Below are positions 1 to 64,000 of a stretch of 64,000 nucleotides of DNA, piece after piece (within the stretch, counting starts at the first letter, position 1; every line of letters begins with the position of its first letter). The notes below the pieces were generated by a model. It was not told the DNA's origin and made no database searches. It saw only the letters and a list, made by a program, of their open reading frames with translations. Made by a program: the position numbers and the translations under genes. The stretch is from Methyloceanibacter stevinii (GTDB taxonomy: Bacteria > Pseudomonadota > Alphaproteobacteria > Rhizobiales > Methyloligellaceae), in NCBI RefSeq assembly GCF_001723355.1, contig NZ_LPWE01000010.1, positions 124,001 to 188,000 on the forward strand, read 5' to 3'.

Positions 1-62
1 GCTACCGCAAGGGAATTTCTGCATTCGCAGACACACACGGATTGGATACGGAACAAGAATGA
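1..62 (+). CDS. 3' end of an upstream gene (partial), probably the ylxR-like member of the nusA-infB operon
   Basis: The third frame is open from the window edge and ends in TGA at 60-62. Its last 19 codons overlap the infB ATG (59-61) in an ATGA junction, the usual mark of translational coupling. In alphaproteobacteria the gene before infB is normally the small RNA-binding protein YlxR (DUF448), preceded by nusA. Only 19 residues are visible, too few to recognise the family, so the identity is inferred from position alone. The other two frames are also open here, so this could be non-coding. Confidence 0.35.
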
Positions 63-2566
63 GCGAGACCAACGAGACTGAAGGCAAGAGCGGCGGGCGC
101 AAGATGACGCTTAATTTGCGCCGAACGGTGGAGTCGGGCCATGTGCGCCAGAGCTTCAGCCATGGGCGCTCCAAGTCCGTCCTGGTCGAGAAGAAAAAGC
201 GCCGGTCCATCGGATCTGGCGGCGCGGCCGACGAGGCCAAAGAGAAGCCGCAGGCCAAGTCCGCCGCAAAAGAGGCGCCTGCGAGAGAGCCTGCACCCAA
301 GCCGGCAGCCAGCAAGCAGCGCCGTTCCGGCGCGTCTGAAACAGCTCTCCGAAGAGGAGAAGGGCGCGCGCGCCAAGGCGCTTGCCGACGCCCGGGTCCG
401 CGACGCCGAAGAGCGCGAGCGGGCCAAGGAGGATGCTGCCAAAGAGGCCGCCCTCGCCGAGCAGCGCGCCAAGGAGGCCGCAGAGGCCGAGGCACGCGAA
501 CGCGAAGAAGCGGCCCAAAAGGCCGCCGAGGCGGAAGCCGAGGCCAAGGCGAAGCCCAAGGCTGCGCCGAGCGCCGAGGCGCCGCGCCGGCCGATGGAGC
601 CCGATCAGGAGGGCCCGAAGCGCCAGCCGATGCCCGGCATAAGAAAGCCACGCCGACACCGCGCCGTGGCGAAGAGCGCCGCGTTCGCGGACGCCTCACG
701 ATTACCAACGCACTCGACGAAGAGCAGCGGCAGCGGAGCCTTGCCTCGCTGAAGCGCCATCGCGAACGGCAGAAGAAGCAGGGAACCGGACCTCAGACGG
801 GCCAGAAGATCGCCCGTGAAGTGACGATTCCCGATGTCATCACGATCCAGGAACTCGCCAACCGCATGGCCGAGCGCGGCGTCGAAATCATCAAATACCT
901 GATGAAGGACGGCGCGATGCACAAGATCACCGACGTGATCGATTCCGATACCGCGCAGCTCATCGCCGAAGAGTTCGGCCACACCGTGCGCCGCGTGTCG
1001 GAAGCCGACGTGGAAGAAGGCTTTATCGGCGAAAAGGACAACGAAGAGGATCTCGTCCCGCGCGCGCCCGTGGTGACCATCATGGGCCATGTGGACCACG
1101 GCAAGACCTCGCTTCTGGACGCCGTCCGGGCCGCCAATGTGGTCAGTCAGGAAGCCGGCGGAATCACTCAGCATATCGGTGCCTATCAGGTCACCATTCC
1201 GTCGGGTCAGAAGATCACCTTCATCGACACGCCGGGTCACGCGGCCTTCACCGCCATGCGTGCGCGCGGCGCCAAGGTCACGGACATCGTCATTCTGGTG
1301 GTGGCCGCCGATGACGGCGTGAAGCCCCAGACCATCGAGGCGATCAATCACGCCAAGGCGGCTGAGGTGCCGATCATCATCGCCATCAACAAGATCGACA
1401 AGCCGGGCGCCGACCCGCAGCGGGTCCGCACGGAACTGCTGAGCCACGAGATCGTGGTGGAAAGCATGGGCGGCGACACGCTCGAGATCGAGGTTTCGGC
1501 GCTCAAGAGAACCAATCTCGACGCGCTGCTGGAAGCGGTCGTGCTGCAGGCGGAAGTCCTGGAGCTCAAGGCCAATCCCGACCGCCCCGCCGATGGCGTG
1601 GTCGTCGAAGCCAAGCTCGAGCGCGGGCGCGGTCCCGTCGGCACGGCCTTGGTTCAGCGCGGCACGCTCCGGCTCGGCGACATCATCGTCGCGGGTTCCG
1701 CCTGGGGCCGTGTCCGCGCCCTGATCAACGATGTTGGCGAGCACACGAAGGAAGCCGGTCCGTCCGTTCCGGTCGAGGTTCTGGGCTTCGACACGGCGCC
1801 GGAAGCCGGCGATCAGTTCGCCGTCGTCGAGAACGAGGCGCGGGCCCGCGAGATCACCGAATACCGTGAGCGCGAGCGCCGCAAGACGCTTGCCGTCGCC
1901 GGTCAGCGCGGCAGCCTTGAGCAGATGATGAATCAGCTCAAGGAAGATGGGATCAAGGAATTCCCGCTCGTCATCAAGGGCGACGTGCAGGGCTCGGTCG
2001 AAGCAATCAATGCGGCGCTCAGCCAGCTCGGCGACGACGAGGTCCGGGCCCGTCTCGTCCATGTCGGCGTCGGTGGCATCACCGAGTCCGATATCTCCTT
2101 GGCCTCTACATCGGGTGCCGTGGTGCTGGGCTTCAACGTGCGCGCCAATGCGCAGGCCCGCGCGGCCGCCGAGCGCGACGGCGTGGAAGTCCGTTACTAC
2201 GCGGTGATCTACGACCTCGTCGACGATATGCGCCAGGCCATGTCGGGCCTTCTTTCGCCGACACGGCGCGAGACCTTCCTCGGCAATGCCGAGATCCTGG
2301 AAGTGTTCAACATTTCCAAGGTCGGCAAGGTGGCGGGCTGCCGCGTCACCGAGGGCAAGGTCGAGCGCGGTGCTCATGTCCGCCTGATCCGCGACAACGT
2401 CGTCATTCACGAAGGCGAACTCTCCACGCTCAAGCGCTTCAAGGACGAGGTCAAAGAGGTCGTGGCCGGCCAGGAATGCGGCATGGCGTTCGAGGGCTAT
2501 CAGGACATGCGCGAGGGCGACGTGATCGAGTGCTTCCAGGTGGAGCACGTCCAGCGCACGCTCTAG
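59..2566 (+). CDS. infB: Translation initiation factor IF-2 (with a compensated frame slip in the N-terminal linker)
   Basis: GTPase that places initiator fMet-tRNA on the 30S subunit and promotes subunit joining. The frame reads 835 residues. The start has the usual alphaproteobacterial IF-2 opening ([20 protein letters not shown] at about residue 16). An IF2_N segment with [15 protein letters not shown] lies near residues 260-330, G1 GHVDHGKTS at 343, G3 DTPGH at 390 and G4 NKID at 444, followed by domains II-IV to the C-terminus. Between about 330 and 625 the open frame reads as Arg/Gly nonsense. The +1 frame over the same bases gives the normal charged linker ([20 protein letters not shown], then Ala/Glu/Lys heptads). 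So there is one extra base near 320-335 and one missing base near 610-640. Length and all catalytic motifs are otherwise normal. First complete gene of the infB-rbfA-truB-rpsO-pnp cluster. Confidence 0.97.
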
Positions 2567-2630
2567 CCGCGGCGCTTTGAGCCACTCCTGCCTGGGCGCA
2601 ACCGAAACACGGATTCGACGAGACCGACCG

Positions 2631-3047
2631 ATGGCATCGCGAGACAAAGGCGCGCGCGCGCTAAGCCAGCGCCAGTTGAAGGTGGGCGAACTCGTCCGCC
2701 ACGCGCTTGCGGAGATTTTCGCACGCGGCGAGGTGCTGGATGACGTGATCGCGCGCCATTCCCTGACCGTTCCGGAAGTGCGCATGTCGCCCGACCTCAA
2801 GGTGGCGACCTGCTATGTCATGCCGCTTGGCGGCGGCGAAGCCGGCGATGTCGTCAAGCATCTGGAGCAGCACAAGCGCTTCCTGCGCGGCGAGGTCGCG
2901 AAACGGGTCGACCTCCGCTACATGCCGGAACTGCGGTTCCGGATAGACACCTCGTTCGAGGCCTCATCGCGGATCGACGAGCTTCTGGCCTCTCCCCAAG
3001 TGGCCCGCGACGTGGGGCGCGACGCGCCACGTGACCTCGACGACTAG
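2631..3047 (+). CDS. rbfA: 30S ribosome-binding factor A
   Basis: Small KH-fold protein that binds the 30S subunit during late 16S rRNA maturation and cold adaptation. The 138-residue product opens with the family's RxLSQRQLKVGELVRHALAEI helix and contains the VRMSPDLKVATCYV strand and the C-terminal FRIDTSFEASSRIDELL motif. I chose ATG 2631 because the conserved region starts about 12 residues later. An in-frame TTG at 2577 would add 18 residues unlike the family. It lies 64 bases after infB and 24 bases before truB, so it is almost certainly cotranscribed with them. Confidence 0.95.
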   Translation: MASRDKGARALSQRQLKVGELVRHALAEIFARGEVLDDVIARHSLTVPEVRMSPDLKVATCYVMPLGGGEAGDVVKHLEQHKRFLRGEVAKRVDLRYMPELRFRIDTSFEASSRIDELLASPQVARDVGRDAPRDLDD

Positions 3048-3071
3048 CAAGAACGCGTAGAGGGTGATCCC

Positions 3072-3992
3072 ATGGGACGGCGGCGGAAGGGCCAAGCGGT
3101 CAGTGGCTGGCTTATTCTGGACAAGCCGGAGGGCCTGACCTCGACGAAGGCGGTGGGACGGACGCGCTGGCTCTTCGATGCGCAAAAGGCCGGTCACGCC
3201 GGAACGCTCGATCCTTTGGCAACGGGCGTCTTGCCGGTCGCTTTCGGTGAAGCCACAAAGACCGTCCCTTTTGCGGTGGACGGCGCCAAAACCTACCGCT
3301 TCACGGTCCGCTTCGGGGCCGAAACAGACACGGACGATACCGAAGGGACGGTGACCGCAAGCAGCGGGATGCGCCCCTCCCGTGCCGCCATCGAAGCCGC
3401 GCTGACCCAATTCATCGGCGATATCGAGCAGGTTCCGCCCCGCTTCTCGGCGCTGAAGGTCGACGGCGCGCGTGCCTACGATCTGGCGCGCGACCAAGAG
3501 GAATTCGAGCTGGCACCCCGGACGGTCACGATCGACCGTCTGACGCTGGTGGAGCAGCCGGACCCGGACCATTGCGTCCTGGAGGCCGATTGCGGCAAGG
3601 GCACCTATGTCCGGGCGCTGGCGCGGGATCTCGGCCGGGCCCTTGGGTGCCTGGGACATATCTCGGCCCTGCGGCGAACACGGGTCGGCGGCTTCACCGT
3701 CGACCAGGCGGTCACTCTCGAAGCGGTGGAGCAGGCCGCGGAGGAGGGCCGGGAGGCGCTCCTGGCCCTCCTGCAGCCCGTCGAGACGGCGCTTACCGAC
3801 CTGCCCGCACTGCCCGTCAGCCCTGCGGATGCCGCCAATATTCGCCTGGGGCGCGCAGTTCTGCTGCGGGGGCGGGATGCGCCGATCATGGCCGGTGCCG
3901 CCTATGCGGTATCAAGGGGGGCTCCCGTCGCCATCGGCGAGGTCGCCCAAGGGGAATTCCACCCCTCCAGGGTCTTTGTTCTGCCCGAATAG
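3072..3992 (+). CDS. truB: tRNA pseudouridine(55) synthase
   Basis: Converts U55 of the T-loop to pseudouridine in nearly all tRNAs. The 306-residue protein has the diagnostic catalytic loop [16 protein letters not shown] with the nucleophilic Asp at residue 48, the KxYxFTVRFG strand, the [20 protein letters not shown] motif and the [15 protein letters not shown] segment, all in the TruB order. The C-terminal region is a short PUA-like extension, as in alphaproteobacterial TruB. It sits between rbfA and rpsO in the conserved order. Confidence 0.97.
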
Positions 3993-4155
3993 CCCCCCAA
4001 ATAGCACTGGCCTCGGGGACGATTATCCCTATAGTGCAGCGGTTGCTTGGGGGCCCTCGCGATTTTCGCAGCCTTGCCCCGCAATCAGATCCGACCGCGC
4101 TGGACGACATCCCGGCCCGGCCTTGTCAAACACCTCAATTAGTAAGGAGAACCCG

Positions 4156-4425
4156 ATGTCGATTAGTGCTGAACGCAAGCAAGAGCTTATTCAGGAATAC
4201 GCGACGAAGGCAGACGATACCGGATCCCCGGAAGTCCAGGTCGCCATTCTCACCGAGCGCATCAGCAACCTCACCGAGCACTTCAAGACGCACGGTAAGG
4301 ACAACCATTCGCGTCGCGGGCTGTTGAAAATGGTCAGCCAGCGCCGCCGCCTGCTCGACTACGTGAAAGCGTCAGACGAAGAACGGTACAAGAAGCTCAT
4401 CGGCCGGCTCGGAATTCGCCGGTAG
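4156..4425 (+). CDS. rpsO: 30S ribosomal protein S15
   Basis: Primary 16S rRNA-binding protein of the 30S platform. It has 89 residues, the normal length, with the family motifs [14 protein letters not shown] near residue 23, [16 protein letters not shown] near 41 and [11 protein letters not shown] near 60. ATG 4156 is preceded by a strong ribosome-binding site, AAGGAGA at 4144-4150. A reading extending upstream into truB is only an open frame. The 163-base gap after truB may hold its own leader. S15 is known in other bacteria to repress its own translation, but I do not see the structure clearly here. Confidence 0.98.
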
Positions 4426-4434
4426 CATCCTCGC

Positions 4435-4452
4435 CGCATGCCGCGGCGTGCG
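4435..4452 (+). other. Hairpin in the rpsO-pnp intercistronic region
   Basis: Seven paired bases (one G-U) close a CGCG tetraloop directly after the rpsO stop codon and about 90 bases before pnp. In E. coli a stem-loop in the same position is cut by RNase III, and PNPase then autoregulates its own mRNA. No T-run follows, so it is not an obvious terminator. The regulatory role is inferred from position only. Confidence 0.35.
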
Positions 4453-4541
4453 TGGGAGCTTCCACATTTATGCACGGGCTCGTCCCATCGCCACCGGGCG
4501 GCGGGACGGCCTATTCTTTCCCTACCGAATGGGACACACAC

Positions 4542-6662
<2,121 letters not shown>

Positions 6663-6704
6663 GCCAGACGCGCCGCCGGTATCGCATCGGCATCCAGATA
6701 TGCG

Positions 6705-6735
6705 AAAGGGGCGCTTCGGCGCCCCTTTTATTTTG
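6705..6735 (+). terminator. Rho-independent terminator of the infB-pnp operon
   Basis: A perfect 10-bp stem (6705-6714 with 6719-6728) with a TTCG tetraloop is followed by a T-rich tail. It lies 42 bases after the pnp stop. This is the clearest intrinsic terminator in the window and ends the ribosome/RNA-processing operon. Confidence 0.93.
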
Positions 6736-6775
6736 CGTCTCGTTCAGTGTGAGGCCTGGCCGCGGGCTGGCCGCG

Positions 6776-6988
6776 CTAGTCCTTCGGCACGCCCGGGACT
6801 TTGGCATCCTTGGCGCAGCGCGTTCCGATGACCGTGTACTTGTTGTTCTCACTTTGCCAGTCGTAGGCCTTGCCGTGGCTTTCGCGGATGCACGAAACCG
6901 CGTCCTCGAATTGCGTATCGGGCATCTTGTACTCGCGGCAATCCTCGCCTGTGGCGGCAAGGCAAACCATCACGATAATTTCGAACAT
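6776..6988 (-). CDS. Small cysteine-containing protein of unknown function
   Basis: A 70-residue product with a hydrophobic N-terminus (MFEIIVMVCLAATG), four Cys (9, 17, 33, 58) and the segment FEDAVSCIRESHGKAYDWQS. The Cys spacing and the short hydrophobic start suggest a small exported or periplasmic protein with disulfides, but the hydrophobic stretch is short for a signal peptide. It lies 9 bases downstream of the fabI stop on the same strand, so it may be cotranscribed. I do not recognise a family. Similar short Cys proteins are common in Hyphomicrobiales. Confidence 0.6.
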   Translation of the reverse strand: MFEIIVMVCLAATGEDCREYKMPDTQFEDAVSCIRESHGKAYDWQSENNKYTVIGTRCAKDAKVPGVPKD

Positions 6989-6997
6989 GGCTACTCC

Positions 6998-7912
6998 CTA
7001 GCGATCCATACGCAGCGGCAAAGCTGTCGGTTGACTATTGCGCGGCTTCCCGCGGCGCGCCTTGGCCATCGCGTTGCCGATTTCCTCAGCGCGCTCGATC
7101 TCCTTCAGCGACTCGAGGTCGGGCATAAAGGTCGTTGCGTAACCGCAATCGACGAAATGCACCTCGCCCGTGACCGCGCCGGAAAGATCGGACAGGAGAT
7201 ACAGCGCGGAGCCGCCGACCTCGTCGAGCGTCGGCGAGCGGCGCATGGGCGCATGCTGCTGCTGGTAGTGGAGCAGGGTCCTCGCATCGGAAATACCCGC
7301 GCCCGCCAGCGTCCGCATGGGTCCTGCTGACAGCGCGTTCACGCGGATGCCTTGCGGCCCGAGATCGGACGCCAGATAGCGCACCGACGCTTCCAGGGCC
7401 GCCTTGGCGACGCCCATGACGTTGTAGCAGGGCACGACGCGCGTCGAGCCGCCATAGGTCAGTGTCAGCAGCGAGCCGCCTTCGTTCATGATGTCAGAGG
7501 CGCGCTTGCAGATCTCCGTGAAGGAAAAGCAGGAGATGACCATCGTGTGCTCGAAGTTCTTCCGCGTCGTGTCGCAGTAGCGGCCCTTGAGCTCGGTCCG
7601 GTCGGAGAAGGCCAGCGCGTGAACGACAAAGTCCAGCTTGCCCCACTTTTTCCGGATCACGTCGAGCATGCGGTCGACGCTATCCAAATCCTCGACGTCG
7701 ACTTCTTCGATGATCTCCGCGCCGATAGATTCGGCCAGGGGTACCGCGCGCCGGCCAAAGGCGCCGCCCTGATAGCTGAACGCCAACTCGGCGCCCTGTC
7801 CGTGCAGCACGCGGGCAATGCCCCAAGCGATCGATCGATCGTTGGCGACGCCCATCACCAAGCCGCGCTTGCCCGCCATCAGCGGTCCAGGTTCTGCAAT
7901 ATCTTTCGTCAT
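6998..7912 (-). CDS. fabI: Enoyl-[acyl-carrier-protein] reductase [NADH]
   Basis: Catalyses the last step of each fatty-acid elongation cycle and is the triclosan/isoniazid-class target. SDR-fold protein with the FabI-type cofactor loop GLVMGVANDRSIAWGIA, the HALAFSDR...LKGRY segment and the Tyr163-x6-Lys170 catalytic pair (YNVMGVAK). The C-terminal tail after FMPDLESL is about 30 residues longer than in E. coli. ATG 7912 is taken as the start; an in-frame TTG at 7930 is possible. It lies 46 bases downstream of fabB in the fabA-fabB-fabI cluster. Confidence 0.96.
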   Translation of the reverse strand: MTKDIAEPGPLMAGKRGLVMGVANDRSIAWGIARVLHGQGAELAFSYQGGAFGRRAVPLAESIGAEIIEEVDVEDLDSVDRMLDVIRKKWGKLDFVVHALAFSDRTELKGRYCDTTRKNFEHTMVISCFSFTEICKRASDIMNEGGSLLTLTYGGSTRVVPCYNVMGVAKAALEASVRYLASDLGPQGIRVNALSAGPMRTLAGAGISDARTLLHYQQQHAPMRRSPTLDEVGGSALYLLSDLSGAVTGEVHFVDCGYATTFMPDLESLKEIERAEEIGNAMAKARRGKPRNSQPTALPLRMDR

Positions 7913-7958
7913 CGTGCTTACTCTGCTCAAAGTTGCCTAAAGTCTCGTTCCGTCGGCC

Positions 7959-9179
7959 TCAGCCAGCCAACCGGCGGAAAACGAGGGAGGCGTTCGTGCC
8001 CCCAAAACCAAAACTGTTGGACATTACCGTGTTCATCACAATGCCGTCCTGACGTTCACGGACAATTGGGACGTCCGCAACCTCCGGGTCAAGGTTTTCG
8101 ATATTCGCGGATTCGCAGATGAAGCCGTTCTTCATCATCAGCAACGAATAGATCGCCTCGTGCGCCCCAGCCGCGCCGAGCGAGTGGCCCGTCAGCGATT
8201 TGGTGGCGCTGATCGGCGGACAGTCCTTGCCGAACACGTCGCGAATGGCCTGGATCTCCAAGACGTCGCCCTGTGGCGTGGATGTCGCATGCGGATTGAT
8301 GTAGTCGACCTTGTCACCGCCGAGGCCCTGCATGGCCATCCGCATACAGCGCACCGCGCCCTCGCCCGACGGCAGCACCATGTCGTGGCCATCCGACGTC
8401 GCGCCATAGCCGACAAGCTCCGCATAGATCTTCGCGCCGCGCGCCTTGGCATGCTCCAGCTCCTCGAGGCACAAGCACGCCGGCGCGCCGGCGATCACGA
8501 AACCGTCGCGCGCCGCGTCATACGCGCGGCTGGCTTTTTCCGGCTGGTCGTTGAAGTCCGACGACATCGCGTTCATTGCATCAAACAGAACCGACAGCGT
8601 CCAATCGAGCTCCTCGCCCCCGCCCGCGAAGACAACGTCCTGCTTGCCGAGCTGGATCAGCTCGGCTGCGTTGCCGATGCAGTGCGCGCTCGTGGAGCAG
8701 GCCGACGAAATGGAATAGCTCACGCCCTTGATGTGATAGGGCGTCGACAACGTGGCCGAATTCGTCGAGCTCATGGATTTGGGGACCTCGAACGGTCCGA
8801 CCTTTTTCGGCCCGCGCTCGCGCGTCGTATCGGCGGCCTGGACGATGGCCCGGGTCGAGGGGCCGCCAGAGCCCATGATCAGCCCGGTGCGCTCGTTGGA
8901 GATGTCGCTCTCCTCCAGCCCCGCATCCTGGATGGCCTGTTCCATGGCCACGTAGTTCCAGCCCGCGCCCGCGCCCATGAAGCGGCGAACCTTCCGGTCG
9001 ATCGCACCCTCCCATTCGAGCGACGGAGCGCCATGAACCTGGCAGCGGAATCCGAGTTCGGCGTATTTGTCGGCCTTGACGATGCCGGACTTCGCCTCCC
9101 GGAGAGAGGCCACGACTTCCTGAGCGTTGTTTCCGATCGAGGAAACGATGCCCATGCCGGTTACGACCACGCGTTTCAT
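7959..9179 (-). CDS. fabB: 3-oxoacyl-[acyl-carrier-protein] synthase I (KAS I)
   Basis: Condensing enzyme needed for elongation of unsaturated fatty acids. It has 406 residues. The thiolase-fold Cys-His-His triad is visible: Cys161 in [10 protein letters not shown], His297 in [12 protein letters not shown] and His332 in [14 protein letters not shown], with Lys327 before it. Its position directly after fabA supports KAS I (FabB) over FabF, because fabA-fabB pairs make the anaerobic unsaturated pathway. Confidence 0.97.
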
Positions 9180-9218
9180 TGGCTCAACGTCCTTGCGGCC
9201 TGTGCCGCGACATAGCGT

Positions 9219-9767
9219 CTATGCACCGGCGGGTGCGGCCTCTTCCGCCTGGAACAGCCCGACCCTGAGGTCCTTGGCCGTGTAAATCGTCTCGCCGTCG
9301 GCCTTGAGCAAGCCATCGCCGGTCCCAAGGGTGAACTTGCGGCTGATGACCCGCTGCACGTCGACGACATATTCGAGCTTTTTGACCGTCGGCACCACCA
9401 TGCCAGAGAACTTCACCTCGCCAACCCCGAGCGCCCGCCCTTTGCCGGCTGCGCCCGTGCAGCCGAGGAAGAACCCGAGCATCTGCCAGAGTGCGTCCAG
9501 ACCAAGGCAGCCGGGCATAACCGGATCGCCCTGGAAGTGACAGGCGAAGAACCACAGATCGGGCTTCACGTCCAATTCCGCCACGATCCGGCCGCGGCCA
9601 AATTCGCCGCCAGCCGGCTCCAGCAGCGGAATCCGGTCGAACATCAACATGGGCGGCAGGGGCAACTGCGCATTGCCAGGGCCGAACAGCTCGCCCCGGC
9701 CGCACGCAAGCAGATCCTCATAGTCGAAGCTGGACTGCCGTTCCGCCAGTGGTTCTTGCACGCTCAT
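9219..9767 (-). CDS. fabA: 3-hydroxydecanoyl-ACP dehydratase/isomerase
   Basis: Hot-dog-fold enzyme that dehydrates 3-hydroxydecanoyl-ACP and isomerises trans-2 to cis-3-decenoyl-ACP, the branch point for unsaturated fatty acids. The active-site pair is His77 ([15 protein letters not shown]) and Asp91 (LGLDALWQ). ATG 9767 gives 182 residues and has AAGGA seven bases upstream. An ATG at 9794 would add nine residues without a better ribosome-binding site. First gene of the fabA-fabB-fabI cluster, divergent from irr. Confidence 0.96.
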
Positions 9768-9882
9768 TTGTCCTTCGTTGGAAATGTGGTCCATTCGGTG
9801 GGCAGGTTTCCTAACACATGCCCGGGCCCACCAAAACCCCGCCTGACAACGCCCGGCCCAGGGCGTCTTTTGGCGCCGTTAA

Positions 9883-10431
9883 ATGACGCAGGTCAAGGTA
9901 CCAAAACGTGCGCCAGGACATAGCATTGCGGTCGCCGTGGGTTCCCACTATATTCCCAGCTTCAATGACTTATTCGAACGAGACGATGACAGAGATCACG
10001 ACCGCAGACGATCCCAAGATGCTCCGGCCGGCGACGCAGCAAGGCTGCTGCGCGGTGCCGGGCTTCGGCCCACGCGTCAGCGTCTCGCCCTCGCCCGCCT
10101 GCTCTTCGCCGAAGGCGACCGGCACGTGACGGCCCGACGCCTGCACGAGGAAGCCGTCGCTTCACAGGTCCCTGTCTCGCTGGCGACCGTTTACAACACG
10201 CTCCACCAGTTCACCGAGGCTGGCCTGTTGCGCGCCGTGGCCGTGGAAGGCGCGAAGACGTATTTCGACACCAACACGTCCAACCATTTCCACTTCTTCT
10301 GCGAGGACAGCGCGGACCTGCTCGATATCGACACGAGCGCGATCCGCATCGAAGGGCTGCCCCAAGCGCCTGACGGCAAGGTGATCTCGCGGGTGGACGT
10401 GCTGGTCCGTCTCGTCGACAAGGACGGCTAG
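9883..10431 (+). CDS. irr: Iron response regulator Irr, Fur family (N-terminus uncertain, probable frame slip)
   Basis: Haem-responsive Fur-family regulator of iron and haem genes in Rhizobiales. The conserved body runs from GLRPTRQRLALARLLFAEGD through PVSLATVYNTLHQFTEAGLL to the His-rich NHFHFFCED segment and ISRVDVLVRL. The intact frame begins at ATG 9883, giving a long unusual leader. A better N-terminus (MTEITTADDPKMLRP from ATG 9986, or 9965) lies in the next frame and would join DAARLLRGAGLRPTRQ if one base were missing near 10025-10030. The N-terminal haem regulatory motif GCPWHD of Bradyrhizobium Irr is not seen, as in Rhizobium-type Irr. Divergent from fabA. Confidence 0.9.
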   Translation: MTQVKVPKRAPGHSIAVAVGSHYIPSFNDLFERDDDRDHDRRRSQDAPAGDAARLLRGAGLRPTRQRLALARLLFAEGDRHVTARRLHEEAVASQVPVSLATVYNTLHQFTEAGLLRAVAVEGAKTYFDTNTSNHFHFFCEDSADLLDIDTSAIRIEGLPQAPDGKVISRVDVLVRLVDKDG

Positions 10432-10480
10432 ACCTCTCTTCTAGAGGCCTGCGATCTTGCCGGCGCCAGCGGACGTCGCG

Positions 10481-11062
10481 CTACTCGAACTTCTCATCCC
10501 GATACACGCCCCACAGCTTCTCCTGCTGCACGTAGCCGGAATAGTTACCGATGGACAGCTCGCACCAGGAGCCGTCGCATTCGACGAGGTCGCCCAAGAC
10601 CCCCGGTTGAAGCTGCGCGACGACGCCTGACCCGGCGGACCGGCTGCTGTGAAGCGGGATCGAAACCGGGGCCTGCTGACTCTTGCTCCAAGGGCTGACG
10701 AGGACGGTACGCCGTCCACTGAGGAGGCTGTGGAAGACCCAGCCGTCGGCGCCTTCGCTGTCCCGGACCCGGCGCCAGTTCTCGAACTCGGCGATAACCT
10801 CCACCGGAAGACCGGCCCGCGAGAATACCCAGACGATCGACTGATCGGTGCTGGGACCGCGCCGGACATTGACCTTGTCGGATTTGAGGCTGACGAAGCG
10901 CGGCACGCGCAGGCCCGAGCTCTTGCCGTTCGCGGCTATGGGGACGACGACCTCCGCCGCGGCGACCGGCGAGGAAGACCCGTGCAGAACCAGCCCCGCC
11001 AGAAGAGCGCCTCCAGCCAGTGCCAGCGCCGTTCCCAGCCGTGCAGTCCTGCGATTGCCCAT
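10481..11062 (-). CDS. Exported SH3-domain protein
   Basis: A 193-residue protein with a signal peptide (GTALALAGGALLAGLVLHG, about residues 11-29), then two bacterial SH3 repeats. The first is marked by DKVNVRRGPSTDQSIVWVFSR and DGWVFHSLLSG, the second by GVVAQLQPGVLGDLVECDGS and YSGYVQQEKLWG. Proteins of this type sit in the periplasm and are thought to bind peptidoglycan or peptides; the substrate is unknown. ATG 11062 is preceded by GAGGGG, whereas the frame upstream lacks a ribosome-binding site. Often found next to irr and the hydroxyacid dehydrogenase in Rhizobiales. Confidence 0.88.
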   Translation of the reverse strand: MGNRRTARLGTALALAGGALLAGLVLHGSSSPVAAAEVVVPIAANGKSSGLRVPRFVSLKSDKVNVRRGPSTDQSIVWVFSRAGLPVEVIAEFENWRRVRDSEGADGWVFHSLLSGRRTVLVSPWSKSQQAPVSIPLHSSRSAGSGVVAQLQPGVLGDLVECDGSWCELSIGNYSGYVQQEKLWGVYRDEKFE

Positions 11063-11280
11063 CAATTCACCCCTCAGAAACCGAATCTTACCTTCTGAAT
11101 GGCGGAGAAAAGTGAACGGATCGTGGCTCCGCAGGCCAGAGGGGCCATCTTGGGGGCCCGTGCGGCACAGTTGGGCCAAGTTGACGCTTTATCTCTCGGA
11201 GTCGCTTCTGTTAGACAGGGCGCAGAATTCTACGAAAACTAGGGCTCGGGACCGCCCAGCCTTCTGACGGGACATGACTT

Positions 11281-12273
11281 ATGGCTACTGAACGACCGCT
11301 CGTTATCGTCACGCGTAAGCTACCGGATGTCGTGGAGACACGGCTTCGGGAGTTGTTCGACGCGCGGCTCAACCTCGAGGACAGGCCCTTTACGCGGGAC
11401 GAGCTGATCGCCGCCGTGAAGGAAGCCAATGTGCTCGTGCCGACCGTCACCGATCGCATCGATCGCACCGTCCTGAGCCAGGCCGGACCGGACCTCAAGC
11501 TCATCGCCCAGTTCGGAACCGGCGTCGACAATGTCGATCTCGACACGGCGCGCAACCGGGCCATCATCGTGACTAACACGCCGGGCGTCCTCACCGAGGA
11601 CACGGCCGACATGACCATGGCCCTGATTCTCGCCGTCCCGCGGCGGCTGACCGAGGGCGCAGAGCTGCTGAAATCCGGCAGCGACGAATGGCAAGGCTGG
11701 TCGCCCACCTGGATGCTGGGTCACCGCATCTACGGCAAGCGCCTCGGTATTGTGGGCATGGGCCGGATCGGTCAGGCGGTCGCGCGGCGCGCCAAGGCGT
11801 TCGGCCTTCAGATCCACTATCACAACCGGCGCCGGGTCCCGTCCGATGTCGAGAAGTCGCTCGAGGCCACCTATTGGGACAGCCTCGACCAGATGCTGGC
11901 GCGGATGGACATCATCTCCATCAACTGCCCGCACACGCCGGCGACCTATCATCTGCTGTCGGCGCGCCGCCTCGCGCTGCTCAAGCCGTCGGCCTATATC
12001 GTCAACACGGCTCGCGGCGAGGTCATCGACGAGAACGCTCTCGCCCGCATGATCGAAAACCATGAATTGGCCGGTGCCGGGCTCGACGTGTTCGAGCACG
12101 AACCTGCCGTCAATCCCAAACTGCTGCGGAACGAGAAGGTCGTGGTGCTCCCCCACATGGGTTCGGCCACGCTCGAAGGCCGCGTCGACATGGGCGAGAA
12201 GGTCATCGTCAACATCAAGACGTTCCTCGACGGCCACGCGCCGCCGGATCGCGTCCACCCGGCCATGTTCTAG
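11281..12273 (+). CDS. D-2-hydroxyacid dehydrogenase (glyoxylate/hydroxypyruvate reductase type)
   Basis: NAD(P)H-dependent reductase of 2-oxoacids. It has 330 residues with the Rossmann motif GIVGMGRIGQAVARRAKAFG, the DII..CPHTPATYHL segment, Arg in VNTARGEVIDENAL, Glu in the LDVFEHEP stretch and His in LPHMGSATLEGR, which together form the family's Arg-Glu-His catalytic set. The closest named group is GyaR/GhrB-like glyoxylate reductase; the exact substrate cannot be read from sequence. Stop codons of this gene and the next (on the opposite strand) are 6 bases apart, a convergent pair. Confidence 0.92.
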   Translation: MATERPLVIVTRKLPDVVETRLRELFDARLNLEDRPFTRDELIAAVKEANVLVPTVTDRIDRTVLSQAGPDLKLIAQFGTGVDNVDLDTARNRAIIVTNTPGVLTEDTADMTMALILAVPRRLTEGAELLKSGSDEWQGWSPTWMLGHRIYGKRLGIVGMGRIGQAVARRAKAFGLQIHYHNRRRVPSDVEKSLEATYWDSLDQMLARMDIISINCPHTPATYHLLSARRLALLKPSAYIVNTARGEVIDENALARMIENHELAGAGLDVFEHEPAVNPKLLRNEKVVVLPHMGSATLEGRVDMGEKVIVNIKTFLDGHAPPDRVHPAMF

Positions 12274-12279
12274 GCAGGA

Positions 12280-13530
12280 TCAGGCGCGGGTCATCCGCGC
12301 CACTTCCGGCAGGGCGACATGCTCGGGCCGAAAGCCGAGGCCGATGATCCGGCCCGGAATGCGCCGGAGCAACGGAAAGTCATTCAAGATCCGCACCGGG
12401 AATGGGATTTCCGTAATCTCCTTCGCCGTCAGGACGCTGGTGACCACCCGGTCCTGCAGGAAGACCTGCAGCCGTTGCGTCAGCTTGACGGGTAAGGTTC
12501 GGCGCTTCTGCACCCGCGCGAGATCGGCCTCGGAGACATTCCGCTCGAGCAGGGGCAATGCCAGGATGTTGGCGGCTGCGACGGCGTCCTGGACGGCGAG
12601 ATTGACGCCCACGCCTCCGATCGGGGACATGGCGTGGGCCGCATCGCCGATGCACAGAAGCCCCGGCCGGTACCATTTCTTCAGCCGATCGACGCGGACC
12701 GACAGCAGTTTCACGTCGTCCCAGGTCTCGAGCTCGCGAACGCGCGCGCCGAGGGACGGCTTCAACGCCATGATGATCTGCCGGAAGGCTTCAAGGCCAT
12801 TGCGCCGCAACTGGTTGAACCCGCCTTTGGGGATGACATAGGCGCACTGCCAATAGTCGCCGCGGTTGATCATGATGAAGAACCGGCCCGGCTCGACCCG
12901 GCCGAAGGTTGCATCGCCGTCCTCCGGCTTACGCGACACACGCATCCACAGCACGTCCATGGGGGCGCCGATGTCCTCGACCTCCATGCGGGCAAGCGAC
13001 CGCACCGTCGAGTGACGGCCGTCCGCGCCGACGACCAGATCGGCCTTGACCTCCAGATCGCCTTCATGGGTTGCCGATTTCAGCCCGACGACCTTGCCGT
13101 TGTCGGTCAGGAGTTCGTCAACGTCGGCGCCGAGGCGCAGATCGAAGTTCGGATACCCCTTCCCCTGCGCGGCGAGAAAATCGAGAAAGTCCCATTGCGG
13201 CATCATCGCAATGAATTTCGCCGCCGTCGGAAGGTGCGAGAAGTCGGCAACCTTCAGCGTTCGATCGCCGATCTCGACGCTGAGCTCGTCCACGTTCTGG
13301 TGCGGCAGTTCGAGAAAGGCATCGAGCAGGCCGAGCTCGTCCATCACTTCGAGTGTGGAGGGGTGGATCGTGTCGCCGCGAAAATCGCGAAAGAAATCGG
13401 CGTGCTTCTCGAGGACGACCACTTTCACGCCGGCGCGTGCAAGCAGGAACCCCATCATCACGCCCGCCGGCCCTCCGCCGGCGATGGCGCACTGGGCGGT
13501 GATCGTCTGTTGCCTTGGCTCGTCGGACAT
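12280..13530 (-). CDS. FAD-dependent monooxygenase (UbiH/PHBH-type)
   Basis: Class A flavoprotein hydroxylase of 416 residues. It has the N-terminal dinucleotide motif AIAGGGPAGVMMGFLLARAG, the DG motif VVGADGRHSTVR and the C-terminal GD motif CIGDAAHAMSPIGGVGVN. The neighbourhood gives no pathway. Family members hydroxylate aromatic compounds, including ubiquinone precursors, and the substrate is open. ATG 13530 (MSDEPRQQ) is preferred over an upstream start at 13593 because the FAD motif begins about 12 residues later. Confidence 0.88.
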   Translation of the reverse strand: MSDEPRQQTITAQCAIAGGGPAGVMMGFLLARAGVKVVVLEKHADFFRDFRGDTIHPSTLEVMDELGLLDAFLELPHQNVDELSVEIGDRTLKVADFSHLPTAAKFIAMMPQWDFLDFLAAQGKGYPNFDLRLGADVDELLTDNGKVVGLKSATHEGDLEVKADLVVGADGRHSTVRSLARMEVEDIGAPMDVLWMRVSRKPEDGDATFGRVEPGRFFIMINRGDYWQCAYVIPKGGFNQLRRNGLEAFRQIIMALKPSLGARVRELETWDDVKLLSVRVDRLKKWYRPGLLCIGDAAHAMSPIGGVGVNLAVQDAVAAANILALPLLERNVSEADLARVQKRRTLPVKLTQRLQVFLQDRVVTSVLTAKEITEIPFPVRILNDFPLLRRIPGRIIGLGFRPEHVALPEVARMTRA

Positions 13531-13659
13531 CGCACCAGCCCCATTCGCGGGGCCCCGGCACGGCCGCCAGGCGATCCCACAATTGATATTCACACGATCA
13601 ATTTAGAGTTTCACGGGGAAATCGTGCCGTCAAAAGGTTGAGAAATCCTGTTCCGGAGG

Positions 13660-13739
13660 GCGACGCCAGGGCTCCGGCAGGCCACGCCAAGGCTCCAGCA
13701 GGCCACGCCAAGGCTCCAGCAGCCGCGCCTAGGCCTCAG
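13660..13739. repeat. 21-base tandem repeat overlapping the moeB stop codon
   Basis: Three 21-base units at 13660-13680, 13681-13701 and 13702-13722. The second and third are identical; the first differs at three positions. A degenerate fourth piece (13723-13739) runs through the moeB stop codon (13736-13738). A 21-base unit is seven codons, so the array may be a decayed C-terminal extension or a slippage product. The rest of the gap before the flavoprotein holds nothing recognisable. Confidence 0.85.
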
Positions 13740-14539
13740 CCGATATGGTGCGACAGGTCTTTGAGGCTGGGGTTTCTGCCGTTCAGGGGGTTTTCCGGAT
13801 CCCAGGCATAGCCTACTTGCGAGAAACGGGCCTGGAGGGCGTCGTAGAGCATGAGCCGGCCCACGAGCCCCTCGCCGATGCCCAGAAGCTCCTTGACGAC
13901 CTCCACGGCCTGAAGGCAGCCCAGCACGCCCGCCACCGCCCCCAGGATGCCGGCTTCCGAACAGGCGGGCACCGTCCCGTCCGGCGGGGGGGCCGGAAAC
14001 AGGCAGCGATAGTTGGGATTGGGCTGGCCGTCCGCATCGGTCTCGAAGGCGCGGAAGGTGGTCAGTTGTCCGTCGAACGGTCCGAGCGCGGCGGCGACCA
14101 GAGGCCGCTTGGCGAGATAGCAGGCATCGTTGACGAGATAGCGCGTGGCGAAGTTGTCGGAGCCGTCGGCGACGATGTCGAAGGCGCCGACAATGCTCAG
14201 CGCGTTCTCCGCCACGAGCCGCGTCGTGAAGAGCTTCACGTCCACATGAGGGTTGAGGCTCCAGACGGTGTTCGCGGCGCTGCGCGTCTTCTGCATGCCG
14301 ACGGACTCGGTGCCGTGCAGAACCTGGCGCTGGAGATTGTCCAGACTGACGCGGTCGTCGTCGATGATACCGATCTGGCCGACACCGGCCGCCGCCAGAT
14401 AGAGGATCAGCGGCGATCCGAGGCCGCCCGCGCCCACCACGAGCACGCGCGCCGCCTTCAAGCGCTGCTGGCCCTCGCCGCCGATCTCCTTCAGCACGAG
14501 ATGGCGGCGGTAGCGGGCGATTTCCTGGTCTGTCAGCAT
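13736..14539 (-). CDS. moeB: HesA/MoeB/ThiF family adenylyltransferase
   Basis: E1-like enzyme that adenylates the C-terminus of a small sulfur carrier (MoaD or ThiS). It has 267 residues with the ATP-binding VVGAGGLGSPLILYLAAAG, the IIDDDRVSLDNLQRQVLH segment, Asp in DIVADGSDNFATRYLVND and the catalytic-type Cys193 in VPACSEAGILG. The zinc knuckle of E. coli MoeB (two CxxC pairs) is not intact: only Cys179 remains in NYRCLF and no second CxxC is seen. MoeB is the likeliest name; ThiF cannot be excluded. Confidence 0.88.
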   Translation of the reverse strand: MLTDQEIARYRRHLVLKEIGGEGQQRLKAARVLVVGAGGLGSPLILYLAAAGVGQIGIIDDDRVSLDNLQRQVLHGTESVGMQKTRSAANTVWSLNPHVDVKLFTTRLVAENALSIVGAFDIVADGSDNFATRYLVNDACYLAKRPLVAAALGPFDGQLTTFRAFETDADGQPNPNYRCLFPAPPPDGTVPACSEAGILGAVAGVLGCLQAVEVVKELLGIGEGLVGRLMLYDALQARFSQVGYAWDPENPLNGRNPSLKDLSHHIG

Positions 14540-14611
14540 GGTGTTGATCGAAGCATCTCCTTGGCCGAATGGCGTCGGCGGGCGCGCAAAGGGACCGCGC
14601 GTCTGGAACGC

Positions 14612-15061
14612 TCAGCCGGTCGAGCCGAAGCCGCCCGCGCCGCGCGCTGTCTCACCCACATCCGAGACCTCGGCGATCTCCACGCATGTGACCGGTGCGA
14701 TGACCACCTGGGCAATGCGATCGCCGCGCGCGATACGGAACGGCTCGTCGCTATGATTGATCAGCACGACCTGCACCTCGCCACGATAATCCGCATCGAT
14801 CGTGCCGGGGCTGTTGAGCACCGTCACGCCGTGCTTCAAAGCAAGCCCAGAGCGCGGCCGCACCTGCGCCTCATAGCCTTCCGGCAATTCGAACACGAGC
14901 CCCGTGGGCACGGCCCCACGCGCGCCGGCACTCAAGACGACGGGCTCGTTTTCGCCGATCGCCGCTACAAGGTCGAACCCGGCCGCGTGGTCGGTCTGAT
15001 AGGCCGGCAGCGGCAGACCTTCTCCATGCGGGAGCCGCAGGACGCGCAGGCGAGGCTTCAT
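14612..15061 (-). CDS. dut: dUTP diphosphatase
   Basis: Hydrolyses dUTP to dUMP, keeping uracil out of DNA and feeding dTMP synthesis. The 149-residue trimeric-type enzyme shows all five motifs: AGFDLVAA (1), [11 protein letters not shown] (2), [11 protein letters not shown] (3), [10 protein letters not shown] (4) and the C-terminal [10 protein letters not shown] (5). It lies 9 bases downstream of coaBC on the same strand; coaBC-dut is a conserved pair in proteobacteria. Confidence 0.97.
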
Positions 15062-15070
15062 CCGGCCTCC

Positions 15071-16297
15071 TTATTCCGCCGCGAGCTGCATGGCATGCAG
15101 CGCTTCGGCGGCGCGGCCGAGAAGCTTCACAGCCATCTCGTCCTTGCCCATGGCCGGCCAATCCTCGACGCCCGAGGCCGAGACGAGATGGACCTCGGTA
15201 CGGTCGCCGCCCATGATGCCCGTATCCGGCGACACGTCGTTGGCGACGATCCAATCCGCGCCCTTCCGGCTCAGTTTCTCCTGGGCATGGGTGATGATGG
15301 TTTCGGTCTCCGCCGCGAAGCCGATGACGAGCGTCGGCCGCCGCGCGCCAGGAGCCGCGAGGGTCGCAAGAATGTCCGGATTGCGGGCGAGCGCGAGACT
15401 GAGCGCGGTCTGGCCCTCTTCCTTCTTCAGCTTCTCCAACGCTTGGGTGGCCGCGCGCCAATCGGCGACGGCAGCGGCGCAGATCGCGACATCGGCGGGA
15501 AGCGCGCCGAGGGCAGCATCGAGCATGTCCGCGGCGGTTTCGACCTTGACTGTCGTGACGCCTGGAATGTCCGGCAGATGTGTCGGGCCCGAGATCAGCG
15601 TGCGGCGCGCGCCCATGTCCTTGGCGGCCCGCGCCAACGCATGCCCCTGTTTCCCCGACGAGCGGTTCGCGATGTAGCGCACGGGATCGATGGGCTCATA
15701 GGTCGGCCCGGACGTAATCAGAACGTGACGGCTCACAAGCGAAGCGCCGCGCGCGCCCGGAAGCACGCGCTCGATCGCATCGGCAATGTCCTCGGGCTCG
15801 GCCATGCGGCCGGGACCGAACTCGCCGCACGCCATGTCGCCTGCCTCGGGGCCGACGAAGCGCACGCCATCCGCGCGCAACGTCGCGACGTTGCGCATGG
15901 TCGCGGGATGCTCCCACATGCGAACGTTCATGGCCGGCGCCACGAGCACCGTCTTATCGGTTGCCATGAGCACGGTAGACGCCAGATCGTTCGCAAGCCC
16001 GTTCGCCATCTTGGCGAGGAGGTCCGCGGTCGCCGGCGCCACCACGACGAGATCGGCCTCGCGGCTGAGTTGGATGTGGCCGATCTCCGCCTCGTCCTTG
16101 AGGTCGAAAAGATCAGTGAAGGCCTCCTCGCCCGATAGGACCGCAAAAGAGAGCGGCGTCACGAACTGCGCCCCGCCTTCGGTCAAGACGACGCGCACGG
16201 AGGCGCCTCGCTCGCGCAGACGGCGGACGAGTTCCAGAGCCTTGTAGGCGGCGATGCCGCCGCCGACGATCAGGAGGATGCGCTTGCCGCTCAGCAT
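15071..16297 (-). CDS. coaBC: Bifunctional phosphopantothenoylcysteine decarboxylase / phosphopantothenate-cysteine ligase
   Basis: Two consecutive steps of coenzyme A synthesis. In the 408-residue protein, the N-terminal CoaC flavodoxin-like domain carries GGGIAAYKALELVRRL, VVAPATADLLAKMANGLAND, APAMNVRMWEHPAT and the catalytic Cys loop MACGEFGPGRMAEP (about residue 160). The C-terminal CoaB domain starts near SGPTYEPIDPVRYIANRSSG and contains AAAVADWR and VIGFAAET. Forms a unit with dut. Confidence 0.97.
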   Translation of the reverse strand: MLSGKRILLIVGGGIAAYKALELVRRLRERGASVRVVLTEGGAQFVTPLSFAVLSGEEAFTDLFDLKDEAEIGHIQLSREADLVVVAPATADLLAKMANGLANDLASTVLMATDKTVLVAPAMNVRMWEHPATMRNVATLRADGVRFVGPEAGDMACGEFGPGRMAEPEDIADAIERVLPGARGASLVSRHVLITSGPTYEPIDPVRYIANRSSGKQGHALARAAKDMGARRTLISGPTHLPDIPGVTTVKVETAADMLDAALGALPADVAICAAAVADWRAATQALEKLKKEEGQTALSLALARNPDILATLAAPGARRPTLVIGFAAETETIITHAQEKLSRKGADWIVANDVSPDTGIMGGDRTEVHLVSASGVEDWPAMGKDEMAVKLLGRAAEALHAMQLAAE

Positions 16298-16357
16298 CGG
16301 ATCAGTCCTTGGGTTCTCAGCCGATAGTCTATCACAGCCACGGCCTCCGGATCGGCC

Positions 16358-17932
16358 TCAGAAGATCTGCGAGACGGCGATGGCGAGCAGTGCGAGCGCA
16401 CCGACCCAGATGCCTAGCCGCGTCCAGCGGTCCTGTGATTTCTGCGCTTGGGCCAGCCGCGCCACGCTCTCATCGTCCAGACGAAGTCCGTCTTCGGCCA
16501 TGGCACCGAACGAATCCGCCGTCCGTTCGGCCTGGCGCAAAAGCTTCGGCAGATCGCCGACGAAACGGCCGACGGACGCGGCGCCTTCGGCGGCCTGCTC
16601 GATCCGCGCGCCCGCGCCGAGCTGGCTCTCGAGCCACTCCTTCACGATCGGCTCCGACACGACCCACATGTTCAACTCGGGATCGAGCGTCCGGCCCACC
16701 CCTTCGACCACGACCATGGTCTTCTGCAGCATGATCAGCTCGGGCCGGGTCTGCATGTCGAACACTTCCGTGTACTGCAGCAGCTGCCCCAGAAGTTGGG
16801 CCATGGATATCTCGTTGGCGGGACGGTCCATGATGGGTTCGCCGATCGCGCGGAGGGCTTGGGCGAACTGCGCCACGGAATGTTTGCGCGGCACGTAACC
16901 CGCATCGAAATGCACCTCGGCGACGCGGCGGTAATCGCGCGTGATGAAGCCGTACAGGATCTCGGCGAGGAAGCGCCGTTCCTTCATGCCGAGGCGCCCC
17001 ATGATGCCGAAATCGACTGCAACGATGCACCCTTTTGCATCGACGAAGAGATTGCCTTGATGCATATCGGCGTGGAAGAAGCCGTCGCGCAGCGCATGGC
17101 GCAGGAAGGTCTGCATCAGCGTCGCGCCCAGCGCCTTGAGGTCATGTCCCTTGGCCTTGAGCGCCTCAATATCGCCCATGGACGTGCCCTCGATCCATTC
17201 GAGCGTGAGCACGCGGCGGGCGCTACGCTTCCAATCGACGGTGGGGACGCGGAAGCCTTCGTCGCCGGCGATGTTGTCGGCCATCTCCGAGATGGCCGCC
17301 GCCTCCATGCGCAAATCCATCTCGATCGCGACCGACTTCGCCAGCGTGTCCACGACGGCGATGGGGCGGAGGCGCCGCGAGGGCGCATGGAAGCGCTCGA
17401 TCATCCGCGCGGCGAAGAAGTAAGAATCAAGATCCTTTTTGAAGCGCTGCTCGATGCCGGGGCGCAGCACCTTCACCGCCATGTCCTTGAGGCTGCCGTC
17501 AGGTACCTTGACCTTGGCCTTGTGCACCTGGGCGATGGAAGCCGCGGCCACCGGCGGACCGAACTCGACGAAGAGCTCGGTGATCGGGGCATCGAGCTCG
17601 GCTTCGACCAGCTTGACCGCTTGTCCTTGCGAGAACGGCGGCAGGCGGTCCTGCAGGGTCGACAGATCCCGCGCGAGCTCCCGGCCGACAATGTCGTCCC
17701 GCGTGGCGAGGAACTGGCCGAGCTTGATGTAGGACGGCCCGAGGGACGTGAGCGCCGACGACAGCCGCGCCTCGTTCTCCGTAGCCCCCTTCTTGCGCAA
17801 GGGTGCCGTGACCCGGCCGAACACGGCCAGCGGGCCGGACACGCGCGCATCGTCCGGCAGGACCCGCGCGCCGCTCCAGGCAAGCGTCGCTCCCGCCTTG
17901 GTCAGCCGCGCCATATTCGCAATGGCGTTCAC
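16358..17932 (-). CDS. ubiB: Ubiquinone biosynthesis regulatory protein kinase UbiB
   Basis: Atypical ABC1/ADCK-family kinase-like ATPase required for the coenzyme Q synthesis complex at the inner membrane. In 524 residues: the invariant KLGQ stretch SYIKLGQFLATRDDIVG near residue 70, the Ala-rich nucleotide loop VAAASIAQVHKA, the EMDLRMEAAA segment, the HADMHQGN catalytic motif and VDFGIMGRL. A C-terminal hydrophobic anchor (about residues 502-522) ends the protein. It follows ubiE on the same strand, separated by a palindromic repeat. Confidence 0.95.
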   Translation of the reverse strand: MNAIANMARLTKAGATLAWSGARVLPDDARVSGPLAVFGRVTAPLRKKGATENEARLSSALTSLGPSYIKLGQFLATRDDIVGRELARDLSTLQDRLPPFSQGQAVKLVEAELDAPITELFVEFGPPVAAASIAQVHKAKVKVPDGSLKDMAVKVLRPGIEQRFKKDLDSYFFAARMIERFHAPSRRLRPIAVVDTLAKSVAIEMDLRMEAAAISEMADNIAGDEGFRVPTVDWKRSARRVLTLEWIEGTSMGDIEALKAKGHDLKALGATLMQTFLRHALRDGFFHADMHQGNLFVDAKGCIVAVDFGIMGRLGMKERRFLAEILYGFITRDYRRVAEVHFDAGYVPRKHSVAQFAQALRAIGEPIMDRPANEISMAQLLGQLLQYTEVFDMQTRPELIMLQKTMVVVEGVGRTLDPELNMWVVSEPIVKEWLESQLGAGARIEQAAEGAASVGRFVGDLPKLLRQAERTADSFGAMAEDGLRLDDESVARLAQAQKSQDRWTRLGIWVGALALLAIAVSQIF

Positions 17933-18006
17933 GTCTATCGCCTCACTTCAGGCTCAATAGGTTCCGATGGAACCAGAACGTTTCGAGCCCTGTCTTTTTT
18001 GGTGCC

Positions 18007-18052
18007 GCATCGTTTCTCGCGAAAAACCGGTATCCACTTTTTCGCACGATGC
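18007..18052. repeat. Dispersed palindromic repeat between ubiE and ubiB
   Basis: A long interrupted palindrome with outer arms GCATCGT / ACGATGC and an inner pair GCGAAAAA / TTTTTCGC around ACCGGTATCCAC-like bases. The layout resembles the intergenic palindromic elements scattered through Rhizobiales genomes (the 'ccggtatccacttttt' type). It ends two bases before the ubiE stop codon. I see no second copy in this window. It could form a strong stem and might stabilise the 3' end of the ubiE transcript or attenuate ubiB. Confidence 0.7.
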
Positions 18053-18053
18053 T

Positions 18054-18827
18054 CTAAAGCCGCCAGCCCGAGTGGATGGCGGCGATGCCGCCGGACAGGT
18101 TCCGGTAGCGCACACGCTCGAACCCGGCATCTTGTATCATCTCGGCGAAGCGTTCCTGACTGGGAAAGCGTCTTATGCTTTCCACGAGATAGCGATAGGA
18201 CTCCGCATCCCCGGCGACAAGGCGGCCAAGCGCGGGAATCGCATTGAACGAATAGGCGTCGTAGACCCGGTCCAGCAGCGGCATCTCGACGCTCGAGAAC
18301 TCGAGGCACAGAAACCGGCTGCCCGGCTTCAGGACGCGATAGGCTTCCGCGAGCGCCGCGTCGATATGGGTGACGTTGCGGATGCCGAAGGCGATCGTAT
18401 AGGCGTCGAAACGGCGGTCCTCGAAGGGCAGGCTCTCGGCGTTGCCCTGAACGAAGGAGAGCCGCTCGCGGCCTTTCGCGCGCCGCTTGCCCTCCTCCAT
18501 CATCTCCTTGGAGATGTCGCAGATGGTGGCCGAGCTGCCAGCGCCTGCCGCATCGAGAAAGCGCGACGCGACGTCGCCCGTCCCACCCGCCACGTCGATT
18601 AGGGCGAAGGGCACGTCCGACTTCGGCGGGGCGAGCGCGGTCACGAGGTCCGCCTTCCACAGGCGGTGCAGCCCGCCCGACATCAGATCGTTCATCAGGT
18701 CGTAGCGGCTGGCGACCTTGGAGAAGACCTCGTTGACGAGGCCCTGGCGGGCGGTCTCCGAAACGCGGGCGAAGCCGAAGCTCGTCTCGGTCCCGGAATC
18801 GTCTGGATTTTTCACGTCATCTGGCAT
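18054..18827 (-). CDS. ubiE: Demethylmenaquinol/2-methoxy-6-polyprenylbenzoquinol C-methyltransferase
   Basis: SAM-dependent C-methylation step in ubiquinone (and menaquinone) synthesis. In 257 residues: [24 protein letters not shown] at the N-terminus, the SAM-binding motif [33 protein letters not shown] and [19 protein letters not shown], all UbiE signatures. The start is ATG 18827 ([10 protein letters not shown]). Longer open reading into the mutM upstream region lacks family similarity. Divergent from mutM, an arrangement shared by many alphaproteobacteria. Confidence 0.96.
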
Positions 18828-18969
18828 GGCAGCGGACAATAGCCTAAGCCCTGAGTTCACGCTATTGTTGCGGTGCAATGATGGTGACCTTGCACTGCAG
18901 CGTACCGGCGCAGTGTTGGAAACCCTCATTTTCCGACACTCGTTCTGCCCCTGAGGACTTTCGAGGCCC

Positions 18970-19869
18970 ATGCCAGAACTGCCTGAAGTCGAGACCGTGC
19001 GCCGGGGATTGGAGCCCGTGCTTGTGGGCAACGCGTTCGCGCGCGTGGAGCAGCGCCGCCCGGACTTGCGCTTTCCCCTGCCCCAGCGGTTCAGCGAGCG
19101 GCTGACCGGCCGCGCCATCGAGGGGCTGGACCGTCGGGCGAAATATCTCCTGGCGCGCTTGGACGACGGCCAGGTGCTGATCATGCACCTGGGCATGACG
19201 GGCCGCTTCGCCATCGAGAAGGCGGGCGCCGAAAGAGCCGCGCCGGGCGACTTCGTGCATGACCCGGCCCCATCGGCCGCGTTCGGCTTCCCCAAGCACG
19301 AGCACATCGTCTTCCACTTGGGCGACGGATCGACCGTCCGTTATTCCGACGTGCGCCGCTTCGGGATCATGGACCTCGCGAAAGCCGGCGAACTTGAGTC
19401 GCACGCGCTCTTCAAGGACCTCGGCATCGAACCGCTCGGTGACGAGCTGACGCCCGCCTGGCTCGCCGGCCGGCTGAAGGGCAAGACCACGCCGATCAAA
19501 TCGGCGCTTCTGGACCAGCGGCTCATCGCAGGGCTCGGAAACATTTATGTATGCGAGGCGCTCCACCGCGCGGGGCTCTCGCCCACGCGGGCGGCCGGCA
19601 CGCTCGCCACGAAGACAGGCCGCCCGACCGGCAAGACGAGCGCGCTGGTCGAAGCCATCACCTCCGTCCTGCACGACGCCATTCGTGCGGGCGGCTCCTC
19701 TTTGCGCGACTACCGCCATACGGACGGGCGGCTGGGCCGGTTCCAGCACCGCTTCCGCACCTATGGCCGGGAGGATGCGCGCTGCATGCGAGAGGCCTGC
19801 AACGGCACGATCCACCGGATCGCGCAAGCCGGGCGCTCAACCTTCTACTGTCCAATCTGCCAGAGATAA
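18970..19869 (+). CDS. mutM: Formamidopyrimidine-DNA glycosylase
   Basis: Bifunctional glycosylase/AP lyase that removes 8-oxoguanine and FaPy lesions. In 299 residues the N-terminal [13 protein letters not shown] carries the catalytic Pro2 (after Met removal) and Glu3, Lys58 sits in RRAKYLL, and the C-terminal zinc finger has the family spacing CX4CX16CX2C in the last 30 residues. H2TH-type helices precede the finger ([18 protein letters not shown]). Followed 14 bases later by the enoyl-CoA hydratase. Confidence 0.97.
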
Positions 19870-19883
19870 GGGAACTGACACAC

Positions 19884-20699
19884 ATGTATATGGATCAGAC
19901 CACGGTCGGCGGAGAACCAGCCACCAAGGAATACGCAACGCTGATCGTGACGCGCGAGGGCAAAGTCGGGGTCATCACACTCAACCGCCCGAAGGCGCTC
20001 AACGCGCTCAACTCGCAACTCGTCGGCGAGCTGTGCGAAGTGCTCAACATCTTCGACAAGGATCCCGAGATCGGCTGCATCGTCATTACCGGTGGCGAGA
20101 AGTCCTTCGCGGCAGGCGCCGATATCAAGGAGATGCAGAGCAAGACGTCCGTTGAGGCATACAGCACCGCGTTCCTCGCGCCCTACGACACGATCGCCGC
20201 GACCCGCAAGCCGATCATCGCCGCAGTCGCCGGCTACGCGCTTGGCGGTGGCTGCGAACTGGCGATGTCCTGCGACATCATCCTGGCTGCGGAGAACGCG
20301 GTCTTCGGTCAGCCGGAGATCAATCTCGGGATCATGCCGGGCGCCGGCGGCACCCAGCGCCTGACCCGCGCCGTGGGCAAGGCCAAGGCCATGGAGCTGT
20401 GCCTGACCGGCCGGCAGATGCGCGCCGACGAGGCCGAGCGCTCAAACCTCGTGAGCCGCGTCGTCCCGGTGGAGTCGCTCCACGACGAGGCCATGAAGGC
20501 GGCCACCAAGATCGCCGACTTCCCGGTCCACGTCGTCATGATGATCAAGGAGTCGATCAATCGGGGCTTCGTCACGACCCTGTCGGAAGGCGTGCGCTTC
20601 GAGCGGAACCAGTTCTACTCGCTATTCGCCACCGAAGATCAGAAAGAGGGGATGGCCGCCTTCATCGAAAAGCGGAAACCCCAATTCAAGAACCGCTAA
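19884..20699 (+). CDS. Enoyl-CoA hydratase (crotonase)
   Basis: Hydrates trans-2-enoyl-CoA in beta-oxidation. The 271-residue crotonase-fold protein has the acyl-CoA oxyanion segments [10 protein letters not shown] and [15 protein letters not shown]. The two catalytic glutamates lie in [23 protein letters not shown] 19884 follows AAGGGAA. A frame running back into mutM is only open sequence. Likely cotranscribed with mutM. The tail [12 protein letters not shown] is typical of the mitochondrial-type short-chain hydratase. Confidence 0.94.
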
Positions 20700-20711
20700 T
20701 TCCAGCCCTGG

Positions 20712-20740
20712 TTGACGCCTCGGAGGGCGCTCTGTATAGA
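20712..20740 (+). promoter_or_regulatory. Predicted sigma-70 promoter of rpsT
   Basis: TTGACG (20712-20717), a 17-base spacer and TATAGA (20735-20740). This is near-consensus for the housekeeping sigma factor and places transcription start about 68 bases before the rpsT ATG. It lies just after the enoyl-CoA hydratase stop, consistent with an independent transcript for the ribosomal protein. Confidence 0.7.
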
Positions 20741-20815
20741 GCATGCCAAATTCGTATTTACGGCGCTTCCTGAGAGCCGCCCCGTGCGGACCGGAAGCCC
20801 TCAAGGATCCTGAAC

Positions 20816-21081
20816 ATGGCCAATACCAAGTCGGCGAAGAAAGCCGTTCGCCAGATTACCCGTCGTACCGCCGTCAATAGACCCGGCGGAGCAATATGCG
20901 CAGCTACCTGCGCAAGGTCGAGGAGGCGATCGCCTCCGGCGACAAGGATGCCGCTCAGGCTGCCCTGCGCAGCGCCGAGCCGGTTGTCGCCCGCACGGCC
21001 CAGCTTGGCATCCTCCACCGCCGCGCGGCGTCGCGGAAGGTTTCGCGCCTCGCCAAGCGCGTCGGCGCGATGGGTGCGTAG
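20816..21081 (+). CDS. rpsT: 30S ribosomal protein S20 (one-base frame slip)
   Basis: Binds 16S rRNA early in 30S assembly. The first 22 codons read [20 protein letters not shown], then the frame goes to nonsense. The rest of S20 ([20 protein letters not shown] to [17 protein letters not shown]) continues in the -1 frame to TAG 21079-21081. Restoring one base after AGA (20881-20883) gives a normal 88-residue S20. An S20 gene truncated at 22 codons in a chromosome with no other copy visible is unlikely, so the slip is probably a sequence error. rpsT directly upstream of the dnaA region is a common Rhizobiales arrangement. Confidence 0.93.
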
Positions 21082-21400
21082 CACCTCAGGTGCCTAACAG
21101 ACTGGGTGCGTACAGACGCGCCTCGTCGGCTCTTCATGAGATGACATGACGGACCGGCCCGGTTCCGCATTCACGCGGCGCCGGGCGGTCTTTGCGCGTC
21201 TTCTTGCGGCGGTCGCGCCGTCCAGGGATCGCGCCGCACGCCAGCAACGCGTGCGCGCCGTGGCCGTCGCGGCTATCCCACCGCGCCCGCGCGCGGGTCC
21301 ACGTCGCTTCCGCCGGACGTTTGGAGCGGCGCTCCCTCCCGCACGTTTGTGCTTGCATTGCGCGACGCGGACCTTGCACCCGACGTGCTGCGCGTTTGTC

Positions 21401-21435
21401 TCAATTGCTTGACACTGAGATATCAATTGCTTGAC
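21401..21435. repeat. Pair of 13-base direct repeats, 22-base period
   Basis: The 13-mer TCAATTGCTTGAC occurs exactly at 21401-21413 and 21423-21435, start to start 22 bases, about two helical turns, so a dimeric protein could bind both on the same face. Each copy contains a CAATTG core. It lies at the GC-to-AT transition of the candidate origin region. Confidence 0.8.
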
Positions 21436-21664
21436 GGCTCTGTCATGCAAACGCCGCCTGCCAGTTGTGGCCCCGGCGCCTCACTTTTCCACCGAATGTC
21501 CCTAGAAAAAAAATTTTCGGGCTCCAAAAGCGCAAAAAGGCTTTGGCGCGTAAGGCCGGTCTCGGTGACTCAGCCGATTCACGCTTTTTGCACAGAGGCT
21601 TGGGAGGCGCCGATCATCAGTGAGTCTACTGACGAATACTGATCTGAGCCAGAATCTCGTTTGC

Positions 21665-21693
21665 TTGATCGGTGGGAAGGGCGTGTGTATAGT
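21665..21693 (+). promoter_or_regulatory. Predicted sigma-70 promoter upstream of the rhodanese-dnaA genes
   Basis: TTGATC (21665-21670), a 17-base spacer and TATAGT (21688-21693). It points toward the rhodanese gene and dnaA and would give a leader of roughly 230 bases containing the AT-rich repeats at 21811-21842. A GATC overlaps the -35 element. Strength and use are untested. Confidence 0.55.
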
Positions 21694-21810
21694 CTAGTTA
21701 TCCGAACGGGGAAGTCCCCTCCTTACAATCGAGTACCTTGATCTTGGCCGTTGCCGAGACAGGATTTCTTTGTCTTAAGCGTGGGGCTTCATGAACATCT
21801 TGTGGAATGC

Positions 21811-21842
21811 TTATGCGTAAGTTGTGAATATTACGTGCGTAA
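21811..21842. repeat. Second 22-base-phased repeat pair (TGCGTAA) with DnaA-box-like 9-mer between
   Basis: TGCGTAA occurs at 21814-21820 and 21836-21842, again exactly 22 bases apart. Each copy is within a near-palindrome (TTATGCGTAA and TTACGTGCGTAA). The one-mismatch DnaA-box-like 9-mer on the minus strand (21823-21831) sits between them. It falls in the AT-rich part of the candidate origin, which is also the leader of the rhodanese-dnaA transcript. Confidence 0.6.
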
Positions 21843-21925
21843 ATCGCACAAGATCACCACGGATAGTGGGTGGCACGAATTCTGTACTTGTACCGTGCTC
21901 ATGAATTTGGGGAGGAGGCTCGATA

Positions 21926-22371
21926 TTGGGCGCGCGCATGGACAATTACACGGTCGATGAGGTTGATGTGGCGTCGACCTGGAGCGCTCTCCAGGGGAAT
22001 CCTCGATCGCAGTTAGTCGATGTGCGTACACGCGCGGAGTGGACTTATGTGGGCATCCCGGATCTGGGGGCCCTCGGCAAACGGGCTGTCCTTGTTGAGT
22101 GGCAGACCTTTCCCGACCAGTCCGTCGACCCGCGCTTTGCCGATCGGCTTGCACACGAGTTGCAGGCTCTCGGTGTCCAAGTAGACGACGATCTTTTCTT
22201 CATTTGCCGTTCTGGTAGCCGGAGCTTGGCCGCGCCAACGCGATGGCGTCGGCGGGGTATCGCGCTTGTCACAACGTCTCGGAGGGGTTCGAAGGACCGC
22301 TCGACGACGATAGGCATCGGGGCATCCTGTCTGGTTGGAAAGCGACTGGGCTCCCCTGGCTACAGGGCTAG
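21926..22371 (+). CDS. Rhodanese-like domain protein (one-base frame slip)
   Basis: Single rhodanese domain, about 145 residues. The N-terminal half shows SQLVDVRTRAEWTYVGIPD and the catalytic loop FFICRSGSRS with the active-site Cys (residue 90 counted from Met 21938). The frame then slips near 22238. The -1 frame continues the family's C-terminal half (MASAGYRACHNVSEGFEG and WKATGLPWLQG) to TAG 22369-22371. The strong GGAGGAGG (21911-21918) is seven bases from TTG 21926 and too far from ATG 21938, so TTG is the likelier start. Probably transfers or carries sulfane sulfur; partner unknown. Lies 115 bases before dnaA. Confidence 0.85.
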
Positions 22372-22486
22372 GAAGCCAGTCATTGGAACTGTCGGGATGG
22401 TCTGCGTCCAAGATTGTTGGCCGCTTCAGTAGCTGCGTACGGTGCGTGTTGGCGCGACAAAAAATGATTAGGGAAAGAACAATATC

Positions 22487-23950
22487 GTGGCAGAGGCACA
22501 AGCACGGGCTCACGACCATGGAGTCCATCAAAAGGAACAATGCGGCCCAGGCGAAGCTTGGACGCGAGTCAAATCCCGGCTGCGCGGCGAGTTGGGAGAG
22601 GACGTTTACGCAAGCTGGTTTCGGGGCGTCGAAGTCGACGACATCGCGGGCGGCGTCATCCATCTAACGGTCGCGACGCGCTTCCTGCGCAACTGGCTCA
22701 GAACCCATTATTACGACACCGTGCTGCGGCAGGTTCAGGGCGAGTGGCCCGATACGGAACGCTTGGAGTTCTCCGTACGGACACCGCATTTCACGGTCGA
22801 ACCGCCGAAGGATGCGTGCATCCCGCGCCCGGTGTCGCCGCAGGTCTTGTCGGAACGCTCGGCCCTGCCGATGCCCTTGCGGACGGGCTATGACGCTTCG
22901 AGGGGGTCGCCGTTGGACCCGCGCCTGAGTTTCGGCAGCTTTGTCGTCGGCAACACCAACAAGCTCGCTCACGCGGCGGCCCATCAGGTGGCGCTGTCGT
23001 CGTCGAGCCCGCAGTCTCCGTTCAACCCGTTGTTTCTTCATGGCAACGTGGGGTTGGGCAAGACCCACCTCCTGCATGCTATCGCCTGGGAGGTGAAGCG
23101 GCAGAAGCCTGAGGCCGAGGTTCTCTATCTCACCGCCGAACGCTTCATGTCCGGCTTCGTGCAGGCCTTGCGGGCACGCGATGCCCTCGCCTTCAAGGAG
23201 AAGCTCCGCAATATCGATATTCTCCTGATCGACGACATGGAGTTCCTGCAGGGCCCGACCATCCAGCAGGAGTTCTGCCATACGCTGAATTCGCTGATCG
23301 ATGGCGGACGGCAGGTGGTCGTGGCCGCGGACAGGGCGCCGACCCATCTCGACAAGCTCGATATGCGGATGCGCTCCCGTCTCGGCGGTGGTCTTGTGGC
23401 CGAAATGAAGGCCATGGACTACGACCTGCGCCACAAGATCCTCGAGAAGCGGGCGCTGGAAGCGTGCGCGGAAACGAACGGCCTGGAAGTGTCGGACACG
23501 GTCCTCGCGTTCCTGGCGGAGCGGTTGACCGAGAGCGGGCGCGAGCTTGAAGGCGCCGTCCACCGTCTGCGGGCGAGCTACCAGCTCACCGACGAGCCGG
23601 TCACCATCGCCGTGGCGGAACAGATCGTGCGCGATCTCATGCGCGGCGCCGAACCCCGCCGGGTGCGGCATCGACGACATCCTGGCCGGACGGTGTCCAA
23701 GCACTATGGCGTCAACCGCAGCGACCTTCTGTCCGGGCGCCGCAACCGTTCCATCGTGCGGCCCCGGCAAATCGGGATGTATCTGGCCAAGCTGCTAACG
23801 TCCCGGTCGCTGCCCGAGATCGGACGCCGCTTCGCAACCCGCGACCACACGACGGTGCTGCATGCGATCCGCAAGATCGAGCAGCTAATGGGTGACGACA
23901 CGCAGCTCCGGGAGGAGATCGAGCTGCTGAAACGGCTCCTGCGCGACTAG
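22487..23950 (+). CDS. dnaA: Chromosomal replication initiator protein DnaA (short compensated frame slip)
   Basis: AAA+ initiator that binds oriC and loads the helicase. The 487-residue frame has domain I (AWTRVKSRLRGELGEDVYASW, residues about 24-45), Walker A GNVGLGKTHLLHAIA from residue 186, Walker B with Asp249 in ILLIDDMEF, the sensor/lid region and the DNA-binding domain IV with the signature TRDHTTVLHAIRKIEQL near 451-467. Around 23665-23693 about eight codons are out of frame. IDDIL, the expected start of domain IV, appears in the +1 frame. An extra base near 23667 and a second slip near 23690 restore the frame. Start is GTG 22487, preceded by GGGAAAG. Confidence 0.96.
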   Translation: MAEAQARAHDHGVHQKEQCGPGEAWTRVKSRLRGELGEDVYASWFRGVEVDDIAGGVIHLTVATRFLRNWLRTHYYDTVLRQVQGEWPDTERLEFSVRTPHFTVEPPKDACIPRPVSPQVLSERSALPMPLRTGYDASRGSPLDPRLSFGSFVVGNTNKLAHAAAHQVALSSSSPQSPFNPLFLHGNVGLGKTHLLHAIAWEVKRQKPEAEVLYLTAERFMSGFVQALRARDALAFKEKLRNIDILLIDDMEFLQGPTIQQEFCHTLNSLIDGGRQVVVAADRAPTHLDKLDMRMRSRLGGGLVAEMKAMDYDLRHKILEKRALEACAETNGLEVSDTVLAFLAERLTESGRELEGAVHRLRASYQLTDEPVTIAVAEQIVRDLMRGAEPRRVRHRRHPGRTVSKHYGVNRSDLLSGRRNRSIVRPRQIGMYLAKLLTSRSLPEIGRRFATRDHTTVLHAIRKIEQLMGDDTQLREEIELLKRLLRD

Positions 23951-24249
23951 GGCTTGAGGCTCGCGAGGCCCGGAGTTCGCTGCTCCGGGCCCGCCGCCTA
24001 TTGTAGACGCCATCGCGCTTCGCCAACGGCCCCAATCACGGCCCCCTTGAACGCGTGGCGCACTTGCAAATTCCGCCGCATCACTGCAAGTTCACTGGGG
24101 TTTTTTGACGCGGGTTTTTCGCCCGCCTCCCCAAGGCTCCATCGGGAGCGCGGTGGCTCCAAGGGGAGCCCTGGCTCAGCCGGAATGCGGGTCTTGGACG
24201 GGGGACCGTTCAGCGGAAAAGACGCTAGATTTCGGGATACTCTCCAACC
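23951..24249 (+). other. dnaA-dnaN intergenic region with several hairpins
   Basis: 299 bases without a gene. A 9-bp GC-rich stem with a 7-base loop at 23967-23991 lies just after the dnaA stop. It has no T-run, so it is only a possible dnaA terminator. A CTTGCA/TGCAAG inverted repeat (24063-24090) precedes a T6 run near 24101. GCGGG/CCCGC encloses TTTTTCG at about 24110-24126. Two adjacent hairpins with similar arms (GCTCC/GGAGC and GGCTCC/GGAGCC) occupy 24136-24170. I see no convincing promoter, though dnaN probably has one here. Confidence 0.5.
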
Positions 24250-25365
24250 ATGCGCCTAACTATCGAGAAGCCGAAACTCGCCCGAGCCCTCGCCCATATG
24301 GCGAGCGTGGTCGAGCGCCGGAACACGATACCGATCCTGTCCAACGTGCTGCTGACGGCAGGCGACAATGCCTTGAAGCTGACCGCCACCGATCTCGACA
24401 TGGAAGTGGTCGAGACGGTGGACTGCACCATCGCCGCCGACGGCGCCGTCACGGTGCCCGCGCATATGTTCAACGACATCGTGCGCAAACTCCCGGACGG
24501 AGACATCGCGATCGACCGCGATGCGGAACAGGAACGCCTCACCATCACCTCCGGCCCGGCGCAGTTCTCGCTGCAGACGCTGCCGGCCGACGATTTCCCG
24601 ACCCTGTCGGTCGAAGATCTCGACCATGCCTTCACGGTGCCGGCGGCGGACCTCAAGCGGCTGATCGAAAAAACCCGCTTTGCGATCTCGACCGAAGAGA
24701 CCCGTTACTATCTGAACGGCATCTATCTGCATGCCGCCGAGACCGACGGCAAAGAGACGCTGCGGGCGGTCGCCACGGACGGCCACCGGCTGGCGCAGGT
24801 GGAGATCGCTCTGCCGGCCGGCGCCAAGGGCATGCCGGGCGTGATCGTGCCGCGCAAGACGGTGGCGGACCTGCTGCGTCTTACGGAAGCGGGCGACGAG
24901 GACATTCGCATCGAGCTGTCGCCCTCCAAGATCCGTGTGTCCGCCGGTCAGATCGTTCTTACCTCGAAGCTGATCGACGGCACGTTCCCGGACTATGAGC
25001 GCGTGATCCCGCAAGGCAACGATAAGCGCCTCGAACTGGACAACGTGACCTTCGAGCAGGCTGTGGACCGGGTCTCGACCCTCTCGAACGATAAGGGCCG
25101 GGCGGTGAAACTCGCCCTCTCCGGCGACACGCTGACGCTCACGGTCAACAATCCGGAGTCCGGCAGCGCCACGGAGGAGTTGCCGGTCAGCTATGACGCC
25201 GATCCGCTCGAGATCGGCTTCAACGCCCGCTACCTGCTCGACATCGCGCAGCAGCTCGAAAGCGAGACGGCGGAATTCCTGTTCGCCGATCCCGGCTCGC
25301 CGACGATGGTGCGCGACGTGAAAGATACATCGACCCTCTACGTGCTGATGCCGATGCGGGTATGA
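24250..25365 (+). CDS. dnaN: DNA polymerase III beta subunit (sliding clamp)
   Basis: Ring-shaped processivity clamp. In 371 residues there are three clamp domains, with ERRNTIPILSNVLLTA near residue 22, AISTEETRYYLNGIYLH near 144, VATDGHRLA and the C-terminal PMRV. The last strand (VLMPMRV) and hydrophobic pocket residues are intact. Its TGA overlaps the recF ATG (ATGA at 25362-25365), so the two are translationally coupled. Confidence 0.97.
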   Translation: MRLTIEKPKLARALAHMASVVERRNTIPILSNVLLTAGDNALKLTATDLDMEVVETVDCTIAADGAVTVPAHMFNDIVRKLPDGDIAIDRDAEQERLTITSGPAQFSLQTLPADDFPTLSVEDLDHAFTVPAADLKRLIEKTRFAISTEETRYYLNGIYLHAAETDGKETLRAVATDGHRLAQVEIALPAGAKGMPGVIVPRKTVADLLRLTEAGDEDIRIELSPSKIRVSAGQIVLTSKLIDGTFPDYERVIPQGNDKRLELDNVTFEQAVDRVSTLSNDKGRAVKLALSGDTLTLTVNNPESGSATEELPVSYDADPLEIGFNARYLLDIAQQLESETAEFLFADPGSPTMVRDVKDTSTLYVLMPMRV

Positions 25366-26558
25366 CCGCGAGCCCAAACGAGCACACGATAAAGATCGAC
25401 CAGACCGACCCGGCCGAGACCGGCACAACGACCCTTTCCGTCCGCACCCTGAAGCTTTCGGACTTTCGCAACTACGCGTCCGCCCGGCTGGACCTCGACG
25501 CGCGCCCGGTGGTCCTCGTCGGCGACAACGGATCGGGCAAGACAAATCTCCTCGAAGCGGTGTCTCTGCTCGGTCCCGGCCACGGCTTGCGCGGACGTCC
25601 CTATGCCGAGCTTGCGCGCAAGGACGGCCAGGGCGGCTTTGCTATCGCCGCGAACGTGCGGACGCGCCATGGCGAACTCGATATCGGCACGGGTTTCGCG
25701 CAACGAGTGGGCGAGGACGGCACGGGGCGTACCGTCCGCATCGCGGGCAAGGACTCGAGCGCCGGTGCACTCGGCGACTACGTGAAACAGGTCTTCCTCA
25801 TCCCGGCCATGGATGGGCTCTTCACCGGCGGCGGGTCCGACCGGCGGCGCTTCCTCGACCGTCTCGTTGTCGCGATCGCGCCCGGTCTTAGAACATCGCT
25901 CAGCCGCTATGAGCGGGCCATGCGCCAGCGCAATCGGCTGTTCCAGATGCGCGAGTACGGGAAGAGCCTGTTCGAGGGGCTGGAAGAGCAGATGGCCGAA
26001 GCGGGCATCGCCATCGCCGCGGCGCGCTCGACGCGGTGGAGCGGCTCTCCGCGCTCATCGACGAGCGGCGCGAAGCCCAAGGCCAAACCCCTTTCCCCTA
26101 CGCGGTGCTGGCGCTGCATGGGACGGTCGAGGCCGACCTTGCGGGCGGTCGCAACCGAGGCCGAAGATGCCTTTCGGATCCTGTTGGAGGAAGGCCGGGA
26201 GCGGGACCGGGCCGCGTCCCGCACGCTCGAAGGTCCGCATCGAAGCGACCTTCTGGTGGTCCACGGGCCGAAAAACGCCCCTGCCGCCATCTGCTCCTCG
26301 GGCGAGCAAAAGGCGCTGTTGCTGGGCCTCGTCCTCGCCAAGGCAGAGCTGATCAAGACCATGGAAGGAATCGCCCCGCTCGTGCTCCTGGACGAGGTTG
26401 CGGCCCACTTGGACGGCGTCCGGCGCGAGGCCCTTTTTGCCGAGATTCTAAGGCTAAAAGTCCAGGCCTGGATGACCGGAACGGACAAGGAACTTTTTTC
26501 GCCTTTGGCACAAAGTGCTCAGATTCTGGACGTGAATCGGGGTATAATATCTCCATGA
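25362..26558 (+). CDS. recF: DNA replication and repair protein RecF (compensated frame slip)
   Basis: SMC-like ATPase that directs RecA loading at gapped DNA. In 398 residues there are LSDFRNYASARLDLD, Walker A VGDNGSGKTNLLEAV near residue 50, FLIPAMDGLFTGG, the signature CSSGEQKALLLGLVLAKA and Walker B APLVLLDEVAAHLD. Between about 26030 and 26145 the frame gives Ser/Arg/Pro-rich nonsense. The -1 frame over the same bases gives the expected helix (VERLSALIDERREAQGQTPF). So one base is missing near 26030 and one extra lies near 26145. ATGA overlap with dnaN. Confidence 0.95.
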   Translation: MTASPNEHTIKIDQTDPAETGTTTLSVRTLKLSDFRNYASARLDLDARPVVLVGDNGSGKTNLLEAVSLLGPGHGLRGRPYAELARKDGQGGFAIAANVRTRHGELDIGTGFAQRVGEDGTGRTVRIAGKDSSAGALGDYVKQVFLIPAMDGLFTGGGSDRRRFLDRLVVAIAPGLRTSLSRYERAMRQRNRLFQMREYGKSLFEGLEEQMAEAGIAIAAARSTRWSGSPRSSTSGAKPKAKPLSPTRCWRCMGRSRPTLRAVATEAEDAFRILLEEGRERDRAASRTLEGPHRSDLLVVHGPKNAPAAICSSGEQKALLLGLVLAKAELIKTMEGIAPLVLLDEVAAHLDGVRREALFAEILRLKVQAWMTGTDKELFSPLAQSAQILDVNRGIISP

Positions 26559-26644
26559 TTCACACGTTCGCCGGCACCCCCGCTTGGGACCCTTGCCTGG
26601 CCCTCGAACGACCCTCGAAACCGTTTCCAAAAGTACATTCGTAG

Positions 26645-29080
<2,436 letters not shown>

Positions 29081-29231
29081 CCGCGCTGTCAGGCCACATT
29101 CCTTAACGGGATGGCAACATGGCTATCCTAGGTTGCTTCCAGTGGAAGACCCCAAGGTCTTGACGTGGCGAAGGTTCTGCCGCGGCGGCGGCAAGGCCCA
29201 TCTCCATCGTTTGCACGGAGTGTAATTGCGT

Positions 29232-31346
29232 ATGAGCGGCGCGAAGCGCAGGCCCAAACCTCAAGGCACAGGCCAAGGACGCGCGCGATCCCGTTCGTCC
29301 GCGCCGAAGTCACCCGGGACAAAGACGTCGCGTACGAGTTCGACCGCACGCAGAAGGCCGTCCACCCGCCGGACGCGCGGCAAACGCGGCGGTCTCTGGA
29401 GCCGCTATAAGCGCTTCTCCCAACGCCATCCCTTTTTTATGGGCACCGCCAAGCTGGGCTTGGTCGCCTCGCTGTTCGGCATGCTCGTCCTCGCAGGCGC
29501 GGTGCTGTTCTTCATTTCGCGCGTACCCGATCCGCTGCTTGCGACGCTGGACGACCGGCCGCCGAACGTGACCGTGCTCGCCGCCGACGGCTCGGTGCTC
29601 GCCGAGCGGGGCTTGCGTCGCGGCCATATCCGCGTCGACGTGCTGCCCGACTATCTCATCAAGGCGGTTCTCGCGACCGAGGACCGGCGCTTCTACGATC
29701 ATTGGGGCGTCGATGTCGGCGGCCTGATCCGGGCGAGCTATCGGAACTTCCGGGCCGGCAGCGTGGTGCAAGGCGGCTCGACCATCACCCAGCAGCTTGC
29801 AAAGAACCTGTTCCTGAAGCCCGAGCGCACCGTGATGCGGAAGCTCGAAGAGTTGGTCTACACCGCTTGGCTCGAGCAGCGCTTCACCAAAGACGAGATC
29901 CTCGAGCTCTATCTCAACCGCGTCTATCTCGGCGGCGGGACCTATGGCGTGGAGGCGGCCGCCCGGCACTATTTCGGCCGATCCGCTCGCGATGTGACGC
30001 TCGCGCAGTCTGCGGTCATCGCCGGGCTGCTCAAAGCCCCGTCGCGTTATGCGCCAACCCGCAGCATCAAGGCGGCGAGCGCCCGCGCCCAGGTCGTGCT
30101 CGACAACATGGTCGAGGCCGGCTTCATCACGGCGGCGGAAGCGCAGAAGGCGGGACAGCAGCCGCTGCGTCTGCAGGCCAAGGGTGACGCCACGGGCTTT
30201 CCCTATGCTGTCGATTGGGTCGCGGAATTGCTGCCGGAATACGTAGGCCATCACGACGATGCCCTGGTCGTGCAAACGACGATCGATGCAAGACTGCAGC
30301 GGCAGGCGCAAGAAAGTCTGCGCAAGCTCCTGGATGGGAAGGGCCGCAAGCTGCATGCAGGCGAAGGCGCCGTGGTCGTGCTCGATCCCAACACCGGCGC
30401 CGTGCGGGCGCTTGTCGGTGGCCGCTCTTACAAGAACAGCCCCTACGATCGCGCGCTCAACGCGCGCCGGCAGCCGGGCTCGGCCTTCAAGCCGTTTGTC
30501 TATCTCGCGGCGCTGGAAGCCGGATACGGGCCGGGATCCGTGGCGATCGACGGCCCGGTCAACATTCGCGGCTGGAAGCCCTCGAATTACACAAACACCT
30601 ATAAGGGCCGGGTCTCGTTACGCTACGCGCTCGCGCATTCCATCAACACGGTGGCCGTGAAGCTGACCGCCGATGTCGGGCCGGCCCGCGTCGCGCAGAC
30701 CGCTCAACGTCTCGGCGTCAATTCGAAGCTCTATGCGCAGCCATCGCTCGCGCTTGGCACGTCCGAAGTGACTCTGGTCGAACTAACGGGCGCTTACGCG
30801 CCATTCGCGAACGGGGGCGCGCGCGTGCTTCCCCATGTCATCACGCACATTCGCACCGAGGACGGCGAAACGCTCTATACACGCCAGCGCTCGGCCGTCG
30901 GGCGCGTCGTGGCGCCGGCCCATGTCGCGGCCATGAACGAGATGATGAGCGCGGTGGTCCGTGACGGCACGGGCAGGCGCGCGGCCATTCCGCGCCACCC
31001 GGCGGGTGGCAAGACCGGCACGACGCAGAACTCGCGCGATGCCTGGTTCGTCGGGTACACGGCGCACTACGTCGCCGGAATCTGGATCGGCAACGACGAT
31101 AATTCTCCGATGCAGAAGGTCACCGGCGGCTCGCTTCCCGCCGAGCTGTGGCACGACATCATGCTTGCCGCTCACAAGGACAAGCGGCCCACGGCGCTTC
31201 CGAGCCAGCGTGGCCCCGGCATGCCGTGGCAGGGCAGCGGCGCTGTCGCCTCGCGCTTTCCCTTCCTGGGCAACGGTCCCAACGGCGCTGCCCAAAGGGC
31301 ACGTCCCCTGTTTCAGCGTGTGATGGGATTCTTCGGCGGCGGCTGA
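29232..31346 (+). CDS. Class A penicillin-binding protein (PBP1A/1B-type bifunctional transglycosylase/transpeptidase)
   Basis: Polymerises and cross-links peptidoglycan at the inner membrane. In 704 residues: a very basic Ser/Thr/Arg-rich cytoplasmic tail (1-70), a transmembrane segment (about 73-95), a glycosyltransferase domain with Glu150 in ATEDRRFYDHWG and GGSTITQQLAKNLFL, then a transpeptidase with Ser417-x-x-Lys420 (QPGSAFKPF), Ser470-Ile-Asn472 and Lys594-Thr-Gly596. ATG 29232 is chosen; TTG 29226 is in frame two codons earlier. Stands alone after gyrB. Confidence 0.95.
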   Translation: MSGAKRRPKPQGTGQGRARSRSSAPKSPGTKTSRTSSTARRRPSTRRTRGKRGGLWSRYKRFSQRHPFFMGTAKLGLVASLFGMLVLAGAVLFFISRVPDPLLATLDDRPPNVTVLAADGSVLAERGLRRGHIRVDVLPDYLIKAVLATEDRRFYDHWGVDVGGLIRASYRNFRAGSVVQGGSTITQQLAKNLFLKPERTVMRKLEELVYTAWLEQRFTKDEILELYLNRVYLGGGTYGVEAAARHYFGRSARDVTLAQSAVIAGLLKAPSRYAPTRSIKAASARAQVVLDNMVEAGFITAAEAQKAGQQPLRLQAKGDATGFPYAVDWVAELLPEYVGHHDDALVVQTTIDARLQRQAQESLRKLLDGKGRKLHAGEGAVVVLDPNTGAVRALVGGRSYKNSPYDRALNARRQPGSAFKPFVYLAALEAGYGPGSVAIDGPVNIRGWKPSNYTNTYKGRVSLRYALAHSINTVAVKLTADVGPARVAQTAQRLGVNSKLYAQPSLALGTSEVTLVELTGAYAPFANGGARVLPHVITHIRTEDGETLYTRQRSAVGRVVAPAHVAAMNEMMSAVVRDGTGRRAAIPRHPAGGKTGTTQNSRDAWFVGYTAHYVAGIWIGNDDNSPMQKVTGGSLPAELWHDIMLAAHKDKRPTALPSQRGPGMPWQGSGAVASRFPFLGNGPNGAAQRARPLFQRVMGFFGGG

Positions 31347-31372
31347 GCGGCCGCAAGCACGCACCTCGCTCG

Positions 31373-32194
31373 TCAGTCCTCTTGCTCGGGCGGCGGCGCA
31401 CCGTCTGCGCCGAACGCGTGCAAATGCGATCCGTATTCGTGGAGCCAGTCCCGGGCTTCCTTCTGGCGCGGCATCGTACGCGCGACCAGTGCCCAGAACT
31501 GAGGCCCGTGATTCATCTCTTCGAGATGAGCAACCTCATGCGCGGCGAGATAGTCCAACACGAAGGGTGGCGCGAGGATAAGGCGCCAGGAGAATGACAG
31601 CGTCCCCGTCGAGGAGCACGATCCCCAACGGGTGTTTTGGTCGCGCACGCTGATCCGCTTCGGAGACAGGCCAAGCCGCCTCGCGTGAATATCGACGCGC
31701 AGTTTGAGATCGTCATGCGCCTGACGCTTCAACCAATCGAGCAGGCGCCGCGGGGCGTGGTGCCCCTCCCCCGCCACGTTGAGGAGCGGCAGAACGTCAT
31801 CCGCATCGGTGAGACCGTCGGGCCAGACCGGCGCGATCCGCGCCTCATCTGGGTCCTCGATCCAAACCACGCCGCGCCGCCGGACGGGGCCCACGAAATT
31901 CAGCCGGTGAGCAAGGCCGCGCAAAGGGATGACCGCGCCGTCCGTGAAAGGCACCGGGTCGCATAGCCCGTCGAGCCGTTCCCTCAGCCAGTCCATGTGG
32001 CGCGACAGGAACTGCTGCGCATCGGCAAGGCTCGAATAAGCCGGCACGGTCAGCACGGCGCTCCGGCGCGCTTCGCTGACCTGCAGGCTGAATCGCCGCG
32101 CTCGCGCGTTGCGGCGCAGGACCAGCGGTACGTCCAGTCCGTTGATCGGAATCTCGGTCGTCCCGGCCCGTCCGAGTTTGAGGCGCTTCAGCAT
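31373..32194 (-). CDS. YgjP/DUF45-type metallopeptidase (SprT-like)
   Basis: Zinc-dependent peptidase of the YgjP (M48-related, DUF45) family; cellular substrate unknown. About 273 residues with NTRWGSCSSTGTLSFSWRL and the zinc site AAHEVAHLEEMNHG (HExxH plus a third His). ATG 32194 follows a GGGA at good spacing; an in-frame GTG at 32215 would add seven residues. Convergent with the PBP gene (27 bases between ends). The C-terminus is acidic and Pro-rich. Confidence 0.9.
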   Translation of the reverse strand: MLKRLKLGRAGTTEIPINGLDVPLVLRRNARARRFSLQVSEARRSAVLTVPAYSSLADAQQFLSRHMDWLRERLDGLCDPVPFTDGAVIPLRGLAHRLNFVGPVRRRGVVWIEDPDEARIAPVWPDGLTDADDVLPLLNVAGEGHHAPRRLLDWLKRQAHDDLKLRVDIHARRLGLSPKRISVRDQNTRWGSCSSTGTLSFSWRLILAPPFVLDYLAAHEVAHLEEMNHGPQFWALVARTMPRQKEARDWLHEYGSHLHAFGADGAPPPEQED

Positions 32195-32317
32195 GCGGCG
32201 TCCCAAGGCATGCACGATCCCATGGCTGCAGGATCCCCTGGCTGCAGGCCGAATCGGCCTTCCGAATCCGAAGATGTCAGCCTAGCACGGAGCGTGGCGG
32301 AAACACGCGCGCTTGCC

Positions 32318-33588
32318 TCACGCCACGCGCTGCAGAACCCGCTTGAGCAGGTTTCCCTGCCCCTGATGGGACCGCATGAACTTGCGGACCTTCGGCAGGA
32401 TCTCATTGCGGAAGCGCGATCCGTTGAAGACGCCGTAGTGTCCGACGCCCTCTTGGAGATGATGCGCCTTCATCGAGTCGGGCAGGTTCGTGCACAACTC
32501 AAGCGCCGCTTCCGTCTGGCCGATCCCGGTAATGTCGTCCTTGTACCCTTCGACGGTCATCAACGGCACGTTCTTGATCGTCGAGGGATCCACGAGCTCC
32601 CCGTGATGGCGCATCTCGCCCTTGGGCAGCTTGTGTTCCATGAACACACTCTCGATGGTCTGGAGATAATACTCGGCGGACAAATCCATCACGGCGAGAA
32701 ACTCGTCGTAGAACTCCCGGTGCTTGTCGGCCGAGTCGCCGTCGCCCTGGATCAGATTGTGAAACAGATCGCGGTGCGCGGTCACATGCCGCTCCAGATT
32801 CATGCCCATGAAACCCGAGAGCTGCAAAAAGCCGGGATAGACCAGTCGCATATGGCCGGGATAGGGCCACGGCACCTGAGTGATCACGTTCTGCCGGAAC
32901 CAGCTCAGGGGCTTGCCCGTCGCGTATTTGTTGACCGCGGTCGGGCTCTTGCGCGCATCGATGGGACCGGCCATGAGCACCATGGACCGGGGCACGTTGG
33001 GGTCGCGCCGGGCCTCCATCAGCGAGACGGCCGCGAACACCGGCACGGTCGGCTGACAGACGGCCATGACATGGACGTTGCCGCCAAAGCCTTGAAGAAA
33101 CTCGATGATGTAGTCGATATACGTGTCGAGATCGAAGGGCCCCGTCGCACGCGGCACGAAGCGGGCATCGATCCACTCGGTCACATACACATCGTGGTCC
33201 GGCAGGAGGTCACGCACAGTTCCGCGCAGAAGCGTCGCGAAGTGGCCCGCCATGGGCGCCACCAGCAGGACTTTCGGGTCCTTCTTCTGGACGGCATTCG
33301 GCAACTCGCGCTGGAAATGCACCAAATTGCAGAAAGGCTTGGAGAGGATCGTGACCGGCTTCACCGGCACCGTCATTCCGTGCGCCGTGACCGTATCGAT
33401 CTCCCACTCCGGCTTACGGTACCGGCGTGTCGAACGTTCGAAGAGCTCGAGCGCAGCCGCAGCACCTCGCCCAACGACCGTGTGGGACGCCGGGTTCAGC
33501 GGATTTCGCCACATCATCCGGTAGCTTCCGCCGCCGCCCGGGCCGGATGCAGCGCGGCCTGGTTTAGCTCATAGAGGTGGTACAGCAT
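32318..33588 (-). CDS. phaZ: Intracellular polyhydroxyalkanoate depolymerase (one-base frame slip near the N-terminus)
   Basis: Degrades stored PHB granules. The 399-residue open part begins MMWRNPLNPASH and carries LVAPMAGHFATLLRGTV, the nucleophile region VMAVCQPTVPVFAAV (Cys in the lipase-box-like motif of this family), the conserved MVLMAGPIDAR and the His region GVGHYGVFNGSRFR. The family normally starts MLYHLYELN, and exactly that reading begins at ATG 33588 in another frame. One missing base between 33523 and 33524 joins it as AEAYRMMWRN. So the true gene is about 423 residues. Indicates PHB storage. Confidence 0.93.
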
Positions 33589-33692
33589 TTGAGTCTCCGA
33601 CTCATTTCATCTTAATGCTGCATCGCAAAATGGGATGGTGATATTGTGCTGCTGTACAATGACAGATGGCCGCAGGGCCGACTGTCGCGCGA

Positions 33693-34301
33693 TCACAAAT
33701 AGCGGCGCAATGTTTCAGCCATTTTTTCCGGAGACGTTCCGTACGGGAAATGCGTCACAAACTTGCCGTCCGGCCCCATGAGATAGAGGAGCGCCGAATG
33801 GTCGACGCTGTAGTTGTTGTCGCCCGCGCCCTCTTCCTGGAACTTCTGATAGGTCACGCGGTACGCTTTCGCCGCTTCTGCGATCGCCTGCGGCGAACCC
33901 GTTAGACCGACAAAGTTCGGTCCGAAATTCTCAACATACGCGGTCACCAGTTCCGGCGTGTCGCGCTCCGGATCGACGGTGATGAAAATCGGGACGACTT
34001 TGTCCGCCTTGTCGCCGAGTTCGTCCAGCGCCGCCGACATGACCTGCAACTCGGCGGGACAAATATCCGGGCAGTGTGTGAAGCCGAAAAACACGAGCAT
34101 GTAGCGACCGCGAAAATCGGTGTCCGTGACGGTCTTACCGTCCTTGCCGACGAGTTCGAACGGGCCGCCGATCAGTGCCTGTCCGCTCGTGATCACGCGG
34201 TTCTTATTTGGGGATGCCTGATTGAGTATAAGCGCGCCGACGCCGATCAGGGACCCAAGCAGAAAACTTCCGACAATCACGAGAAGCAAACGACGTTTCA
34301 T
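33693..34301 (-). CDS. SCO1/SenC family copper chaperone/thioredoxin-like protein
   Basis: Membrane-anchored copper-binding protein for assembly of the CuA site of cytochrome c oxidase. About 202 residues: an N-terminal anchor (residues 4-27), then a thioredoxin fold with the copper ligands Cys77-x3-Cys81 (FTHCPDICPAE) and His167 (VDHSALLYL). ATG 34301 (MKRRLLLV) is chosen over a start 13 codons upstream. The permease stop lies five bases before it, so it is the third gene of the ABC transporter operon. SCO next to RegB/RegA is a known alphaproteobacterial grouping. Confidence 0.94.
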   Translation of the reverse strand: MKRRLLLVIVGSFLLGSLIGVGALILNQASPNKNRVITSGQALIGGPFELVGKDGKTVTDTDFRGRYMLVFFGFTHCPDICPAELQVMSAALDELGDKADKVVPIFITVDPERDTPELVTAYVENFGPNFVGLTGSPQAIAEAAKAYRVTYQKFQEEGAGDNNYSVDHSALLYLMGPDGKFVTHFPYGTSPEKMAETLRRYL

Positions 34302-34305
34302 TGTC

Positions 34306-35161
34306 TCACTCACCAAGCTGCAGCAATGAGCCGTTGTCACGGGCGCGGCTCAACAACCAACGGAACACGCCGTACCCCACGGCGAGATAGAACACGTTCA
34401 ATCCGAACGCCCACCACAGATCGCCGGGATCGAAACGGTGTTCCAACAGAATCGCGCGCATGCCTTCGAATACATGGGTCGGCGGAAGCGCGAGCGCGAC
34501 GTATTGGAGCCAGCCGGGAAGTGCGGATAGCGGGTAGTACACACAAGTCAGCGGCAACAGCAAGAAGGCAAGCGACCAGGCCAGTTCCTCCGCGCCGAGG
34601 CCGTAGCGCAACATGACGCCCGCCGCGATCAGGCCCAAGGACCAGCTCGTCAGGACGAGCATGGCGAAGAACACCACGAGCCACAGACCGAGGTTGAGCA
34701 GGTTGAATTCGAAGATGAGGAACGCGGCCAGCGCCACGGGGATCATACCGACCGAAAGCCGCATGACGCTCCAGATACAAAGCGCCATGACGAGCTCATG
34801 CGGGCGCAACGGGCTGATCAGCAAATTGCCCAGATTGCGCGACCACATCTCTTCGATGAACGTCGTGAAGAAACCGAGATTGGACCGGAACAGAATGTCC
34901 CATAGCAGCACCGCCCCGATCAGGACGCCGGCGCCCTTTCGCGTAGGGATTGTTCGTGCTTGCCAGGAACTTCTGCAGGAAGCCCCAGGTCAGCATCTGC
35001 AGGAACGGCCAATAAATCAGCTCGACGAGCCGCACGCTCGAACTTCGCAAGAGATAGATGTAGCGCCGCAGCAGCGCGCCGATGCGGCGCACCGACGATC
35101 GCACGCCGGTCGGCGCAAGAAGGATAGGACTGACGGTTTCGTCGAGCCGGTGCGAACTCAT
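34306..35161 (-). CDS. ABC-2 type transporter permease (one-base frame slip)
   Basis: Membrane part of an ABC exporter, about 285 residues. The first 80 or so residues (MSSHRLDETVSPILL to FLASTNNPYAKG) start at ATG 35161. An extra base in an A-run near 34940 shifts the frame. The rest (LLWDILFRSNLGFFTTFIEE to the C-terminus) has about five membrane segments and the ABC-2 motif region GLGAEELAWSLAFLLLPLTC. The start overlaps the ATPase stop (ATGA). Substrate unknown; see the ATPase. Confidence 0.88.
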
Positions 35162-36044
35162 GAGGCTTCTCTTTGCGTGCGGTCCGGCATGTCGTACGCG
35201 CTGCGTCCGCGTACGACGTCCAAGAACACGTCTTCAAGCGTTTCGCGGCCGTAGGCGGCGATAAGAGCCGCCGGCGTTTCGTCTTCGACGATGCGGCCGG
35301 CATGCAGAAGAATCACGCGATCGGCCAGCCGCTCGACCTCCGCCATATTGTGTGAGGCGATGAGCAGGGTCGCGCCTCGGGACGATGCGTAGCCCTTGAT
35401 CGTTTGACGCACCCAATCCGCGGTGTCCGGGTCGAGCGATGCGGTAGGCTCATCGAGCAGAAGAAGTTCGGGGGCATTCAGCAATGCCTTGGCGAGACCA
35501 ACGCGGGTCTCTGTCCCGCCGAAAGTTTTCCCGTGGGCCGTTCAAGAAGCGCGTCGATCTGCAACTGTGCGGCGACGCTGGCAATACGTTCGCGCGCGTT
35601 GGCGATCCCGTACAGACCGGCATAGACCATGAGATTCTGGCGGACCGTGAGCCGCTGCGGCAGGTCCACGTAGGGACTTTGGAAATTCATGCGCTGCGCG
35701 ACCGCATAGCGGTTGCTCGTGATATCGGCGCCGAAGACGTGCACCGTGCCCGCGCTTGGCCGAATCAACCCGAGCAGCATGGCGATGGTCGTGGTCTTGC
35801 CGGCGCCGTTGCCGCCAAGAAGCGCGACGGTCGATCCCGCTTCCAAGGTGAAGTCGAGATGATCGACGGCGGTCACGGATCCGAAGCGCTTGGTGAGACC
35901 GCGCACGACGACAGGAGCCAGGTCGGCCGCTGCCGCTCCGCCTTCGTCCTGTACGATGTCTCTCGCCACGTCGTCTCCATCCTTGCTGCGCCCCGCGCTT
36001 TTCGGCCGCCTTGCGGCGTCGGGGCGCCTTGCGATACGGAACAT
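35158..36044 (-). CDS. ABC transporter ATP-binding protein (one-base frame slip)
   Basis: ATPase of the exporter, about 295 residues. The N-terminal part has Walker A LLGGNGAGKTTTIAMLLGL near residue 75 and the Q-loop MNFQSPYVDLP. The signature LSAGQ is followed by a slip near 35510. The other frame continues TRVGLAKALLNAPELLLLDEPTASLDP (Walker B within it) to the end. Restoring one base gives LSAGQ(K)TRVGLAKALL. First gene of ATPase-permease-SCO, divergent from regB by 43 bases, so this exporter may serve copper or respiratory-oxidase biogenesis (inference from context). Confidence 0.9.
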
Positions 36045-36087
36045 CTTTGTCGGAATTATAGCTTCCGGCCCATGCTAGGGTTGCGTC

Positions 36088-37533
36088 ATGAGCCTCACTG
36101 AAACGCAGCAGGCGACAATCGATCCCGCGCAGCCGGAATGGTTGCGCGCGGGCGATTCCCGGCTGCGCCTCCATACGATCGTCCGGCTGCGGTGGCTTGC
36201 CGTGGTCGGTCAGAGCCTGACGATCTTGGCGGTCCATTGGGGCCTGGGCATGACAGTCCCGATCGGCTGGTGCTTCGCCGTGATCGCGCTGTCGGCCTGG
36301 CTCAACGTGGCTTTGCGCATCCGTTTTCCGGAAAGCCAGCGCCTGACCGCCCGCTCGGCGTTTCTGATGCTGGGTTTCGACATTATCCAACTCGCCGCGC
36401 TGCTCTATCTCACCGGCGGACTGGAGAACCCGTTTGCGTTTCTCCTGGTCGCGCCGGTCGCGGTGTCCGCATCCGCCCTGCCGCTGCGCACGACCATCGC
36501 GCTCGGCCTTCTCGCGATCGCCGCAGCGAGCGTCCTCGCATACGCCCACTACCCGCTGCCGTGGTGTCACCAAGACAATGCGGGCTCCGAACTCTTTCAT
36601 CACCCGATTGCTTGGTGCCATTCCCAAACCATCGCGATCCCGCAGATCTACGTGCTGGGAGTCTGGGCGGCGGTCGTGCTCGGGATCGTCTTCATCGGCT
36701 TCTATACGTGGCGCACGGCGCAAGAGAACCGGCGCATGGCCGAGGCGCTGGCCGCGACGGAGATGGTGCTCGCACGCGAGCAAAGACTGTCCGCTCTCGA
36801 CGGCATGGCCGCCGCGGCCGCTCACGGACTCGGCACCCCGCTCGCCACGATCGCCGTCGCCACCAAGGAACTCCTACACGCGGCCCAGGAAGGCGACCCG
36901 ATCTACGACGATTTGCTTCTCGTCCGGCATCAGGCCGAGCGCTGCCGCGACATCCTGAAGGAATTGAGCGCGCGCGCCGAGGAACTCGACACGATTCTCT
37001 CGCGGCTGCCTGTCAGCCACCTCATTGATGAGGTGGTCGAACCGTATCGGCCGCTCGCCGTCCCGATCAACGTGACTGCAGGTCCGCAACCTGGGGTGTC
37101 CACGAACAGCGATGCGGTGCGCGAGCCGGTGACCGATCGCAATCCCGGCGTCCTGTACGGCCTCGGTAATCTGATCGAGAATGCTCTCGACTTCGCCAAG
37201 GAGCAGGTCGACGTCGATGCGAGCTGGTCGCGCGACGAAGTCCGGATCGTCGTCACCGACGACGGGGACGGGTTTCCCCCGGACGTTCTCGAGCAGCTCG
37301 GCGAGCCGTTCGTGACCACACGACCCGCCGCGACCGTCGACCACGACGAGCCGGGCCATGCCGGCATGGGACTGGGCTTCTTCATCGCCAAGACACTGCT
37401 CGAGCGGTCTTGTGCGCGCCTCGAGCTCGCCAATCGGCATGAGCCCGAAACGGGGGCCGTCGTAACGGTCATTTGGCCGAGAAAGGCGTTCGAAGAGCCC
37501 CAATGTTGCCATCACACGGACTTGGCGATTTAG
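36088..37533 (+). CDS. regB: Redox-sensing histidine kinase RegB/ActS (PrrB)
   Basis: Membrane kinase that reports the redox state of the quinone pool/oxidase and phosphorylates RegA, controlling respiration, carbon and nitrogen fixation in alphaproteobacteria. In 481 residues: six membrane segments (about 30-210) with the quinone-site motif GGLENPF at 110-116, the H-box with His246 (AAAAAHGLGTPLATI), the redox-active Cys286 in HQAERCRDIL, then N, G1 and G2 boxes (NLIENALDFA, DDGDGFP, GMGLGFF). The residue after His is Gly, not the usual Glu (HELGTPL). Followed by regA after 241 bases. Confidence 0.95.
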   Translation: MSLTETQQATIDPAQPEWLRAGDSRLRLHTIVRLRWLAVVGQSLTILAVHWGLGMTVPIGWCFAVIALSAWLNVALRIRFPESQRLTARSAFLMLGFDIIQLAALLYLTGGLENPFAFLLVAPVAVSASALPLRTTIALGLLAIAAASVLAYAHYPLPWCHQDNAGSELFHHPIAWCHSQTIAIPQIYVLGVWAAVVLGIVFIGFYTWRTAQENRRMAEALAATEMVLAREQRLSALDGMAAAAAHGLGTPLATIAVATKELLHAAQEGDPIYDDLLLVRHQAERCRDILKELSARAEELDTILSRLPVSHLIDEVVEPYRPLAVPINVTAGPQPGVSTNSDAVREPVTDRNPGVLYGLGNLIENALDFAKEQVDVDASWSRDEVRIVVTDDGDGFPPDVLEQLGEPFVTTRPAATVDHDEPGHAGMGLGFFIAKTLLERSCARLELANRHEPETGAVVTVIWPRKAFEEPQCCHHTDLAI

Positions 37534-37774
37534 GCTTCCGTGGCCCCATTCGCCCATCGGCTGCCGTATTCTTCACCATAAGGATAAAACACAGCCGTGA
37601 ACGGCCCAGTTTTTCCGTTTTTCCGTTAGAATAGGCCGTGGCGGAAACTGCCAAGACTTGTCATGACTGGTTAAAGACCTTACCTGTCAGCCAAGCTATA
37701 TAAGGCAAATTGTACTCGCGTCCGGGAGGACACGCCCTTTGGTTGGGTTGTACGACCGCAAAGGGAGCAGACTT

Positions 37775-38350
37775 ATGGATATGCAGCCGGTACTACCGAT
37801 GTCAGAGGATTTCAGCGGCCCCCTCCAGGACAACACGCTACTGATTGTCGACGACGATCGGGCGTTCCTGCAGCGCTTGGCGCGCGCCATGGAAACCCGG
37901 GGCTTTGCCGTCGAGGCCGCAGGCTCGGTGGACGAAGGCTTGGCGATGCTTCGGCAGCGGCCCCCAGCCTTTGCTGTCGTGGACATGCGTCTCGATGACG
38001 GCAGCGGCATCGATGTCGTCGCGGCCTTGAAGGAAATACGACCCGATTCGCGGGCGGTGATCCTTACCGGCTACGGCAATATCGCGACGGCCGTTTCGGC
38101 GGTGAAGATCGGCGCCGTCGACTATCTCGCCAAACCCGCCGATGCCGACGACGTCTACAACGCGCTCATCGCGGCGCCCGACGACAAGGCCTTGCCGCCG
38201 GAAAATCCGATGTCAGCGGACCGCGTCCGTTGGGAGCACATTCAGCGCGTTTATGAGCTTTGCAATCGCAATGTCTCGGAGACGGCTCGCCGGCTCAACA
38301 TGCATCGCCGTACGCTTCAGCGAATCTTGGCGAAGCGCGCCCCCAAATAG
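37775..38350 (+). CDS. regA: Two-component response regulator RegA/ActR (PrrA)
   Basis: Fis-type DNA-binding response regulator paired with RegB. In 191 residues: receiver domain with acidic pair near 26-28, phospho-acceptor Asp70 (AVVDMRLDDGSG), Lys120 (VDYLAKPAD), and a C-terminal HTH NVSETARRLNMHRRTLQRI that is nearly invariant in this family. ATG 37775 follows AGGGAG; an in-frame TTG at 37739 is less likely. The 241-base region before it is AT-rich for this genome and includes CTATATAAGG at about 37696-37705, so regA may have its own promoter. Confidence 0.97.
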   Translation: MDMQPVLPMSEDFSGPLQDNTLLIVDDDRAFLQRLARAMETRGFAVEAAGSVDEGLAMLRQRPPAFAVVDMRLDDGSGIDVVAALKEIRPDSRAVILTGYGNIATAVSAVKIGAVDYLAKPADADDVYNALIAAPDDKALPPENPMSADRVRWEHIQRVYELCNRNVSETARRLNMHRRTLQRILAKRAPK

Positions 38351-38362
38351 CGACAGGGCGCG

Positions 38363-38848
38363 TTAGCTTCTCAAGCCACACCCTGGATCCAGCTGGTGCT
38401 GGAGCCGGAGCGCGGCGGCGCGCGCGAAACACAACATCATCGCTTTGCGCCGCGCGGCATTAAGCCGGTCCTCTTTGGGCTCGCGGACAAGTTCCGCGCC
38501 GTAGCGATCGGCGAGAATCAGCCCGGCGTGTTCCGGAATCACCTCACTCGGGAAATCCGCAGACACCGCGAAGTAGAGCCTGTCGCAATAGTCGAGATAT
38601 TCGTGCCACTTTCCGTCGGTGCGATAATCGGTGAGACAGGACTTGATCTCGACGATCATGATGTCACCCGCGGCCGAAAGCCCGACAACATCCGCACGCC
38701 GGCCGTTCGAGAGCGGCAATTCCGTGATCACCGAATGCCCATAGGCACGCAACGTGCGGCAGACGCCGCGCTGTAGCGCGGCTGCGGCCTCCGACTGGCG
38801 CCCGTCGACCACGATCAACGGATCCTGTTCCACGTTGGGCACTGACAT
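38363..38848 (-). CDS. mmcB: MmcB family DNA repair protein
   Basis: Predicted nuclease of the alphaproteobacterial DNA-damage response (DUF-type restriction-like fold), described in Caulobacter for mitomycin C resistance. About 161 residues with SNGRRADVVGL, DIMIVEIKSCLTDYRTDGKW (PD-(D/E)xK-like core: D..EIK) and DRYGAELVREP. The start is uncertain: ATG 38848 (MSVPNVEQ), 38872 and 38917 are in frame. Convergent with regA, 12 bases between ends. Confidence 0.85.
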   Translation of the reverse strand: MSVPNVEQDPLIVVDGRQSEAAAALQRGVCRTLRAYGHSVITELPLSNGRRADVVGLSAAGDIMIVEIKSCLTDYRTDGKWHEYLDYCDRLYFAVSADFPSEVIPEHAGLILADRYGAELVREPKEDRLNAARRKAMMLCFARAAALRLQHQLDPGCGLRS

Positions 38849-38970
38849 TTCCTTCTGAAATTGCCCGATCATCGTCACGGAATTGTGCATGGTGACGTGT
38901 TTCGAGATATGGAACAAGCTGTCCGGCGTAGTGTTGCCCCTTAGGGTCCAAACGGTAACCGGGAGGAACC

Positions 38971-40260
38971 ATGAGCCTCACACAGACTATCCTCGCAGAC
39001 TCACCCCAAGAAACACCAACGCGATACGACCGCCTCGGTCAGAGACTGATGGCGACGCGCGCCCTGTCGCACGAGCTCGCCGCGCCCTTGAGCGACGAAG
39101 ATCAAGTCGTTCAAGCCATGGACGACGCCAGTCCGACGAAATGGCATCTCGCCCACACCACCTGGTTCTTCGAGGCGTTTGTTCTGTCGCAATTTCTTCC
39201 CGGCTATACCCGCTTCGACGAACGTTTCGAATACTGCTTCAACTCTTATTACGAGAGCGTCGGCGCCCGCCATCCGCGCCCCTTTCGCGGTCTGCTAACG
39301 CGCCCCTCGGGCGACGAGGTTCGCGCCTACCGCGCCTATGTGGACGAGGCACTCGACAGTTTGTTTGCCGGCGAGATTCCGGACGAGGCTGCCGCGCTCG
39401 TCGAACTCGGCATCAATCACGAACAGCAGCATCAGGAATTGCTGCTCACGGACATTTTGAGCCTGTTCGCGTCCCAGCCGCTGAAACCGACGTATCGCGA
39501 CGCTGCGCCGGGCGGACCCGCCGGCACGCCCGATCCTCTTGCATTCGTCGAATTCGACGGCGGGGTGTTCGAGGTCGGTCACGACGGAAGCGGCTTCTCT
39601 TATGACAATGAGGGACCGCGCCACGAGCAACTCATTCGTCCCTTCAAGATCGCCAATCGCTGCGTCACCAATGCCGAATGGATCGCCTTCATCGAGGACG
39701 GCGGCTACGAGACGTCGGCGCTGTGGCTGGCGGACGGATGGAACCTCATCAACGCCGAGGGCTGGCGCGCGCGCCTCTATTTCGAGCGGGCCCAAAACGG
39801 TTATGGGCAGATGGGGCTTCGAGGTTTTCGCCCCGTGAACCCCGCCGCACCGGTGACCCATGTCAGCTATTTCGAGGCGGATGCCTTTGCCCGGTGGGCC
39901 GGTTACCGGCTCCCGTCCGAATTCGAATGGGAACATGCCTCGGCAGGTCTTTCCGAAACCGGCCGAACGCTCGGAAGCGGCTTCCTAAGCCCGCAACCCG
40001 CACCGGACGACGCGGGACTGACCCAGATGTTCGGCGATGTGTGGGAATGGACCGCCAGCGCCTACCTGCCCTATCCGGGCTACAAACCTGCCCCGGGCGC
40101 CGTCGGCGAGTACAACGGGAAATTCATGTGCAACCAGTTCGTCCTCAAGGGCGGGTCCTGTGCGACCCCCGATGGTCATGTCCGCCGGACCTACCGGAAC
40201 TTCTTCTATCCCCAGCAGCGCTGGCAGTTTACGGGCCTGCGGCTCGCGGCGGACGCGTAA
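38971..40260 (+). CDS. egtB: Ergothioneine biosynthesis sulfoxide synthase EgtB
   Basis: Iron enzyme joining hercynine to a cysteine-type thiol with O2. In 429 residues: N-terminal DinB-like helical domain with the iron ligands in WHLAHTTWFFEAF and GINHEQQHQELLLTD, and a C-terminal formylglycine-generating-enzyme fold with DNEGPRH, PVTHVSYFEADAFARWAG and RRTYRNFFYPQQRWQFTGLRLA. Its stop overlaps the egtD ATG (TAATG at 40258-40262). egtA and egtC are not present, consistent with the gamma-glutamylcysteine-independent route used by many proteobacteria (inference). Confidence 0.95.
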   Translation: MSLTQTILADSPQETPTRYDRLGQRLMATRALSHELAAPLSDEDQVVQAMDDASPTKWHLAHTTWFFEAFVLSQFLPGYTRFDERFEYCFNSYYESVGARHPRPFRGLLTRPSGDEVRAYRAYVDEALDSLFAGEIPDEAAALVELGINHEQQHQELLLTDILSLFASQPLKPTYRDAAPGGPAGTPDPLAFVEFDGGVFEVGHDGSGFSYDNEGPRHEQLIRPFKIANRCVTNAEWIAFIEDGGYETSALWLADGWNLINAEGWRARLYFERAQNGYGQMGLRGFRPVNPAAPVTHVSYFEADAFARWAGYRLPSEFEWEHASAGLSETGRTLGSGFLSPQPAPDDAGLTQMFGDVWEWTASAYLPYPGYKPAPGAVGEYNGKFMCNQFVLKGGSCATPDGHVRRTYRNFFYPQQRWQFTGLRLAADA

Positions 40261-41249
40261 TGTCGAGCGCTTTCTCCCTATCACGCGCGCGCGACGTCGC
40301 AGAAGCCGACCAGCCGACCCTTGCCGTTCGCGACGCCGAGTTCGCTAGAGCCGTCCTGGAAGGTCTTGCGGACAAGCCCCGCCACATTCCCTCGCGCTTT
40401 CTCTACGACGAGGCCGGCTCGGCCCTGTTCGAGGAGATCACGAAGCTCGACGAGTATTATCCGACACGCACGGAGATCGCATTGCTTCGGGCCTATGGCG
40501 ACGAGATCACCGAATGCGTCGGTCCGGTCGAGACCTTGGTCGAATTCGGCTCCGGGTCGAGCCGGAAAACGCGCCTCCTGATCGAGGCTCTGGACGGCCT
40601 CGAGACGTATGTGCCGATCGACGTGTCGGAGAGCTTCCTCGCGGAAGCCGCGGAGGGGCTGGAGGCCGACTTCGAGGATCTGACCGTCCGCCCCGTCGTC
40701 GGCGACTTCACCAAGCCCCGCGACCTCCATGGCATCGAGGCCGATCAGCCGCTCGGCTTCTTCTCCGGCTCCACGATCGGCAACCTCACCCATGAGGAGG
40801 CTACGGACTTTCTAGCGAACGCCACGCGGCTGCTGGGACCGGGAAGCACCTTCCTGATCGGTGTCGATCTTCAGAAGAGCCTCGACATCCTGATTCCAGC
40901 CTATGACGACGCGCGCGGCGTGACCGCATCGTTCAGCCTCAACCTCCTGTCGCGGATCAACCGGGAGCTCGACGGCGATTTCGACACGGACCGGTTTGCC
41001 CACCGGGCGGTCTACAATCCCCGCCAAGGGCGCATTGAGATCTATCTCGAGAGCCTCGCGGATCAGACCGTCCATGTCCTGGGACAGCGCTTCGACTTCG
41101 CGAAAGGCGAGCGCATCCACACCGAGAACTCCCACAAATACTCGATTGAGGGCTTTCAGGATCTCGCCAGGCGCGGCGGCTGGGAGCCGGCCGAGGTCTG
41201 GACCGACAAGGCGGCGCTTTTCAGCCTGCACCTTCTGCGAGCGGCTTAG
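40260..41249 (+). CDS. egtD: L-histidine N(alpha)-methyltransferase EgtD
   Basis: SAM-dependent enzyme making hercynine (trimethylhistidine), the first ergothioneine step. In 329 residues: PRHIPSRFLYDEAGSALFEEI and YYPTRTEIALLRAYGDEI at the N-terminus, the SAM motif LVEFGSGSSRKTRLLIEAL, the FFSGSTIGNLTHEEA loop and the C-terminal ENSHKYSIEGFQDLARRGGW. Overlaps egtB by one base, so the two are coupled. Confidence 0.96.
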   Translation: MSSAFSLSRARDVAEADQPTLAVRDAEFARAVLEGLADKPRHIPSRFLYDEAGSALFEEITKLDEYYPTRTEIALLRAYGDEITECVGPVETLVEFGSGSSRKTRLLIEALDGLETYVPIDVSESFLAEAAEGLEADFEDLTVRPVVGDFTKPRDLHGIEADQPLGFFSGSTIGNLTHEEATDFLANATRLLGPGSTFLIGVDLQKSLDILIPAYDDARGVTASFSLNLLSRINRELDGDFDTDRFAHRAVYNPRQGRIEIYLESLADQTVHVLGQRFDFAKGERIHTENSHKYSIEGFQDLARRGGWEPAEVWTDKAALFSLHLLRAA

Positions 41250-41355
41250 GCCAGCCCAGACACTGCTTCTCCAGCGGCGGCGCCCAAGGTCTTGCAACGG
41301 GTCAAGGCTCCGGGGCATGGTGCCGCCACAACGAGGAGCCAAGAAGGGGTAGCGC

Positions 41356-42603
41356 GTGTCTGATCTTCCAACCGGGAATGCGGCCATTGGCCAGTCAGGC
41401 GGCCCGACCGCCGTCATCAACCAGTCGCTTGTGGGCGTCGTCGAGGGCCTGCAGAAGGGCCTCGTTGCCTCCGGGACGGTGAAGCAGATCCTCGGCATGC
41501 GCCATGGCGTGCGCGGGATCGCCAAGGATGGCGGAGACCTGGTCGACCTCACCGCGATGCCGGCCAAGACACTCGAGGCCGTCGCCCAGACGCCGTCCGC
41601 GGCGCTCGGGTCCACCCGCGACAAGCCCGACGAAGAATACTGCGCGCAGATTCTCCAAGCTGCCGCCAGAACAACATCCGCTACTTCTTCTATATCGGCG
41701 GCAACGATTCCGCCGACACCTGCCGAATCGGCGAGAAGAGCGGCGAGGGCAGGGTACGAGATGCGCTGCTTCCACGTGCCGAAGACGATCGACAACGACC
41801 TCAAGGAGAACGATCACACGCCGGGCTTTGCCTCTGCCGCGCGCTTCGTGACGCTCGCCCACATGGGCGATGCGCTCGACAATGCCAGCCTCGGCGGCAT
41901 CAAGATCAATGTCGTCATGGGCCGGCAAGCGGGGTTTCTCACGGCTGCCGCATCGCTTGCACGCGGCTGCCGCGAGACCGACAAGGACGCGGCTAAGCGG
42001 CCGGCGCCGCATCTGATTTACGTGCCCGAGGTCCCGTTCGTGATGGATCACTTCCTCCACGATGTCGATCGGGTCTACTCGGCCCTGGGCCGCTGCCAGA
42101 TCGCCGTGAGCGAAGGCATCCGGGATGCCGACGGCAACGAGATCGGGCCGCAGCTCATGCGCTCGGGCGAAGTGGACGCCCACGGCAATGTGCAGCTTTC
42201 GGGCTCGGGCGCCCTCGGTGACGGCCTCGCCGATGCGGTGAAGAAGGCGCTGACGCCGGCGGGCGGCAAAGCGCCCCGCGTCCGCGCCGATACGTTCGGC
42301 TATCTGCAGCGCTGCTGGCCGGCGACGTCATCCGTCGATGCCATGGAGGCCCGTGGCGTCGGGCGGCACGCGGCCAAGCTTGCCGCGGACGGCGACGCTG
42401 GCGCCTCTATCACCATCATCCGGACCTCGAACGTGCCCGGTGACTACCGAAGCGAATTCGGCCGGGCGGACTTGTCGGCGGTGGCGCGCCACGCGCGGCA
42501 TATGCCGGAGGATTTCTCGGACGACGGCAACAACATCAGCGCCGTGTTCTACGACTATTGCCACCCCTTGGTGGGCGAACTCCCGACCTTCGGAAAACTC
42601 TGA
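41356..42603 (+). CDS. Pyrophosphate-dependent 6-phosphofructokinase type (compensated frame slip)
   Basis: Phosphorylates fructose 6-phosphate. About 415 residues with AAIGQSGGPTAVINQSL, CFHVPKTIDNDLKENDHTPGF and SGEVDAHGNVQLSGSGALGD. The phosphoryl-donor loop lies where the frame is scrambled (41668 to about 41745). In the -1 frame it reads RYFFYIGGNDSADTCRI. GGNDS (not GGDGS) is the PPi-dependent type, so the enzyme is probably PPi-PFK. One base is missing near 41668 and one extra is near 41740. Follows egtD by 105 bases. Confidence 0.88.
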   Translation: MSDLPTGNAAIGQSGGPTAVINQSLVGVVEGLQKGLVASGTVKQILGMRHGVRGIAKDGGDLVDLTAMPAKTLEAVAQTPSAALGSTRDKPDEEYCAQILQAAARTTSATSSISAATIPPTPAESARRAARAGYEMRCFHVPKTIDNDLKENDHTPGFASAARFVTLAHMGDALDNASLGGIKINVVMGRQAGFLTAAASLARGCRETDKDAAKRPAPHLIYVPEVPFVMDHFLHDVDRVYSALGRCQIAVSEGIRDADGNEIGPQLMRSGEVDAHGNVQLSGSGALGDGLADAVKKALTPAGGKAPRVRADTFGYLQRCWPATSSVDAMEARGVGRHAAKLAADGDAGASITIIRTSNVPGDYRSEFGRADLSAVARHARHMPEDFSDDGNNISAVFYDYCHPLVGELPTFGKL

Positions 42604-42628
42604 GCGGCGCCGCCAGGCTTCGAGCGGA

Positions 42629-43483
42629 TTAGGCCTCGACCAAGTCCAGAACGTAGTTCGGCAGCGCGAACGCGGCGACGTGGACACGCGGATTCCAGTA
42701 CTTCGTCGGGAACGCGCCCGCCGCGGCGTAGCGCCATTCGATCTCGCCGACCGTATATTGCCGCAGGTCGTCGTTGTCGCTCGCCCAGCCATAGGACATG
42801 GCATCGCCGAAATAGCTCGGCGTGGTCGCCATGTAGGCGAACGCGTCCTCGAACAACTCGCGGAAATAGCCGACGGACTGCTTGAGCTCGGACGCTTGGA
42901 GGAAGGGCAGCCCGTTCTGCGTGACGAGGACGCCGCCCGGCGCCAGCGCGCGCCTGCAATCGGCATAGAACTCTTCGTGAAGAGCACAGCCCCCCGGCCC
43001 GATCGGGTCGGTCGAGTCCACGAGGATCACGTCGAAGCGCTCGTCCGTCTCGGCCACGAATTTGGTGCCGTCGGCAATGACGACGCGCGTACGCTTGTTG
43101 TCGAAGGCGCCGTTCGAAATTTCCGGAAAGTGCTCCCGGCAAAGATCGATCACGCTGCCGTCGATCTCGCATAGCGTCGCGCGGCTTGCGTCCGGATGCC
43201 GCAGCACCTCGCGCAGGACCCCGCCGTCGCCGCCGCCGATCACGAGCACGTTCTTCGCCTTGCCATGAGCGAACAGCGGCACGTGCGCCATCATCTCGTG
43301 GTAGACGAACTCGTCCTTCGTGGAGACCTGGACGACGCCATCCAACATCATCACGCGGCCGAAATCTTTGTTCTCGAAGATTATCAGCTGCTGATGTTCG
43401 GTCTGGCTGTCGAACAGAACCTTGTCCGCCTTCAGGCGGACGCGGAAGCCGCCATGGAGTGTCTCTTCGACCCAACGGTCCAT
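42629..43483 (-). CDS. speE: Spermidine synthase
   Basis: Transfers the aminopropyl group from decarboxylated SAM to putrescine. In 284 residues: YHEMMAHVPLFAH, the dcSAM-binding motif VLVIGGGDGGVLREVLRH, LCEIDGSVIDLCREHFP and the catalytic DSTDPIGPG loop. Its start lies inside the end of speD (52 bases overlap), so speD-speE form one operon on this strand, with PFK convergent. Confidence 0.96.
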   Translation of the reverse strand: MDRWVEETLHGGFRVRLKADKVLFDSQTEHQQLIIFENKDFGRVMMLDGVVQVSTKDEFVYHEMMAHVPLFAHGKAKNVLVIGGGDGGVLREVLRHPDASRATLCEIDGSVIDLCREHFPEISNGAFDNKRTRVVIADGTKFVAETDERFDVILVDSTDPIGPGGCALHEEFYADCRRALAPGGVLVTQNGLPFLQASELKQSVGYFRELFEDAFAYMATTPSYFGDAMSYGWASDNDDLRQYTVGEIEWRYAAAGAFPTKYWNPRVHVAAFALPNYVLDLVEA

Positions 43484-43971
43484 CGCTCAAGTTCCCTACC
43501 GCGAAGTTCGGTTTTCACGACCACGTTGTCCGGAGAAAACGCGCGTTTCATGACCTCGATCGTCGCGTTCGGATCGGCGGCGCCGCACATGAACACGTCG
43601 AGCGCCGCATAGCCGTATTCGGGCCAGCTGTGGATCGAGATATGCGACTCGGCAAGAACCGCGACGCCCGACACACCGCCATTCGGCTCGAAGTGATGCA
43701 GATGGATGTGCAGGAGAGTGGCGTTCGCCTCCTCCACGCACTGCCTCAGCGTCGCTTCGATGTGCTCCAGGTCGTCGAGCCGTTCCGCCCCGAGAAGATC
43801 AATTATGAGATGCGTGCCCGCGTAGCGCACACCATCTCGCTCACAGAAAAAGTCCTTGCGCTCTTCAGCCAACTCGGCCTCGAGGCACAAGGCTTGCGTT
43901 TCTTCCGTTTGGGCGGTGCTTGAACCATGATCCAAGTCCATCCCCAATTGGAAGAGGGCGTCACTGGACAT
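43432..43971 (-). CDS. speD: S-adenosylmethionine decarboxylase proenzyme
   Basis: Pyruvoyl enzyme supplying decarboxylated SAM for spermidine. About 179 residues from ATG 43971 (MSSDALFQLGMDL). Autocleavage is expected at Glu108-Ser109 in VLAESHISIHSWPEYGYAALD, giving the pyruvoyl chain; HLHHFEPNGG precedes it. An open frame 45 codons upstream to 44106 contains Cys clusters but is leader, not protein. The ribosome-binding site is GGGGAGGA. The 3' end overlaps speE. Confidence 0.95.
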   Translation of the reverse strand: MSSDALFQLGMDLDHGSSTAQTEETQALCLEAELAEERKDFFCERDGVRYAGTHLIIDLLGAERLDDLEHIEATLRQCVEEANATLLHIHLHHFEPNGGVSGVAVLAESHISIHSWPEYGYAALDVFMCGAADPNATIEVMKRAFSPDNVVVKTELRGRELERWTVGSKRHSMAASASA

Positions 43972-44186
43972 GGCGTCCTCCCCAACCAGTAGATAGATCC
44001 AGTCGAATAAGGGGCAGTTCTTTGCACCGCGCGAGTCACCCTTGCAAGTGGTTTTTTGGTGGCAAAGGTCACATTGGGACCCCGTGACGCGTGGTATGAA
44101 CATCACGGACGCGCTCTAACTTCGATTGTGACAGTCGGCGCCTTCCGCCGAGGCTGGCACGCCCTTCCCGAGGAGCCTGTGCGACA

Positions 44187-45288
44187 ATGACCTTGTTGGT
44201 ACGAAGCTGGGCCGCGACCCAATCTGCCGCTCTCAGTTCGGTGCTCTGCTGGGCACTGTTCGTGCCCGGACAAGCCGCCGCCGAGGCGCTGCCAAAGCTC
44301 GGCGCCGCCCTGTCGCAGACGTCCGTTTCCGGCCTGTCGTCCGGCGCCTTCATGGCCGGGCAGTTAGAGATCGCGCATTCCGAGAACATCGCAGGCGCAG
44401 GAATTGTCGCCGGCGGTCCTTTCGCCTGCGCCGAATCAGCATCCGCACGGCTGTTCCCCTATTGGGCCACGGGGGTGGCGCAGAACGCGATACAGGCGGC
44501 GCAGAGCTGCATGAAAACCACCCTCGGCGAGCCGGATCCGGAGAAGCTTTTGGCGCGCGCCCGCGGCCTGGCCGAGGACGGCGATATCGATCCGCTCTCG
44601 GCGCTGGCGACGCACAACGTCTATCTCTATTCCGGCGACAAGGATTCCACGGTCAGCCGCCCCGTGGTCGAAGCCGCCAAGAAATTCTACGAACTCGCCG
44701 GCGTGCCAGGGGGCAATATCTCCTATGTGGAGGGTGACGGCGGCCACGCCTTCATCACCGAAGAAGGCGGCGCGGCTTGCGGCCTGTCGGAAACGCCCTT
44801 CGTCAGCGACTGCGACTACGACCAGGCACGCGCCATCCTCGGCTGGATCTACGTCCGCTGCGCCCGCGGCCGGCGAAGCGAAGGGCGACTTCGTCGTGTT
44901 CGAACAGGCCGAGTTCACCGAAGCCGGCGAAGGGCTGGCCGACGAAGGCGTCGTCTATATCCCGCCCTCGTGCCGGGAGACGCCCGGCTGCCGCGTGCAC
45001 GTGGCCTTGCACGGCTGCCAGCAATCGCGCACCCGAGTCGGGGGCACCTTCATCGAGGACACGGGCTACGCGGAGTTGGCCGACACGAACCGGCTGATTA
45101 TCCTGTTCCCGCAGATCGCCTCCAGCGTCGTGAACCCCCAAGGGTGCTGGGACTGGTGGGGCTATACGGGTCTCGACTATCTTGGCAAGGGCGCGCCGCA
45201 GATCAGCGCGCTCTGGAAGATGGTGGAACGTCTCGCGGAACCTCCAGCGGAGGAAGCCCCGGCGGAGGCGGCGCCCGTACAGGAGTGA
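44187..45288 (+). CDS. Secreted polyhydroxybutyrate depolymerase-like esterase (one-base frame slip)
   Basis: Exported alpha/beta-hydrolase of the PHB-depolymerase family. A signal peptide (about residues 10-32, ending GQAAAEA) is followed by the nucleophile elbow VSGLSSGAFMAGQLE, the acidic region YLYSGDKDSTV and GDGGHAF. After a slip near 44853 (one extra base or two missing) the other frame continues the family: VHVALHGCQQSRTRVG, then NPQGCWDWWGYTG and a Pro/Glu-rich tail to TGA 45286-45288. About 367 residues when repaired. The open frame otherwise runs into the next gene, a false fusion. Works outside the cytoplasm, unlike phaZ. Confidence 0.88.
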
Positions 45289-45293
45289 CCGTC

Positions 45294-45743
45294 ATGGACC
45301 GCAGCACAACCGTCCTGATCTTCGAGGCGCCCGTCGGCTCCGGCCTCTACCGCGATGCCTTGCGTTTGCGCGAGGATATCCTGCGCCGGCCCTTGGGCCT
45401 CACGGTGAGCTCCGAGGAACTGGCGGACGACACCATGCGCCAGCACTTCTGCGCGGTGGATTGCGGCGCGGTGGTGGGTACGGTGTCCTTGCGGCCCCTG
45501 GACGAAACCACGCTGCATCTGAAACAAATGGCCGTCGTCGAGCCCAAGCGTGCCGCGCGCGTCGGGTCACGGCTGGTCGCGCATGTTGAGCGTTGGGGCA
45601 CGTCCGCCGGTTTCCGGCTTATGGTCGCCCATGCGCGGGTCGGGGCCGAAGGGTTCTACCTCAAGCACGGCTACGCGCAGGAAGGCGCAGCATTTTTCGA
45701 ACAGACGATCCCGCATGTGCGGGTGACGAAACGACTCAAATAG
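45294..45743 (+). CDS. GNAT family N-acetyltransferase
   Basis: 149 residues with a GNAT core: LHLKQMAVVEPKRAARVGSRLVAHVE contains the acetyl-CoA loop (RxxxxGxxL-like) and the end FYLKHGYAQEG. Substrate unknown; resembles the ElaA/YjcF group. ATG 45294 lies five bases after the depolymerase stop and 13 bases before bcp, so the cluster is probably one transcript. Confidence 0.88.
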   Translation: MDRSTTVLIFEAPVGSGLYRDALRLREDILRRPLGLTVSSEELADDTMRQHFCAVDCGAVVGTVSLRPLDETTLHLKQMAVVEPKRAARVGSRLVAHVERWGTSAGFRLMVAHARVGAEGFYLKHGYAQEGAAFFEQTIPHVRVTKRLK

Positions 45744-45756
45744 GAGGCAAAACGGT

Positions 45757-46221
45757 ATGACTTTAGAGGTCGGCGACAAGGCGCCCAGTTTCAATCTTCC
45801 GACGGACGGCGGCGGCACCATCTCCCTGAAAGACCTCAAGGGCGAAACCGTCATCCTCTATTTCTACCCGAGGACGATACGTCAGGCTGCACGGCGGAGG
45901 CCTGCGCCTTTCGCGACGCGCTTCCCGGATTTCTCCAAGGCGAAGGCGAAAGTCATTGGCATCTCCAAGGACCCGGTGAAGAAGCACGACAAGTTCAAGG
46001 AGAAATACGAGCTGACATTTCCGCTGGCCTCGGACGAGGACGGCGCGGTGTGCGCGGACTACGGCACCTGGGTCGAGAAGAGCATGTACGGCCGCAAATA
46101 CATGGGCATCGACCGCTCGACCTTTCTCATCGACGGCAAAGGCGTCATCCGCGCGATCTGGCGCAAGGTGAAGGTGCCGGGCCACGTGGACGAGGTGCTG
46201 AAGGCGGCGCAAGAGCTCTAG
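45757..46221 (+). CDS. bcp: Thioredoxin-dependent peroxiredoxin Bcp (compensated frame slip over the active site)
   Basis: Reduces hydroperoxides. The 154-residue frame has GDKAPSFNLPTDGGG, ISKDPVKKHDKFKEKYELTFPLASDE and the FLIDGKGVIRAIWRKVKVPGH end. The expected YPxDDTSGCTAEACAFRDALPDF reads instead as Arg/Ala nonsense (45873 to about 45927). In the -1 frame those bases give DDTSGCTAEACAFRDAL, including the peroxidatic Cys. One base is missing near 45873 and one extra near 45925. As printed, the protein would lack its catalytic Cys. Confidence 0.92.
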   Translation: MTLEVGDKAPSFNLPTDGGGTISLKDLKGETVILYFYPRTIRQAARRRPAPFATRFPDFSKAKAKVIGISKDPVKKHDKFKEKYELTFPLASDEDGAVCADYGTWVEKSMYGRKYMGIDRSTFLIDGKGVIRAIWRKVKVPGHVDEVLKAAQEL

Positions 46222-46239
46222 CGGGCGGAAGAGAGTCCC

Positions 46240-47708
46240 GTGTCAAAATCTGTCATGCGCTCCGGCAGGATCTGGCTGGCCGCGCTGACTGTCGTGATCG
46301 CGGCGGTCGCGCTCTTCGCCGTGCCGCCGCTGTACCGCGTCGCTCTGCTCGGCTCCGGCTACATGGCCCAGCAGCTTTGCGCCGGGCTGTTCGTCTCGGG
46401 CCGGAGCTTCGACGACGTGATGGCTGAGGACTTGTCGGGCCCCGGCCTCGGTGCATTGGCTCTCTTCAGGCCCCATGTGGACGAAACGGGCAAGACCGTG
46501 CGCGCGTCCACGTTCGGAATCGCCGGTCAGACGGCGGTCTTCCAGGAAGGGCTGGGCTGTACGCTCATCCGGCATCAATCGCCGGACGCGCTTCGGGAAC
46601 GGACCGCCGATCTATTTGCTTCCGACCCGCCGGCGGCACCGGACGCGGAGTGGCCGCAAGGGTCGCGCGTCGCGGCCGGCGACTGGCACAATGACTTCGA
46701 ATGGCCCGATGGCGTAGATGGGCCGGCCGCGTCCCAGGCCGTCGATGCCGTGTTCGCGGACCCGGTCCCGGCACGCCCGCGCAACACGCGGGCACTCGTG
46801 GTGGTGCACAAGGGCCGCATCGTCGCCGAACGCTATGCCGCCGGATTCGATGCGCATATGCCGCTCGTCGGGTGGTCCATGAGCAAGACGGGAACGAACG
46901 CGCTCATCGGCCTGCGGGTGAAGGATGGCGCGCTTGCACTCGACGACACGCGCCTGATGCCCGAATGGCTCGGGCGCGACGACATGCGCGGCGAGATCAC
47001 GCTCAACACGCTGCTGCGCATGACGTCGGGACTAGCCTTCCACGAGGACCCCGACGACAAGCTTAGCGACGTGTCGCAGATGATGTTCGTGCAAGAGAAT
47101 ACGGCGGCGTTCGCGGCCTCGAAACCGCTTGCATATGCGCCCGGGACCCATTGGTCGTACTCGACGGGCGCGGCGGCGATCCTGTCCGGCGTACTCCGCG
47201 AGACGTTCGACAACGAGCGGGACTATTTGCGCTACCCGCGGAAACGCCTTTTCGGCCCGCTCGGCATGCGCTCGGCGCAACTCCCGCCCGATGCGTCCGG
47301 CACGTTGATGGGCGGCGCGTTTCTCTACGCCTCGGCGCGCGACTGGGCCCGGCTCGGGCTCCTGTATCTACAGGACGGAAAATGGGACGGCGTGCAGATC
47401 CTCCCCAAAGGCTGGGTCGCCTACACGACGCGGCCGACGGCTCAATCGCCTGAGGACGAGTACGGGCGCAGATCTGGCTGAAGCTGGAGAAGTCAGAGAA
47501 CCTCGGCGAGCCGCCGATGCCCGCGGACTCGTTCTACATGCTGGGTCACAACGGTCAGGCCGTGGCCATGATCCCATCCAAGGACCTCGTCATCGTGCGG
47601 CTGGGTCAAACACTGAACGGCGGCGACTGGGACACGGCGCGCGACCTCGGTCCGCTCGTGAACGCCTTCCCCGACAATAAACCGGAAGCCAGGTTCTTAG
47701 GCGAATAG
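46240..47708 (+). CDS. Beta-lactamase-family serine hydrolase (one-base frame slip)
   Basis: Class C beta-lactamase/DD-peptidase fold, probably an esterase or peptidase of the envelope. An N-terminal anchor (about residues 11-33) is followed by the SxxK nucleophile in VGWSMSKTGTNALIGL, the Tyr motif THWSYSTGAAAILSG and, after a slip near 47465 (one base missing), the C-terminal DSFYMLGHNGQAVAMIPSK with the third motif. Start is GTG 46240. About 489 residues repaired; the printed frame stops at 47481. Its end overlaps the nucleoside transporter by 12 bases, tail to tail. Confidence 0.88.
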
Positions 47709-48950
47709 CCCCGCCATGGCGCCCGTCATGAAGCAGGCTATGGTGCCGGCAATCAGCGCCTTGGGGCCGAGAGCCACGATCTCCGCCCGCCGCTCGGGCA
47801 CCATCGTGGCGAGGCCGCCCAGCATGATGCCGAGGCTGCCGAGATTGGCGAAGCCGCACAGGGCATAGGTCAGGATCACGTTGCTGCGCGGCGACAGCGC
47901 ACCTTCGGGCAGTTCGGCCATGGAGAGATAGGCGACCAGCTCGTTGAGCACGATCTTGGTTCCCATCAGTTCGCCGGCGAGACCCGCCTCGTTCCAGGGA
48001 ATGCCGATGAGCCAGGCGACCGGGGCCAGCAGCCAGCCGAGTATGCGCTGCAGGCTCAATCGGAAGCCGCCGATCTCGGGCAAGAGACCCAGCGCCATAT
48101 TCACGAGATGCACGAGAGCAATGGCCACGATCAGCAGCGCCGCCACGGCAACGACGAGCCGGAGGCCATTCAGCGTACCGTTGACGATGGCTTCGGCCGC
48201 GCTGGTGGCGTCCTCATCGGGACCGTGCTGCTCAACCGCATCGCCCGTGTAATCGCCCGGCACCATCAGCGCGGCGATGGCAACGGCGGCGGGCGCGCTG
48301 ATCACAGAGGCGGTCATGAGCGTTCCGGCGGCATCGGCCAGCACCGGCGACAGGACCGCCGCGTACAGCACGAACATGTTGCCCGCGATCGTCGCCATAC
48401 CGGCGGTCATCACCAGGAAGAGGCCGGCGCGGCTCATCTCGCGCAAGTATGGGCGGATCAGCAGCGGGGCTTCGATCATGCCGACAAAGACATTGGCAGA
48501 GGAAGCGACGCCCACGGCACCGCCGAGGCCGATCGTGCGTTCGAGCAGCCAGGCAAAGCCCTGGACGATTTTCGGCAGGATGCGCCAGTAGAACAGCACG
48601 GCGCTCAACGCGCTCACGATCAGGATGAGCGGCAGGCCTTGTGTCGCGAGGATGAAGACGTTCTGCGGCTCGGTGGCCTCGAACGGCGTTGGGCCGCCGC
48701 CGAGATAACCGAACACGAAGGACGTTCCGGCGAGCGTTGCTTGCCGCACCGCCTCGACGGCCTTGTTGAGCCAGGACAGCGCGACCGTGACCGGCGGCAC
48801 GCGCAAGAGCAGAAGCGCGAGAACGACCTGGAGCGCCATCGCGCTCGCCACCACCTTCACGGACACGGCGCGCCTGTCCTCGCTGATGGCCCAGGCGAAG
48901 CCCAACAGGACGAGAAGTCCGAGCGCAGATTGAAGCACGCCCTGCCACAT
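47697..48950 (-). CDS. Concentrative nucleoside transporter (NupC/CNT family)
   Basis: Cation-coupled nucleoside uptake across the inner membrane. 417 residues, about 10 membrane segments, with CNT signatures GLPLILIVSALSAVLFYW, GVASSANVFVGMIEAPLLI, LMTASVISAPAAVAIAALM and the C-terminal YALCGFANLGSLGIMLGG. ATG 48950 (MWQGVLQS) is chosen; a start 22 codons upstream is also open. Confidence 0.94.
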   Translation of the reverse strand: MWQGVLQSALGLLVLLGFAWAISEDRRAVSVKVVASAMALQVVLALLLLRVPPVTVALSWLNKAVEAVRQATLAGTSFVFGYLGGGPTPFEATEPQNVFILATQGLPLILIVSALSAVLFYWRILPKIVQGFAWLLERTIGLGGAVGVASSANVFVGMIEAPLLIRPYLREMSRAGLFLVMTAGMATIAGNMFVLYAAVLSPVLADAAGTLMTASVISAPAAVAIAALMVPGDYTGDAVEQHGPDEDATSAAEAIVNGTLNGLRLVVAVAALLIVAIALVHLVNMALGLLPEIGGFRLSLQRILGWLLAPVAWLIGIPWNEAGLAGELMGTKIVLNELVAYLSMAELPEGALSPRSNVILTYALCGFANLGSLGIMLGGLATMVPERRAEIVALGPKALIAGTIACFMTGAMAGLFA

Positions 48951-49081
48951 AGCGATCGAGCCCCCTCCCCAATTCCGACGACACCCCGCGTACGCCTTTG
49001 CCGTCCGCACCGTCAAGCGCGGCGGTCAGCGGGCGTTCTTCCGCCCGTTCCAGTTGGAGATCATTCTCCAAGGCGTAAGTG

Positions 49082-50367
49082 TCAGCCGAAGACCTGGCCC
49101 GTGATGGTCTGGTACCAGTCTTGGGCGTAGCCCGCCTCGCTCCGCCGGAACTTGTCCGATGCATGAGTCGGGCTGACGCCGCCGGCGTTCTCGATGGCCT
49201 CGATGGTGTCGTCGCCCTGCCTGTAAACGCCGGCGACGGAGATGCCATAGTCGGGCGCCACGAGGCTGTAGCAGACATTGTCCAGTTTCGTCCGAATCGG
49301 CTCTTCACCGTTCAGGAGACGGGCGACCTGCATCGCGCACACCTTGCCTTGCGCGTTCGCGGAGAAAGCGGATTTCGGCATGGCGCCTGCGATCGAAGCA
49401 TCGCCGAGAACGTGGATTCCCGGCTGCAGGCGCGACTCGAACGTCACCGGATCGATCGGACACCAGCCTGTTGCGTCCGCAAGACCGGTGTCCTGGGCAA
49501 TCCTAGGCGCCTGTTGGGGCGGGATGACATTGGCCACGTCCACGCGGAACTCGCGCGTCTCCGTCACCAGCACCTTCTCCTTTGGCTTGACCGCGATGAC
49601 GCGTCCGAAATCGAAGATCCCGTGCCATTCGACCCTATCGCCGTAGAGTTGCTTCCAGGCGCGCCGAAACAGGAGGTCTTTCGAGAAGGACTCTTTCGAG
49701 TCCAGGATGAGCACCTTCGCGCGCGGCTTGTGCGCCTTCAAATAGTGCGCGATCAGGCTCGCGCGCTCATACGGACCGGGGGGACATCGAAACGGATTGG
49801 TGGGTGGCGCGATGGCCACCACGCCGTCGTCAGGCATTTCCTCGATCTGCTTGCGCAGGAGCACGGTCTGTGGCCCCGCCTTCCAGGATGGGGCATGATT
49901 TCCGCCGCCGCTTCATCGTAGCCCGCGATCGCGTTCCAGATGAATTCGATGCCCGGCGCCATGATCAAGCGATCGTAGGAGAAGACGAGCCCCCCGTCCG
50001 TCCGCACGGTCTTCGCAGCGGGGTCGACACGGGTCGCCTTCTCGAACACGACGCGCACGCCCGCAGCTTCGACGCCGTCATAGCCGAAGCGCAGTATCGA
50101 GTACGGCTTCAACCCGGCGATCACGGCATTGCTGAAGGGGCAGGAATAGTAAGCGCGCTTCGGCTCGATCAGCGTCACCTCAAGGCGCGGATCGGCGGCG
50201 CGCAAGAAACGTGCGACGGTCGCACCGCCATAACCGCCGCCGATCACCACCACCCGTGCGGACGTGCCCGCCGCCTTCAACCGCGTGGGCAGGCTGGCGG
50301 CAATCGCCGCGGTCGCGGCCGTCGCCAAGAACCGGCGGCGGGTCGGCGTGCTGGGGCCAGAGCTCAT
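49082..50367 (-). CDS. fccB: Flavocytochrome c sulfide dehydrogenase, flavoprotein subunit (one-base frame slip)
   Basis: Periplasmic FAD subunit that oxidises sulfide. A Tat signal (RRRFLATAATAAIAAS) leads to the FAD motif VVIGGGYGGATVARFL and Cys76 (YYSCPFSNAV), the residue type that covalently holds FAD in this family. After a slip near 49884 (one base missing) the rest continues with NPFRCPPGPYERA and LDNVCYSLVAPDYG, the two Cys of the redox disulfide, and VLGDASIAGAMPKSAFSANAQ. About 428 residues repaired. Downstream of fccA. Confidence 0.93.
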
Positions 50368-50410
50368 ACGGTCGGGTGCCCATGCAAGGAAGAGAGGCTG
50401 TCCGTCAGCA

Positions 50411-50797
50411 TCAGTGCGCGGTCCCTTGTGCGGCGATGTAGTCCGACAAAAGCGCGATCTCCCCGTCGTCGTAGCCTTTGGCGAGCCGGCCCATCACCGT
50501 GCTTTCGCGCTGTCCCGATCGAAAAGAGAGAAGCAAATCGCGGATCTCGGCCGCCGGGCGCCCGTAGATCGATGGAAACCCCTCATCGCTTGCGTTTTTG
50601 GCATGGCATCCCGAACAGCTTGCGGCCAGCAGGGCGGCCTTCGCCTCGACAGTCTGAGCGGGTGGCTGATCCTGGGCGGCGCACATCAAGGGGGCCGGCA
50701 AGAACACCAAGCCGATCGCCAAGAGAAACGATCTCACAACGGCCCTCCTGATCGCGACGACCGTGGCGGCCTCGGAGGAGTTGGAACGTGTCCCCAT
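50411..50797 (-). CDS. fccA: Monohaem cytochrome c, sulfide dehydrogenase subunit
   Basis: 128-residue exported cytochrome: signal segment near residues 18-40 (SFLLAIGLVFLPAP), a CSGCH haem site (AASCSGCHAK) and a Met-ligand region STVMGRLAKGYDDGE. It accepts electrons from FccB and passes them to the respiratory chain. ATG 50797 is chosen; the longer open frame runs through the tRNA gene and cannot be real. Forms a pair with fccB, 43 bases apart. Confidence 0.9.
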   Translation of the reverse strand: MGTRSNSSEAATVVAIRRAVVRSFLLAIGLVFLPAPLMCAAQDQPPAQTVEAKAALLAASCSGCHAKNASDEGFPSIYGRPAAEIRDLLLSFRSGQRESTVMGRLAKGYDDGEIALLSDYIAAQGTAH

Positions 50798-50855
50798 GTC
50801 GCGCTCAGGACCAGCGCGCGTTGCGGGCGTTCTGGCCCGCGGAGGACCCTGTTTG

Positions 50856-50932
<77 letters not shown>

Positions 50933-51086
50933 TTTCGCGGAATCTGTGCGCGAACCTAACCAAACCGTGATCGCGAAGCAACGGCCCCTTAACCCGGCTT
51001 GAGAGGTATTATAGCCGGAGGGATGGCAGGCCGCGCCCACTCGCCGGAGCGGGGGCCAGTAAGCCGAGGAACGGAGGCAGGAGCGG

Positions 51087-52109
51087 GTGGCGACCGGTTC
51101 GGACAGGATTGCGTGGGTCGACTACGCCAAGGGCATCTGCATCATCATGGTGGTGATGATGCATTCGACCCTCGGCGTCCAAGAGGCCACGGGCGAACCG
51201 AGCTGGATGGGCGCGCTCGTAGCCTTCGCCAAGCCCTTCCGCATGCCCGATTTTTTCTTGATTTCCGGCCTTTTTCTCGCCCGCGTGATCGACCGCCCCT
51301 GGCGCAGGTATCTCGATACGAAGGTCGTCCACTTCGCCTATTTCTACGTCCTCTGGGTGACCATCCAGTTCGTGGTCAAGTCGCACCATTTCATCGAAGA
51401 TGGCTTGGCCGGCGCCTTGGAAGCCTATGCCCTGGCCTACATCCAGCCCTTCAGCACGCTCTGGTTCATCTACCTGCTGCCCATCTTCTTCGTGGTCTCG
51501 AAGCTCACGCGTGGCGTCTCGCCGCTCATTGTATGGCCCCTGGCGGCGGCGCTGCAGATCGCCGGCGTGGACACGGGCAGCATCGTGATCGACGAATTCT
51601 GCGCCCGCTTCGTCTATTTCTACTCCGGCTACGTCTTCGCGGCCTTCTTCTTCCGCTTCGCGGATACGGTGCAGCAGCATCCGCGCGAAGCCGCTGCCCT
51701 GCTGTTGGCCTGGGCTGTTTTCGAGGCCCTGATGGTGTTCGGCGGCGTGTCCGAGCTCCCGGTCGTCAATCTGGGGCTGGGCTTCCTGGGAGCGCTCGCC
51801 GTGATCTCCTCTGGCGTGCTGCTCTGGCGATTGGACCTGGCCGACTTCGTGCGCTATGCGGGCGAGAACTCGATCGTCATTTATCTCGCCTTCTTCCTGC
51901 CCATGGCCGCGACTCGGATTCTGCTCCTGAAGTTCGCGCCCGGGCTCGACACGGGGCTGGTCTCGCTGATCGTGACCGCCATGGGCGTCGTTACCCCCCT
52001 CATTTTGCACCGGGTGGTCCGGGACACGGCCTTCAGCTTCCTGTTCAAACGCCCGGATTGGGCCAAATTGGACCCCACACCCGTGAGCCCGCCGGCCAAG
52101 GCCTCCTGA
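51087..52109 (+). CDS. Acyltransferase 3 family membrane protein
   Basis: Ten-segment integral membrane O-acyltransferase, 340 residues, with RIAWVDYAKGICIIMVVMMHST at the start (the family's Asp/His pair) and PDFFLISGLFLARVID. The family decorates cell-surface glycans; it resembles the OpgC group but the substrate is unknown. Start GTG 51087. Followed 109 bases later by the NDH-2-type oxidoreductase with no evident link. Confidence 0.88.
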   Translation: MATGSDRIAWVDYAKGICIIMVVMMHSTLGVQEATGEPSWMGALVAFAKPFRMPDFFLISGLFLARVIDRPWRRYLDTKVVHFAYFYVLWVTIQFVVKSHHFIEDGLAGALEAYALAYIQPFSTLWFIYLLPIFFVVSKLTRGVSPLIVWPLAAALQIAGVDTGSIVIDEFCARFVYFYSGYVFAAFFFRFADTVQQHPREAAALLLAWAVFEALMVFGGVSELPVVNLGLGFLGALAVISSGVLLWRLDLADFVRYAGENSIVIYLAFFLPMAATRILLLKFAPGLDTGLVSLIVTAMGVVTPLILHRVVRDTAFSFLFKRPDWAKLDPTPVSPPAKAS

Positions 52110-52218
52110 GAGGCCGGAAAACCCGGCTTCATGGCTTACTTGACGCGCTTGAGCATAGGCGTCACCTATGCGGCCTCAAGGCTAAGAGGCGGCTGGGCAG
52201 CCGAGGGTGAATAAGAGG

Positions 52219-53888
52219 ATGGCGGATAAAAAGAAGGTCATCGTTATCGGCGGCGGTTTTGGCGGCGTGTTCGCGGCCAAATCCTTGGAGAAGCTCGCAC
52301 GCGGCAATGTCGACGTCGAGCTGATCAACAACAACAACTATTTCGTGTTTCAGCCCCTCCTGCCGGAGGTGGCGTCGTCGAACCTCAACTCTTCCGACGC
52401 GGTGGTGCCGCTGCGGCAACTCCTGAGCCGGGTGCAGGTGCGCCAGGCGCGCGTTATGGGCATCGATTTCGAGCGGAAGATCGTCATCGTCATCCAGGGC
52501 GCCCGGATGACGCCCGTGGAACTGCCCTACGACGAGCTCGTCATCGCGCTCGGCACCGGCGTGGACCTCGCCCGCATTCCGGGCATGTCGGACCACGCCT
52601 TGACGATGAAGGACCTGACGGATGCGCATATGCTGCGCACCCACGTGATCGGCTGCCTGGAGACCGCGGACGTCACCACCGATACGCTGGTCAAGGATCA
52701 GCTCCTGACCTTCGTCGTGGTGGGTGCTGGCTTTTCAGGCGTCGAGACAGCTGCCGAGACCAACGAGCTGATCAGCCGCGCGCTGCGCTACTACCACAAC
52801 ATCAAGCCCGAAGAGATCCGCATGTATCTCATCGAGTTCGCGCCGCGCATCCTGCCCACCTTCCCCGCGGACCTCGCCGACTACGCCACCAAGAATCTCC
52901 GGGCGAACGGGGTGGAGGTCCTGACCGGCGTGGGGACGAAGTCGGCCACGTCCACGGGCGTCGAGCTGACCAACGACCGGGTGATCAACTCCTCGACCAT
53001 CGTGGCCACGATCGGCAACGGGCCGCACCCGCTCGTGGACGCGCTCGGCCTCGACATGAAGTGGGGCCGCATCAAGACGAACCGGTTCATGCAGGTGCCC
53101 GGTCACGACCATGTTTGGGCACTGGGCGACGCGGCGCTGATCCCGCTCAACGACGACCCGCAGGACGATCCGGCGGACTACGCGACGCAGACCGCTCAGT
53201 TCGCGGTCCGCGAGGGCGCCCAGCTGGCCGCCAACATCGTGGCGAAGCTCAAGGGCGAGCCGCTGAAGCCTTTGCCTACACGTCCAAGGGCTCGCTCGCC
53301 TCGCTCGGCATGAGTAAGGCCGTGGCGGACGTCTACGGCGTCAAAATGCACGGAATTTTGGCCTGGCTTCTGTGGCGCGGATTCTATCTGTCCTTCCTGC
53401 CGGGTCTCGTGTCGAAGTTCCGCGTCGGGCTGAACTGGATGATCAACGCCGTGATGCCGCCCAATATCGTGCAACTGCGCATGCCGGCGCCGGCCACCCG
53501 CTACATCCATTACTGGGAGGGCGACAAGGTCTTCGAACCCGGCATGCTGATCGACGGCTTCTACACGGTGATCAAGGGCCGCTTCAAACTGACCATCGAC
53601 AATCCCGACACCGGCGAGCATTTCGAGAAAGAGTTCGGGCCTGGCGACCATTTCGGCGAGCGCGTGCTACTCAAGTCGCATTTGCGCACCGGCCTCGTCG
53701 AGGCGCTTGACGACGGCCTGCTGCTCTTCACCGCGCAGAAGGACTTCCGGCGCTTCGCGCGTGCCTTCCCGCCGCTCGAGAAGTACTTCCGGAGCTATAT
53801 CGACGCGACTTTCGGCGGTCCGGACAAGGCCTTCGCACCGGGCAATGTCATGGACGAGAAGGAAGACGAGCACGAGCCGCAGGCCTGA
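52219..53888 (+). CDS. NDH-2-like NAD(P)/FAD oxidoreductase fused to a cyclic-nucleotide-binding domain (one-base frame slip)
   Basis: About 556 residues. The N-terminal type II NADH dehydrogenase-like part has the FAD motif VIVIGGGFGGVFAAKSL, the second dinucleotide motif FVVVGAGFSGVETAAETN and the AALGDAA-type WALGDAALIPLND. After a slip near 53271 (one base missing) it continues YTSKGSLASLGMSKAVADVYG and membrane-associating helices. It ends in a cNMP-binding fold with MLIDGFYTVIKGRFKLTI and FGPGDHFGERVLLKSHLRT. ATG 52219 is preferred over GTG 52207. Electrons probably go from NAD(P)H to quinone, gated or sensed by the cNMP domain. Confidence 0.88.
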
Positions 53889-53978
53889 CGCCCTACCGCC
53901 GTCTCGTGCAAGCTCCTTGTGGTCGTTTAGGGTTTCCCCCTCCCGCGCGGGCCACGCAGTCCTTATAGTCGCCCGGTC

Positions 53979-56948
53979 ATGACCAAGAAGAGCACCGCCT
54001 CATCCGGCGCCAGCAAGCCCGCAGGGCCCAACAAACCCGCGGGGCCTGGCGACCACGTCTACCTGATCGATGCCTCGGGCTATATTTTCCGCGCCTATCA
54101 TGCGCTGCCGCCCCTGACGCGCCCCTCTGACGGCCTGCCCATCGGAGCCGTGCACGGCTTCTGTGCCATGCTGTGGAAGCTGTTGCGGGACGCGGGCGAG
54201 CTCGACCCGCCGACCCATCTGGCGGCGATCTTCGACAAGTCCGAGCATACGTTCCGGAACGACCTCTACGAGGCTTACAAGGCCAACCGGTCGGAGACGC
54301 CCGAGGATCTCGTGCCCCAGTTTCCGCTGGTGCGCGATGCAACGCGCGCCTTCAACGTGGCCTGTATCGAGAAGCTCGGCTACGAGGCCGACGATCTGAT
54401 CGCGACCTACGCCCTGCAGGCCAAGGACGCCGGCGCCGACGTCACCATCGTCTCGTCCGACAAGGATTTGATGCAGCTCGTCGGACCCGGCGTGCGCATG
54501 TACGACACCATGAAGAACAAGGTGATCGGCGAGGAAGGCGTGGTCGAGAAATTCGGCGTGCCGCCCGACAAGGTCATCGAGGTGCAAGCGCTGATCGGCG
54601 ACACGTCCGACAATGTGCCGGGTGTGCCGGGCATCGGCGTCAAGACGGCCGCCCTGCTGATCGGCGAGTACGGCGACCTCGATACGCTTCTTGCGCGCGC
54701 CTCCGAGATCAAGCAGCAGAAGCGCCGCGAGAACCTGATCGAATTTGCCGACCAGGCGCGGCTGTCGCGCACGCTCGTGACGCTGGACACGCAGACGCCG
54801 CTGGACGTGCCGCTGGCCGAGACGGCCGTGCGTGCGCCGGAGCCTGAGGCGCTGCTCGGCTTCATGCGCGAGATGGAGTTCACCACGCTGACGAAACGCG
54901 TGGCCGAGGGGCTCGGCGCGCCCGTCCCTGACGGCCTCGACAAGCCCAAGAAAACTGCCCGCAAGAAGAAGGACGACTACGATCATCCGCTGCGGCAGAG
55001 CCCGCGCGGCGCCACCGGACCCGCCCGCGATATTGCCGTGCAGGGCGGATCGCCCCGCGAACTGGCAGCCGAACGCCAAGGCCGGATCGAGGATATCCCC
55101 TTCGACCGCGCCACCTACGAGACCGTGACCGACACCGCACGGCTATCGGAACTCGTGGAGGCGGCGCGCGAGCAAGCCTTCGTGGCCCTGTCGGTGAAAC
55201 GCGACCGCGCCGACCCCATGGCATCCGACATTGCCGGCATCGCACTGTCGCTCACGCCCGGCAAGGCGGCCTACATTCCCATGGCCCATCGCGCGGGTGA
55301 CGGGCTCGATCTCGGCGGCGGTCCGGAGATTGCGCAAGTTCCTCCCGGAGAGGCGCTGAAACTGCTGAAGCCGCTGCTCGAAGACGAGGCCGTGCTGAAG
55401 ATCATCGCCGACGCCAAGCCCGCCATGGTGGTGCTGGCCCGCTACGGCATCGCCCTGGACAGCGTCGACGACCCCACGCTCATCTCTTATGCGCTGGATG
55501 CCGGGCGCTCGGACCACAGCCTTGCGAAGCGGACGGCGGCCCTGTTCGGACACACCTGCTTCACTGAGAAGGAGGTGGTGGGCACCGGCAAGTCCGCGAT
55601 CCCCTTCGACCAGGTGGACGTGCCCCGCGCCACGGAAGCCGCGGGCGAAGAAGCCGACGCGGCCATGCGGATGTGGATGGTGCTGAAGCCCCGCATGCCG
55701 TCGGAAGGCGTCACGGCCGTCTACGAGACGCTCGAGCGGCCGCTGGAGCCGGTCCTTGCGGAGATGGAACGGGCAGGCATCAAGGTGGACCGGGCCATGC
55801 TGGCACGCCTCTCCGGCTCGTTCGCGCAGACCATCGCGCGGCTCGAAGACGAGATCCGCGAACTGGCTGGCGAGGACTTCAATATAGGCTCGCCCAAGCA
55901 GCTCGGCGAAATCCTGTTCGACAAGATGAGCCTGCCCGGCGGGCGCAAGACCAAGACCGGCGCCTGGAGCACGGACGCCGCCGCGCTCGAGGAGCTCGCG
56001 GCCGCGGGCCACGATCTGCCGCAGAAGATCCTCGAATGGCGGCAACTCGCGAAGCTTAAAAGTACGTACACGGATGCTTTGCCGGCCTACATCAACCCGG
56101 ACACGGGACGCGTGCATACGCGCTACGTTTTGGCGTCCACCACGACGGGGCGCCTCGCCAGCCAAGAGCCGAACCTGCAGAACATTCCCGTGCGCACCAA
56201 GGAGGGCCGCGAGATTCGCAAGGCCTTCGTGGCCGAGGCCGGCAAAACGCTGATCAGCGCGGACTACAGCCAGATCGAGTTGCGCGTGCTGGCCCACATG
56301 GCCGACACGCCGACTTTGCGCCAGGCCTTCGCGGACGGCCTCGACATTCACGCCATGACGGCGTCGGAGATGTTCGGCGTGCCCATTGAGGGCATGGACC
56401 CCGGCGTGCGCCGCGCGCCAAAGCCAATCAATTTCGGCATCATCTACGGCATCTCGGCCGTGGGCCTCGGGGCGCAGCTCGGCATCCCGCGCGGGGAAGC
56501 GGCCGCCTATATCAAGACCTATTTCGAGCGCTTCCCGGGCATCAAGGACTACATGGAGCAGATGAAGGCGGAGGCGAAGCATTCCGGCTACGTCTCGACC
56601 CTCTTCGGGCGCAAAGTCCACTACCCCGAGATCAACACGAAGAATCCGTCGCTACGCGGCAACTACGAGCGTGCCGCCATCAACGCGCCGATCCAAGGGT
56701 CGGCGGCGGACATCATCCGCCGCGCCATGATCCGCATGCCGGAGGCTTTACGCGATGCGGGGCTCGAAGCGCGCATGCTCTTACAGGTTCACGATGAGCT
56801 GATCTTCGAAGCGCCGGAAAAGGAAGCGGAGAAGACCATGAAGGTCGCGCGCGAGATCATGGAAACCGCGCCCGCCCCCGCGCTCGAGCTCAAGGTGCCG
56901 CTACAGGTCGACGCCCGCGCCGCCGACAACTGGGAGGCCGCGCATTAG
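53979..56948 (+). CDS. polA: DNA polymerase I
   Basis: Family A polymerase for Okazaki-fragment maturation and repair. In 989 residues: a 5'-3' exonuclease (about 25-310, VYLIDASGYIFRAYHALP, ANRSETPEDLVPQ, GDTSDNVPGVPGIG), a linker rich in Lys, a degenerate 3'-5' exonuclease (about 395-570) and the polymerase (about 600-989) with STTTGRLASQEPNLQNIP, SADYSQIELRVLAHM, the O-helix Lys in RRAPKPINFGIIYG and LLQVHDELIFEAP. In the proofreading domain the usual DxE is Ser405-Val-Lys407 and the second-motif Asp is Ala482. The frame is intact. Confidence 0.97.
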   Translation: MTKKSTASSGASKPAGPNKPAGPGDHVYLIDASGYIFRAYHALPPLTRPSDGLPIGAVHGFCAMLWKLLRDAGELDPPTHLAAIFDKSEHTFRNDLYEAYKANRSETPEDLVPQFPLVRDATRAFNVACIEKLGYEADDLIATYALQAKDAGADVTIVSSDKDLMQLVGPGVRMYDTMKNKVIGEEGVVEKFGVPPDKVIEVQALIGDTSDNVPGVPGIGVKTAALLIGEYGDLDTLLARASEIKQQKRRENLIEFADQARLSRTLVTLDTQTPLDVPLAETAVRAPEPEALLGFMREMEFTTLTKRVAEGLGAPVPDGLDKPKKTARKKKDDYDHPLRQSPRGATGPARDIAVQGGSPRELAAERQGRIEDIPFDRATYETVTDTARLSELVEAAREQAFVALSVKRDRADPMASDIAGIALSLTPGKAAYIPMAHRAGDGLDLGGGPEIAQVPPGEALKLLKPLLEDEAVLKIIADAKPAMVVLARYGIALDSVDDPTLISYALDAGRSDHSLAKRTAALFGHTCFTEKEVVGTGKSAIPFDQVDVPRATEAAGEEADAAMRMWMVLKPRMPSEGVTAVYETLERPLEPVLAEMERAGIKVDRAMLARLSGSFAQTIARLEDEIRELAGEDFNIGSPKQLGEILFDKMSLPGGRKTKTGAWSTDAAALEELAAAGHDLPQKILEWRQLAKLKSTYTDALPAYINPDTGRVHTRYVLASTTTGRLASQEPNLQNIPVRTKEGREIRKAFVAEAGKTLISADYSQIELRVLAHMADTPTLRQAFADGLDIHAMTASEMFGVPIEGMDPGVRRAPKPINFGIIYGISAVGLGAQLGIPRGEAAAYIKTYFERFPGIKDYMEQMKAEAKHSGYVSTLFGRKVHYPEINTKNPSLRGNYERAAINAPIQGSAADIIRRAMIRMPEALRDAGLEARMLLQVHDELIFEAPEKEAEKTMKVAREIMETAPAPALELKVPLQVDARAADNWEAAH

Positions 56949-56951
56949 GTG

Positions 56952-57206
56952 TTAGCCGTGGCGCGGCCGGACCGCGGCGACGATGTTGGTCTGCACCACG
57001 CCGTCGACCTTGGCGATCTGGTTGAGGATGGCCTTGTCGCCGTCGGGCGAGTCCTGACAGTCGAGTTGGGCCACGAGCTTTTCGTCCGACAACCTCACGA
57101 CATTGGCGAAATGGCAGTTGTCCATTTCCAGCGCCTTGAGGGTATCGAGGGTGGCCATGGCATTGGCCGAACCCAACAATTCGATAAAGAGATAGATGTT
57201 CACCAT
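56952..57206 (-). CDS. Small Lrp/AsnC ligand-binding-domain-like protein
   Basis: 84 residues (MVNIYLFIELLGSANAM ... GVVQTNIVAAVRPRHG) with a beta-alpha-beta-beta-alpha-beta pattern like the stand-alone RAM domain of Lrp/AsnC regulators and no HTH. It could be a small-molecule sensor or a regulator of a neighbouring gene. It is convergent with polA (stops 3 bases apart) and divergent from SulP. The start ATG 57206 follows GGAGGATACGCCCG-like bases; a much longer open frame lacks family character. Confidence 0.7.
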   Translation of the reverse strand: MVNIYLFIELLGSANAMATLDTLKALEMDNCHFANVVRLSDEKLVAQLDCQDSPDGDKAILNQIAKVDGVVQTNIVAAVRPRHG

Positions 57207-57350
57207 CGGGCGTATCCTCCATCTTGCTGTCCGCACCTTCGACGGGACCTTGCGACGTAAACACGCTCGCACCCGAATTGGTCCCACCTCCAGGGCGGCC
57301 GGGGCAATTCGCGCATTGACGGCGGGTGGGCCGGTGCGCGACACGGGCCC

Positions 57351-58613
57351 ATGAAGCCTAAGCTGATCACTACCCTCCAGACCTATACGCGCGCGGACTT
57401 CCTCAGCGACACGGTCGCGGGGCTGACGGTCGCGCTGGTCGCGATCCCGCTCAGTATCGCCATCGCCATCGCCTCGGGGGCGGACCCGGCGAAAGGCATC
57501 GTCACGGTGATTGTGGCCGGGTTTCTGGTGTCGTTGCTCGGCGGCAGCAAAGTCCAGATCGGCGGGCCGACCGGCGCCTTCATCGTGGTGGTCTACGGCG
57601 TCATCGCCGAGCACGGCTATGACGGTCTCGTGCTGGCGACACTGATGGCCGGGATCATCTTGCTGATCGCCGGCGCGCTCCGGGCCGGAAGCCTGATCCA
57701 ATACATCCCCGAAGCGGTCATCAACGGCTTCACCATCGGCATCGCAGTGATCATCGCCACGAGCCAGCTGAAGGACTTATTCGGCATCCAGGTGGAGTCG
57801 CTGCCGGCCGATTTCCGCGGCCAGGTCGCGGCGCTTTGGGCGGCGCGCGACACGGCCAGTCTCACGGCTCTTGTGATCGGCGTTGTGACGCTGGTCTCGA
57901 TCGTGCTGCTGCGCCGGGTTGCTCCGCGCCTGCCCTGCACGATCATCGTGGTGGCCATCGTCTCGGCCGTGATCGCGATCTTCGCGCTGCCAGCCGATAC
58001 CATCGTCTCGCGCTACGGGCCCCTGCCGCAGACCCTGCCGATGCCGGCCCTGCCCGTACTGTCATTCGAGCGCGTGGTGGAACTGTTGCCGAGCGCCCTC
58101 GTCATCGCCTTCCTTGCGGCGGTCGAATCCCTGCTGTCGGCCATGGTCGCGGACCGCATGATCGGCAGCCGGCACCGGCCGAATGCGGAGGTCATCGCCC
58201 AGGGCGCCGCCAATGTGGGCTCGGCCCTGTTCGGCGGCCTTCCGGCGACGGGCGCGATCGCCCGGACGGCGAAGAACGTGCGGGCGGGCGGCAAGACGCC
58301 GGTCGCGGGGCTGATCCATGCGCTCGCGGTGCTTCTGATCATGCTGGTCGCGGCGCCCCTTGCCGGGCATCTCGCGCTGCCGGCGCTCGCCGCACTTCTC
58401 ATCCTGACCGCCTGGTACATGAGCGAGCCGCACAAATGGCGCGGCTACATGGCGGAGCGGCTGGCGGACCGGGTTCTGCTGGTGTTGACGCTGGTGCTGA
58501 CGGTTTTGACCAATCTCACTATTGCCATCGCAGTTGGGGTCGCCTTGGGGCTGGCCATTCGGCTGCGGCGGCGCAACGTGCCGCCCTCGGACTGGCAGAC
58601 GCCGGAACGCTAA
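57351..58613 (+). CDS. SulP family anion transporter lacking a STAS domain
   Basis: Inorganic-anion (sulfate or bicarbonate-type) permease, 420 residues, with the N-terminal DTVAGLTVALVAIPLSIAIA, GGSKVQIGGPTGAF and the family's ESLLSAMVADRM and LFGGLPATGAIARTAKNVRAG. About 11-12 membrane segments fill the whole chain. The C-terminal cytoplasmic STAS domain of typical SulP proteins (about 550 residues) is absent; the gene simply ends after the last helix. Confidence 0.93.
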   Translation: MKPKLITTLQTYTRADFLSDTVAGLTVALVAIPLSIAIAIASGADPAKGIVTVIVAGFLVSLLGGSKVQIGGPTGAFIVVVYGVIAEHGYDGLVLATLMAGIILLIAGALRAGSLIQYIPEAVINGFTIGIAVIIATSQLKDLFGIQVESLPADFRGQVAALWAARDTASLTALVIGVVTLVSIVLLRRVAPRLPCTIIVVAIVSAVIAIFALPADTIVSRYGPLPQTLPMPALPVLSFERVVELLPSALVIAFLAAVESLLSAMVADRMIGSRHRPNAEVIAQGAANVGSALFGGLPATGAIARTAKNVRAGGKTPVAGLIHALAVLLIMLVAAPLAGHLALPALAALLILTAWYMSEPHKWRGYMAERLADRVLLVLTLVLTVLTNLTIAIAVGVALGLAIRLRRRNVPPSDWQTPER

Positions 58614-58690
58614 CCGCGATTTGCGTGCACGGGCACCGGCCCACATGATCTCGCACGCGTCATTCGCTATTGGTTGGACGATTGGTTCCC

Positions 58691-59902
58691 ATGATGCTTA
58701 GCGCCCTCATACTCCTGACGACGGCCGCCTGCGCGGGGCTGATGGCGTGGCCGAAGCTCGCCAACAACCGTCTGTGGCGCGCCACGCTGACACCGCTGGC
58801 CTCGATCATCGGCTCGGGCTTCCTGGTGCTCGGCCCTATCCTCGACGACCGCTTCGGCGCCTACGGGCTTCTCGCTATGGCCGCGCTGTGTGCAATGGCG
58901 GCGATGTTCGGCTCGGCCATCCGCTTCAACATCGCCGCCTACGATCAGGACGGCTGGATCGCCGGATCACCGGTCGAGCGGCTGGAGTCGATCTCGTCCT
59001 GGGTGCTGGCCTTCGCCTACATCATCTCGGTCGCGTATTACCTGAACCTGTTCGGCGCCTTTGGTGTCAGCCTTGCGGATGTGGATCAGGACTTTTCGGC
59101 GAAGTTGCTCACCACCGCGATGTTCGCGTTCATTCTCGTCATCGGCTGGACGCGGGGCTTCTCCGCGCTCGAACGGCTCGAGCAGATTTCCGTTGGGCTG
59201 AAGCTTGCGGTCATCGGGGGGTTGCTGGTGGGCCTTGCGAGCTATTTCGGCGCTAAGGCATCCGCAGGCGCGCTCGTCCTGAACACGCCGCAGGTCACGG
59301 GCTGGAACGCAGTGGCGATGCTCTTCGGCCTGATCGTCACGGTCCAAGGCTTCGAGACCTCGCGCTATCTGGGCGAGACCTACTCCGCCAAGACGCGCAT
59401 CGCCTCGATGCGGCTCGCCCAGATCATCTCGACGGCGATCTATCTCGTCTATATCGGTCTCGTCACCTTCGTGTTCGCGCGCGAGGACCTGCATTTCTCG
59501 GAGACCGCCGTGGTCGACATGATGGGCATGGTCGCCCCGATCCTCACGGTGCTGCTGGTGGTCGCGGCGCTGAGCGCGCAGTTCAGCGCCGCGGTGGCCG
59601 ACACGAGCGGATCGGGCGGGCTGTTCGAGGAGCTGACGCACGGCAGGGTCTCGAGCCGGGTCGGCTATCTCCTGCTCATCGTCGTCGGCATTGCCCTGAC
59701 CTGGACCGCGGACGTGTTCGAGATCATCGCCTATGCCTCGCGCGCCTTCGCAGCTTACTACGCGATCCAGGCCGGCATCGCAGCGCACTTCGCGCACCGC
59801 AACAAGCCGTTCGGGCCCCTATGCATCTCCTATGCGGCGCTGATGGTGCTCGGTCTCGCCATCACCCTGTACGGAACGCCGGTCGAAGGCGGCGCCGAAT
59901 GA
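58691..59902 (+). CDS. APC-like integral membrane permease, substrate unknown
   Basis: 403 residues, about 11-12 membrane segments and little else. ASIIGSGFLVLGPIL near residue 37 and QGFETSRYLGETYS near 220 resemble amino-acid/polyamine permease (APC) helices 1 and 6, but I do not recognise the subfamily. ATG 58691 (MMLSALILL) is preferred over TTG 58670. Follows SulP by 77 bases on the same strand. Its stop is three bases from that of the convergent amidotransferase. Confidence 0.8.
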   Translation: MMLSALILLTTAACAGLMAWPKLANNRLWRATLTPLASIIGSGFLVLGPILDDRFGAYGLLAMAALCAMAAMFGSAIRFNIAAYDQDGWIAGSPVERLESISSWVLAFAYIISVAYYLNLFGAFGVSLADVDQDFSAKLLTTAMFAFILVIGWTRGFSALERLEQISVGLKLAVIGGLLVGLASYFGAKASAGALVLNTPQVTGWNAVAMLFGLIVTVQGFETSRYLGETYSAKTRIASMRLAQIISTAIYLVYIGLVTFVFAREDLHFSETAVVDMMGMVAPILTVLLVVAALSAQFSAAVADTSGSGGLFEELTHGRVSSRVGYLLLIVVGIALTWTADVFEIIAYASRAFAAYYAIQAGIAAHFAHRNKPFGPLCISYAALMVLGLAITLYGTPVEGGAE

Positions 59903-59905
59903 CGG

Positions 59906-60600
59906 CTAGCTGCGCGGCAAGCGATCGAGCCAATCGTTGAACAGCCGATGGCTGGCTTCGTTGGTGGCCGGGGCATAACGGGCCGCGGTGGCGCGCATCT
60001 CGCCCAAATCCACATTGGAGTTGGCCAGTTCCAACGTGTGACCGATGAGCCAGCGCTCCATGTCCTCTTTGGGCAGTTCCACATGGAACTGCAGCGCTAG
60101 CACGTTGGGGCCGTATGCGAAGGCTGGTTGGGCGTGATCGTGGTAGAAGCGAGCCGCGTGGCGCCGGACGGCAGATCGAACGTGTCGCCGTGCCAGTTCA
60201 GAATATGCAGGCCTTCCAGCACGCCGAGCGGCGAGGCCTTGCCTTCCTCGGTCAAGGTGAGCTGGTCCCAGCCGAGCTCTTTCTCCGCGCCGGGGTAGAC
60301 GCGGGCCGCGAGCACCGCCGCCAGGGCCTGCGCGCCGAGGCAGATGCCCACCACGGGCGTACCCTTCTTGACCACGGCCTCGATCAGCTTCAACTCGTCG
60401 GTCAGGAAAGGATAGCGCTCGAACTCGTAGACGCTGATGGGCCCGCCGAGGATGAGCACGAGATCGGCGTCGAGCGCCGGGCTGAGATCGTCGCGTCCCG
60501 CTTGAAGATAGGTGAGATCGACGCCGCGCTCGGCGAGCACGGGGCCGACCGTGCCGGCATCCTCGAATGCCACGTGATAGATCGCGACGGCGTTTTTCAT
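59906..60600 (-). CDS. Class I glutamine amidotransferase-like protein (one-base frame slip)
   Basis: GMP-synthase-type amidotransferase domain, about 231 residues. The nucleophile Cys87 is in VVGICLGAQALAAVL, with LILGGPISVYEFERYPFL before it. After a slip near 60141 (one base missing) the other frame continues DHAQPAFAYGPNVLALQFHVELP with the catalytic His and a C-terminal helix. Free-standing enzymes of this group often act on small amides; the substrate is unknown. Convergent with the APC-like permease. Confidence 0.88.
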
Positions 60601-60654
60601 GCGGGTCTCCCTCCCTGCAAAGGTTGCAGCAGGATCGCACCGGTACCGACAGTC

Positions 60655-60858
60655 CTATTGCCTGTGTGCGACACCGTGTTGTTCGTTTGCGACATAGGAT
60701 GAGAACACGGAAGTGACACGCCAGAAGCCAAAAACGTAGGTGGTAGCTACAAGAACGAAGATCAGAAGCAGCGCAACGATCGCAAAGCTTCCTCGCGCGC
60801 CCGCTTTGAAGCGGCCCCATTCCACCGAAAGAGAATCATTGGGGGATTTGTCTGTCAT
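60655..60858 (-). CDS. Small single-span membrane protein
   Basis: 67 residues with one membrane helix (about residues 25-44: FAIVALLLIFVLVATTYVFG) flanked by a basic and an acidic end. Function unknown. ATG 60858 (MTDKSPNDSL) follows GAGAGG. Upstream on this strand a TTGACA (60925-60930) with a poor -10 may be its promoter. An ACCAA/TTGGT hairpin at 60869-60883 lies just before the ribosome-binding site. I do not recognise a family. Confidence 0.6.
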   Translation of the reverse strand: MTDKSPNDSLSVEWGRFKAGARGSFAIVALLLIFVLVATTYVFGFWRVTSVFSSYVANEQHGVAHRQ

Positions 60859-61075
60859 CAGGTCACACCTCTCACCAAAATGATTGGTGCAACCCAGAAA
60901 TATGTTTGCGACTGGCAGGGTGATTGTCAAAGCATAACTAGTTCTTGTGCGGTGCATCTCCACAGGGCCGGTGCGAAGAGAAATTCGCCCGCAATCATAT
61001 TGCTAGGGAGTTTTTGCGCTGCAACTGAACTAAGAATTCTCAGCATTTCTAGTGCTCGGGACGGTGCAAAGACCG

Positions 61076-62596
61076 CTATGCGACCTTCGCGACGCCCTGA
61101 CGGCGCGGATCGCCGGCCCCTTGCGCGCCCTTCTTCTCGTGCCAGCGCGCCACATGCACGCCGCCGAAGAACAGGTTCCGCTCGGGCCAGGCCTTGGCTT
61201 TCGCGCTGAGCGCGCGCAGGGCCGCCTCTTCCTCTTCCGTGAAGCCCGGCTCGAAGCTCACCGTGCCGCAGCGTTCGACATGCAGACGCGGCGCGTTCAC
61301 CGCGTCCTCCACCTCCATACGGTGCGCCATGATGTTGACCGCCACCTGCAGAATCGCGGTGCGGATACGGTTGGACCCGCCCGTGCCGAGCGCGGTGACC
61401 GTGCCGTCGGCTTCCAGAATGATCGTCGGGGCCATCATGGAGGACATGCGCACGCCTTCGCGAAACTCGCCAGGCTCGCCGCCCACCACGTCTTCCTCGC
61501 CGAGCATGTTGTTCAGCATGAAGCCGTGGTCGCCGACGATGAAACCGTTGCCCTCGCCGTTGGAGAGGCTGACGGCGGCGGCGTACCCTCCGCGCGATGA
61601 CGCTGATGTGGGTCGTGCCGCGATAGGCCTGCGGGGCTGCCACGCTCGCGGCGATCTCCCCGGCGAGAGCACCGGCCGCCAGCTTCGCGGCGAGCTGATT
61701 GCCATGGGTGCCGCGCACCTCGTTGGTCGCGATCATGGCCGCGCCCAGCGCGCGCGCATCGATCTCCTGCCCCAGCGCGGCATGGGCCTCGAGATAGGAC
61801 AGGCCGTAGGCGATGAGCGCGCCGCCCGCGCTCGGCGGCGGATTGAGCGCGACGGCACCGCCGCCGAAGCGCCACAGGAGCGGATCGCGCACGCACACCT
61901 CGTAGCGTTTGAGGTCGTCCATGGTGAGATGCCCGCCGAGGCCCTGGGATTGGGCGGCGATGGAATGGCCGATATCGCCATCGACGAAAAGGCGTGCGCC
62001 GTCCTCGGCGAGCCAGGCGAGCGTTTCGCCGAGCCCTTCGTTGCGGAAGGTATCCCCGCCTTTGAGGAGCGTGCCGCCGGGGGCGAAGATCGCCCGCGCC
62101 GACGCACTTTCCTGCAGGTCGGTGCGACGACCGTGAACAGATAGGCTTGGAAGTCCGAGAGCGGAAACCCTTGGTTCGCCGCGCGGCGGCCGGCTCGACC
62201 AGCCGCTTCATAGGCAGGCGCCCATAGGCCTCGTGCATGGCGAAGAGGCCTTGCGCAATGCCGGGCGTGGCGCTGGCCCCAAGCCCGATATGGAACTCCT
62301 GGGTAGCAGGTCCGAAATTCGCGTTGATCGGAAAGAAAGAGACTTCGTTCGCGGGTCGACGCTTGAGCGGCGTCTCCACGAAAAAAGTCGAACAACTTCG
62401 CCGCCCGCTGGCCCGCGGCCCGCGCCATCAGGAAGCCGCCGCCGCCCGGAGAGGAAAACACGGCTTCGGCGACGAAGCTCATGCACACGCCGGCAATGGC
62501 CGCATCGAAGGCGTTGCCGCCATCGGCGAGGATTTCGGCGGCGGCCTCGGCGGTCAGGCTATGGCCGGCCGCGACGACGGATTGGGGATTGTTCAT
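61076..62596 (-). CDS. ggt: Gamma-glutamyltransferase (four frame slips, net zero)
   Basis: Ntn-hydrolase that cleaves or transfers gamma-glutamyl groups (glutathione turnover). About 506 residues. N-terminal MNNPQSVVAAGHSLTAEAAAE and EAVFSSPGGGGFLMA are followed, in shifting frames, by GATTHISV-type GTTHISV (the Thr that becomes the nucleophile after autocleavage), then SLSNGEGNGFIVGD and LGTGGSNRIRTAILQVAVN. Slips: one extra T near 62383, one base missing near 62196, one missing near 62117, one extra near 61592. Net frame is restored. No clear signal peptide, unlike periplasmic GGT. Confidence 0.87.
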
Positions 62597-62657
62597 CCGG
62601 GAGTGCGTAAGGGGCGTTGCCGCCGGGAGCAAGGGCGAGATGCACGAAACGGTGCCC

Positions 62658-62692
62658 AAAACGGCGCATGGCCGGGACAAGCCCGGCCATGC
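62658..62692 (-). terminator. Predicted terminator of the PEP carboxykinase gene
   Basis: An 11-bp perfect stem (62666-62676 with 62682-62692) with a 5-base loop, followed on this strand by a short T-run (CCGTTTTGG). It lies 28 bases after the pckG stop and before the ggt start, so it also insulates ggt. Confidence 0.7.
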
Positions 62693-62720
62693 TTCCGTGT
62701 CTTGGTACTTTGGAGACGCG

Positions 62721-64000
62721 CTAGCCCAAGCGCTGCTCCAGATCGGCGAGCTCTTCCTTCAAGCCGCCCGGCAGTTTGTCGCCGAAGGACTCATAGTGCT
62801 CCTTGATCGAGGGGATCTCCGCCTTCCAACCTTCGACGTCGACGCGGAGCAACTCCTTCATGTCCTCGCCATCGACATCGAGACCTTCGGTGTCGAGCCC
62901 GTCCTCGGCCGGGATCTTGCCGAGTGGCGTGTCCACGGCCTCGGCCTTGCCATTGCAGCGCTCGAAGATCCACTTCAGCACGCGCGAGTTCTCGGCGAAG
63001 CCCGGCCACAGGAATTTTCCGTCGGGGCTTTTGCGGAACCAGTTCACGTAGAAGATCTTCGGCATCTTATCGCCGCCCTTCTCGCCAACCTTCAGCCAGT
63101 GCGCGAAGTAGTCGCCCATGTGGTAGCCGCAGAAGGGCAGCATCGCCATGGGATCGCGGCGCAGGTTGCCAAGTCCGCCCGTGGCGGCCGCGGTCTTTTC
63201 CGAGGCCATGATCGAGCCGAGGAAGGTGCCCTGGCGCCAGGACGCGGCTTCCGTGACGAGCGGCACGACGGAGGCGCGGCGGCCGCCGAACAAGATCGCA
63301 TCGATCGGCACACCTTTCGGGTCTTCCCATTCGGAAGCGATGACCGGGCACTGGCCGGCGGGCGCGGTGAAGCGCGAGTTCGGATGCGCGGCCGGCCGGC
63401 CGGCGTCCGGGGTCCAGGAGCGGCGCAGCCAGTCCGTGGTATGGGCCGGCGGCTCCTTCGACATCTCCTCCCACCAAACGTCGCCGTCATCGGTGAGCGC
63501 GACATTGGAGTAGATGCAGTTCGCATCCAGGGTCCGCATGGCGTTGTAGTTCGACTTGTCCGACGTGCCCGGCGCCACACCGAAGAACCCGGTCTCCGGA
63601 TTGATCGCATAGAGGCGTCCGTCTTCGCCGAACTTCATCCAGCAGATGTCGTCACCGATGGTCTCGGCCTTCCAGCCGGGAATCGTTGGGTTCAGCATCG
63701 CCAGGTTGGTCTTGCCGCACGCGCTCGGGAAAGCGGCGGCGATATACTTCACCTCGCCTTCCGGATTGGTGAGCTTGAGGATCAGCATGTGCTCGGCGAG
63801 CCAGCCTTCGTCGCGCGCCTTCACGGACGCGATGCGCAGGGCGTGGCATTTCTTGCCGAGCAGCGCATTGCCGCCATAGCCGGACCCGTAGGACCAGATC
63901 TCCCGCGTCTCGGGAAAATGCGAGATGTATTTGGTTTCACTGCAGGGCCACGGCACGTCGGCCTGGTTCGGCGCCGAAAGCGGCGCGCCCACCGTATGCA
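62721..64000 (-). CDS. pckG: Phosphoenolpyruvate carboxykinase [GTP] (partial, N-terminus beyond the window)
   Basis: Converts oxaloacetate and GTP to phosphoenolpyruvate, the entry to gluconeogenesis. About 426 C-terminal residues are visible. [20 protein letters not shown] is followed by the GTP-type kinase loop [16 protein letters not shown] (ATP-type enzymes have a different loop), [12 protein letters not shown] and the nucleotide region [16 protein letters not shown]. The frame stays open to base 64000 with no convincing start, so the gene runs off the window. The C-terminus ends [11 protein letters not shown]. Confidence 0.95.

Follow-up and report, generated by a model that had tools for sequence, protein, structure and literature searches.

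I found that the coding sequences in a 64,000-nt stretch of the marine methylotroph Methyloceanibacter stevinii (contig NZ_LPWE01000010.1 of assembly GCF_001723355.1, positions 124,001 to 188,000; hereafter the window) are interrupted by many small frame breaks, which are highly likely to be errors introduced into the consensus of this genome record by sequencing or assembly. Judging from sequence comparison, the slips are very probably an artefact, not a real biological feature, and the genes of the living organism are very probably intact. The initial annotation had already read about 25 such slips as sequencing or assembly indels and not as gene decay. This reading held, on the grounds of purifying selection in the affected genes, the keeping of the old reading frame, base losses in homopolymers, and a pattern common to four assemblies.

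The frame phase was carried from the ORFs of relatives onto the window, and six collinear Methyloceanibacter relatives were compared. A slip was regarded as supported when it was seen against at least three relatives and at least 60% of the relatives covering the site. This comparison recovered every listed slip (25/25), and 21 of the 25 have at least three supporting relatives. The remaining four (two in infB, one in irr, and one in the rhodanese gene) are backed by fewer relatives by phase, or by printed alignments. The positions of the slips stood, but several of those described as single-base slips turned out to be short clusters: the losses in infB are separated by 2 nt, those in the esterase gene by 8 nt, and those in recF by 6 nt, and dnaA has a two-base gain. 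Beyond the initial list, tight loss/gain pairs were found in pnp, fabB, dnaA, speE and, less surely, polA. The genes and their slips are as follows, in window positions.

infB, 59 to 2566, plus strand: losses at 332/334 (region 332-335) and 625, net three bases, ORF open (835 aa); seen against 2/2 covering relatives by phase, the second slip being unclear against relative G013.
pnp, 4452 to 6662, plus strand: tight loss/gain pairs at 6116/6132 (3/5 relatives) and 6389/6402 (4/5).
Enoyl-ACP reductase-type gene (adh_short_C2), 6998 to 7930, minus strand: a single base is lost at 7059, close to the 3′ end.
fabB (ketoacyl synthase), 7959 to 9179, minus strand: tight pair at 8469/8486 (4/5 relatives).
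irr (FUR family), 9883 to 10431, plus strand: one-base loss at 10021 (2/3 relatives by phase, 3/3 in the printed alignment).
rpsT, 20816 to 21081, plus strand: one-base loss at 20879, about 22 codons in (5/5 relatives); a relative's intact protein matches Ribosomal_S20p.
Rhodanese gene, 21926 to 22365 (extent of the G008 tblastn match), plus strand: one-base loss at 22234 (1/1 relative by phase, 5/5 in the alignment); a relative's intact protein matches Rhodanese.
dnaA, 22487 to 23950, plus strand: two gains, at 23668 and 23685, that add three bases in all, plus another loss/gain pair at 22895/22906.
dnaN, 24250 to 25365, plus strand: control.
recF, 25362 to 26558, plus strand: losses at 26026, 26145 and 26151, which add up to three bases.
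gyrB, 26648 to 29080, plus strand: control.
phaZ, 32318 to 33588, minus strand: one-base loss at 33523, which displaces the first ~22 codons; the gap is also present in one relative, G012.
ABC permease gene, 34306 to 35161, minus strand: one-base gain at 34937 (5/5 relatives).
ABC ATPase gene, 35173 to 35969, minus strand: one-base loss at 35509 (3/4 relatives by phase).
PFK gene, 41356 to 42603, plus strand: loss at 41658, offset by a scrambled patch at 41738 (this second slip supported by 4/5 relatives).
Spermidine synthase-type gene (speE), 42629 to 43483, minus strand: tight pair at 42973/42990 (5/5 relatives).
Esterase gene, 44103 to 45288, plus strand: one base is lost at each of 44852 and 44860, which fuses its first part with the following GNAT gene in a single 518-aa ORF (44187-45743); a relative's intact version of this protein matched no Pfam family.
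bcp (AhpC-TSA), 45757 to 46221, plus strand: loss at 45866 and gain at 45922 (6/6 relatives).
Serine hydrolase gene (Beta-lactamase Pfam family), 46240 to 47705, plus strand: frame change at 47463.
fccB, 49082 to 50367, minus strand: one-base loss at 49887 (3/3 relatives), which cuts the first FAD part from the remainder.
Fusion of NDH-2 with a cyclic-nucleotide-binding domain, 52207 to 53888, plus strand: one-base loss at 53268 (6/6 relatives).
polA, 53979 to 56948, plus strand: probable tight pair at 56409/56426, where conservation is strong; read as gaps against 2/6 relatives by phase, first member unpolarised, sequence different from 6/6.
Class-I glutamine amidotransferase gene (named from a relative's intact protein), 59906 to 60600, minus strand: one-base loss at 60124 (6/6 relatives).
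ggt, 61076 to 62650, minus strand: slips at 61584/61594, 62118, 62186 and 62386, supported by 4/5 to 5/6 relatives; the gap at 61594 is also present in relative G013, and a relative's intact protein gives a full-length match to G_glu_transpept.

Conserved genes are hit, rpsT, dnaA, and pnp among them. Since the slips of infB, dnaA, recF, PFK, and bcp add up to a multiple of three, each of these genes remains one long ORF with its Pfam domains retained. As initially described, gyrB and dnaN are clean, with zero frame-changing gaps in either gene. The same description proved wrong for pnp and fabB, both of which contain tight pairs, and it is doubtful for polA, whose pair is less sure than those of pnp and fabB. 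It should be noted that MAFFT placed no gaps at the pnp pairs, the polA pair, or the second dnaA pair; the gaps there come from BLAST alignments. The window has 32 private frame changes, against 3 over a similar length in the closest relative, which is more than chance would give. One pair among the 32 (40310/40330) is to be discounted, as the sequence around it aligns poorly. The indels are private to this assembly, and the frames are intact at these sites in most relatives.

Gaps were polarised with outgroups over 246 kb compared with the closest relative (~95% identity). It was found that 100 frame-changing coding gaps belong to this lineage and 9 to the closest relative, a count that leaves out gaps with an unclear outgroup or none (48 frame-changing coding and 57 non-coding); polarised in-frame gaps number 8 and 2, respectively. 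Per polarisable kb, the coding gap rate is 0.56 versus 0.05, and the non-coding rate is 0.77 versus 0.70. The closest relative shows the usual depletion of gaps in coding relative to non-coding DNA, and this lineage shows hardly any. The non-coding counts are small (11 versus 10 polarised gaps in 14.3 kb) and show no clear excess, where the coding rate predicts about 7 extra; this counts against an error that is blind to coding. Over the aligned portion of 421 kb, the closest relative has 330 ORFs, of which 63 are net frame-changed here. A mirror control, in which this genome's ORFs were scored as broken in the relative, gave 43/343 versus 63/330 (10/71 versus 16/65 on four other contigs); it was dropped in favour of outgroup polarisation because slipped ORFs here contain their own slip. 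The four other contigs, chosen from nine that were retrieved, have a similar slip density, as an unpolarised count without an outgroup.

Purifying selection on the affected genes is as strong as in the closest relative, and relaxation was not seen. Away from gaps, the nonsynonymous/synonymous counts are 354/2463 (0.144) in this lineage and 316/2298 (0.138) in the relative; an elevated ratio is seen only at 30 nt or less from a gap (29/69 versus 8/72). Three nonsense changes were found in 59,239 codons, two of them beside gaps; the relative has 0 away from gaps and 0 near gaps. The displaced stretches evolved in the original frame: 74% of this lineage's substitutions there lie at old third positions, compared with 77-78% elsewhere and with a slightly higher 79% in the relative.

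The slip rate depends modestly on the local sequence. Losses per 1000 runs climb with run length from 1 to 4 (0.16, 1.55, 2.09, and 2.75), and runs of 5-7 bases (n=324) had zero losses where about 1 is expected at the 4-base rate. Of 45 gains, 36 lengthen a run. With the strands pooled, a G precedes the run in 40 of 47 C-run losses (background 54%), and in 26 of 32 in M. methanicus. Both losses and gains occur in many unrelated contexts, single bases included. Sites at which both this genome and M. methanicus show a loss (4/74 testable versus 0.54 expected) are weakly suggestive of a sequence-driven error.

The slips are also clustered, with 22 consecutive gap spacings of 30 nt or less versus 1.7 expected. 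For a test of compensation, gaps within 30 nt were grouped and the set was enlarged to 401 kb aligned. Multi-gap tight clusters are net zero in 38 of 49 cases, above the random-sign expectation. Of 39 pairs more than 30 nt apart, 15 are net zero; genes with one net shift (40 in one phase and 10 in the other) predict ~12.5, a similar number. Genes with exactly two net-shifting clusters sum to zero in 11 of 22 versus ~7 expected. Compensation as a mark of real selection had been considered when 31 of 41 genes with at least two frame-changing gaps initially came out as multiples of three; it was set aside, as after grouping the strong excess survives in tight clusters alone. A frame-correcting tool is also unlikely as the cause, because rpsT, the NDH-2 fusion, and others stay broken and the window is without N. 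The net-zero excess of tight pairs counts against an artefact.

Is this pattern specific to the window? In a dnaA-region panel of 15 assemblies, the window included, the window has 5 private slips, and M. methanicus, M. marginalis, and M. superfactus have 4, 4, and 8; among the other eleven, one MAG (L029) has one and ten have 0. The three species are isolates with neighbouring strain numbers. That slips are restricted to the window and these isolates, the MAG case aside, points to an error common to one sequencing series. The pattern appears to follow project or platform and not phylogeny, and the window's genome may be the fourth isolate of that series. The isolates were reportedly described by Vekeman et al. 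in 2016, and the group behind the four genomes presumably used Ion Torrent. The sequencing method of these genomes is not stated in the available text of PMC7996495, PMC7409863, and PMC7660913.

Could the indels be real? Gene decay, in which the lineage would have lost selection on many genes and accumulated frameshifts, is favoured by the fraction of broken ORFs found here. However, these genes are as constrained as before, hardly any nonsense changes have arisen, displaced stretches follow the old frame, and rpsT, pnp, and dnaA are among the slipped genes, which makes decay extremely improbable. A burst of indels that struck a hypermutator culture very recently, the tight pairs being compensations favoured by selection, fits the unaltered substitution record, which a recent event would leave as it is, and the net zero of most tight pairs; non-coding DNA has no clear excess, though a burst should appear there too. 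I regard such a burst as very unlikely. About one slip per 2 kb, essential genes included, would hardly be survivable, the wider pairs are without a clear compensation excess, and the like signature in three other species would need four separate bursts.

It may also be supposed that ribosomes slip at these positions and so regain the frame during translation, given that the proteins evolved as though the original frame were read and that a GCC context is common to most C-run losses. This is scarcely credible when losses and gains alike occur in such diverse contexts and the closest relative has intact frames at the slip sites. A conserved slippery site common to relatives was not found at the slip sites, whose contexts vary. 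The broader idea that the indels are real and that cultured Methyloceanibacter tolerate one frameshift per 2 kb through a general translational frame repair, mainly at GCC runs, has almost no chance of being correct.

Under consensus error, a short run of G/C, sometimes of A/T, would lose one base or, less often, gain one, about once per 2 kb, and the slips would often arise as tight loss/gain pairs within 20 nt. From their like signature, the assemblies of M. methanicus, M. marginalis, and M. superfactus probably shared a sequencing and assembly procedure with this one. About one-fifth of the tested genes in this record (63/330) would be labelled as pseudogenes or split, and three other Methyloceanibacter assemblies have a like defect. 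Gene-content, pseudogene, and phenotype claims from these assemblies should be verified against re-sequenced genomes. The case offers a worked test of consensus error versus decay by substitution selection, nonsense count, and the assemblies that share the pattern.

Similar errors are known. The Kastor report (PMC12007338) deals with consensus errors that fragment genes in draft assemblies; there, detected errors make up less than 0.05% of the genome, and pseudogenes fell from 23.3% to 5.6% after correction. Likewise, 111 polarised gaps in 221 kb aligned (~0.05%) were found here, with the net-shifted ORFs counted above. Unlike in that report, whose keywords include nanopore sequencing, losses here are confined to runs of 1-4 bases, the few longer ones having none, and tight pairs are common. 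An Ion Torrent PGM study (PMC5556038) concerns read errors, whereas those here are very probably consensus errors. In that study, deletions are likelier in homopolymers and correlate with their length, counted from length 2, and similarly, the loss rate here climbs with length from 1 to 4.

The genome of the window comprises 3,216,104 bases in 14 contigs (the window being G000:C10:124001-188000), and the best matches of its DnaA belong to Methyloceanibacter (93% protein identity). Six relatives were fetched over the window region and are collinear across all or most of it: the closest genome G014, a single contig with approximately 95% nucleotide identity to the window; G003 (UBA7697); G008 (MAG M_DeepCast_65m_m2_016); M. 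methanicus (G013); M. superfactus (G012); and G004, a single contig covering just the last 18 kb of the window, with a large insertion occupying the fetched stretch. At the tRNA-Arg(CCG) gene (window 50850-50932), G004 carries roughly 48.5 kb of additional DNA. Both edges of this DNA match window 50850-50903, an arrangement resembling an integrated element flanked by att-like repeats.

The initial annotation had listed 25 frame slips in the window. The reading frames of the relatives' ORFs were projected onto the window to find the places where it changes frame; all 25 were located, and 21 of them are backed by at least three relatives and at least 60% of the relatives covering the site. For infB, both covering relatives agree by phase; the irr slip is backed by two of three relatives by phase and three of three in the alignment, and the rhodanese slip by one of one and five of five, respectively. 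M. superfactus shares the window's missing base in phaZ, and M. methanicus shares the one at ggt 61594. Double slips were found in infB (two losses 2 nt apart) and in the esterase gene (two losses 8 nt apart), while one of the dnaA slips is a two-base gain. The names rpsT, rhodanese, amidotransferase, and ggt hold for the intact proteins of relatives; the relative's intact esterase gave no Pfam match. The esterase/acetyltransferase region consists of two genes in relatives versus one 518-aa ORF in the window (44187-45743), which resembles an acetyltransferase fusion and is a product of the double loss at 44852/44860. An NDH-2 fused to a cyclic-nucleotide-binding domain is encoded at 52207-53888; its frame is open for at least 561 aa in 13 of the 16 relatives with a strong match, whereas in the other three genomes, G001, G005, and G007, it is either split or truncated at a contig end.

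Are there slips beyond this list? Compensated genes stay long ORFs with Pfam domains, and thus a plain ORF list does not reveal them. Among the genes that had been called clean, gyrB and dnaN are indeed free of slips, but pnp holds two tight loss/gain pairs (at most 30 nt apart; backed by 3/5 and 4/5 relatives) and fabB one (4/5). The spermidine synthase-type gene speE has another (5/5), and dnaA a second one. It is probable from the sequence comparison that polA also holds a tight pair, whose gaps are seen against two of six relatives by phase and are only partly polarised. The site lies in a strongly conserved stretch, presumably the O-helix region of DNA polymerase I, where the window differs from all six relatives. 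Since MAFFT aligned the pnp, polA, and second dnaA pairs gap-free, their reading as gaps rests on BLAST. With these pairs, the original observation of slips was correct but slightly understated. G014 has one-base losses of its own in fabB (window 8621) and a histidine kinase gene (window 37273). The pair 40310/40330 lies in a hypervariable stretch and was rejected as a misalignment. At 38971-41249, a DinB_2/FGE-sulfatase gene adjoins a histidine-specific methyltransferase gene, a pair which I take to be egtB-egtD-like.

In the 401 kb aligned without polarisation, losses per 1000 runs climb with run length (0.16, 1.55, 2.09, and 2.75 for runs of one, two, three, and four bases), and none occurs among 282 runs of five, 36 of six, and 6 of seven; 36 of the 45 one-base gains make a run longer. 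The polarised gaps in coding and non-coding DNA include 82 one-base losses, which fall in runs of one (19), two (45), three (13), and four (5). For C runs of at least two (strands pooled), G precedes the run in 40 of 47 losses against a background of 54%, and in 26 of 32 losses in M. methanicus. Slips are clustered: 22 consecutive spacings are 30 nt or less versus 1.7 expected, and 17 of these are net zero. Among wider pairs, compensation is not clearly in excess. Of 74 testable one-base losses in the window's contig, four have a counterpart no more than 4 nt away in M. methanicus (0.54 expected).

In a lineage test, 246 kb of the contig was joined with the same region of G014, M. methanicus, and G003, and gaps were polarised by outgroups. 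Frame-changing coding gaps number 100 in the window's own lineage versus 9 in that of G014, and in-frame ones 8 versus 2; a further 48 coding gaps, left unpolarised, stand outside the 100 versus 9 count. Per polarisable kb, the own lineage has 0.56 coding and 0.77 non-coding gaps, and G014 0.05 and 0.70. These rates indicate that coding DNA of the own lineage, unlike that of G014, is not spared from gaps. The substitutions away from gaps (59,239 codons) are 354 nonsynonymous/2463 synonymous in the own lineage and 316/2298 in G014, and nonsense changes are 1 versus 0 away from gaps and 2 versus 0 near them. Nonsynonymous changes near gaps are raised (29 versus 8), as expected if error patches also carry wrong bases. 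In displaced stretches, 74% of own-lineage and 79% of G014 substitutions are at old third positions; for the own lineage, the share is 77% in in-frame parts of slipped genes and 78% in gap-free genes. The proteins evolved under selection in the original frame.

The slips are very probably sequencing or assembly indels, as had been proposed. In the non-coding DNA, 11 own versus 10 G014 gaps in 14.3 kb give no clear excess, while about 7 extra were predicted from the coding rate. This result slightly lowered the standing of the artefact reading and raised that of a recent burst of indels, which is nevertheless highly improbable. On present evidence the artefact reading is upheld, and, as had been warned, pseudogene calls based on this record should not be relied on.

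Is this limited to the window? In approximately 75 kb aligned from contigs C2, C11, C13, and C14 (4 of 9 fetched pieces), unpolarised frame-changing gaps in G014 ORFs number 14, 9, 13, and 7, respectively; thus, the window is not special within its genome. When one rule is applied to all assemblies over the 64-kb region, the window has 5.85 private frame changes per 10 kb, followed by M. superfactus (5.30), M. methanicus (3.14), G008 (1.91), G003 (1.44), G014 (0.53), and G004 (0). In a dnaA-region panel of 15 assemblies (each contributing 2.0 to 18.6 kb of coding sequence, with frame runs below 24 nt ignored), the window shows 5 private changes, M. methanicus and M. marginalis 4 apiece, M. superfactus 8, a MAG (L029) 1, and the ten remaining assemblies none. 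The window may come from M. stevinii, another species of the genus, which is absent from the 58 DnaA-matched loci, a set that may omit the window's own genome. M. methanicus R-67174, M. superfactus R-67175, and M. marginalis R-67177 have neighbouring strain numbers.
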